Origin: a virus
Direction: 5' to 3' (one strand)
IMG/VR virus record: IMGVR_UViG_3300025674_000176
Coordinates: 1 to 34,348 of that record
DNA: 34,348 bases
Shown in pieces: positions 1 through 34,348 of this stretch. The translations under genes and the position numbers were made by a program. Numbering within the stretch: the first letter of the stretch is position 1; every line of letters begins with the position of its first letter. A model generated the notes under the pieces. The model did no database searches, was not told where the DNA came from, and was given only the letters and a program-made list of their open reading frames with translations.

Positions 1-218
1 AAAGCCTTCTCAGTAGCCGCGTCAATCTTGATACCGCCCCTTGTTGATGATGCTGAGCCAGCAGGGTTCTTCTTAGACCCTTTGATGCGGTCCTTCTTTG
101 GGGCAGGGGTTTGGGCAGATGTCCTATTACTGAGTAATACTTGGCAGACCTCGCCTACAAAAGTGATCGTATCCTGATCACTCTGATTTAAATCTTGGGC
201 TGGAGAGGTCTTGACCAT
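1..218 (-). CDS. Partial DUF5824-like protein, N-terminal part (second allele of 31884-32681)
   Basis: Only the first ~72 codons are present because the window edge cuts the gene. The ATG at 218 is chosen over an upstream in-frame GTG at 230 because a GGAG ribosome binding site lies six bases before the ATG. The sequence matches the start of the full gene at 31884-32681 but differs at several residues after about residue 30. All three dispersed palindromes (125-139, 165-179, 185-194) are unchanged between the alleles while nearby bases diverge strongly. Function is discussed under the full copy. Confidence 0.8.
   Translation of the reverse strand, partial: MVKTSPAQDLNQSDQDTITFVGEVCQVLLSNRTSAQTPAPKKDRIKGSKKNPAGSASSTRGGIKIDAATEKA
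125..139. repeat. Motif A palindrome TATTACTGAGTAATA
   Basis: Perfect 15-base palindrome with central G; inside the DUF5824-like gene, encoding VLLSN. Same site as 32588-32602. Confidence 0.9.
165..179. repeat. Motif B site GATCGTATCCTGATC
   Basis: GATC-N7-GATC inside the DUF5824-like gene; same site as 32628-32642. Confidence 0.75.
185..194. repeat. Motif C GATTTAAATC
   Basis: In the first codons of the DUF5824-like gene, six bases from motif B. Same site as 32648-32657. Confidence 0.8.
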
Positions 219-257
219 AATACACTCCACGTCGGTTAATAAATAAAGCTGCGCGTC

Positions 258-1829
258 CTACTCGTCAAGTGTGGGCTTGACGTTCGGCGCAGGACCTGTC
301 AAGGGCGGCAGCCCAAACTGCTCAAGCACCCTCGGCCCAAGCTCAGGATCGTGCAACATCCCAGCCTGATAGGCGAGACGCAGCGCCACCAGATCTTCAG
401 GGGCGATGCGGGGTGTCTCTTCAGTCTCGGTTGTGCTCTCAAGGGGCGGCAGATCAAGCTGCTCGCGCAGCATGTTCTCAGTCGAGGCATTTGCCGACAA
501 CAGCCCAGCGCTGGTCAGGGTTGAGATGGTCGATGCGTACTTGGCATTGTCCTTCTCTTCAACCACAGCATGGGCAACATTGGGGCAGAACAGCATCCCC
601 ATCTTTGCGTCCATCGGGAAATTGAGGATGAGGAAGCGGCGCATCAACCGCTCAGCGGCGCGTGCTGGCATGTCAGCCAGATAGTCGTAAGCGTCCCTCG
701 ACTCACCAGAAGCGTCAGACCGCGCAGCGTATGACCCCGTGCCCTGCAAGCTCATCAGTTGGTGGGCGTTGCCCAGAGCATGACCGATCTGGCGGTCCAG
801 ATGGTCGATCTGTGGACCAAGGTCGGGGACGGCATCAGACGGCTTGATGATCTCCAGCTTGTGCGCCCCTGGGGGGAACACGATGTGCGCGACGTGCTCA
901 GCAGTGCGCTCATTCAACTGTGCCTCAATCCTGTCAATCGCATCTTCAGTGAGGGGTCGCTGGGAGTCCTGAGTGACGACGGCGACACCCAAGGCATTGA
1001 CCTCGGTTGCAAGCGATTGCAACTGCAACACCTTCTGCTTCATTCGGATGAGTTGGGCACAGGCTCTCAAGATCGAGCGCCCCTCAAGGTCGCCCTTTGA
1101 GGCAGGCAGGTGCGCGACGTGGATGAGCTTTTCCCAAGGAATGACCTTGTAACCGACTCCAGCATCGCCATAGCCGTCAATCTGGTCATAGGTCTCTTGG
1201 ACGATGGCGATCATGCCGTTATCAGGATTGCCCTTGAAGACCCACTCATCGACGGTCCAAGGCATCAGGGCAAAGGGCAGATCGGGGATGAGGTAATCGC
1301 GGGTGACGTTGTTTGTCTTGATGCTCTCAACTGTGGCGGTCAACTCGCCCAGATAGAAGCCGCTGATCAGACTGAACTGCAACACGTCAGCAATAAAGTC
1401 AGACCAGACACGATCTGCACCACACGCGGTCCACTTCGACCAGACGCGAGACGCATAGTCGAACTGGCGGTCGAGGGCGGCTTGGGCGGCTGCGTTACCC
1501 TCAAGGTGGGGCGGCAGCTTTGGTCGCTCGATCCTCCAAGGCGCTGCGCCAATCGCGCTGACGGCTTGCTGGACAGCAGCCCTGACAAGGGGCTCGGTCG
1601 TGGACAGTCGCCAAAACTCACCGACATTACCTGACCTGCCGCGAGCCCTGAGAGGCTTGAAGGTCTGGGTGGGCTCAAGCTCTTGGCGACCCTGCATGAA
1701 GGGGATGCCCGTCCTTGTGGCACGATGCAGCCAGTCAGACGGCTCAACGACGAGGGACGTGCCACGATAAGTGGCCACCTGCGACCCGTCCTCAGACAAC
1801 ATCACAGGGATTGTCTTTGTTGTCACCAC
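258..1829 (-). CDS. Portal protein, DUF935-like (allele 1)
   Basis: Predicted portal of 523 residues, forming the dodecameric ring at the capsid vertex through which DNA is packaged and the tail attached. The body has features of the DUF935/Mu gp29-type family: a central segment with GRSILRAC and the following helix, a long alpha-helical stem region, and a conserved DRQIGHALGNAHQLMSLQ stretch followed by an aromatic-rich clip. The GTG at 1829 is chosen because AGGAGG (minus strand, 1838-1843) lies eight bases upstream. It overlaps the terminase stop, so the two are translationally coupled. It lies directly downstream of the terminase genes, as usual for portals. A second allele is at 32721-34292; the two proteins differ at about 18 residues. 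Family assignment is from pattern recognition. Confidence 0.85.
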   Translation of the reverse strand: MVTTKTIPVMLSEDGSQVATYRGTSLVVEPSDWLHRATRTGIPFMQGRQELEPTQTFKPLRARGRSGNVGEFWRLSTTEPLVRAAVQQAVSAIGAAPWRIERPKLPPHLEGNAAAQAALDRQFDYASRVWSKWTACGADRVWSDFIADVLQFSLISGFYLGELTATVESIKTNNVTRDYLIPDLPFALMPWTVDEWVFKGNPDNGMIAIVQETYDQIDGYGDAGVGYKVIPWEKLIHVAHLPASKGDLEGRSILRACAQLIRMKQKVLQLQSLATEVNALGVAVVTQDSQRPLTEDAIDRIEAQLNERTAEHVAHIVFPPGAHKLEIIKPSDAVPDLGPQIDHLDRQIGHALGNAHQLMSLQGTGSYAARSDASGESRDAYDYLADMPARAAERLMRRFLILNFPMDAKMGMLFCPNVAHAVVEEKDNAKYASTISTLTSAGLLSANASTENMLREQLDLPPLESTTETEETPRIAPEDLVALRLAYQAGMLHDPELGPRVLEQFGLPPLTGPAPNVKPTLDE

Positions 1830-3031
1830 TCTACCGTCCTCCTATTGCGCGCACGGTCCTTGGCCGTCTGTACTCGCACTCTTTGGCCGATGCTGCCAAT
1901 CGTCATGCCCAGTGCCCCACTCGCCGCGTCCACCAAGTCATCGTGGTCGCCATGAGGGAAGGTCACAGCCTGACCCACAAAAGCCTCAGCAAACGGCCCA
2001 TCCTTGACCCAGACCTTGCCCTGCTCGCCTCTAGCAGCGAGGGGCGCAGCGCGTGTCGCCTTGTCTCTTGAGGGCTTGATCGACCTGAGTCCAGAGGCAG
2101 CCATTGTAGGCTCTTGGACCAACTCAGCAAAGGCCACTTCAAAGCCTGCAATCGTCTCGACCCCCACAATAGTGTCGGGCTCACTGTTGGCAGTGTCAAT
2201 GATTCGCTTCTTGATGGTCGGCCAAGGCGCTTTACCCTGCCAGCATCCATCTATCACAACTGTGCCATCAGCCGCCACTGTGATTCGAGCGGTGGCTGTG
2301 TAGTCGGCTGAGGTCTTGGTTGAGACCGCCAAGTCCCAAAATCTGTATCGTTTACCAGATGCGGGTATAGGCAAATTATTACTCAGTATTGGCAGCCATG
2401 CCCTTTTAAACAGGCCGCCACTCAAGTCCACAAACTTGCCCTCAAGCTCTTGTTGGGCAAGCTCAGTCGTGTAGCGCCCCTCTACAAAATTATAGAAGTC
2501 TGGAGGCAGGGCGGTGTTGTCCTTGGTCGAGGCATGGAAAACAGACACGGCGCTGTCTTGAGCCAAGTCGTGCAGCCAGTTGAAACCCTTGGGTGTCGTC
2601 GTCGCCCACAGCCGCCCTGGGTTGAGGCGGAGGCGACCCACCAAGATTTCAAATGCCTCAGCACTCCTAATCATGGCTGCCTCATCAATCCAGATCGCGC
2701 CCAGATTGGGGCCTCTCAACCTGTCAGGCTCGGTCGCGGTCCTCCACAAGATTTCAGTGCCATTAATTAGCGTAGTGGTCAGTTCAGCGCGTCGATGGCT
2801 GGACACAAAGGGCTGCGCCGCTTCCATGAAAGCAGGCAGGGTCGCGTCCTTCAAGACTCGATAGGTTGGCGCGACGACCATGACGCGGGTCCCTGCTGGC
2901 TGCCTGATAACCTCGATGGCACCTGCCCAAGTCTTGCCTGAGCCGATGCCCCCAACAAACAGTCTAAGCCGTGCAGGGTCTAGGAGGAAGTCGTTTTGAA
3001 TCTTGTGTGGGGCTGCGATGAGTCTTGCCAT
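1823..3031 (-). CDS. terL: Terminase large subunit (packaging ATPase-nuclease)
   Basis: 402 residues. The N-terminal ATPase has Walker A GGIGSGKT at about residues 27-34 and Walker B GAIWIDEA at 111-118, with the D-E pair expected of terminases. The C-terminal RNase H-like nuclease starts near FWDLAVSTKTSADY (Asp 233) and continues through GVETIAGFE and the terminal HDDLVDAASGAL (residues 363-374), which supplies the last acidic residues. The protein powers DNA translocation into the prohead and cuts the concatemer. A motif A palindrome lies inside the gene at 2377-2391, encoding ILSNN between the two domains. The start has an AAGGA-type site upstream. The gene sits between the small subunit and the portal, overlapping the latter. 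Confidence 0.95.
   Translation of the reverse strand: MARLIAAPHKIQNDFLLDPARLRLFVGGIGSGKTWAGAIEVIRQPAGTRVMVVAPTYRVLKDATLPAFMEAAQPFVSSHRRAELTTTLINGTEILWRTATEPDRLRGPNLGAIWIDEAAMIRSAEAFEILVGRLRLNPGRLWATTTPKGFNWLHDLAQDSAVSVFHASTKDNTALPPDFYNFVEGRYTTELAQQELEGKFVDLSGGLFKRAWLPILSNNLPIPASGKRYRFWDLAVSTKTSADYTATARITVAADGTVVIDGCWQGKAPWPTIKKRIIDTANSEPDTIVGVETIAGFEVAFAELVQEPTMAASGLRSIKPSRDKATRAAPLAARGEQGKVWVKDGPFAEAFVGQAVTFPHGDHDDLVDAASGALGMTIGSIGQRVRVQTAKDRARNRRTVEW
2377..2391. repeat. Motif A site TATTACTCAGTATTG
   Basis: Inside the terminase large subunit gene, encoding ILSNN. Right half imperfect. Confidence 0.75.
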
Positions 3032-3043
3032 GATTACATCCTT

Positions 3044-3073
3044 GATTTAAATCTTGAATCTTTGATTTAAATC
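3044..3073. repeat. Two motif C copies between small and large terminase genes
   Basis: GATTTAAATC at 3044-3053 and 3064-3073. The second is part of TGATTTAAATCA and provides the small terminase stop codon. They fill the gap between the genes. Confidence 0.85.
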
Positions 3074-3452
3074 AGTCGCCATGCCCAACCAAATCAACGA
3101 CGATTTCCTCTTTTATGTTTTGGTCTTCTTTCAGACGAGCCCAGCGCTCCGGCCATCGTCTCTCAAGTATCCACGCCCAGCGTTGCCAGCCGCGAGTCTT
3201 CTGGTAGTCGTCGCGCTTGATGTTGTCCACAAGGTTCTTCTGAGCCTGTTCCTCGGCCTCTTTTAAGGCCACCACAAACTCCCGATACCTGCCCTTAGTC
3301 TCTTTCTTGCCGCGCTTGACCCAGTTGTAGAAGGTCGTCTCTGAGATGCCAGCGAGCTTGGCGGCAGATACTTGGTGCAGGCAACTGAGGATGCCCTCAA
3401 TGATTTTCGCCTGAACTTCGGGCGTCAGTTTTGATGGGCGTCCCCCTGGCAT
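3072..3452 (-). CDS. terS: Probable terminase small subunit
   Basis: About 126 residues beginning MPGGRPSKLTPEVQ. The N-terminal half is a helix-turn-helix of the kind used by small terminases and Hin-like DNA-binding proteins: KIIEGI, then SAAKLAGISETTFYNWVKRG. The C-terminal half is a charged, tryptophan-rich helical region. It should recognise the packaging start site and load the large subunit encoded just downstream. The ATG at 3452 is preferred over the GTG at 3458 because AGGAGG (3458-3463, minus strand) is five bases upstream of the ATG and overlaps the GTG. The stop codon TGA lies inside a TGATTTAAATCA palindrome. Assignment rests on size, HTH and position. Confidence 0.75.
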   Translation of the reverse strand: MPGGRPSKLTPEVQAKIIEGILSCLHQVSAAKLAGISETTFYNWVKRGKKETKGRYREFVVALKEAEEQAQKNLVDNIKRDDYQKTRGWQRWAWILERRWPERWARLKEDQNIKEEIVVDLVGHGD

Positions 3453-3461
3453 ACACACCTC

Positions 3462-3836
3462 CTAGACCCTTACGTCATAGCCTAGAGCACACAGCTTGGT
3501 CAAAGCATCTCGCGCCCCATAACCAACAATACACGCCCAACCAAAAGATTGAAGGCGTGCCATCCACTCGCGTTGTTCTTTGCGCACATCAGACCTGACC
3601 CCACCCTCGCGTTTCATCTCAAGGGCTACGCCCACATAGGGGCTGCCTTCAGGAGGCTCGAAGATGAGTAGGTCTGGCACCCCCTTCTCCATACCAGCGG
3701 CCTTGACTCGCTTGGCTTGGCTCTTTGACCTCAGTCGCTCACCGTTCAGGGTGGATGTGAAGAGTAGCTTGAGTCGCCGCAACTCCCACACCACCTTAAT
3801 CTGCTCACTTGTTTCGCTTACTCTGCTCTTGCTCAT
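3462..3836 (-). CDS. VRR-NUC domain nuclease
   Basis: 124 residues. The segment GVPDLLIF, then GVALEMKREGGVRSDVRKEQREWM and GWACIVGYGARDA, matches the VRR-NUC branch of the PD-(D/E)XK nucleases: the Asp of PDL, the E-x-K of EMK, and the Q of KEQ. Small stand-alone VRR-NUC proteins are common in phages and are proposed to act as Holliday-junction resolvases, which would fit clearing branched DNA before packaging. The N-terminal 40 residues are basic. The gene precedes the small terminase, whose ribosome binding site overlaps this gene's end. Substrate specificity is inferred, not shown. Confidence 0.8.
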   Translation of the reverse strand: MSKSRVSETSEQIKVVWELRRLKLLFTSTLNGERLRSKSQAKRVKAAGMEKGVPDLLIFEPPEGSPYVGVALEMKREGGVRSDVRKEQREWMARLQSFGWACIVGYGARDALTKLCALGYDVRV

Positions 3837-3861
3837 GTCTCACCTCAGTCTCAACCCCCAC

Positions 3862-3878
3862 AATATAATCAGATAATA
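3862..3878 (-). promoter_or_regulatory. AT-rich possible promoter for packaging and structural genes
   Basis: The 106-base gap 3837-3942 contains an AT-rich patch unlike its surroundings. On the minus strand it offers TATTAT (3873-3878) and TATATT (3862-3867) as -10 candidates, but no good -35. Immediately upstream lie one motif A and one motif B palindrome (3912-3940), which share one base. Promoter activity is a guess from composition and context. Confidence 0.25.
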
Positions 3879-3911
3879 TCGTAAGGGAAGCCCCTACACC
3901 ACGACCAGCAC

Positions 3912-3926
3912 TAGTACTCAGTACTG
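3912..3926. repeat. Motif A site TAGTACTCAGTACTG
   Basis: Intergenic; perfect over its inner 13 bases. Shares base 3926 with the motif B site that follows. Confidence 0.9.
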
Positions 3927-3940
3927 ATCGTGGTGTGATC
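3926..3940. repeat. Motif B site GATCGTGGTGTGATC
   Basis: Intergenic, upstream of the VRR-NUC and terminase genes. Confidence 0.85.
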
Positions 3941-3942
3941 GG

Positions 3943-6219
3943 CTAGTGGAACGTCATCGGCTTGAGCTTGAGAGGGAACTTGTACCCTTTGTTTGTGTTC
4001 CTCATCTCAAAGCCCTCCCTGCGCACTCGCTCAAAGAACTTCTTTTCCTGCAAGACGTGTTTGACTCCAGTCTCGCTGCAATAGTTCACGAAGTCCTTAT
4101 ACATCGTCCTGCACCCCACGCATGCCTTGTTGCCCTCTGTCTCAAGGTCAACGATCTCAGTGCGCTCAGCGAGGTACTGCTTAACCCTGTCGGTGTCGAA
4201 GCGCCAGTTGTGCAGGGTCTTCTCTGCGGCAGGGGAGCTTGAGTAGCCCCTGTCAGCGCCCGTCCTCTTGAGGGCAGCGGCACCAGCCTCAAGGCACGCC
4301 TTGGCGATCCCAGGCAGTTCGGCGGCCAGCTTGTCACCCAGCGTCCTGTCCTGCTCATGCTTCTTGAAGGTTCGCTCAAAGGGCACCACGATCCATCGAC
4401 GCCAGAAGCCGTCTGACTGGTCCCTGACTGCTGGGAGGGAGTTGGCTGCAAAGACGTGTCCCGCGCAGGGGCGATACTCAAAGGCTTTCTCGTAAGGGTT
4501 TCTCGCGGTGATCTCGTCGCCGGAGAAGATGGCCTTGATCGCGCCCGACTTCAAGATGCACTCGTCATCCACCTCGTTGACCAAGTTGATGCGCCGACCA
4601 GCCAGACGAGCGAGGGCATAGTTGGAGTCCTTGGCGAGGGCTTGAGGTGTGAGGGCAGAGCGGAACTCGTCGGGGATCATCGCGCTGACCACATCAAGCA
4701 AGGTGCTCTTGCCGTTCGCGCCTTCACCCACCAACATCAACGCCTTGGCAAAGCTAGGGCTTTGACCGAGCAGGGCGACCCCGATCCACTCTTTGATGAG
4801 TTGGCCACACTCAGGGCTGACGACCTCAGACAGAAACTTGTCAAAGGCTGGGCAGGTGGCAGCAGGGTCCCAATCAAACGCCAGCTTGTAGCGCTGACGG
4901 AAGTCCCTGTTGTGATCGTAGTAGTTGAGGGAGGCATCAACGACGCCGTTGTTGAAGGCCACAACATGAGGGGCGTCCTTGAAGAAGCCCTTTCTGTGGC
5001 TGTGGTCCATGAAGAGTGTGTGGTGCGCCTTGGTGTCTGACTGCTGCCAATGAATCTTCTTGTACTTGGGCTGTCCTTGAGCATCCACGCCAGTCTGGTA
5101 CTTCAGCTTGCTGTCCATGTGCCCCAGCAACTGGGTGGTGTGATGGCCCTCCCACAGTTCCCACGCGCCCGTCGAGGGCTCATAGCGCCACAGCCACCCC
5201 TCGTCATAGACCAACTGGGTGTCGCTGCGACCAAAGTGGTTGGTCAGAAACCACTTGGCGGTAGCAAGCTGCTTGCTGCTGTCCGTCACAGTGCTGACCG
5301 TCGTGGGCGTGTTGATGTCTGTGGTGGGCGTCCACTTCACAGCCTGCTTGATGCACCTGTCAACCTCATCCTCAAGCAGAGGCACGTCGTTGAGGCTGTT
5401 GAAGGCAGTGGCCACGACCTTCAACTGGTCCGCGTCCAACCCCCTGTCGCGGAACCAGCCCAGGCACGACATCATCTCGTCGTTGCGACCCCCCTCTGAC
5501 AGCTTGAACTTCTTGGGTCCGGCCTTCTCAATCCCAGCGAACACACTGTGATCAGTGACACTTTTATTACTGGGTACTGACTTGGGGATGGTGGACAGGT
5601 CGAGGACGTTGGCCAAGCCGTCGAAGTCGTGACCGTGGTCCTGCTGGACACCATCTCTGACGACGCGGGGCAGCCTGTAGCAGCGGGTCAAGTCCTTGGT
5701 GGCCGGGTCAACCATGATGCCATGAGCGGTCAGGGCAGCGGTCATCCTCTGTCGGTAGTCGTCCCACGCGGCAGGAGGCAGCGGCGCTGGCAATCGCCAG
5801 ATGAGGCGGTAGCCGCCCCTCGTCGCGTAGAAGCCGTGTGTGTCAAGCCACTCGTCAGGCAGCGTCTCAATCAGGTCACACTGCTCGTCGGCCCAGTCAG
5901 CCTGCGCGTCCTCGTCGTCCTTGACTTCTGAGGGCATGTCCACGTCAAAGACGAGGGCGCTGTAGAGCATCGTGCGCCCATCAGCCAACTCGCCAGTTGT
6001 CCTGTCCTTGATGGCGCTCTTGTTGATGCGAGGGGCTGACGACTCGCCTTCAATGAAGTAGGGCACGAAGTGCGCGTCAGTGTTGTAGATGGCCTCAAGC
6101 GCTGCAATCAACTGCACAACATCGTGCTGCACCAACGTGGACGGGTCGCCACCGTCCTCCCAGCCTTTGTACTTCTTATGTTCCCAAACAGTAACAAATG
6201 ATTCGGTCATCTCAGTCAT
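3943..6219 (-). CDS. Primase-helicase (AEP-type primase with D5/SF3 helicase)
   Basis: 758 residues. The N-terminal region looks like an archaeo-eukaryotic primase: ALVFDVDMP supplies a DxD metal site, followed by ATRGGYRLIWRL and DPATKDLTRCYRLPRV, similar to phage and plasmid primases of this fold. The C-terminal half is a D5-type superfamily 3 helicase: Walker A VGEGANGKST near residue 500, NLVNEVDDE as Walker B, HVFAANSLP as sensor 1, and GFWRRWIVVPF as the arginine-finger segment. It should unwind and prime at the phage origin. The ATG at 6219 is chosen because GGAGG (6229-6233) lies nine bases upstream; it overlaps the end of the HTH gene. A motif A site falls inside at 5565-5579. This replication gene lies on the packaging strand, opposite the polymerase operon. 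Confidence 0.9.
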   Translation of the reverse strand: MTEMTESFVTVWEHKKYKGWEDGGDPSTLVQHDVVQLIAALEAIYNTDAHFVPYFIEGESSAPRINKSAIKDRTTGELADGRTMLYSALVFDVDMPSEVKDDEDAQADWADEQCDLIETLPDEWLDTHGFYATRGGYRLIWRLPAPLPPAAWDDYRQRMTAALTAHGIMVDPATKDLTRCYRLPRVVRDGVQQDHGHDFDGLANVLDLSTIPKSVPSNKSVTDHSVFAGIEKAGPKKFKLSEGGRNDEMMSCLGWFRDRGLDADQLKVVATAFNSLNDVPLLEDEVDRCIKQAVKWTPTTDINTPTTVSTVTDSSKQLATAKWFLTNHFGRSDTQLVYDEGWLWRYEPSTGAWELWEGHHTTQLLGHMDSKLKYQTGVDAQGQPKYKKIHWQQSDTKAHHTLFMDHSHRKGFFKDAPHVVAFNNGVVDASLNYYDHNRDFRQRYKLAFDWDPAATCPAFDKFLSEVVSPECGQLIKEWIGVALLGQSPSFAKALMLVGEGANGKSTLLDVVSAMIPDEFRSALTPQALAKDSNYALARLAGRRINLVNEVDDECILKSGAIKAIFSGDEITARNPYEKAFEYRPCAGHVFAANSLPAVRDQSDGFWRRWIVVPFERTFKKHEQDRTLGDKLAAELPGIAKACLEAGAAALKRTGADRGYSSSPAAEKTLHNWRFDTDRVKQYLAERTEIVDLETEGNKACVGCRTMYKDFVNYCSETGVKHVLQEKKFFERVRREGFEMRNTNKGYKFPLKLKPMTFH
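5565..5579. repeat. Motif A site TATTACTGGGTACTG
   Basis: Inside the primase-helicase gene, encoding VPSN, between the primase and helicase regions. Confidence 0.75.
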
Positions 6220-6445
6220 TGTGCCATTCCTCCACTTCGCGCATGACAGCATCAACCAACTCAGGGTAGTAGTCCATGAGTCCCACAGCGCCGTTTGTCA
6301 GATGGTACAACTCAATGCAGGTCTCAGGGCGAGGACGTGAAACGCCCGTGACCCACCTGCTGACACTCGCTCTAGTCACCCCCAGTCTGTCTGCAAGGCG
6401 GCACGCCTTACTGCTCGTCGCCCTCAACCACTCTTCAACTCTCAT
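6212..6445 (-). CDS. Small Cro-like helix-turn-helix regulator
   Basis: 77 residues. The stretch CRLADRLGVTRASVSRWVTGVSRPRPETCIELYHLTNGAVG is a typical lambda repressor-like HTH with a short C-terminal tail and no protease or oligomerisation domain, so it resembles Cro or YdaS-type proteins rather than a full CI repressor. A GAGGTG ribosome binding site precedes the ATG. It is the first gene of the leftward unit, behind a promoter at 6494-6522, and overlaps the primase-helicase start, so the two are co-translated. It is the only clear small transcription factor in the genome, hence the best candidate to bind the repeats at 6591-6868 or the dispersed palindromes. That link is inference. Confidence 0.85.
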   Translation of the reverse strand: MRVEEWLRATSSKACRLADRLGVTRASVSRWVTGVSRPRPETCIELYHLTNGAVGLMDYYPELVDAVMREVEEWHND

Positions 6446-6493
6446 CGTTCACACCTCTTGTTGTTGTTGGCTGCTACTACCAGCAGCAGGTCA

Positions 6494-6522
6494 ATAGTAG
6501 TACAGCACACTGCATACGTCAA
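6494..6522 (-). promoter_or_regulatory. Leftward promoter for HTH and primase-helicase genes
   Basis: On the minus strand TTGACG (6517-6522) is followed after 17 bases by TACTAT (6494-6499): five of six and four of six matches to the sigma70 hexamers at ideal spacing. Transcription would start near 6487, about 42 bases before the HTH gene. Confidence 0.6.
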
Positions 6523-6590
6523 GTAACCATTAATGAAATATTTACTGACCAGAATCACCCCTGCCCCAAATGAGGGCGTCAGCAGCACAA

Positions 6591-6604
6591 GTCCACTTCT
6601 CCAC
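6591..6604. repeat. Iteron copy 1 (GTCCACTTCTCCAC)
   Basis: Exact 14-mer, repeated inverted at 6667-6680 and direct at 6775-6788. A half-copy GTCCAC follows at 6621-6626. Confidence 0.85.
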
Positions 6605-6662
6605 GCCTTTTGTGAACTAAGTCCACCGCAGTTAAGCCCGTCACAGTCGGGCTCAAAGGCGA

Positions 6663-6687
6663 AAAAGTGGAGAAGTGGACTTATTTT
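6663..6687. repeat. Left arm of perfect 25-bp inverted repeat (contains iteron copy 2)
   Basis: These 25 bases are exactly the reverse complement of 6768-6792. The core GTGGAGAAGTGGAC lies at 6667-6680, flanked by A and T runs that are also conserved. A TATAAT hexamer (6701-6706) lies between the arms, so binding or looping across them would cover it. Confidence 0.9.
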
Positions 6688-6700
6688 GGCTTGCAGTCTC

Positions 6701-6706
6701 TATAAT
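6701..6706 (+). promoter_or_regulatory. TATAAT hexamer between inverted repeat arms
   Basis: A perfect -10 hexamer, but the bases 17-18 upstream (GACTTA/GGACTT, inside the iteron) are a poor -35. It could be an activated or repressed promoter, or chance. Confidence 0.3.
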
Positions 6707-6767
6707 ACACGTCGTCCCTATACCCACAATCCTACCTCCCCCAAGCTCTCATATGCGAAAGTTTTTG

Positions 6768-6792
6768 AAAATAAGTCCACTTCTCCACTTTT
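6768..6792. repeat. Right arm of perfect 25-bp inverted repeat (contains iteron copy 3)
   Basis: Exact reverse complement of 6663-6687; the core GTCCACTTCTCCAC is at 6775-6788. The 80-base spacer gives room for a protein-bridged loop or a cruciform. Confidence 0.9.
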
Positions 6793-6826
6793 GGCCTTTT
6801 AACCTCGTCATAGCGGCATCGGGGCG

Positions 6827-6868
6827 GTGGACTTGTGGGTGGAGAAGTGGTGGAGAAGTGGAGAAGTG
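6827..6868. repeat. Dense array of GTGGAGAAGTG half-iterons
   Basis: GTGGACTT at 6827-6834 is followed by three closely packed copies of GTGGAGAAGTG beginning at 6839, 6850 and 6858, the last two overlapping. Their orientation is that of copy 2. Clustered, partly overlapping short repeats of this kind are typical of origins and cooperative operators. Confidence 0.85.
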
Positions 6869-6990
6869 TTGTCAAAAGACAGCCTACAGGGCTGATGGAT
6901 GGGCGGTCTGGTGTGTGGTTGTCATGCCAAGAGTGATGTCAGGGCATGGTAAAGGAACGTTTCTTTTGGTCAGCCCAAAATAAATGATCG

Positions 6991-7019
6991 TTGACTTTGA
7001 GCAGCCCTGTCCCTATAAT
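6991..7019 (+). promoter_or_regulatory. Rightward sigma70 promoter for the DNA metabolism genes
   Basis: TTGACT (6991-6996), a 17-base spacer, then TATAAT (7014-7019): eleven of twelve consensus positions at ideal spacing. The start point would be near 7026, about 40 bases before the nuclease gene. Confidence 0.85.
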
Positions 7020-7065
7020 ATGGGACGAGTCATTTGATTTGATTCGACAACAGGAGGATTTAGAT

Positions 7066-9084
7066 GTGACGATGTTTGAGCCCAAGAAGGTCTGGAAGAA
7101 CACAAGTGCTTCCCAGATATCCACTTATCGTTTGTGCCCTACCAAGTGGTGGCTGAACAAGATTGGTGGCTTGCCCACCCCTCAGCACCCGTCAGCCATC
7201 CTTGGGTCGCAGAAGCACTCGATACTTGAGTCTTATTTTAAGGGTCATATCGAGTCGCTTGACGACCCAATCTTGAAGCCAGGACTCAAGTATTTGCCCC
7301 CAGTACTCAGTATTAGACCTGAAGGGGTCGAGATGCGGGTCAACTGGCAACCCCCAGACATGCCCGTCAAGATGCTCGGCGTCATCGACTTGGTTGAGCA
7401 CGCGGCTGCCACCATCACCGACCACAAGACGACAGGCAACTTCAAGTACACCAAGTCTGAGGAACAACTGCGTCACGACCCCCAAGCCATCATCTACAGT
7501 CGGTACGCCTTTGAGAGCATCCCTGAATTTCAGGACACCCTGACCTTCAGGCACATCTACTATCGAACAAAGGGCACGCCTGCCTCAAAGCAGACAGCCG
7601 TCAGGTTCACCCCTGCCCAGATCGACAAGGCTTGGGCGTCCCTTGTCCAAACGTCACAGCAGATGGCTGATCACAGCGTGATCGCTGGTGAGGATGTGCC
7701 CTACAACCTGAACGCTTGCAGCGCCTATGGCGGCTGCCCCTTCAAAGTCCAATGCGCCAACATGGGGCGCGACACCCTTGGTTCTTTTGGCAAAATGATT
7801 GCCCTTACTAACTCTGAGGAGAGTAACAAAATGAACGCATTTGCAGAACGTCTGAAGCAGCGCAAGGCTGGCAACATCGCCCAACCCGCCCCTACCAAAG
7901 AGCCCTCTGCCTACCACAAGTGGTTTGAGGCCAAAGGCCACCCTGCCCCCCCTGCCGTCTTTGCTGACCACGAGGCTGCCATCATGTGGGCCAGACCCCT
8001 CATCAGCAACGACGACACCCTCAAGGCTGCCTACAAGCGCTGCTACGACAAGGCTGAGCCCAAGACGCTTGAAGCCATCAGTGTCCTCTGGGTCAAGTCT
8101 GTCAGGGAGTTCTTGATTGGCTCAGCGCCCTCTGACCAGCCCCAAACGACCCAAAGCCAACCTGCCGTCCCCCCACCCGCTCAGTTCGCCCTGCCCACGG
8201 CTCAAGATGTCAACCCGCCTGACGGCGCTGGTCCCTTCGACATCCCTGCGATCCCTGAGCCTGCCGCCAAGGCTGCCAAGTCCTCTGGACCCCTCATGCC
8301 TGACGGCACCCCTGCCTCCAAGCTCAAGAAGGCAGAGATGTTTGAGAAGGTCGCTGAGATCCTGTCCAGCCTGTCTGACCAAGAGAAGGCGCGAGTGGCC
8401 GACAAGCTCATCTCTGGCAAGACCAAGCAGTTCTGCCTCACTGGCCAGCCTCCTACTGGTCTCAAGAGGATGGACGTGCGCGACGAGTTGGTGCCCCTCT
8501 TGACCTGCCTCTTGACGGATGGCGACCTGCACCCTGAGCACAGCGACGACGTGTTGGTTGAAGCCGCAGACGACCCCCAGCTTTCATTACTCAGTAATAA
8601 AGAGGACGCCCCTGCCCCTGAATCTAAGCCTGAGCCTGAATCTAAGCCTGAGCCTGCGCCTAAGCGCCGCTTGACCTCAGCCATCTTGAAGGCAAAAGAA
8701 GAGTCAGCCTTCAGCCTTGAGCTTGAGTTGAAGCAACTCAAGATTGAGATGTCCCTGCTCAAGGCTGAGAATGAGCGTCTTAGGTCTCAGGCGGTTCGAG
8801 ACGAGCCTGCGACCTCGACCCTCTACATCGGCTGCCGCCCCACCAACCTGCTCAATGTGGTCGAGTGGGCTGAGTTCAGCCGCCCTTATGCTCAGCGTGT
8901 CGTCAGCAGTGAGGGCGTGCCCAGCTATCACTTGGTGCCTTATGGCAAGGGTCCTGCCCTGTTGGCCAGTGTGATTGAGATGAGCAAGCCTGAGTTGCCT
9001 GCTGCCCTCGTCGTCCCTGCTGACATCCCCCTGCCTATCAGAGAGACGCTGACTGCCATCTTCGATGTGGTGGTCAGCGCCTGA
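7066..9084 (+). CDS. Cas4/RecB-like PD-(D/E)XK nuclease with Fe-S cysteines and long C-terminal extension
   Basis: 672 residues. The N-terminal ~230 residues form a RecB/Cas4-type nuclease: GVIDLV (near 104) gives the metal-binding Asp, DHKTT (near 118) the D-x-K, and RHDPQAIIYSRYAF the QxxxY-like helix. One early cysteine (YRLCPTKWW) and three late ones (CSAYGGCPFKVQC, near 217-230) are placed as in proteins that hold an iron-sulphur cluster. The remaining ~440 residues are unlike usual short phage Cas4 proteins: a Pro-rich linker, a PESKPE repeat, a coiled coil (ELELKQLKIEMSLLKAENERL), and an unrecognised ~95-residue end domain. GTG 7066 is chosen because AGGAGG lies eight bases upstream. 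First gene of the rightward operon; a role in end processing or recombination is likely. It contains two motif A sites and one motif B site. Confidence 0.8.
   Translation: MTMFEPKKVWKNTSASQISTYRLCPTKWWLNKIGGLPTPQHPSAILGSQKHSILESYFKGHIESLDDPILKPGLKYLPPVLSIRPEGVEMRVNWQPPDMPVKMLGVIDLVEHAAATITDHKTTGNFKYTKSEEQLRHDPQAIIYSRYAFESIPEFQDTLTFRHIYYRTKGTPASKQTAVRFTPAQIDKAWASLVQTSQQMADHSVIAGEDVPYNLNACSAYGGCPFKVQCANMGRDTLGSFGKMIALTNSEESNKMNAFAERLKQRKAGNIAQPAPTKEPSAYHKWFEAKGHPAPPAVFADHEAAIMWARPLISNDDTLKAAYKRCYDKAEPKTLEAISVLWVKSVREFLIGSAPSDQPQTTQSQPAVPPPAQFALPTAQDVNPPDGAGPFDIPAIPEPAAKAAKSSGPLMPDGTPASKLKKAEMFEKVAEILSSLSDQEKARVADKLISGKTKQFCLTGQPPTGLKRMDVRDELVPLLTCLLTDGDLHPEHSDDVLVEAADDPQLSLLSNKEDAPAPESKPEPESKPEPAPKRRLTSAILKAKEESAFSLELELKQLKIEMSLLKAENERLRSQAVRDEPATSTLYIGCRPTNLLNVVEWAEFSRPYAQRVVSSEGVPSYHLVPYGKGPALLASVIEMSKPELPAALVVPADIPLPIRETLTAIFDVVVSA
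7301..7315. repeat. Motif A site CAGTACTCAGTATTA
   Basis: Inside the Cas4-like nuclease gene, encoding PVLSI. Confidence 0.75.
7669..7683. repeat. Motif B site GATCACAGCGTGATC
   Basis: Inside the nuclease gene, encoding DHSVIAG. Perfect inverted repeat GATCAC/GTGATC. Confidence 0.85.
8585..8599. repeat. Motif A site CATTACTCAGTAATA
   Basis: Inside the linker of the nuclease gene, encoding LLSN; palindromic except for the outermost pair. Confidence 0.85.
8617..8652 (+). repeat. Two 18-bp tandem repeats in nuclease linker
   Basis: CCTGAATCTAAGCCTGAG occurs twice in a row, encoding PESKPE twice in the low-complexity linker ahead of the coiled coil. Confidence 0.9.
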
Positions 9085-9092
9085 TTTAAATC
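9083..9092. repeat. Motif C GATTTAAATC at nuclease stop
   Basis: Within TGATTTAAATCA (9082-9093); its TGA is the nuclease stop codon. Confidence 0.85.
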
Positions 9093-9098
9093 AAGGCT

Positions 9099-9126
9099 GA
9101 TTTAGATTTAGATTTAGATTTAAATC
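9099..9126. repeat. Tandem GATTTA repeat ending in GATTTAAATC
   Basis: Three GATTTA hexamers in a row run into a full GATTTAAATC palindrome (9117-9126); another copy is just upstream at 9083-9092. This fills most of the 65-base gap between the nuclease and the next gene. Confidence 0.9.
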
Positions 9127-9149
9127 AGCCAAGCCCTAGAGGTGAACCA

Positions 9150-9866
9150 ATGCCAAAGGTGTTCAACACAACTTTAGAGTCAGTCCGCCAGATACCCGGT
9201 CCACGCAAGACCTCCACCTACTCGCCCATCTTGTACCATGACGCCATGACTCACCTTGAGGATCGGTCCAAAGAACTGATGCCTGAGCACATCGTCTACT
9301 CAGCGAGGTATGGCGTCAGCCGACATGGCCAAAACTTCTTTGGCTGCATCATCCTTGCGACCAAGAATGGTGAGCATCGAGGGGCGCTGGCTGTCAGGAT
9401 GGCTTATAACGGCGACTATGCTTTGACCCTGGCTTCGGGCGTCTACCTGCCCACCTATGATACTGTGACCCTCTCCCCTGAGTCGTTCATCAGTCTCAGC
9501 CTCAGAAGCCAAGACATCCAGCCCAAGTTTGAAGAGGCTGTCGATAGGACCATATATGCCTTCAAAGGCCACTTCGCCCAGGTCCGTCGTCAGTTCAGCC
9601 TGTTCCGCCCCATCAAGTTCACCCGCGACAGTTGTTATGGGATTCTTGGGGTGTTGAGAGGTCGTGACATCTTGACCAGCACACAAGCTAATGAAGCCTT
9701 CAAGCAGCTTGAGAAGTATGAGCCGCGCTACGTCAGCCTCTACACCCTCTTCAACTGCGCGCAGGCTGGCATCTTCAAGCACAACAAAGCTGGCGACCTG
9801 CCTGAACGTCTCGTCCAACTCTACAAGTTTGTCAGCAAGAACATCACAAAGGACTATGCGCTATGA
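9150..9866 (+). CDS. Hypothetical protein, possibly DUF932-like
   Basis: 238 residues, no firm family. The order of elements recalls DUF932 (a phage and plasmid family often found beside replication genes): a region ending in LAVRMAYNGDYALTLASGVYLPTYDTVTL resembles the conserved RNSYDGS then aromatic/NG segment, followed by a basic helical C-terminal half (GHFAQVRRQFSLFRPIKF) and EKYEPRYVSLYTLFNCAQAG. No catalytic motif, signal peptide or membrane segment is evident. An AGAGGTGA ribosome binding site precedes the ATG. Its stop overlaps the helicase start by four bases (ATGA), so the two are coupled and probably cooperate in DNA replication or recombination. Confidence 0.6.
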   Translation: MPKVFNTTLESVRQIPGPRKTSTYSPILYHDAMTHLEDRSKELMPEHIVYSARYGVSRHGQNFFGCIILATKNGEHRGALAVRMAYNGDYALTLASGVYLPTYDTVTLSPESFISLSLRSQDIQPKFEEAVDRTIYAFKGHFAQVRRQFSLFRPIKFTRDSCYGILGVLRGRDILTSTQANEAFKQLEKYEPRYVSLYTLFNCAQAGIFKHNKAGDLPERLVQLYKFVSKNITKDYAL

Positions 9867-11536
9867 GCCTGTTGGCCAAACTCAAAGAACGGTCGGCTGG
9901 CCCTGCGCGCCAAACTGAGGTTCAGCGCATCATCGACCTGCCTCAAGTCGAGGCCGACGACTCGTTTGACCAGACCTCTATCCAGCGCCGACCAGACTGC
10001 CCCTTGACCCTCAACAAGATTCAACGGCAAGCCCTGTCGAGCCTGACCCAACACAACAGCCTGTTTGGCCCGATTGGCGTTGGCTGGGGTAAGTCGTGGA
10101 TTGCTGTGTTGTCTGGCTCTGCTCTCAAGGCTGACCTGTCAATCATCCTCGCCCCTGCCTCAACCCTCGACAATTTGAGAAATGTCCTGAATCAGTTGAG
10201 TCGCCATTTCTGGGTCCCCCGTACCCACGTCATGTCGTATGCAGCCCTGTCCCAGCCCACAACCACCTGCCTCTTGAGCGACATCTCTAAAGGCCACTCA
10301 AAGGTCGTGCTGGTCTGCGACGAGGCCCACAAACTCAAGAGGATGGACAGCGCACGCACAAAGAGGGTCGTGCGCTTCATGCAGTCCAACCCAACAACCA
10401 TCTTTGTCCCCCTCTCTGGCACCATGACATCAAAGAGTGTCAAAGACTTCGCCCACCTCGCTGAGATGGCGTTACGTGACAACACCCCCCTGCCCCGCGA
10501 CCCCCACGATCTTGAGGCTTGGTCCCAAGTCTTAGACTCTGACGGTCGCCCAACCCAGCACGACTTTGAGCGCTTCATGCCTGTTGACCCAAAAGTTGAG
10601 GGGACATCGCAACAAGAAAGGTGTCGGCGCACATTTCAACATAGGCTCAGGAGGACCCCAGGTGTCGTCGCCTCAGATGTCGGCTCGCTGGGCACAAGTC
10701 TGGTCATCGAGGGCATCACTGATGTCAATATCCCTCCTATAATCAACGACGCCCTGACCACCATCGAATCAGGCGAGGACCTGTCTGGTGAGGTGTTGGT
10801 GGACGATGCGAGCGTCTGGAGGGCCAAGCAGCACGTCACCCAAGGGTTCTTCTATCAGTGGGACTGGCCAGACGGCATCCCTGATTACGATTACATGGAT
10901 GCTCGCTCAAGCTGGTCGAGGCACGTCAGGGCAGTACTCAGTACTGAAGCTAGGACTGGCTTTGACTCGCCAACCCTTGTGGCCAAAGAGGTCGAGCGAC
11001 AACTTGAGTCTGGCGCTAACGACCCAATTCATAGAGCCTACAAAAGATGGCTGCCTTATACCGACACGCCACCACCCCCCACCAAGACCATCTGGCTTGA
11101 CGACTATCTGGTCAGGCACGCAGCCAACTGGGCCAACACTCAGTCAGAGCCCGTCATCCTGTGGTACAGTTCTCAGGCTGTCGGTGAGTTGCTGAGGTCT
11201 TGGGGCTGGCCAGTTTATGGGGCTGGTGACTCACCCCCCTTAACCCCCCATACCTGCGCCATGTCAATCAAAGCTCATGGTGTGGGCAAGAACCTGCAAG
11301 GCTGGTCAAAAGCCCTCGTCATCGCCCCACCCTCTGGTGGGCTGGTCTGGGAACAGTTGTTGGGTCGGTCGCACAGGCAAGGTCAGCAGGCTGACGAGGT
11401 GGTGATGTTCGTGTACGCACACCACCAAACCTTCAAGGATAGCCTGAGAAAGGCTGTGAGAGAAGCCAGATATATCGAGGCGAGCACGGGCAACACTCAG
11501 AAGTTATTGTACGCAACAAAAACAAAAGTCACTTGA
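9863..11536 (+). CDS. SNF2-type DNA helicase/translocase
   Basis: 557 residues. Superfamily 2 motifs appear in order: GVGWGKSW (motif I, near residue 74), VVLVCDEAHKLKR (motif II, DEAH box, near 152), VPLSGTM (motif III), and near residue 499 the SNF2 signature QLLGRSHRQGQQADEV (motif VI with arginine fingers). Motif V appears as AHGVGKNLQGWSKALVI. The protein should hydrolyse ATP to move on duplex DNA or remodel recombination intermediates. The Walker A has GWGKS rather than the more usual G-x-GKT. It overlaps the upstream gene by ATGA. A motif A site encodes VLST at 10932-10946. Confidence 0.9.
   Translation: MSLLAKLKERSAGPARQTEVQRIIDLPQVEADDSFDQTSIQRRPDCPLTLNKIQRQALSSLTQHNSLFGPIGVGWGKSWIAVLSGSALKADLSIILAPASTLDNLRNVLNQLSRHFWVPRTHVMSYAALSQPTTTCLLSDISKGHSKVVLVCDEAHKLKRMDSARTKRVVRFMQSNPTTIFVPLSGTMTSKSVKDFAHLAEMALRDNTPLPRDPHDLEAWSQVLDSDGRPTQHDFERFMPVDPKVEGTSQQERCRRTFQHRLRRTPGVVASDVGSLGTSLVIEGITDVNIPPIINDALTTIESGEDLSGEVLVDDASVWRAKQHVTQGFFYQWDWPDGIPDYDYMDARSSWSRHVRAVLSTEARTGFDSPTLVAKEVERQLESGANDPIHRAYKRWLPYTDTPPPPTKTIWLDDYLVRHAANWANTQSEPVILWYSSQAVGELLRSWGWPVYGAGDSPPLTPHTCAMSIKAHGVGKNLQGWSKALVIAPPSGGLVWEQLLGRSHRQGQQADEVVMFVYAHHQTFKDSLRKAVREARYIEASTGNTQKLLYATKTKVT
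10932..10946. repeat. Motif A palindrome CAGTACTCAGTACTG
   Basis: Perfect 15-base palindrome with central C in the helicase gene, encoding AVLST. Confidence 0.9.
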
Positions 11537-11560
11537 CACACGTCAAATATCGCCTATAAT
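11533..11560 (+). promoter_or_regulatory. Consensus promoter for ssDNA-binding-like gene and DNA polymerase
   Basis: Perfect TTGACA (11533-11538) and perfect TATAAT (11555-11560) with a 16-base spacer; it overlaps the last codon and stop of the helicase gene. The start point falls near 11567, just before a palindromic operator-like site (11570-11590). Confidence 0.9.
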
Positions 11561-11569
11561 TGTACCTGA

Positions 11570-11590
11570 CCTGATCAGAGTGTGATCAGG
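11570..11590. promoter_or_regulatory. Palindromic operator-like site containing motif B (11573-11587)
   Basis: CCTGATCA, five bases, then TGATCAGG: a perfect 8-bp inverted repeat placed at about +4 to +24 of the strongest promoter in the window. Its GATC-N7-GATC core makes it one of the eleven dispersed motif B sites. A protein bound here would block early elongation. This is the best evidence that motif B is an operator. Confidence 0.75.
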
Positions 11591-11617
11591 ATAAGCTCAA
11601 CACAGGAGAATAAACCC

Positions 11618-12124
11618 ATGAGCATCTTTTCTGGAATCAACAGCGCGCAAGTCACCAAGCAGGGAGTTTACTTGGAGCCCGGTCAGCACATCTTGAGGGT
11701 TGACCGCTGCAAGCTCCAGCAGTCGCAGAAGAACCCCTCCAAGTACTACTTTGTGGCTGAACTGACGGTCATCGACACTGACAACACCAAGCACTACCCT
11801 GGCCAGCAGGTGACTTGGTTGCAGGACATGGACAAGCCGAACCGTCAAGGCGCGCTCGGCAACCTCAAGGCTTTCGCCACTGCCTTCGACCCCAGCCCTG
11901 ACGCCAACATCACCGAGGAAGAGATGAACACCATCGTCTCTTCTGAGAACCCCCTCGCTGGCTTCAGGGTTCGCGCCACTGGCATCCTGCTCGACACCAA
12001 GTCTGGAGGCAAGTTCACCAAGTTCAACTGGGACTACTGCGAGGCTGACCAGACGCTGGCTGACTTCGGCCTCAAGCCTGAGCCCTCCCCCCTGAACGGC
12101 AGCATCGCCCCACCCGCTTTCTGA
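11618..12124 (+). CDS. Probable ssDNA-binding protein, DUF669-like
   Basis: 168 residues from the ATG at 11618, which has an AGGAGA ribosome binding site upstream. The sequence begins MSIFSGINSAQVTKQGVYLEPGQHILRVDRCK and continues with QKNPSKYYFVAELTVIDTDN, PGQQVTWLQDM, and FRVRATGILLDTKSGGKFTKFNWDY. This has the layout of the phage DUF669 family, small OB-like proteins beside polymerases that are thought to bind single-stranded DNA. The tail is acidic and proline-rich, ending in PPAF; an acidic tip ending in Phe is typical of ssDNA-binding proteins that recruit partners. It is expressed from its own strong promoter, fitting a protein needed in large amounts. Family assignment is moderate. 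Confidence 0.65.
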   Translation: MSIFSGINSAQVTKQGVYLEPGQHILRVDRCKLQQSQKNPSKYYFVAELTVIDTDNTKHYPGQQVTWLQDMDKPNRQGALGNLKAFATAFDPSPDANITEEEMNTIVSSENPLAGFRVRATGILLDTKSGGKFTKFNWDYCEADQTLADFGLKPEPSPLNGSIAPPAF

Positions 12125-12135
12125 CACTGAGCCCC

Positions 12136-12164
12136 GACTCTCTGACTGCAACAGTCAGGGGGTC
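12136..12164. promoter_or_regulatory. Strong stem-loop between ssDNA-binding-like gene and polymerase
   Basis: CTGACTG (12142-12148), a CAA loop, then CAGTCAG (12152-12158); pairing extends outward to 12136 and 12164 with two G-U wobbles, giving a 13-bp stem. No T run follows on the plus strand, so it is not a standard intrinsic terminator. It may set the ratio of the two proteins by partial termination or mRNA protection. Confidence 0.65.
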
Positions 12165-12252
12165 AAGAGGGCGTGCGAGGCAGTGGTCATAGATCATCAG
12201 CGTACTGTGGCCCAGTCATCTGTCTATACCGTCTCGCACATCCCCTTGACCT

Positions 12253-12267
12253 TATTACCCAGTAATA
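12253..12267. repeat. Motif A site TATTACCCAGTAATA
   Basis: In the leader just upstream of the polymerase ribosome binding site. Confidence 0.85.
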
Positions 12268-12281
12268 GAGAGGTGGCCACA

Positions 12282-14177
12282 GTGACACGCATTTCATTCG
12301 ACACAGAAACTTACCAGATCCAATCAGGTCAGCCCTTCCCTAGACTCGTCTGCCTGACGTGGGTAGAGGATGGTGGCGACCCCCAAGGCTTGTCCCTCAA
12401 AGAGGGCGCAGTTGAGATGTTCGAGTCTTGGCTTGATGCTGGCCACACCCTCGTCTCACATAATGGCGCAGGCTTCGACTTGGGCGTGATGGTGGCTGCT
12501 GGTGTGACCCACTCTAAGGTCTGGGCAGCCCTCAAAGAGGGTCGCATCAAGGACACTTGGATTCAGTCTCAGATGCAAGCGATTGCACGCGACGAGTTGA
12601 AGTTCAACCCCCGACTCAAGAAGCGCCCGACCTTCAGTCTCGCTGAGCTTGAGCTTGACCTGTTGGGCGTTGAGCGTGAGGGCAAGAAAGGTCCTGACGT
12701 TTGGCGGCTTCGATACCACGAGCTTGAGGGCGTCCCCTTCCACCAATACCCCCAAGCCGCCAAAGACTACGCCTTGGCTGATGCTGTGGGTACAGACAGG
12801 GTGTATCTGGCTCTGGACGATGAGCCTGCTGATACTGGCCTCAAGATTCTCAGCCAGTACAGTCTCGCGCTGACATCAGCAAGAGGGATGGTGTGTGACC
12901 TTGAGGCGGTCGAGACGCTTGAGAAGTCTTTGAGGGCAGAAGTGACCGAGGCCAAAGAAAAGCTCAAGGCTGCTGGTCTTCTCAAGAAGTCTGGTTCAAA
13001 GGACATGGCGGCCATCTACTCAAGAGTCAGGGCAGCCTTTGAGGCTCAGGGCAAGGACGCCCCTCAGACCGCCAAGCAGCGCGAGGCTGGGTCAGACAAG
13101 ACCAAGGCCGACACAGAGACTCTGCGCGAGTCAGACGATCCCATGCTTGGTCTCTTGGCCGACATCAGCAACAGTGACAAGCTGCTCAGCACCTATGTGC
13201 CGCTACTCAAGTCAGGGACTGCTGGCCCTCTGCACCCTCGCTACTATCTGGCTGAGACAGGGCGCACCACCTGTAGAAACCCCAACGTCCAGAACCAACC
13301 AAGAAAGGGTGGGGTTCGAGAATGTTTTGTGCCGCGACAGGGCTGGTGGTATCTCGCTGCTGACTACCATGTCGCAGAGCTTGCCAGCCTTGCTCAGGTC
13401 CTGCTCGACCTCTTTGGCCACAGTGAGATGGCTGAGGCAGTCAAGAGGGGCGAGGACTTGCACATCTTGGCAGCGGCGCAGATGCTCAACCTCGACTACA
13501 AAGAGGCATATCGCCGTCACAAGGCTGGCGACAAGCAACTCAAGGACACACGTCAGTTGATGAAAGCGCTCAACTTTGGGTTGCCGGGTGGTCTCGGTCC
13601 CCAGACCTTTGTCACATATGCCAACACAAGCTGGGGACTCGACATCGACTTTGACCAAGCCAAGAGCCTCAAGGATGCTTGGCTGGGCTGGTGGCCTGAG
13701 ATGCGTCTGTACTTCGATGAGATTGGGCGACGGGTCGAGTTGGGTGGTGGACGCTTCACGGCCACACAACACCGCTCAGGGCGTCAGAGGGGTGGTCTGA
13801 CGTACTGCAACGGCTGCAACACCTACTTCCAGGGTTTGACGGCTGACGGCGCTAGGCTCGCTCTGGCGAGCGTCACAGAAGAGTGCTTTGTCAAGACTGA
13901 CAGCCCTTTGTACGGCTGCCGCCCTGTGGCCTTTATCCATGATGAAATCATGCTTGAGTGCCCTGCCGATCTGACCAAGGCACGAGCAGCCGCCAAGCGA
14001 CTGACTGAAGTCATGGTGCGCGACATGCAGGTCTTCACCCCTGACGTGCCCAGCAAGGCTGACGCTCACCTCATGGAGCGCTGGTACAAAGGCGCAGAGC
14101 CGACCTTTGATGAGGATGGTGGGCTGGTCCCTTGGCGACCAAAGGACCAAGAGCCCTTCACTGCTCCCGCTCAATGA
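12282..14177 (+). CDS. Family A DNA polymerase with 3'-5' exonuclease domain
   Basis: 631 residues. The exonuclease domain starts at once with RISFDTETY (D-x-E) and has SHNGAGFDLGV as the second motif. The polymerase domain shows motif A as YLAADYHVAELASLAQV (near 360), motif B as RQLMKALNFGLPGG (near 426) and motif C as AFIHDEIMLE (near 552). In motif A the residue usually written S in DYSQIE is H. The protein is the replicative polymerase. GTG 12282 is chosen over an upstream GTG at 12183 because GAGAGG lies eight bases before it and the exonuclease core starts seven residues later. A motif A palindrome (12253-12267) sits just ahead of this ribosome binding site. The gene ends by running 20 bases into the converging lysis operon. 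Confidence 0.95.
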   Translation: MTRISFDTETYQIQSGQPFPRLVCLTWVEDGGDPQGLSLKEGAVEMFESWLDAGHTLVSHNGAGFDLGVMVAAGVTHSKVWAALKEGRIKDTWIQSQMQAIARDELKFNPRLKKRPTFSLAELELDLLGVEREGKKGPDVWRLRYHELEGVPFHQYPQAAKDYALADAVGTDRVYLALDDEPADTGLKILSQYSLALTSARGMVCDLEAVETLEKSLRAEVTEAKEKLKAAGLLKKSGSKDMAAIYSRVRAAFEAQGKDAPQTAKQREAGSDKTKADTETLRESDDPMLGLLADISNSDKLLSTYVPLLKSGTAGPLHPRYYLAETGRTTCRNPNVQNQPRKGGVRECFVPRQGWWYLAADYHVAELASLAQVLLDLFGHSEMAEAVKRGEDLHILAAAQMLNLDYKEAYRRHKAGDKQLKDTRQLMKALNFGLPGGLGPQTFVTYANTSWGLDIDFDQAKSLKDAWLGWWPEMRLYFDEIGRRVELGGGRFTATQHRSGRQRGGLTYCNGCNTYFQGLTADGARLALASVTEECFVKTDSPLYGCRPVAFIHDEIMLECPADLTKARAAAKRLTEVMVRDMQVFTPDVPSKADAHLMERWYKGAEPTFDEDGGLVPWRPKDQEPFTAPAQ

Positions 14178-14424
14178 GCCGATCCAACTTCTCTTCAATC
14201 CGCTCAAGCCTAGACCGCATCGGCGCAATCTCTCGATCCACCTCAGCCCTCATCTTCTCAAGGGCAATATCGACAGCCTCTCTCTTGGCGATTTCAAGAT
14301 CCGGCGCATTGTAGAGGCTGATGGTGGTTCCGACACCAGAGCCCGTCATCGCAGCTATGATGAGCCCCCAGACAGCCGCCTTGGTCTCTACTGAGATGAA
14401 TTGGTCCTGTTTTGACTCACTCAT
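14158..14424 (-). CDS. Membrane-anchored coiled-coil protein, i-spanin-like
   Basis: 88 residues: one N-terminal membrane span (about AAVWGLIIAAMTGSGVGTTI) followed by a long charged heptad region to the C terminus (REIAPMRSRLERIEEKLDRLIEREQ). This topology, inner membrane anchor plus periplasmic coiled coil, is that of Rz-type i-spanins, and a small lipoprotein is encoded two genes upstream. It could instead be an accessory holin. Its ATG overlaps the stop of the holin-like gene (ATGA). It is the last gene of the leftward unit and its end overlaps the polymerase gene on the other strand. Assignment is from topology and context only. Confidence 0.6.
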   Translation of the reverse strand: MSESKQDQFISVETKAAVWGLIIAAMTGSGVGTTISLYNAPDLEIAKREAVDIALEKMRAEVDREIAPMRSRLERIEEKLDRLIEREQ

Positions 14425-14660
14425 TTTGACCCCCCTTTCAGGCGTTTCATGCCCTCAGTCCCTGTAATCCACGCGAGTACCGCCAACAGCGGCTCGACGT
14501 TGTTACCATCGACCGATCCTGTTGCGATCAGATACATGAGGTATCCGGTCAGCGCACCGCCCACGCATACAAGCGAGACCCCCAGCACCGTCTCGTTCGT
14601 GCTTTGTTTACCGTCACCATCGAGGTCGAGCGGTCCACCCTTCTTCTCTTTCTCATCCAT
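14421..14660 (-). CDS. Putative holin
   Basis: 79 residues from the ATG at 14660, which has AGGAGG (14669-14674, minus strand) eight bases upstream; longer upstream frames lack this support. A charged N terminus (MDEKEKKGGPLDLDGDGKQS) is followed by two likely membrane spans, VLGVSLVCVGGALTGYLMYLIA and VEPLLAVLAWITGTEGM, and a basic tail. Size, two spans and position between endolysin and spanin-like genes fit a class II-type holin that times lysis by making holes in the inner membrane. A motif B site lies inside at 14515-14529. No sequence family is recognised with confidence. Confidence 0.65.
   Translation of the reverse strand: MDEKEKKGGPLDLDGDGKQSTNETVLGVSLVCVGGALTGYLMYLIATGSVDGNNVEPLLAVLAWITGTEGMKRLKGGSK
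14515..14529. repeat. Motif B site GATCCTGTTGCGATC
   Basis: Inside the putative holin gene, encoding LIATGSV. Weaker flanks. Confidence 0.65.
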
Positions 14661-14682
14661 CTCTGTCCCCTCCTGTACCCTC

Positions 14683-14964
14683 TCATTGGTCGGTCTTGGG
14701 TGGCACGTCACAGTCGATGCGAACAACAGTGTTGTTCTCAGCCACGACCTCTTTGCCCCCTTTGATTTCCCACCGCCCAAGCTCATAGCTCCAAGTCAGC
14801 GTTTGACCACAAGCATCCTTCCCAAACTTAGGGGTGGCTGCTGACCGCGCCAAGTCGGCCCAGTCAACACCACTCATCCTGTCTTTGGTGCAGGCTGCCA
14901 AGAAGAGGATTGTGACGGCCAACAGCCCCACAATCATACAGTCTCGCTTAACCTTTGTGCGCAT
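14683..14964 (-). CDS. Small lipoprotein, possible o-spanin
   Basis: 93 residues with a clear type II signal peptide: basic start MRTKVKRD, hydrophobic core, then lipobox LAAC with the lipidated cysteine at residue 25. The mature part (~69 residues) is soluble and contains three further cysteines. In a lysis cluster such a protein may be the outer-membrane partner (Rz1-like o-spanin) of the coiled-coil protein at 14158-14424. It lacks the proline-rich character of classic Rz1, and the order with the holin-like gene in between is unusual, so the role is tentative. A diderm host is implied if correct. Confidence 0.65.
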   Translation of the reverse strand: MRTKVKRDCMIVGLLAVTILFLAACTKDRMSGVDWADLARSAATPKFGKDACGQTLTWSYELGRWEIKGGKEVVAENNTVVRIDCDVPPKTDQ

Positions 14965-14980
14965 CTCGAACCTCTCTTTT

Positions 14981-14995
14981 TATTACCCAGTACTA
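14981..14995. repeat. Motif A site TATTACCCAGTACTA
   Basis: Forms the last codons and the double stop of the endolysin gene. With three more T residues it is an 18-mer identical to 20775-20792. Confidence 0.85.
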
Positions 14996-16002
14996 GACTC
15001 GACCATGATCCAGTCGTGGGCCACAACGTCCTCGTCCCTGATTACACACCCTGGTCTCTTGGCTGCTTTGTACTTGCCCTCACAGTACAGCAGGCGATCA
15101 GTGGCTGCTGCAAAGGACAGTCCCTCAGTTGGCTCAGGACAGAGGGTTTGGCTCAGTTCACGCAGAAAGCCGCGCCTCTCAGAGTGCAGCTTTGAGGCAG
15201 ACCTGAAGTGCTTGAAAGACCAATAACAGATCCGTCTATACCCCAGGCTGATGTTGATGTCAGCCGCTTGTCTCAAAGCCTCAATCCCTGTCGGTCCTGT
15301 TGGGTGGTCCTGAGCAAAGATGGCAGACCCTGCGACGAGCATATCAACGTGGCCGTCTTCTAAGAGGGGCGACCATGTGTCCCAAGTACCGCGCTGAATC
15401 GGGCCGACGCGGAAGTACGGATTGGCCGACCAGTGGTTGGGTCCTTGGTACTGGGAGTAGGCTTGAGGGGTCGCACGATGCACTGACTCATGGCGCAACA
15501 GACTGGCGTCTTGCAGTCTGATGCCCTTTCTGGGCGGGATGGCAGTGACAGACAGGTAGGTCAGGCAGTGCTTTGATTGAGCCTCAGCCAGTCCATCACA
15601 GAGCCTGTCGGCCAAGACAGCGCCCCCAGGTCCCCACCCAGTCGCATTGTACCGCCCCTCGGCGTCGATGCAGACAAAATCAGGGACTAAAGAGCGAGGT
15701 GCGCCCTCACCATAAATCTTGCCCACATCTTTGACCAGAGCATCGACAGCCTCAACCGTGGCTGCTGGCCAGACCATGATGCCCACCTGAGTCGCACCCG
15801 CGCACCTAAGAGCTAGAATCGCGTCTCTCAGATGATCGACCTTCCACCGACTCAAGTACAGAGGCTTCACACCCACATTCGTCACAATGATCGGGCAGGT
15901 GATGCCTGAGTCTTTGACAATCTGGTTGGCCCAACTGGTCAGGTTGCTAGGGCTTGGTTGAGGACCATCAATCCACGCCCCCACCTCAATATACTTTGTC
16001 AC
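14983..16002 (-). CDS. Putative endolysin, TIM-barrel glycosidase-like
   Basis: 339 residues. Alternating strands and helices suggest a (beta/alpha)8 barrel: QVGIMVWPA, then PDFVCIDAEGRYN with a strand-ending D-x-E pair as in GH25-type or related muramidases, then HCLTYLSVT and RRICYWSFKHF. There is no signal peptide, so it would depend on the holin. It starts the lysis block, followed by lipoprotein, holin-like and spanin-like genes. A motif A palindrome forms its last codons and a double stop (TAATAA). An alternative is a virion-associated cell wall hydrolase, given its place right after the fibre genes. The glycosidase family is not certain. Confidence 0.6.
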   Translation of the reverse strand: MTKYIEVGAWIDGPQPSPSNLTSWANQIVKDSGITCPIIVTNVGVKPLYLSRWKVDHLRDAILALRCAGATQVGIMVWPAATVEAVDALVKDVGKIYGEGAPRSLVPDFVCIDAEGRYNATGWGPGGAVLADRLCDGLAEAQSKHCLTYLSVTAIPPRKGIRLQDASLLRHESVHRATPQAYSQYQGPNHWSANPYFRVGPIQRGTWDTWSPLLEDGHVDMLVAGSAIFAQDHPTGPTGIEALRQAADINISLGYRRICYWSFKHFRSASKLHSERRGFLRELSQTLCPEPTEGLSFAAATDRLLYCEGKYKAAKRPGCVIRDEDVVAHDWIMVESSTG

Positions 16003-16322
16003 GCCATGCCCTCCAGATGCTCATAAATGGTTGCCAACAACTCAGCCTTGAGGCTGGTCTCTGACAGACTCAGCCCGATCCCATCACCCAACACCACCAA
16101 TTCAGCCTTGGTCAGGCTGGCGGTCAGGTTAGAGTATGCCTCATCTAGTGTCAGCCCCACATCAATCGCCTCAATCGAGTCTGCCTCAAGCTCCACGTTC
16201 TGTGGGACAGCACAATAGAGGGCGAGCCGTGGCGATCCTACTGTGATCAGATACCCTGAAGTCGCCCTGATGCGCACTCTGGTTGGCTTCTCAGGCTCGT
16301 CGTATGTGTCGAAGATTCTCAT
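15999..16322 (-). CDS. HeH/SAP-domain protein, cassette copy 2
   Basis: 107 residues, paralogous to 17153-17476. The C-terminal ~50 residues are nearly identical between the two (GLTLDEAYSNLTASLTKAELV, then LSLSETSLKAELL). The core LTKAELVVLGDGIGLSLSETSLKAELLATI matches the helix-extended-loop-helix (HeH/SAP) pattern found at the ends of some phage structural proteins. The N-terminal halves differ. Its start overlaps the stop of the fibre-like gene by four bases, and it overlaps the endolysin start. It may be a tail accessory or chaperone for its fibre partner; this is inferred from linkage. A motif B site is at 16234-16248, encoding LITVGSP. Confidence 0.65.
   Translation of the reverse strand: MRIFDTYDEPEKPTRVRIRATSGYLITVGSPRLALYCAVPQNVELEADSIEAIDVGLTLDEAYSNLTASLTKAELVVLGDGIGLSLSETSLKAELLATIYEHLEGMA
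16234..16248. repeat. Motif B site GATCCTACTGTGATC
   Basis: Inside the HeH protein gene, encoding LITVGSP. Confidence 0.7.
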
Positions 16323-17152
16323 GTCGTCACCAGTGCGTGTGCTTCAAAGTAATCGTGGACGGTCTGGCTACCAATCGACCCCTGCTGACACCCAAAGTAG
16401 GCTGCAAAGTTTGCTGTGGTTGATGGCAGGTCTGTCACCTCCACCATCAACGCTTCTTCAACAGGGTCGTCAATCCTCCTGAAGTACGTCATGTTGGTTT
16501 GTGTGGTGGTGTCGCAGTACATGATGTACCAGTCTGCATCAGTGCCACTTTGAACCGCACCCACAGCGGAGCCAAGATTGGTGGTGCCACTTTGCAGCAC
16601 ACTGAACGATCCAAGTGCGCCGTTGGTGGCGCTGATATGGAAGTTGTCAGCCCCTGTCAGTGTCCTCACAAAGAAGGACTGACCGTTAAGAGTGCCTGAG
16701 ATTGGCTGCGCCTTGACCAACAGCAGCACGCTTGTCTGGGCTGCTGTTGGGATGAAAGAAATCGCGGCGCTATCAAAGCTGCCACCGATGTTTGTGCCTG
16801 CGTCAGTTCTGAAGGGCGAGCCCCCACCACCTGACACCACACCAGCATTGTTCTCTGAGATGGTCCAGCCGCGAGCCACGATCTCAGCCTCAGTGTCAGT
16901 GACCACAAAGTGAGCGTCACCACTGGCGTTACTGACGTAGCCAGACACGCGAGGATAGAGGTCAGAGGGGATGAGGATGCCAGGACCGCTGCTTGTCAGC
17001 GCCACAAACAGTCGCTCGCTGTCAAGCTGATACAGGTCGCCGTCACTCGCGCCAGTATCAGCCCTGAGCGCATCAAGGGCTGTCTGGTAGTCGGTGTAAG
17101 GACCCTTTGGCCCACCTGATTCAGGGCTGACCCCAAAGTTTAAGAATGGCAT
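16319..17152 (-). CDS. Tail fibre or receptor-binding protein candidate, cassette copy 2
   Basis: 277 residues, paralogous to 17473-18282. The first ~110 residues are closely alike in both (MPFL-FG, PESG, KGPYTDY, ADxGASDGD, YQLD), including a shared NASGDAHF-type strand and RGW motif. After that the sequences share little. The variable part is rich in Gly, Ser and Thr with alternating strands (SFDSAAISFIPTAAQTSVLLLVKAQ, then TNMTYFRRIDDP), suggesting a jelly-roll or LamG-like receptor-binding head. A conserved attachment end plus a variable tip is the usual fibre design. It is co-translated with the HeH protein. Confidence 0.55.
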   Translation of the reverse strand: MPFLNFGVSPESGGPKGPYTDYQTALDALRADTGASDGDLYQLDSERLFVALTSSGPGILIPSDLYPRVSGYVSNASGDAHFVVTDTEAEIVARGWTISENNAGVVSGGGGSPFRTDAGTNIGGSFDSAAISFIPTAAQTSVLLLVKAQPISGTLNGQSFFVRTLTGADNFHISATNGALGSFSVLQSGTTNLGSAVGAVQSGTDADWYIMYCDTTTQTNMTYFRRIDDPVEEALMVEVTDLPSTTANFAAYFGCQQGSIGSQTVHDYFEAHALVTT

Positions 17153-17476
17153 TTAAAGGCCCCCCAGATGGTCCCAGATGGCGTCAAGAAGCTCAGCCTT
17201 GAGGCTTGTCTCAGACAGGCTCAGGCCGAGGTCGTCACCCAACACCACAAGCTCAGCCTTGGTCAAGCCATCAGTCAGGTCAGAGTAGGCTTGGTCAAGG
17301 GTCAGCCCAGTGTCAATGCGGGTGATGCCGACCCCCTCAATAGTGGTGAGGGTGGCGGTTGTGTGATGCTCAGCCTGTGCAGCGTCAGCCTGTGTGATGG
17401 TGTACCCAGCCAGCGCCTTGAACTGTACCCTCTCGGCTTTAAGCAAGTCGTCTTCGCTGTATTTATAAATGTTCAT
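17153..17476 (-). CDS. HeH/SAP-domain protein, cassette copy 1
   Basis: 107 residues, the same length as its paralogue at 15999-16322. The N-terminal half is different (MNIYKYSEDDLLKAERVQFK), but the C-terminal TGLTLDQAYSDLTDGLTKAELVVLGDDLGLSLSETSL block is shared almost residue for residue. It overlaps the fibre gene at 17473-18282 by four bases, exactly as the other pair does, and is directly adjacent to the next fibre gene. The tight linkage implies that each fibre needs its own partner. Function is unknown. Confidence 0.65.
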   Translation of the reverse strand: MNIYKYSEDDLLKAERVQFKALAGYTITQADAAQAEHHTTATLTTIEGVGITRIDTGLTLDQAYSDLTDGLTKAELVVLGDDLGLSLSETSLKAELLDAIWDHLGGL

Positions 17477-18282
17477 GCGCTGTACCTGAAGGCGGCAGCC
17501 TCTTCACACTGAATCTCGTGTGTCGGGCCAGTGGTGTTCACAGCATAAAATTTAATGGCGCTGTCTGTCGTTGTTGTGACGTGCTGTTTCTCCACCACAA
17601 TCTGGGGGTCACTATCAAGCTGGAACACTCGCTGAAGTGTTGTAGTCGAGGTGTCGTCAACCTCAATAGCCAGCCAGATCGGCGTTGATATTGTGGAATG
17701 AGTCAAGCCACCCCTGCTATCCGGCTCTACAGTGTTGTAGGCACTGAGCAGGTCGATCCCACCTGCGGCGGATCTTGTCAGCGTCAGACGCATCGAAATT
17801 GATCCAGTGTTTATAAACACGTTCCCATTCGCCATCACCGAGCCTGTAATACCCGTGATCTTGAAAATAAACAGACCCTTAGTGACAGCAGTTGTCGGGG
17901 TAAATTGAAACGTGGCAGTTTTGGTTTGCGGCGTCCCGCTGTTCACGATCAAGGCAGCGCCCGCGCTTTTAGTGACGGTGCCACTTGAAAGCACCGCTGC
18001 CCAGCCCCTGTCCGTCACATCAACCAGCGCGTCAGCTTTGGCAAATTCGGCGTTACCTGTGGCATTGGTGACGAGCCCACTGATGCGCTCATATGCCCTT
18101 GGTGGCACCAGCCAGCCAAGATCACCTGTCAAGGCTGCAAAGGTACTCCCATCATCAAGCTGATAGATGTCACCGTCACTGGCACCAGCATCAGCCCTGA
18201 GCGCTGCAAGGGCTGTGGTGTAGTCTGTGTAAGGACCTTTAACCCCTGATTCAGGGGTGATCCCAAAGTCTAAGAATGGCAT
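17473..18282 (-). CDS. Tail fibre or receptor-binding protein candidate, cassette copy 1
   Basis: 269 residues; the conserved first ~100 residues match 16319-17152, the rest does not. The variable part has repeated strand-like segments (TKTATFQFTPTTAVTKGLFIFKI, then SISMRLTLTRSA) suited to a beta-sandwich tip. It lies downstream of the tail tip genes and upstream of the second cassette. Two fibres with one attachment module would let the phage carry two specificities or two binding sites. No enzymatic motif is visible. Confidence 0.55.
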   Translation of the reverse strand: MPFLDFGITPESGVKGPYTDYTTALAALRADAGASDGDIYQLDDGSTFAALTGDLGWLVPPRAYERISGLVTNATGNAEFAKADALVDVTDRGWAAVLSSGTVTKSAGAALIVNSGTPQTKTATFQFTPTTAVTKGLFIFKITGITGSVMANGNVFINTGSISMRLTLTRSAAGGIDLLSAYNTVEPDSRGGLTHSTISTPIWLAIEVDDTSTTTLQRVFQLDSDPQIVVEKQHVTTTTDSAIKFYAVNTTGPTHEIQCEEAAAFRYSA

Positions 18283-18288
18283 GGCGCA

Positions 18289-18585
18289 TCACCCCTCCAG
18301 CACGGCGAGTTTGGTGGTGGCCGTGTCAGCGATACCACGAATCTGACCGCTTGGGACGGCAGCGACAAACTCAATGCTGCCCCCAGCCACGACCTTGAAG
18401 CCTGTGGTGGCGCTGGCGGTGTCGCCGTCAAAGGTGAGGTAAATCGTGTTTGCGCCGATGTTTTGAAGCAGCAGGTACTTGCGTGTCCCAGCCGCCAACA
18501 CCTCCATATCAGAGGTGAGCACATCAACGATGGATTGCTCCATAGACAGGGAGTTGGGGACGACGTGCGCTATGACTCTAGCCAT
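18289..18585 (-). CDS. Small structural protein, unknown
   Basis: 98 residues, mostly strand-forming: TRKYLLLQNIGANTIYLTFDGDTASATTGFKVVAGGSIEFV. This pattern occurs in small phage virion proteins that form a single beta-sandwich (tail or capsid accessory), but no named family is recognised. A strong AAGGAGG ribosome binding site precedes the ATG. The gene follows a likely terminator and a motif A/motif B cluster (18612-18653), so it may begin a separately controlled unit with the fibre cassettes. Confidence 0.6.
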   Translation of the reverse strand: MARVIAHVVPNSLSMEQSIVDVLTSDMEVLAAGTRKYLLLQNIGANTIYLTFDGDTASATTGFKVVAGGSIEFVAAVPSGQIRGIADTATTKLAVLEG

Positions 18586-18611
18586 GATGGCCTCCTTTTG
18601 AAAGTGCCCCT

Positions 18612-18626
18612 TATTACTGAGTAATA
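18612..18626. repeat. Motif A palindrome TATTACTGAGTAATA
   Basis: Perfect palindrome, intergenic, four bases from a motif B site, upstream of the 98-residue protein gene. Confidence 0.9.
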
Positions 18627-18629
18627 ACC

Positions 18630-18653
18630 GATCATGGTGTGATCGGTGTGATC
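18630..18653. repeat. Motif B site GATCATGGTGTGATC plus a third GATC
   Basis: Core at 18630-18644, with a third GATC at 18650-18653; intergenic, beside motif A. Confidence 0.85.
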
Positions 18654-18668
18654 AGGGGCGAGGGTGTA

Positions 18669-18684
18669 ACCCTCAAGTCAGGGT
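18669..18684. other. Small stem-loop in intergenic region
   Basis: ACCCT, six bases, AGGGT. An alternative partner AGGGT lies at 18661-18665, so two mutually exclusive small hairpins are possible beside the larger one at 18700-18720. Confidence 0.35.
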
Positions 18685-18699
18685 AAATGTAAAACATCA

Positions 18700-18720
18700 T
18701 GTGACCTGCACAAGGTCACA
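18700..18720 (-). terminator. Probable intrinsic terminator after the 183-residue tail gene
   Basis: TGTGACCT and AGGTCACA form a perfect 8-bp stem with a five-base loop. On the minus strand it is followed by a T-rich stretch (TTTTACATTT). The stem overlaps the stop codon of the gene at 18716-19267. The T run is interrupted, so termination may be partial. Confidence 0.5.
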
Positions 18721-19267
18721 GGCTTGTCTGGTCCTCAAGGGCTCGAAAGCCCCACAGGATCGCGTCTGTGGACGAGGGCACTGGTGCCATCGAGACTCTG
18801 ATAAAAACGTCTTGGACAGTACTCCATGTTTGGGTCTGACTTTCAGTGACTGGCGCAATCTCAGCGCCACCAGTGTACCCGCTGAGCAAAGCCCCAGTGT
18901 CAGTCCTGTAGACCTCGACCTTGATCTGACCTTGGTAGCGCGCCACCCAAGTCACTGACTGCCGCTCGACCCCCACCAAGGCAGGTGACTCAAGAGCGAT
19001 ATCAAAGGTCACGATGGCTGCTGTGGCTTGCTTGTAGATGTATGAGACGGTCGAGTCTGTGACGACCCCCTTGCTCCAGACATCTAGGAGGGCGCGTCTG
19101 TTGGTGGTGCTATAAACGTGATTTGAGTTTTCTAAAAGAATCTGCTGCTCATCAACTGCGCCACCGCCAATAATGTTCACACCATCAGCGACACTGATTT
19201 GGCCAGCCCCAGTCTCATCAGCAACTGAGCCGATGATGCGGAAGTAGGTGTTGTTTTGAATCGTCAT
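18716..19267 (-). CDS. Tail-associated protein, unknown
   Basis: 183 residues, no named family. It begins MTIQNNTYFRIIGSVADETGAGQISV and is rich in strand-forming stretches (VTFDIALESPALVGVERQSVTWVARYQGQIKVEVYR). No signal peptide or membrane span. Start and stop overlap by one base with the upstream tail gene, showing tight coupling. Position after the tail tip proteins and before the fibres suggests a baseplate or tip component. Confidence 0.6.
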   Translation of the reverse strand: MTIQNNTYFRIIGSVADETGAGQISVADGVNIIGGGAVDEQQILLENSNHVYSTTNRRALLDVWSKGVVTDSTVSYIYKQATAAIVTFDIALESPALVGVERQSVTWVARYQGQIKVEVYRTDTGALLSGYTGGAEIAPVTESQTQTWSTVQDVFIRVSMAPVPSSTDAILWGFRALEDQTSL

Positions 19268-20775
19268 CAGAAGCCCTCCCCCACCAGCACTGTGCAGGCT
19301 GGATAATACAGGACGATGCTTGGATCGACCGTGCCATTACTGATGGCTGGCTCGATGTCCTCACCCCTGAGTTGAAGGCGCAGCAATCGTGTCACGTCAG
19401 CTTGGCTGGCTGCCTGTTCCTCAAAGGACGCATCAATCAGCCTCAGCCCGTGCGTGCCATTAAGCACATCTGAGTAGCGCCAAGTGCCGTCAAGGTGCTG
19501 GGTGTTTGCCGCTGCAAAGGTGAAGTACAGTCGGTCGGCTGTTTCATTGATGCCTATCCCCGCGCCACTCAAAGGGGTCACGTCAACGACAGGACCTGAC
19601 ACCCCAGGGGTGGCCACACTCCCACCGCCAATATCCTCAAGGGTGGCGCGCAGTCTCACCCTGAAACTCTTTGCCTCTCTGTCGGTCGTTGACCCGACGA
19701 CGAGGGCCAGCACCCTATATCTGCGTCTGTACTTGGTGGCGGCTACGCGAGTGTTGACCTTGTATGTTGGTAGCTCACCCCCAACAGCCATGTAGGCGTC
19801 AAGATAGGTGGACTCTTCATAGTAGTCGGCCATGCCCCACATGCGCCCACTGTCGCGCACATCTGGCGAGCCGCCCACATTGACCACTCTTGTGCGCTCA
19901 GCAGACAAAGACCGTTGCCTTCTATAGACCTCAGAGTAGTTGCGCGCACGAGGGATCATCCCAGGTCTGAAGGCGTCTTGTTGGGATGATGGTGAGGTGA
20001 AGGCGGTCTCAGTCAGGCTCCACCCGTACAACAAGAACCGACCAATCTCAGTGATGGTAATCCTGAACTGCTGATAGGCGATCAGTCGTCTATCGAGCTT
20101 GGGCAGCACATAGACCTCATCGTGCCCGTTCTCATAGACGATCATCACAGGACCTTGGTACTGGTACACGTCGGCAGGGGATGTGCCTGTGCTGTCTTCA
20201 CTAAAGGTCATCTGCCATCTTTTAGTGTCGTCAAAGGTGGCTGCGAGTGTGCTGCCAAGGTCAATCTTGTAGCGGTTGGCTGAGATGTCGTTAGCGTGCC
20301 TGTCATCGCTGGCTTGGTTGCCCGTGTTTAGTTCAGACTGAAACACCAGCCAAGGGACGACCGCCTCACCAGACAAGTTGGTGACATCAAAGGTCAACTC
20401 GACTTCTTGGTCTGAAGCGTCGTCGAGGATAGGGGTCATGTCCAGATTATCGTAGATCGCCCCTGCCATAGTCATCAGGGCGATCCTGACATTGAGCGCT
20501 GTGCTACCAGCACCATCAAGACTGGCCAGCCCCCTGAGCTTGAGCGTCAGTTCTGTGCAGTTGGGGCTGATGTACCAAGGGCTTAGGGGCACGGCTGACA
20601 GACCAGCGCTGGCCAAGGTTGGACGAGCGTCTGAGCCGTAGCTCATCCCAGCACCCCTGCCCCTCTCGTCATGCGCCACGACCCCATTCTCGGCCATCTG
20701 CTGTGACACAAAGGCGTCAAGTGGTCTGCTGAGGGTCAAGTCAACGGCTGCACTGTCCAACTTCTTGAAGGCCAT
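19267..20775 (-). CDS. Tail tip or baseplate protein, unknown
   Basis: 502 residues, predominantly beta, no named family. It contains several sandwich-like stretches (ELTLKLRGLAS; QEVELTFDVTNLSGEAVVPWLVFQ; RYRVLALVVGSTTDREAKSFRVRLRAT). There is no good Shine-Dalgarno sequence before its ATG; instead a motif A palindrome (20778-20792) ends two bases from the ATG and contains the TAG stop of the upstream gene. Translation may therefore depend on coupling. The place in the tail gene order suggests a distal tail component that receives the fibres. Confidence 0.65.
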   Translation of the reverse strand: MAFKKLDSAAVDLTLSRPLDAFVSQQMAENGVVAHDERGRGAGMSYGSDARPTLASAGLSAVPLSPWYISPNCTELTLKLRGLASLDGAGSTALNVRIALMTMAGAIYDNLDMTPILDDASDQEVELTFDVTNLSGEAVVPWLVFQSELNTGNQASDDRHANDISANRYKIDLGSTLAATFDDTKRWQMTFSEDSTGTSPADVYQYQGPVMIVYENGHDEVYVLPKLDRRLIAYQQFRITITEIGRFLLYGWSLTETAFTSPSSQQDAFRPGMIPRARNYSEVYRRQRSLSAERTRVVNVGGSPDVRDSGRMWGMADYYEESTYLDAYMAVGGELPTYKVNTRVAATKYRRRYRVLALVVGSTTDREAKSFRVRLRATLEDIGGGSVATPGVSGPVVDVTPLSGAGIGINETADRLYFTFAAANTQHLDGTWRYSDVLNGTHGLRLIDASFEEQAASQADVTRLLRLQLRGEDIEPAISNGTVDPSIVLYYPACTVLVGEGF

Positions 20776-20777
20776 TT

Positions 20778-20792
20778 TATTACCCAGTACTA
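20778..20792. repeat. Motif A site TATTACCCAGTACTA
   Basis: Contains the TAG stop of the 750-residue gene and ends two bases from the ATG of the next gene. Confidence 0.85.
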
Positions 20793-23042
20793 AGCCCTGT
20801 ACGTCTTGGGCAGGTCTGTGTTCAACTCGTCGTCAGCGTCAGCGACGAACACCCAGTCGTCCTGTTGCTGCGTCACACACTGAGCATAGGCACTCGGCCT
20901 GATGATGTCACTCACAGCCACAGATGGGCTGGATGGCGCAGTCAGCGTGATCTGGTTGCCGACAATGTTCCCAATAAACAGCCCAGTATCCTTGGGAGTG
21001 CCAAACTCATCCATGATGTCAATCGCGTCACCTATGCTAAAGCCCTCAATGTCAGAATCAAAAGGTCCTGATCCCCCTGATTCAGTGAAGGTGTTGGCCG
21101 CAATACTAAACACTGAGGCTGAGGTGACTGAGGCGACCTCGCCTGATGGCGCAATCCAGCCGTCCCTTGGGTGAATCAAGCCGACATCCAACAGCCCATA
21201 GATCACAGCGTGATCACCAACACCCCCAACCTCACCTGTAAAGACCTCGCGCCTACTGACCACCAGCATCGCTGCACCAACACGACCCCTAGACCCATCA
21301 CCAGCAGGGATGAGGTCGTGGGTCACGCTGATTACATCGCCCAAGTCGAACTGTGCTGTGGGCAGGCACTCAACGAACAACAGAGGGATTGGATCGTGGT
21401 AGCGCTGAATGATGGTCTGAATGACCTGTGTCGCAACGTCACGCCTCTTTGTCCCCCTGAGTTTCAAGCTCAGGCTGTTGTGCTCCCCAGGCGGCTGCCG
21501 CCGATACTTGATGGTGTCTCGCGCTGTGATGCGGTGTGGTGGCAGCCCAGGCTCAAGCCTGTACTCAAGCTCAACCTTGTCAATCGCATCAACCAAGTTG
21601 CGGCTGTGGATGATCTGAGCCTCCCTGACTTGACTCTGGACCAAGGTCAAACCACTGCCATATTCGGCGCTGTCTTTGAGCCTGATGATGCTCAGTTGGC
21701 CAGAGGGCAAAGACACCATCGCTGAGAGAAGTGGCCGCAGAATCTCATTGATGAGGTCCCCTAACCTCACACTCTCAGACTCAAAGAAGAACACGTCATC
21801 AAGTGATACCCCAACCTCATCCCCCCACCTCAGAATCCCATCGACATCGACGTAGTTGGCGGGGACGTTGCCAGCCAAGGCGTTGATGCCAAGGTCATAG
21901 GACCCATTAGGACCAGCCACGTTATCGTTGCGCGTCGTCGTCAAGAGTTGAAGGATGAGCTTGCCAGGGTGGCTGGACAGGGGCAGGGTGTTGTCGCCAA
22001 TACTACCACTGTCCACATTACTTGGACTATCTGCGCGAGTGCTGAAGACCTCCCTTGTGTCCGTGTCTTTGTAAGTGGACATGTCTTCAGGCAGGGGTCG
22101 CCCAGCGAACGTCTCTGGGTCTGCCAGCATGTGCAGGTAGAAGTTCGCGCCTTGGTCAATCGCGGTATATGTCCCCTTAATAACAGCGTCCTCGCCCAGC
22201 ATGAAGAGGGCTTGGGTCGGATCGCTGACCACCCCTGAGCCTGCGGCTGGTGCCTCCTGCGTCAACATGGTGGCGACCAAACTGTCAAGTCGAGGGCGCT
22301 GCCCATCAAGCAAGGCATTAATCATCGTGCCCTGACAGCGATCTGAGAGGATCTGCTGGGCATCAATCAGCCCCAACAAACCATCAGCGTTGATGGTGAA
22401 GCTCAGCCCTGTGTCGTCTGTGTCGATGTCTCTGACCACCCCAGACCACAGCACTGACTCATCGGCCTCAGCGTCAACCGTGTCGAGCGGCACCCTGACA
22501 AGCTGAATCAGGCGTCCTGCCAAGGTGTTGAGAGTTTGGAAGACCTCAACGTCGTCAGTCGTGTCAGCCCCATGACTGGGCGCATACGTCCCTAACACTG
22601 CCCTCGTCACATTGTAGCGGTATCCTCCAGAGATGGTGGTCTGGCTTGAGCCATCAACGACCAACGCCTCACGCTCCAAGTAGACCGTGCCATCAATCCC
22701 TGCCGTGTCGAGGTCGATGGTGTTTTGAATGGCCGTCATGTCAGCAATCAAGCGCGCCACGACCCCGTGTCTCAACCTATAGAGCAGCGACCTCAGTTGA
22801 GTCGTGGCTCTAAGGTCAAAGGTCTGGGTGGATATGGTGGCGCGACCGTCTCTGAAGTCAACGTCAGCGCTCAGTTCAGAGGGCCACATCTGCAAGCCGT
22901 CAATGAACAGCCCGTCAGGATCTGCTGTGGCCGCGTCACCAAAGAAGTTGCGCGCATAACAAATGCGATAGCGCTGGTCGGTGGCTGAGGCTGTTGTGTC
23001 GCCCAGCCCCTCGATCTTGATTGCGTGCAAGTACCTTGGCAT
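20790..23042 (-). CDS. Large tail tip/hub protein candidate
   Basis: 750 residues, the longest structural protein in the window. It begins MPRYLHAIKIEGLGDTTASATDQRYRICY; regions such as VYLEREALVVDG, GGYRYNVTRAVLGTYA and SVLWSGVVRDIDTDDTGLSFTINADGLLGLID recall the ring-forming hub folds of siphovirus and myovirus tails, and the C-terminal part has GDVISVTHDLIPAGDG. In the usual order after tape measure and distal tail protein this slot is taken by the tail-associated hub that contacts the host. It carries a motif B site at 21201-21215, encoding DHAVIYG. Exact homologue is not recognised. Confidence 0.65.
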   Translation of the reverse strand: MPRYLHAIKIEGLGDTTASATDQRYRICYARNFFGDAATADPDGLFIDGLQMWPSELSADVDFRDGRATISTQTFDLRATTQLRSLLYRLRHGVVARLIADMTAIQNTIDLDTAGIDGTVYLEREALVVDGSSQTTISGGYRYNVTRAVLGTYAPSHGADTTDDVEVFQTLNTLAGRLIQLVRVPLDTVDAEADESVLWSGVVRDIDTDDTGLSFTINADGLLGLIDAQQILSDRCQGTMINALLDGQRPRLDSLVATMLTQEAPAAGSGVVSDPTQALFMLGEDAVIKGTYTAIDQGANFYLHMLADPETFAGRPLPEDMSTYKDTDTREVFSTRADSPSNVDSGSIGDNTLPLSSHPGKLILQLLTTTRNDNVAGPNGSYDLGINALAGNVPANYVDVDGILRWGDEVGVSLDDVFFFESESVRLGDLINEILRPLLSAMVSLPSGQLSIIRLKDSAEYGSGLTLVQSQVREAQIIHSRNLVDAIDKVELEYRLEPGLPPHRITARDTIKYRRQPPGEHNSLSLKLRGTKRRDVATQVIQTIIQRYHDPIPLLFVECLPTAQFDLGDVISVTHDLIPAGDGSRGRVGAAMLVVSRREVFTGEVGGVGDHAVIYGLLDVGLIHPRDGWIAPSGEVASVTSASVFSIAANTFTESGGSGPFDSDIEGFSIGDAIDIMDEFGTPKDTGLFIGNIVGNQITLTAPSSPSVAVSDIIRPSAYAQCVTQQQDDWVFVADADDELNTDLPKTYRA
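21201..21215. repeat. Motif B site GATCACAGCGTGATC
   Basis: Inside the 750-residue tail gene, encoding DHAVIYG. Identical to 7669-7683. Confidence 0.85.
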
Positions 23043-23929
23043 CAGACCACCTTGAAGGCTGATATCGTGATATCAAAGAGTACAGGGCTGTCCGACACCC
23101 TTGAGGCCACCCCATCAAGGCTGGCCAACCAGCCGTCCTGAGCACCCGGCTGTAGTTGGACGTAATCTGACAGATCGTTGATGTCAGGAAAGAAGCGGCA
23201 GTAGAGGCTTGAATCAAGGCGCGACCAAAGCCGCCTCAACTCATCAAAGCAGGCGTTAACATCACCTGTGGCAGCGCCGATGATTGAAGCATAATCAGCA
23301 TCGTCCACATAAAACTGGTAGACGCTGGCGGCAGGGAGTGTCATCAGCATGATGGTTTTGCGCGTCACGTCCCCATAAGTGTCTCGACTTGTGGTGCCGT
23401 CTGGGCTGGTAGTACTGAGTACTGTTGTGCGCGTCGTCTCTTCAGCCCCTGCGCACAAGCCAGGGTACTCGTCAATCACCCACAAGCCTTGTGCCCTGTT
23501 TGTGGCGGTCCACACTGCGGGGTCAGACACAGGGTCAGCAGGGGCGACCGTGGTTGTGCTGAAACCAAACGTCACCATGCTCACCTCACCACCTGTGACC
23601 TCCAGACTGGTGACACTATCAGCAGCGTCGCCCTTCTCGCGCTGAATCTTGAAGACCCCTTTGTAGGTGCCCGACAGTTGCTCGACCGACCAAGCGCCGT
23701 TCGTGCCTGCTGCAAGCTCAGCAGCCTCAAGCTGGGTGGCCAAGTGGTACAGCAGGTTGACGCCCAAAGCTACCCCATCAACGTCGAGGTCATTGTAGTA
23801 GGTGCCAGCCACAGCAGTAGCCGTGATGGTCGTAGGACCCACAGCAGAGTTGCCCAGCACCAACTCAAACTGGGTGGCAGTCGTGATCTGGTAGGGAAGG
23901 GTGAAAAGACACCTTGTGAAGTTTGCCAT
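23042..23929 (-). CDS. Distal tail protein candidate
   Basis: 295 residues between the tape measure and hub genes, where the distal tail (Dit) protein normally lies. The sequence is mixed alpha/beta, beginning MANFTRCLFTLPYQITTATQFELVLGN and ending in DSPVLFDITISAFKVV. No clear Dit motif is visible, so the call rests on position and size. It overlaps its downstream neighbour by one base and its start lies at the tape measure stop. A motif A site encodes VLST at 23410-23424. Confidence 0.5.
   Translation of the reverse strand: MANFTRCLFTLPYQITTATQFELVLGNSAVGPTTITATAVAGTYYNDLDVDGVALGVNLLYHLATQLEAAELAAGTNGAWSVEQLSGTYKGVFKIQREKGDAADSVTSLEVTGGEVSMVTFGFSTTTVAPADPVSDPAVWTATNRAQGLWVIDEYPGLCAGAEETTRTTVLSTTSPDGTTSRDTYGDVTRKTIMLMTLPAASVYQFYVDDADYASIIGAATGDVNACFDELRRLWSRLDSSLYCRFFPDINDLSDYVQLQPGAQDGWLASLDGVASRVSDSPVLFDITISAFKVV
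23410..23424. repeat. Motif A site TAGTACTGAGTACTG
   Basis: Inside the distal tail candidate gene, encoding VLST; perfect over its inner 13 bases. Confidence 0.9.
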
Positions 23930-25839
23930 CAGAAAGCCCCCATCCTGCGACCCAAGTACCTTGAGCGGCGCTGACGCGCAATATCGTCCACAATCGCCAC
24001 CATCTCAGGCTGAATCGACCTGCCGCCAATAATCACCTCAATATTGGTGACAGCGCCCTCACCACCCCCTGATGGGCGCAACTCGCGTGTGAGTTCTTTC
24101 ACCAAGTCTTTTTCCTCTTTTTTCTTCTTGCTGCGACCTGCGCCCCCACTACTGCCAGCGTTGGCAGAACCCTTGGCGAGGGCCATGCCGCCAAGAAACT
24201 TCAGCGCCAGACCAGCAGCAATCAAGGCCGAGCCGATTGCTGGGTTGAAGAGGATCAAGCCAGCGCCCTGCTTGATGAACAGGTCGCCATAAGTGTTGGC
24301 AATATCGCCAGCAACGTCGAGCATCGCGTCTTTAAACTCAGAGAGGGTGGACTCACCCATAGCAAACGCCCCAAGGAAGTTGAAGACTTCCTCTGACATG
24401 GCGCTGAAGCTCGACACCGTGGTGTCCCACAACTCAAGCATCGTTTCTTTAAAGGTATCCACCACTTTATGGAAGTTGCCGCCAATAATGTCGGTGTCTT
24501 CCTGAAACTCTGCGAGCGCTGCACGAGCCGCATCTATATCTGCGGTCATCTGAGGCATCGCTTGTTGGTAGGCAAAAATCCTCTCTTGAAAAGGGTCGTA
24601 CTCAAAGTGAAGCTCAGGGTCCATAGCCTTGCCCCTGGCCGTCTCCACTTCACCCCTGGCTGCTGCCAGGGCTGCTGCCACAGGATCGGCTGGCGCTTCT
24701 TTGGCGTCAGGGTCTCTATCAAGGGTGATGGTTGCTGCTGTGCCCTTGGACTTCTCTAAACCCTGGATCATATTGGTTAGCCCGTCATTCCATTTCTCAA
24801 GGCCATCGTAGATCTCAGAAAAGTCGTCCTTAATGCCAGCGAAGATGCGGTGATGCGCCGCTGCTGCCTGATCTGCGCCAGCCGTGGCCCTCCTCAGCCT
24901 GCGTTTAAGCTCATCCTCAGTGCCAAAGAATTGATCCAGCATTGTGCTGGGCACACCCAGATCTTCCAGCCCTGTGCGGATCGCCTTGGCAACTGACAAC
25001 ATCATCTCTGCTGCCAGATCTGGTATCCCAGAAAAGGCATTGACCACAATGGCAGCCAGGCCACCTATGGCAGTGCCAATGCCCGTGATGATCGCCTTGA
25101 TGCCAAGGATGCCGTTGCCTATGAACCTGACGCCTTTCAACACAGCGATAAAGATATCGCGCATCGCGTCTGCAACCTGGGTGCTGTCCCTTACCACATC
25201 CCCATTGAATTTCTTGACCTTGCCATGGCTCGTTTCCATGGCGTTGCCAAAGCCAATCACATCAAGCAGCACCTGCCCCAAGATGGCGGCTGTCTTCCTT
25301 AGCTCGGATTTGAGCGAGTCAACCTGCTGGGTGTATTTTTTGTTGGTGGCGATGCCCTGTGTCACAGAGAACTCAAGCGCCTTGAAGCCAGCCATCGCGG
25401 CTGCTGCGCCAACCACCAGTCCAGCGATGGCTGCACCAGCAGGGCCACTGGCGATTATCGAGAAGCGCTCAAGGGTGTCACCAGCGAGGGTGCCAGACGC
25501 GCCCATAGCCCTGAAGGCGCTGGCTGCTTCCTCCAAAGACATCCTTGACTTCTTTGAGGCTTCGGCTGCCCCAGCGGTCGCCTTACCAGCGGACCTGATT
25601 TTTGGGGCAGCCTTCGCTGCTGCTGAGCCCACCTCTTCGCGTGCATCAGCCAAGACCTTGAAACTAGCAGCGGCATCCTTGGCCGCATCCCCAGCTTTCT
25701 TTGTGTTGGTGGTGAGCGTCTTGAGCGTCTTACCAGCGTTCTTAGACGCGGTGTCGGCCTTCTCAATATCTGCGGTCAGTTGCTGGAATTGCTCCAACCC
25801 CTGTACGATTACTTTTGCAACAAGTGAGAATGTGGCCAT
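23929..25839 (-). CDS. Tape measure protein
   Basis: 636 residues. A long Ala/Lys-rich helical N-terminal part (TADIEKADTASKNAGKTLKTLTTNTKKAGDAAKDAAASFK) is followed by a central hydrophobic block with membrane-like segments (GPAGAAIAGLVVGAAAAMAGF; GIKAIITGIGTAIGGLAAIVVNAF) and a C-terminal helical region ending in a basic tip. This is the standard architecture of siphovirus tape measure proteins, which set tail length and are ejected with the DNA. At about 1.5 angstrom per residue the tail would be about 95 nm. It lies right after the tail chaperone pair. Motif A and motif B sites are just upstream. Confidence 0.85.
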   Translation of the reverse strand: MATFSLVAKVIVQGLEQFQQLTADIEKADTASKNAGKTLKTLTTNTKKAGDAAKDAAASFKVLADAREEVGSAAAKAAPKIRSAGKATAGAAEASKKSRMSLEEAASAFRAMGASGTLAGDTLERFSIIASGPAGAAIAGLVVGAAAAMAGFKALEFSVTQGIATNKKYTQQVDSLKSELRKTAAILGQVLLDVIGFGNAMETSHGKVKKFNGDVVRDSTQVADAMRDIFIAVLKGVRFIGNGILGIKAIITGIGTAIGGLAAIVVNAFSGIPDLAAEMMLSVAKAIRTGLEDLGVPSTMLDQFFGTEDELKRRLRRATAGADQAAAAHHRIFAGIKDDFSEIYDGLEKWNDGLTNMIQGLEKSKGTAATITLDRDPDAKEAPADPVAAALAAARGEVETARGKAMDPELHFEYDPFQERIFAYQQAMPQMTADIDAARAALAEFQEDTDIIGGNFHKVVDTFKETMLELWDTTVSSFSAMSEEVFNFLGAFAMGESTLSEFKDAMLDVAGDIANTYGDLFIKQGAGLILFNPAIGSALIAAGLALKFLGGMALAKGSANAGSSGGAGRSKKKKEEKDLVKELTRELRPSGGGEGAVTNIEVIIGGRSIQPEMVAIVDDIARQRRSRYLGRRMGAF

Positions 25840-25851
25840 CGTCGCCCCTCT

Positions 25852-25866
25852 GATCGTGCTGTGATC
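25852..25866. repeat. Motif B site GATCGTGCTGTGATC
   Basis: Intergenic upstream of the tape measure gene; reverse complement of 28335-28349. Confidence 0.85.
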
Positions 25867-25867
25867 G

Positions 25868-25882
25868 TATTACTGAGTAATA
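25868..25882. repeat. Motif A palindrome TATTACTGAGTAATA
   Basis: Perfect palindrome, intergenic upstream of the tape measure gene, one base from a motif B site. Confidence 0.9.
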
Positions 25883-25885
25883 AAA

Positions 25886-26125
25886 TCACCTCTTCTTCTT
25901 AGCGGCCTTCTTGTGCAAGTCGGCCCAGGCTGCCCTGATGGCTCTTTGCACCATGACCTCCCTGACGGGATGATCATATAGTGACCCCTGTCGCCAAGGT
26001 TGCAAGCCCCCCATCTCAGAAGCCACGTCAGCGTGCAGGTTCAGGTGCCAAAGCACCCAAGGGGACACACAGCGGGTCACTGCACTTGTCGCCCCCGCCT
26101 TTATCAAGCGCACCCCCCGTTTCAC
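25886..26125 (-). CDS. Second tail assembly chaperone candidate
   Basis: 79 residues, start GTG at 26125 overlapping the stop of the preceding gene by four bases (GTGA). Position between tail tube and tape measure, and the overlap in the -1 frame, are those of the lambda G/T-type chaperone pair. G-rich runs flank the junction and could favour a -1 slip producing a fusion, though they are not a standard heptamer in the right frame. The protein ends in a basic tail (HKKAAKKKR). No family is recognised; the call is positional. Confidence 0.5.
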   Translation of the reverse strand: MKRGVRLIKAGATSAVTRCVSPWVLWHLNLHADVASEMGGLQPWRQGSLYDHPVREVMVQRAIRAAWADLHKKAAKKKR

Positions 26126-26520
26126 TCCCCCCGCTCTTGCTCAGTCAGCGAGGACTTCTTTTGAGTCGCTGTGGCGAGCTTGAGCAGTTCGTCAGCCGCG
26201 AAGAGACGCGCCATCTCACAACGCCCCTCAAAGTCCGCATCGGCCCATCGCTGAGGCCAGTCAGCACCGCCACCTGGGTAGTAGTCCCAGCGCCCCCCAA
26301 GACGCTCAACGACGACAGCAGCCCCAGCCGCCATCGCAGCGATGTTGTCTGCTGCTGTCTCACCCTTGAGGGTGGCCAGCGCCTCAGCCCCTGCCAAGGT
26401 AATGACAGGGACAAGGACAAAGTGGGGATGGTCGGCGCACTCTGGCTCAAAGGTCGCCTCATCAACCCTGTCGGCATCAAGGCTGGCCCAAACGTTCTCT
26501 CGTTTCTTGAAGTAGCTCAT
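26122..26520 (-). CDS. First tail assembly chaperone candidate
   Basis: 132 residues directly after the tail tube gene, the usual site of the G-type tail chaperone. It is mixed helical and acidic toward the C terminus. The end, in the minus-strand frame, runs through six G residues just before the TGA shared with the next start. No sequence family is recognised. Size fits lambda G (~140). Confidence 0.5.
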   Translation of the reverse strand: MSYFKKRENVWASLDADRVDEATFEPECADHPHFVLVPVITLAGAEALATLKGETAADNIAAMAAGAAVVVERLGGRWDYYPGGGADWPQRWADADFEGRCEMARLFAADELLKLATATQKKSSLTEQERGE

Positions 26521-26543
26521 CTGTTACACCTCTGTGAGTCTTT

Positions 26544-26553
26544 GATTTAAATC
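26544..26553. repeat. Motif C GATTTAAATC at tail tube stop
   Basis: Within TGATTTAAATCA (26543-26554); its minus-strand TGA is the tail tube stop codon. Confidence 0.85.
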
Positions 26554-27721
26554 AGCTATTGTCCCTGTAGAAAGTGATGGCAAACACACCAACATTGGTC
26601 GGCGTCACATCGACGTAGAGACCGTTGGTGATGTTGTAGTCAAACAACTGCGAAGGCGAGGCACCCACCTCTGGGCTGCCGGTAGTCGCATCTTCAGGAT
26701 ACTTGACCTCGACCTCAAGCTCATAGACCCTGCGCTTTCCAGCCTCAGCATGATTGACCCCGACGATCTGACAGTAGCAGTTGACCGCGAAGAACGTAGG
26801 AGCCCCGCCCGCGTCGTTCTGGTCAATCTTGAACCTGAACTCAAGCGGCGTGCCGTCTCGACGCAGGGCATAGGGGTCGAAGGCGCTAGCGTCGTTAAGC
26901 TGCCCCTCTTCAATGATGATGGTCCCTGTGACAGGACCAGCACCCGCCAATCTGTTGCGAGATGCACCCAAGCCGCGCTGTTCTTCAGGCTCCATGTTGC
27001 CATTGAAGGTGGCCGACACAATTTGAAACAAGCCGCTGGGCGAGCCAATGGAGCCGCCGCCATACACGTCGTCGGTGGTCAGGTTGACCAACTCAACAGT
27101 GCTCACACCTCGGTTGGCCACAAAGGGCTTGTCGGTGTAATAGGTGACAGCCTTTGTCTCTGACAAGAAGCTCTGGTACGTCTCGCTCTCAGTGGCAGCC
27201 ACAGTCGCAAGGCCACCAGTCAGCCCCAGCTTGACCCGCTCACCATCAACGATGGACAACTCCCAACCAGCGCGTGCCCCGCGAGCTTGGAGCCTGTTGG
27301 CGTCAAGCCCATCTGCGGTGTACTCAAATGCCTCAAAGCTGATCGACTCATGGTTGGTGCTTTGCAGGATGTAGAGTGCCACGTCCTCAGTCACTGTGCT
27401 GAAGAGGTCACGGGCGAAGCCGCAGCACCTCAGCCACACATCAGGGTGGGGTGGCGTCAGGGCGCTTGCAGCAAACCCATCAGGCAGCGCCATCTCAGTG
27501 CTACCGCTCCAAGAGATGCGCGTCGGTCCCTCAACTGAGCGCACCCCATGACGCTCAGGGGCGAGGGGCAATCGCTGAATGTTGTCGCTCTCATACTGCC
27601 ACTCGATCTCTTCAAAGAAGACAGCATTAGAACTGCTCAGCGACTCTTTGGTGCCTGATGTAACTTCGACAGCGGCGAGGACTTTGCCAATCGCCGGAAT
27701 GATGAGTTTGGACTCACTCAT
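26552..27721 (-). CDS. Major tail (tube) protein
   Basis: 389 residues. The N-terminal region (AIGKVLAAVEVTSGTKESLSSSNAVFFEEIEWQYESDNIQRLPLAPERHG) and SALTPPHPDVWLRCCGF resemble siphovirus tail tube proteins, with alternating strands for the rest (GTIIIEEGQ; PLEFRFKIDQ). It is placed between the terminator and chaperone genes as expected. The length suggests an extra C-terminal domain. The stop codon TGA is part of a TGATTTAAATCA palindrome. Start adjoins the stop of the upstream gene. Confidence 0.75.
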   Translation of the reverse strand: MSESKLIIPAIGKVLAAVEVTSGTKESLSSSNAVFFEEIEWQYESDNIQRLPLAPERHGVRSVEGPTRISWSGSTEMALPDGFAASALTPPHPDVWLRCCGFARDLFSTVTEDVALYILQSTNHESISFEAFEYTADGLDANRLQARGARAGWELSIVDGERVKLGLTGGLATVAATESETYQSFLSETKAVTYYTDKPFVANRGVSTVELVNLTTDDVYGGGSIGSPSGLFQIVSATFNGNMEPEEQRGLGASRNRLAGAGPVTGTIIIEEGQLNDASAFDPYALRRDGTPLEFRFKIDQNDAGGAPTFFAVNCYCQIVGVNHAEAGKRRVYELEVEVKYPEDATTGSPEVGASPSQLFDYNITNGLYVDVTPTNVGVFAITFYRDNS

Positions 27722-28288
27722 TTAAAGCCCCCTGGCGTCGAGGACGCGCATGGTTATGGTGAAGCGTGATGTGTACGCATACCGCGCAGGGTCGGTCCTG
27801 TCGAAGGGTACAGGGTCGGTCCCAAGCGGTGTGATATTATAAGCACTGCTGGCGGTCGATGCACAGAGGTATCGGCGCAAGCAGTAACTTGCGATCTGCT
27901 CAAGGACCCCAGCGGTCTGCCATCCGGCGTCTTCAGGGGTCGGCGCAGGGTCATTTCCTGATGAGGCCAAGACGAAGCCCTTGACGCCGCAAGTGACCGT
28001 CAACTCAAAGTCTTGGTCCTCAACAGCCAGCGCTGCTGTGCGTCGCGGCTCACCAACCCTGCGTGCAGACAAGAGTACATACTGGGTCGCCTGTACTGGG
28101 ATGCGGTCGCCTTGGCTGACGTACACGTTGCGCCCATTCAGGGTAGCGCCATCTTGACGTGCGTCAGGCAGATAGTCATCAACGCCCTCAGTGATGAGGG
28201 TCGATCTGGCTGTGTTGAAGTTGTCGCGGATCACCGTCTTCGCCGTCTTGAGCAGCGTGTAGTGTCCTTGATTTACAGTGATCGCCAT
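27722..28288 (-). CDS. Tail terminator/completion protein candidate
   Basis: 188 residues just before the tail tube gene and after the gp10-like gene, the usual slot for the protein that caps the tail tube at the head end. Sequence is mixed, with RYAYTSRFTITMRVLDARGL at the C terminus forming strands. No family is recognised, so the call is from gene order. Confidence 0.5.
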   Translation of the reverse strand: MAITVNQGHYTLLKTAKTVIRDNFNTARSTLITEGVDDYLPDARQDGATLNGRNVYVSQGDRIPVQATQYVLLSARRVGEPRRTAALAVEDQDFELTVTCGVKGFVLASSGNDPAPTPEDAGWQTAGVLEQIASYCLRRYLCASTASSAYNITPLGTDPVPFDRTDPARYAYTSRFTITMRVLDARGL

Positions 28289-28289
28289 A

Positions 28290-28613
28290 TCAGCCCCTCT
28301 CTAACAGGTCTTCGAGGTATGAAGCCATTGAGGCGATCACAGCACGATCATCCGGCTCAGGCAGTTCCTGATACTTGGCATAATCGAGCTTTGTGTAGAT
28401 GCCGATATTACCAGCCACAGAGTCAACGTGGTGGTTCTTGTCGCGGGTGCGCGTCAACGATTTGAGCAGGTCGCCCTTATCTTTAGGGATGGCTGAGCGC
28501 TGTCTCTTGAACTCGTCTGTGACAGCCTCATCAACGACCCGAACCATGTCAGCGTCCACACGTTGAGGCAGGCGCTTGACTGCTGCGACCAACTTGTCAA
28601 AGCCCTCAAACAT
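28290..28613 (-). CDS. HK97 gp10-like neck protein
   Basis: 107 residues. MFEGFDKLVAAVKRLPQRVDADMVRVVDEAV, then IPKDKGDLLKSLTRT, and a C-terminal YAKYQELPEP match the small HK97 gp10-like family, which links head and tail. Its order between connector and terminator fits. It carries a motif B site at 28335-28349, encoding DRAVIAS. Confidence 0.75.
   Translation of the reverse strand: MFEGFDKLVAAVKRLPQRVDADMVRVVDEAVTDEFKRQRSAIPKDKGDLLKSLTRTRDKNHHVDSVAGNIGIYTKLDYAKYQELPEPDDRAVIASMASYLEDLLERG
28335..28349. repeat. Motif B site GATCACAGCACGATC
   Basis: Inside the gp10-like gene, encoding DRAVIAS. Confidence 0.8.
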
Positions 28614-29134
28614 CAGAACTCAAAGCCTCCCTCATCGACCCCCAAAAGGTTTGAGCGCCCATCAAACTGACGACGTGCGCGCTTGGCAGTCAAGGTCGTG
28701 GACAGCCCCAGGTCAGCGAATCTGGTGCGCGGCGCACTGACCGACGAGGGGTCAGCCACCCTACCAAGGGCTCTGGCTGGGTTGTCCAACAGCAGGTCAA
28801 GCTCAGCCTTGAGGTCTTCAAGCAGGGCTGTCGTGTCTGCGTCGATGGTCGTAGGGTGGTGGGACGCCCTCAAGATCGAGGGGATTGCAGCCGCGACCAC
28901 CAAGCGCTGAGCATTGTAGTACTCAGTACTAGTCGCGTCAGCCGCAATCTCTGTGCTCGTCCCTGAGCCAAAGGCACCATCAATCAAGCCGTTCACCCGC
29001 GCTGCTGCCGCCTGTATCAGGGTGGTGGCCCTAGCAGTGGTCAACAAGATGCCCGTGCCTGAATCAATGATGATCTGGGGAAGGCTCGCCAGGATTCGGT
29101 CGGCGTCAACGCCAAATGTCTGAACTGCTGCCAT
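28613..29134 (-). CDS. Head-tail connector candidate
   Basis: 173 residues, largely helical, in the position of gp6/DUF1320-type connectors that extend the portal after packaging. The sequence includes LIQAAAARVNGLIDGAFG and LLEDLKAELDLLLDNP. It overlaps the gp10-like gene by one base. A motif A palindrome (28917-28931) encodes TSTEYYN near the middle. Family assignment is positional. Confidence 0.55.
   Translation of the reverse strand: MAAVQTFGVDADRILASLPQIIIDSGTGILLTTARATTLIQAAAARVNGLIDGAFGSGTSTEIAADATSTEYYNAQRLVVAAAIPSILRASHHPTTIDADTTALLEDLKAELDLLLDNPARALGRVADPSSVSAPRTRFADLGLSTTLTAKRARRQFDGRSNLLGVDEGGFEF
28917..28931. repeat. Motif A palindrome TAGTACTCAGTACTA
   Basis: Perfect palindrome inside the connector gene, encoding TSTEYYN in a different frame from most other sites. 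Confidence 0.9.
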
Positions 29135-29156
29135 AGCAAGCCTCCTAGTGTGTGGA

Positions 29157-29196
29157 GACCCCCCAAGGCGCGAGGTGTAGGACGCCTTGAGGGGTC
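29157..29196 (-). terminator. Large hairpin downstream of the major capsid gene (1 of 2)
   Basis: A 14-base stem with one mismatch (29157-29170 with 29183-29196) and a 12-base loop. No T run follows on the minus strand, so it is probably a partial terminator or an mRNA-stabilising or processing element after the highly expressed capsid gene. Confidence 0.55.
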
Positions 29197-29197
29197 G

Positions 29198-29219
29198 TTG
29201 GTCAGCCTAAGCTAACCAA
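29198..29219 (-). other. Hairpin directly after the major capsid stop (2 of 2)
   Basis: TTGGTCAGC and GCTAACCAA form a 9-bp stem with one wobble and a four-base loop (CTAA). It lies three bases beyond the capsid stop and one base from the next hairpin, so the 87-base gap is nearly all structure. Confidence 0.55.
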
Positions 29220-29221
29220 GA

Positions 29222-30310
29222 TCAGGGTTTGAACACGCCGACAGCGGCGGGAGGTCCGGCAGTGGTCTCGGCCTGCATGAAGAAGCCGAGGTCGGCGGCA
29301 GGACCAGCCGCAGCGCCACGAGGGCTGTAGATCGTGTACCCACAGCGACCCCAGAACTCCTGCACTTGCTTGCGCTCGTCGAGGAACTGGTCAACGCGGG
29401 GGTCCTGCGAGGATGCCCACACGAGGCAGCCGTCAGGAGCGTCGTTGGTCATCTCGCTCGTCAGGTCGAAGGAAGCGCCACGAGTGTCAAACAGACCGAA
29501 GAACAGCACCGCGCTGGCGTTGGTCTGGTTGAAGGTCTCAACGATGGAAGCCGTAGCACCCAGCCCGTTGCTGTTGATGAGGTTGTCAAAGACGTAGGTC
29601 TTGCAACCGTGGAGGCTGCTGAATCGGCTGATGAAATCAGCGCGGGGCAGACCCGACGCAACAGCAGAGCCGCTGCCACCACCCGTGTAGGAGGGGTGTG
29701 ACGCGAGGACACTGGCGACCTTGCCTGACATGTAGCAGCGCAACTCCATACCAGCAAAGTTGCTGTATGGACGCAGGAGGACCAACTGGTTCTCGATGTC
29801 ACGGACTGGGTTCTGGTTCGCGTAGTCGCTGGGCTGGTCAAGACCCTCACCAGCCGTCCCTGAGAAGCCGAAGGACTGGAACAGGGATGCGTTGGTCATC
29901 GCAGCAGCGATGTCGGCGTCCATGCTCTGGTAGGTCTTGGACAGCTGAATCGGGACGATGTTGTTCTCCAAGTCAGCGAAGCGGTGTTCCATCGTCTGAC
30001 CACGACGCATCGGGCGAATGATGCTCTGGGTCGAACGGATGCGAACGCTGAAGCTCACAGCCGTCTCAGCCAGCGTGTTAGGCGCAGGCGGATCAATGCC
30101 GGGGCTCCAGTCGCGCAGATTGGTCCCCTCAAGCAGCGCGTTGCTCAAGCTGGCCAAGTCGTAGTCGGTCTTGTTGGAACGACCAGTGAAGCGGTCCAAG
30201 CACAGCGCCTTCGGCATCGTGGAGATGGCGAAAGAGCCCAGGTTGGACTGGACGAAAGATTTGCTGACGCGATTGATGTCAACGTCAGTCACGGCGTATG
30301 GGATTGTCAT
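29222..30310 (-). CDS. Major capsid protein
   Basis: 362 residues, following a DUF2190-like protein and a protease/scaffold as the main capsid gene does in many siphoviruses. The sequence shows the expected mixture of an extended N-terminal part, a spine helix (QSMDADIAAAMTNASLFQSF) and a beta-rich A-domain (GAVLFFG-like strands; DAPDGCLVWASSQDPRVDQFLDERKQVQEFWGRCGYTIY). AAGGAGAG precedes the ATG. Two strong hairpins follow the gene, as is common after capsid genes. No specific capsid subfamily is recognised with certainty. Confidence 0.8.
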   Translation of the reverse strand: MTIPYAVTDVDINRVSKSFVQSNLGSFAISTMPKALCLDRFTGRSNKTDYDLASLSNALLEGTNLRDWSPGIDPPAPNTLAETAVSFSVRIRSTQSIIRPMRRGQTMEHRFADLENNIVPIQLSKTYQSMDADIAAAMTNASLFQSFGFSGTAGEGLDQPSDYANQNPVRDIENQLVLLRPYSNFAGMELRCYMSGKVASVLASHPSYTGGGSGSAVASGLPRADFISRFSSLHGCKTYVFDNLINSNGLGATASIVETFNQTNASAVLFFGLFDTRGASFDLTSEMTNDAPDGCLVWASSQDPRVDQFLDERKQVQEFWGRCGYTIYSPRGAAAGPAADLGFFMQAETTAGPPAAVGVFKP

Positions 30311-30346
30311 GGTGTCACTCTCCTTTTTGTCGTGTGACGTTAATCA

Positions 30347-30742
30347 TCAGACCGTGCGGCCTTTGTAGTTGTAGAGCACGATGCGACCACGCTCGCCGCT
30401 GCTAATCGCAGACACAGCGCCATCGACAGGCTCAGGGCAGTAGTAGCCGATGGTGGCGTGACCAGAGAGCGCGACGGCTTCGATAGCCGCGCCACTCGCA
30501 TCGGTAGTGACCTCGGTGTAGGGGTTGACGGTCCCGCCAAAATCGACGAGGGCGTAGCCGTCGATGGCGACCAGCAACTCGTCACCAGCGGCAGACGCAG
30601 CAGCAAGGGAAACGCCCAAGCCCACGTCGCCAAGGCCAGCGGTCGTGGCCCTAGTGGGGTCAACCGCGTCGAGCTTGATGATGCGGTAGGCAGAGATAGC
30701 GCCAGCAGCGGTGGCCAGCACGGAGTTGGTTTTGTCACTCAT
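30347..30742 (-). CDS. DUF2190-like capsid cement/decoration protein
   Basis: 131 residues. Begins MSDKTNSVLATAAGAISAYRIIKLDAVDPTRATTAG, then GVSLAAASAAGDELLVAIDGYALVDFGGTV. This is the pattern of DUF2190 capsid cement proteins (compact beta fold, GD-x-V, G-A-x-V). It lies between protease/scaffold and major capsid genes. It is expected to stabilise the expanded capsid. Confidence 0.75.
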   Translation of the reverse strand: MSDKTNSVLATAAGAISAYRIIKLDAVDPTRATTAGLGDVGLGVSLAAASAAGDELLVAIDGYALVDFGGTVNPYTEVTTDASGAAIEAVALSGHATIGYYCPEPVDGAVSAISSGERGRIVLYNYKGRTV

Positions 30743-30756
30743 GGTGTGTGTCCTCC

Positions 30757-31887
30757 TCAGACGTTGCGAGCCTGAGCGGCGCGCTTGAGTTGCTTGTAGA
30801 TCTCGTAGGCTTTGATTTGATCGCCCTCAGCCATCTGGATAGCTTTGGCCTCAATCTCGTCGTCGGTCAGGGCAGTGGCCTCAGCCTCAACAGGGGCAGC
30901 GGCCTCACCCAGACGCACAGCCCAGGGGTTAGAGGGTGCAGGCTCAGACGCCTTGACCACAGGCGCGACCTCAGCGGGGGTCGCCTCAGACAGGATCGCA
31001 CCAACGCGGTCTTTGTCTTTGCGCCAGACATCGAAGATGAGCGAGGCGAGACCGGGCGTCCACGTCAGGGACGAGGGCTGAACCTGCTCAAAGATCGCCT
31101 GATCACGCTGTGATCGCAGCGTCTCCAGTTCTTCGCGCATGGCGACGACGGCAGGGTCCTCGGCCATCTCAGGAGCTTCAGGAGCTTCAGGAGCTTCAGG
31201 CTCATCAGCCTTCTCTTCAGGCATCTCAGCCAAAGCCTTCTCCATCAGTTCCTTCAGTTCGGCCAACTCGGTCAGAGCGGCGGCCATCTTCTCAACCTTG
31301 GCCTCAAGGACATCCAAGCGGTCCTTGGGCTTGTCCTCGCCGTCCATCATTTCAGGCGACTTCTCGTCGTAATGATCGGGCATGTCGCCCTCCTTGTGCT
31401 CGGCACCCAGGACGTGGGAGTCGCCGGGTGACAGGTTTTTCTGATGAGGTGCCGCAACCAACGACGCCTCTCTCAAGGCAAAACTAAACTTGCGCCCTCG
31501 GTCATCTTCGATAGGACCAAAGGCTGGGGACAGATACTTGATTCGACCCTGCTTGATTTTGCCCTCAGCATCTGGGTCTGCAAAGGCCACAGCGGCGATG
31601 AGCGAGTCTTTGCCATCAAGGCTGTGACGCTGGAGCTTCAGGATGTCGCCGTGCCGCTCGCCGTCTCGGTCGTGCTCGCGCAACAAGGGCGCAGTGTAGT
31701 CACCCTTCAATAGTACTCGGTACTCAGCGACCCGATCATCAAGCCAGTCGCCGTCAACCTTGTACTCTTTGCCTTGATAGACAAAGCCAGGAGCTTGTGC
31801 GAGTAGGACCCACCGCACCAGACGACCCCCTGGGTCCTTGGGCTTGGGCGGTAGGCCGGGTATCGTTAGGACCAATCCCTGTCTCAT
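30757..31887 (-). CDS. Mu I-like prohead protease with scaffold domain
   Basis: 376 residues from the ATG at 31887. GGAGG seven bases upstream supports this start, which overlaps the stop of the upstream gene (ATGA); an earlier in-frame start at 31926 would overlap more. The N-terminal ~155 residues match the phage Mu I-protein protease: LREHDRDGERHGD, AFADPDAEG, and the signature IKYLSPAFG with its likely catalytic Ser. The rest is an acidic, helical scaffold with an EAP repeat and a coiled coil (DRLDVLEAKVEKMAAALTELAELKELM). Such proteins template capsid assembly and then cut themselves and the capsid. Motif A and B sites are inside. Confidence 0.85.
   Translation of the reverse strand: MRQGLVLTIPGLPPKPKDPGGRLVRWVLLAQAPGFVYQGKEYKVDGDWLDDRVAEYRVLLKGDYTAPLLREHDRDGERHGDILKLQRHSLDGKDSLIAAVAFADPDAEGKIKQGRIKYLSPAFGPIEDDRGRKFSFALREASLVAAPHQKNLSPGDSHVLGAEHKEGDMPDHYDEKSPEMMDGEDKPKDRLDVLEAKVEKMAAALTELAELKELMEKALAEMPEEKADEPEAPEAPEAPEMAEDPAVVAMREELETLRSQRDQAIFEQVQPSSLTWTPGLASLIFDVWRKDKDRVGAILSEATPAEVAPVVKASEPAPSNPWAVRLGEAAAPVEAEATALTDDEIEAKAIQMAEGDQIKAYEIYKQLKRAAQARNV
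31101..31115. repeat. Motif B site GATCACGCTGTGATC
   Basis: Inside the scaffold part of the protease gene; reverse complement identical to 7669-7683 and 21201-21215. Confidence 0.85.
31171..31197 (-). repeat. Three 9-bp tandem repeats (AGGAGCTTC)
   Basis: AGGAGCTTC three times in a row, coding for the PEAPEAPEAPE stretch of the scaffold domain. Copy number could vary between strains. Confidence 0.9.
31711..31725. repeat. Motif A site TAGTACTCGGTACTC
   Basis: Inside the protease domain of the prohead protease gene, encoding EYRVLL. Confidence 0.7.
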
Positions 31888-32681
31888 TTGTCCCCCTCCA
31901 GCCGCTTGATTTGGCGTGCAGCCCACTCAGCCACGTCGGTCCCTCGTCGAGCGCCCCACAACCCTAATGCCTGTTTGGCCTTGGGCACATGCCCCTGCTC
32001 ATCTCTAGCAGGCTGAGCATCAGCAGTCGAGGCTGACCTATTGATAAAGTCTCTAATCCTCTTGAGGGTGTCCACACTCAAAGGTCGGTTGGCTGCCAGA
32101 TCGCGTGCTCTAGCCAGACCAACAGGTGTGCCTGCGCGCTTGCTGGGTGGCGCTTCAGCCCTTGCCTCAAGCGCCCACTTGGCAGCGCGACGCATTGAGG
32201 GTGTGGGGCGAACCGTCTCAGCAGCCTTTGTTGATTGAGGGTGGTCGCTAGGCAACAGGTCTAGGTCAGTGTTGTACGCCTTCTTGCGCTGACCTGTTTT
32301 CAGCAATTTCAAGAAAGCATTAACGCGACCCATCGACCATTGGTTGCGGGTCATGCCAGGGCGGTGTGAGACACTGAAGGCACCAGCCCCCCTTCTATAG
32401 ACAGCCTTGAGCGTCCCAATATCCACTCGCCGCTTACCTTTTAGACTGTCAACCTTTGCCCTCAAAGCCTTCTCAGTCGCCTTGTCAATCTTGATGCCGC
32501 CCCTTGTACCAGCCGCAGATCCGGCAGGATTCTTCTTAGACCCTTTGATGCGGTCCTTCTTTGGGGCAGGTGTCTGAGCCTTGGTTCTATTACTGAGTAA
32601 TACTCGGCAGACCTCGCCCACAAAAGTGATCGTATCCTGATCACTCTGATTTAAATCTTGGGCTGGAGAGGTCTTGACCAT
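31884..32681 (-). CDS. DUF5824-like protein, full copy
   Basis: 265 residues from the ATG at 32681 (GGAG six bases upstream; the GTG at 32693 is disfavoured). A central block, ALRAKVDSLKGKRRVDIGTLKAVYRRGAGAFSVSHRPGMTRNQWSMGRVNAFLKLLKTGQRKKAYNTDLDLLP, matches a domain seen in many phage proteins near the portal (DUF5824 or related), of unknown function. The flanks are basic and Ala/Pro-rich, and the C terminus has a second block with LGLWGARRGTDVAEWAARQIKRLEG. Lying between portal and protease, it may be a minor head protein acting in assembly or injection. A partial second allele is at 1-218. Confidence 0.7.
   Translation of the reverse strand: MVKTSPAQDLNQSDQDTITFVGEVCRVLLSNRTKAQTPAPKKDRIKGSKKNPAGSAAGTRGGIKIDKATEKALRAKVDSLKGKRRVDIGTLKAVYRRGAGAFSVSHRPGMTRNQWSMGRVNAFLKLLKTGQRKKAYNTDLDLLPSDHPQSTKAAETVRPTPSMRRAAKWALEARAEAPPSKRAGTPVGLARARDLAANRPLSVDTLKRIRDFINRSASTADAQPARDEQGHVPKAKQALGLWGARRGTDVAEWAARQIKRLEGDK
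32588..32602. repeat. Motif A palindrome TATTACTGAGTAATA
   Basis: Same genome position as 125-139, in the other allele. Confidence 0.9.
32628..32642. repeat. Motif B site GATCGTATCCTGATC
   Basis: Same genome position as 165-179, in the other allele. Confidence 0.75.
32648..32657. repeat. Motif C GATTTAAATC
   Basis: Same genome position as 185-194, in the other allele. Confidence 0.8.
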
Positions 32682-32720
32682 AATACACTCCACGTCGGTT
32701 AATAAATAAAGCTGCGCGTC

Positions 32721-34292
32721 CTACTCGTCAAGTGTGGGCTTGGCGTTCGGCGCAGGACCTGTCAAGGCCGGCAGCCCAAACTGCTCAAGCACCTTTGGCC
32801 CAAGCTCAGGATCGTGCAACATCCCAGCCTGATAGGCGAGACGCAGCGCCACCAGATCTTCAGGGGCGATGCGGGGTGTCTCTTCAGTCTCGGTCGTGCT
32901 CTCAAGGGGCGGCAGATCAAGCTGTTGTCTCAGCATGTTCTCAGTCGAGGTATTGGCCGACAACAGCCCAGCGCTGGTCAGGGTTGAGATGGTCGATGCG
33001 TACTTGGCGTTATCCTTCTCTTCAACCACAGCATGGGCAATATTGGGGCAGAACAGCATCCCCATTTTTGCGTCCATCGGGAAGTTGAGGATGAGGAAGC
33101 GGCGCATCAACCGCTCAGCGGCGCGTGCTGGCATGTCAGCCAGATAGTCATAAGCGTCCCTCGACTCACCAGAAGCGTCAGACCGTGCGGCGTATGACCC
33201 CGTGCCCTGCAAGCTCATCAGTTGATGGACGTTGCCGAGAGCATGACCGATCTGGCGGTCCAGATGGTCGATCTGTGGGCCAAGGTCTGGGACGGCATCA
33301 GACGGCTTGATGATTTCCAGCTTGTGCGCCCCTGGGGGGAACACGATGTGCGCGACGTGCTCAGCAGTCCTCTCATTCAACTGTGACTCGATGCGGTCTA
33401 TGGCGTCCTCAGTGAGGGGTCTTTGAGCGTCTTGAGTGACGACGGCGACACCCAAGGCATTGACCTCGGTTGCAAGCGATTGCAACTGTAACACCTTCTG
33501 CTTCATTCGGATCAACTGGGCACAGGCTCGCAAGATTGAGCGCCCCTCAAGGTCGCCTTTTGAGGCAGGCAGGTGCGCGACGTGGATCAGCTTTTCCCAA
33601 GGAATGACCTTGTAACCGACCCCAGCATCACCATAGCCGTCAATCTGGTCATAGGTCTCTTGGACGATGGCGATCATGCCGCTATCAGGATTGCCCTTGA
33701 AGACCCACTCATCGACCGTCCAAGGCATGATGGCAAAGGGCAGGTCTGGCACGAGGTAATCACGCACGACACCATTTGTCTTGATGCTCTCAACTGTGGC
33801 GGTCAACTCGCCCAGATAGAAGCCGCTGATCAGACTGAACTGCAACACGTCAGCAATAAAGTCAGACCAGACACGATCTGCACCACACGCGGTCCACTTC
33901 GACCAGACGCGAGACGCATAGTCGAACTGGCGGTCGAGGGCAGCCTGTGCGGCTGCGTTACCCTCAAGGTGGGGCGGCAGTGTGGGCTTCTCCATGCGCC
34001 AAGGCGCTGCGCCGATGGCAGACACAGCTTGCTGGACAGCAGCCCTGACAAGAGGCTCAGTCGTGGACAGTCGCCAAAACTCACCGACGTTACCTGACCT
34101 GCCGCGAGCCCTGAGAGGCTTGAAGGTCTGGGTGGACTCAAGCTCTTGGCGACCCTGCATGAAGGGGATGCCCGTCCTTGTGGCACGATGCAGCCAGTCA
34201 GACGGCTCAACGACGAGGGAAGTGCCACGATAAGTGGCCACCTGCGACCCGTCCTCAGACAACATCACAGGGATTGTCTTTGTTGTCACCAC
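32721..34292 (-). CDS. Portal protein, DUF935-like (allele 2)
   Basis: 523 residues, the same length and frame as 258-1829 and co-linear with it. Start GTG at 34292 with the same AGGAGG eight bases upstream. The two differ at about 18 residues (for example RIERPK versus RMEKPT near residue 100, and GPRVLEQFGLPPL versus GPKVLEQFGLPAL near the end), many of them conservative, against about 90 base changes. So most changes are silent and both alleles are under purifying selection. It is intact. It most likely represents the same gene reached a second time round the circle. Confidence 0.85.
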   Translation of the reverse strand: MVTTKTIPVMLSEDGSQVATYRGTSLVVEPSDWLHRATRTGIPFMQGRQELESTQTFKPLRARGRSGNVGEFWRLSTTEPLVRAAVQQAVSAIGAAPWRMEKPTLPPHLEGNAAAQAALDRQFDYASRVWSKWTACGADRVWSDFIADVLQFSLISGFYLGELTATVESIKTNGVVRDYLVPDLPFAIMPWTVDEWVFKGNPDSGMIAIVQETYDQIDGYGDAGVGYKVIPWEKLIHVAHLPASKGDLEGRSILRACAQLIRMKQKVLQLQSLATEVNALGVAVVTQDAQRPLTEDAIDRIESQLNERTAEHVAHIVFPPGAHKLEIIKPSDAVPDLGPQIDHLDRQIGHALGNVHQLMSLQGTGSYAARSDASGESRDAYDYLADMPARAAERLMRRFLILNFPMDAKMGMLFCPNIAHAVVEEKDNAKYASTISTLTSAGLLSANTSTENMLRQQLDLPPLESTTETEETPRIAPEDLVALRLAYQAGMLHDPELGPKVLEQFGLPALTGPAPNAKPTLDE

Positions 34293-34348
34293 TCTACCGT
34301 CCTCCTATTGCGCGCACGGTCCTTGGCCGTCTGTACTCGCACTCTTTG
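34286..34348 (-). CDS. terL: Partial terminase large subunit, C-terminal end
   Basis: The last 20 codons and stop of the terminase gene, cut by the window edge and identical to 1823-1885. It overlaps the portal start in the same way as at the left end, so the redundant region extends past the window. Confidence 0.85.
   Translation of the reverse strand, partial: QRVRVQTAKDRARNRRTVEW

Follow-up and report, generated by a model that had tools for sequence, protein, structure and literature searches.

The window analysed here is the entire IMG/VR virus record IMGVR_UViG_3300025674_000176, a stretch of 34348 bases. Its last 1885 bases (32464-34348) match the first 1886 (1-1886) at 94% identity with 115 differences, and this near-duplicate reflects two strains that meet where the circle closes, or else a genuine doubling of the portal gene; the genome is treated here as circularly permuted, about 32463 bp long and closed through a second strain. 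The portal, terminase, tail and head genes are read leftward, as are those for a VRR-NUC nuclease, a D5/PriCT primase-helicase and a 77-residue Cro/YdaS-like protein, while the genes for a nuclease, a helicase and the DNA polymerase are read rightward. Within the tail region, two gene pairs are duplicated about 1.13-1.15 kb apart (16008-16166 with 17159-17317, and 17022-17152 with 18155-18282). A terminase search among genome contigs returned one distant relative only, and no host is therefore assigned.

Spread along this genome is a family of 15-bp palindromes, motif A, which an earlier note had placed at fifteen centres with a sixteenth at 32595 as the second allele of the site at 132. All sixteen were found there, and the duplicated ends account for the second allele. 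The core TACYSRGTA occurs 16 times (fifteen places and the second copy of one in the end duplication), whereas 0.18 occurrences are expected from dinucleotide shuffles and 0.24-0.38 from Markov nulls of order 2-4; within coding sequences, 11 sites stand against 0.39 expected from codon shuffles. Shuffled and codon-preserving genomes thus average fewer than 0.4 sites, far under the observed count, and the departure from chance is stronger than had been claimed. A position weight matrix (PWM) scan of the genome places the 16 sites at 18.3-26.7 bits and the best other sequence at 4.7 bits, and an unbiased de novo search for gapped palindromes recovers the motif (TACTNAGTA) with a log-likelihood score of 22.6 versus a null maximum of 9.1. 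The sites are also evenly spread, as had been proposed: the spacing of the 15 unique sites has a coefficient of variation (CV) of 0.35, whereas random placement averages 0.95 (P 2e-5 to 3e-5). Moreover, site 132 and its copy are identical in all 15 bp despite ten differences in the roughly 25 bp to each side.

The symmetry of motif A is looser than the word palindrome implies. Although the dyad layout stands, the half-sites vary out of step, with T/C, T/T and G/T combinations present, and changes at position 3/13 and at the outer positions disrupt base pairing independently on each side. Judged by this variation, motif A is better described as a consensus for recognition than as a strict palindrome. 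Of the 16 sites, six conform to TTACN3GTAA, the remainder having GTAC or mixed half-sites, and no consistent orientation of the central base was found within the leftward genes. We infer that the sites would be bound by protein dimers, each half-site being read separately, rather than fold into hairpins, because independent changes in the half-sites break the base pairing.

The same unbiased search revealed a second strong family that is absent from the earlier account. Its signal, GATCNNNNNNNGATC, reached a log-likelihood score of 24.6 against the null maximum of 9.1 and refines to SYGATCRYRSYRYGATCRS, termed motif C, with 13 unique sites at 18.4-26.4 bits and everything else at or below 12.4 bits. 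Motif C shares the 6-3-6 dyad layout of motif A and is likewise evenly spaced (CV 0.39, P 3e-4).

Table 1. Positions of the palindrome families and of the candidate binding protein in the window.
Feature	Position	Strand	Context or source
Motif A, TATTACTGAGTAATA	125-139		core and PWM scans; second copy 32588-32602
Motif A	2377-2391		within terminase large subunit gene
Motif A	3912-3926		intergenic; overlaps motif C at 3924
Motif A	5565-5579		within primase-helicase gene
Motif A	7301-7315		within PD-(D/E)XK nuclease gene
Motif A	8585-8599		within PD-(D/E)XK nuclease gene
Motif A	10932-10946		within helicase gene
Motif A	12253-12267		probably just upstream of DNA polymerase start (start codon uncertain)
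Motif A	14981-14995		overlaps stop codon; next gene starts 17 bp on
Motif A	18612-18626		intergenic; adjoins motif C at 18628
Motif A	20778-20792		between two tail genes; overlaps stop codon
Motif A	23410-23424		within structural gene
Motif A	25868-25882		intergenic; adjoins motif C at 25850
Motif A	28917-28931		within structural gene
Motif A, weakest (18.3 bits)	31711-31725		within structural gene
Motif A, end-duplication copy of 125-139	32588-32602		end comparison
Motif C	163-181		second copy 32626-32644
Motif C	1207-1225		within portal gene
Motif C	3924-3942		intergenic; overlaps motif A site
Motif C	5537-5555		within primase gene; 26 bp from motif A site centre
Motif C	7667-7685		within nuclease gene
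Motif C	11571-11589		immediately downstream of perfect-consensus sigma-70 promoter TTGACA-16-TATAAT, 11533-11560
Motif C	14513-14531		palindrome scan
Motif C	16232-16250		palindrome scan
Motif C	18628-18646		intergenic; paired with motif A site
Motif C	21199-21217		palindrome scan
Motif C	25850-25868		intergenic; paired with motif A site
Motif C	28333-28351		palindrome scan
Motif C	31099-31117		palindrome scan
Third palindrome, GATTTAAATC	185-194, 3044-3053, 3064-3073, 9083-9092, 9117-9126, 26544-26553 (and 32648-32657)		repeat search
77-aa YdaS/Cro-like HTH protein	6212-6445	-	weak candidate binder of one motif

The site map bears out the earlier observation that motif A lies in genes and gaps alike and in both transcription units. 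Eight of the 15 motif A sites and 8 of the 13 motif C sites are fully intragenic, and non-coding DNA, which makes up 5.3% of the genome, is nevertheless enriched for both motifs (motif A 7/15, P 5e-6; motif C 5/13, P 4e-4), these figures being based on trimmed gene starts, with motif A dropping to as few as 5/15 should the doubtful sites at 132 and 12260 prove coding. The intergenic sites fall between a stop codon and the following start, about 3-85 bp from the next start codon, and the promoter directly upstream of a motif C site is the sole one of perfect consensus in the genome. The two families are also associated with each other, five motif C sites lying within 45 bp of a motif A site against a mean of 0.55 in random rotations (P 7e-4), which suggests that two binding proteins may cooperate at the close pairs.

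It is instructive to view the sites against the relatives of this phage. Another terminase search yielded 21 contigs at 71-85% identity, sister phages with virion genes in common, and TACYSRGTA is absent from all 21. A PWM scan of ten relatives (the largest or otherwise chosen) gave no motif A match at or above 10 bits and motif C matches of at most 14.7 bits, and the scanned sister phages carry no dispersed palindrome of comparable strength, showing only modest signals, CCTCGAGG and GACCNGGTC, whose flanks are unconserved. The repeats CGAGNNNCTCG, GACCNGGTC and CCTCGAGG in other phages were set aside as lacking extended symmetry and resembling codon patterns. At five motif A sites in regions that can be aligned, 39-64% of site bases differ from the relatives against 19-38% in the 60-bp flanks, and the differences within genes are mostly substitutions without insertions or deletions. 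Motif A sites were therefore built by substitution, and gained and kept by selection, in the lineage of the window, since divergence has run faster at the site positions than in the flanks. For the earlier note, related phages without the sites at aligned positions and without replacements would refute the motif; the absence is real in the sister phages, but because the aligned positions outpaced their flanks it is read here as a lineage-specific gain and not as a lack of function.

The record G078 (36 kb), which shares the replication genes, with a polymerase and a helicase 42-43% identical, and which encodes a homologue of the 77-residue protein at 32%, has neither a motif A core nor a comparable palindrome set when checked as a whole. 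IMG/VR scans for TATTACTSAGTAATA (64 stretches) and TAGTACTSAGTACTA (19) found no contig with a convincing set of sites, and IMG/VR protein searches with the nuclease, the primase and the HTH protein found no relative. The best contig from these scans, L090 (IMGVR_UViG_3300010270_000039, 14 kb), has 7 core matches where Markov nulls give 2.3-3.6, and was rejected as background; it is 14120 bp long with 123-bp identical ends and carries a ParA gene with TATTACTCAGTAATA close upstream. Another virus contig, L059, otherwise unrelated, has three overlapping tandem TACTCAGTA cores at 12780-12800.

Which proteins might bind the sites is less easily read from the gene content. As the earlier note had stated for this genome, the scanned proteins yielded neither an integrase nor a CI-type repressor, and the same holds for ParA and ParB; sequence profiles gave no integrase-like or tyrosine-recombinase match, and the family scans made gave no match to a phiC31-type repressor. 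The only HTH protein found as a possible counterpart of an immunity repressor is the 77-residue Cro/YdaS-like protein, whose closest solved sequence is the Cro protein 3bd1 (E 0.0012) and whose single-sequence AlphaFold model, with a pLDDT of 55, is too poor to use. It stays a candidate binder, as proposed before, but a weak one, given that the adjacent 545-bp region and the homologue-bearing G078 both lack motif A. This region (6446-6990), divergent and non-coding, has no motif C site either and instead holds GTGGAGAAGTG/CACTTCTCCAC repeated at least six times, with copies in each orientation, together with a 40-nt inverted repeat; it is a possible replication origin or control region.

A few phages and plasmids already provide examples of dispersed palindromic operators, and the comparison with them is informative. 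As a positive control, the same de novo scan recovered 15 dispersed palindromes in the 41-kb genome of phiC31, which are the binding sites of the phiC31 repressor. The likeness to motif A lies in some 15 near-identical palindromes dispersed over a phage genome. The phiC31 site is, however, an even palindrome of 18 bp (CCTACTCACGTGAGTAGG) rather than one of 15 bp; 14 of the 15 phiC31 sites lie between genes and one within, in contrast to the intragenic majority of motifs A and C; their spacing is not evener than random (CV 0.76); and phiC31 encodes a repressor and has an integrase gene. Cluster A phages such as L5 and Bxb1 carry 20-30 dispersed repressor sites, the stoperators, mostly away from promoters, which block elongation (PMC6550527). 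Stoperators are 13 bp, asymmetric and oriented with transcription, whereas motif A is palindromic, a contrast that the earlier note had drawn; it is nonetheless incomplete, palindromic dispersed repressor sites having precedents in phiC31 and in the KorB and KorA operators of IncP plasmids.

These plasmids combine two operator families, OB and OA, on one replicon, some close together and served by two cooperating global repressors, KorB and KorA (PMC11790492, PMC4889941), the OB sites being scattered across the IncP genome (PMC5016525). The two dispersed, operator-like families described here, with their five close pairs, recall this arrangement, and differ from it in their sequences, in their phage setting, in lying mostly inside genes and in having no match to a KorB/ParB-like protein or ParA. 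In Bacillus phage SPbeta, the 15-bp element SPBRE is repeated on the genome and bound by the master repressor MrpR (PMC10516654). SPBRE, unlike the present sites, is located in promoter and intergenic regions, and the fold of MrpR is that of a tyrosine recombinase, no sign of which was seen here by sequence. Phage N15 has far fewer centromere sites than there are motif A and C sites in this genome. It also needs the Sop (ParA/ParB) proteins, and SopA and SopB were not found here. The N15 centromere sites are inverted repeats scattered on the phage genome (PMC5016525).

Overall, dispersed protein-binding sites, either repressor-like or DNA-organising, are the best reading of motif A, as the earlier note had offered; its further suggestion of recombination boundary sites finds no support as site-specific recombination. 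We lean toward motifs A and C being dispersed repressor or road-block operators for two phage proteins, giving this about an even chance. A dimeric protein, probably phage-encoded, would bind each palindrome of two half-sites, motif A and motif C separately; once bound at promoters, between genes and within long genes, it could block initiation or elongation about every 1-2 kb, and the whole genome might thereby stay silent while repressed or carried, like one under stoperators or the phiC31 inverted repeats, with the A-binder and the C-binder cooperating at the five close pairs in the way known for KorA and KorB of IncP plasmids. The sites, their departure from chance, their even spacing, the A-C pairing and the lineage-specific selection are demonstrated by the analysis, whereas the repression mechanism, the identities of the proteins and the carried state are conjectural. 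Near-identical sites with nothing intermediate in score, an excess that withstands codon shuffling, half-sites that change separately, the excess of sites in gene gaps, the motif C site beside the promoter, the A-C pairing, the selection on motif A sites, the intact site 132 between diverged copies and the phiC31-type signal count for operators. Against them count the divergent region without motif A and the sister phages, which manage without a comparable set; further, gene content does not support a repressed state, because the scanned proteins gave no recognisable prophage repressor and neither an integrase nor a partition protein. The features that a repressor explains least well are the evenness and the many sites within genes.

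It is on these features that the chief rival rests, namely that a DNA-organising or ParB-like phage protein compacts, tethers or partitions the genome through the sites, in the manner of N15. The intragenic majority and a spacing evener than that of phiC31 are at least as compatible with such a role in architecture or segregation, and both families are evenly spaced (P 2e-5 and 3e-4), uniformly strong in score and present in genes, gaps and all transcription units. We nevertheless consider it less likely, given that neither ParA nor ParB is among the scanned proteins, that the excess before gene starts and the one promoter site suggest transcription control, and that an architectural function has no need of two families. 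Operators of a host regulator, exploited or tolerated by the phage, for instance those of a LexA-like regulon, are a more improbable source: the palindromes are of a size usual for bacterial operators, and TTACN3GTAA resembles the Bdellovibrio LexA box, but the motif A sites outside the six that fit it depart from that form, the sites are missing from phages whose virions are related, and such dense, even coverage of genes would be unusual for host operators. The 6-3-6 layout of both motifs could also describe an RNA hairpin or processing site with a 6-bp stem and a 3-nt loop. This we disfavour strongly, as several sites have uncompensated non-pairing positions, the motif A stems are AT-rich and a terminator scan gave no excess over shuffles. 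Chance, codon bias or an assembly artefact, for which the duplicated contig ends are the only argument, is refuted by the dinucleotide, Markov and codon nulls and by the de novo scores of both motifs, and its probability is negligible.

A broader suggestion, which we put forward tentatively and which may well fail, is that a phage in which no integrase, ParAB or CI repressor is recognisable runs a two-protein system for genome-wide silencing or architecture, its interleaved and partly paired families set at a regular 2-kb spacing and written by substitution into conserved genes in one lineage only. Two interleaved, even and mostly intragenic families, in a genome where lysogeny genes are not recognisable, would differ in design from known operators. 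The absence of the sites from relatives that share the virion genes opens the system to study as a recent gain, and it could be asked how a dispersed regulon arises without breaking proteins and what the even spacing is for, silencing or the organisation of the DNA.

Finally, a third palindrome, GATTTAAATC, which scored below motifs A and C in the gapped-palindrome search, is present in 6 unique copies where about 0.3 would be expected; these lie mostly at or beside gene boundaries and include two close pairs.
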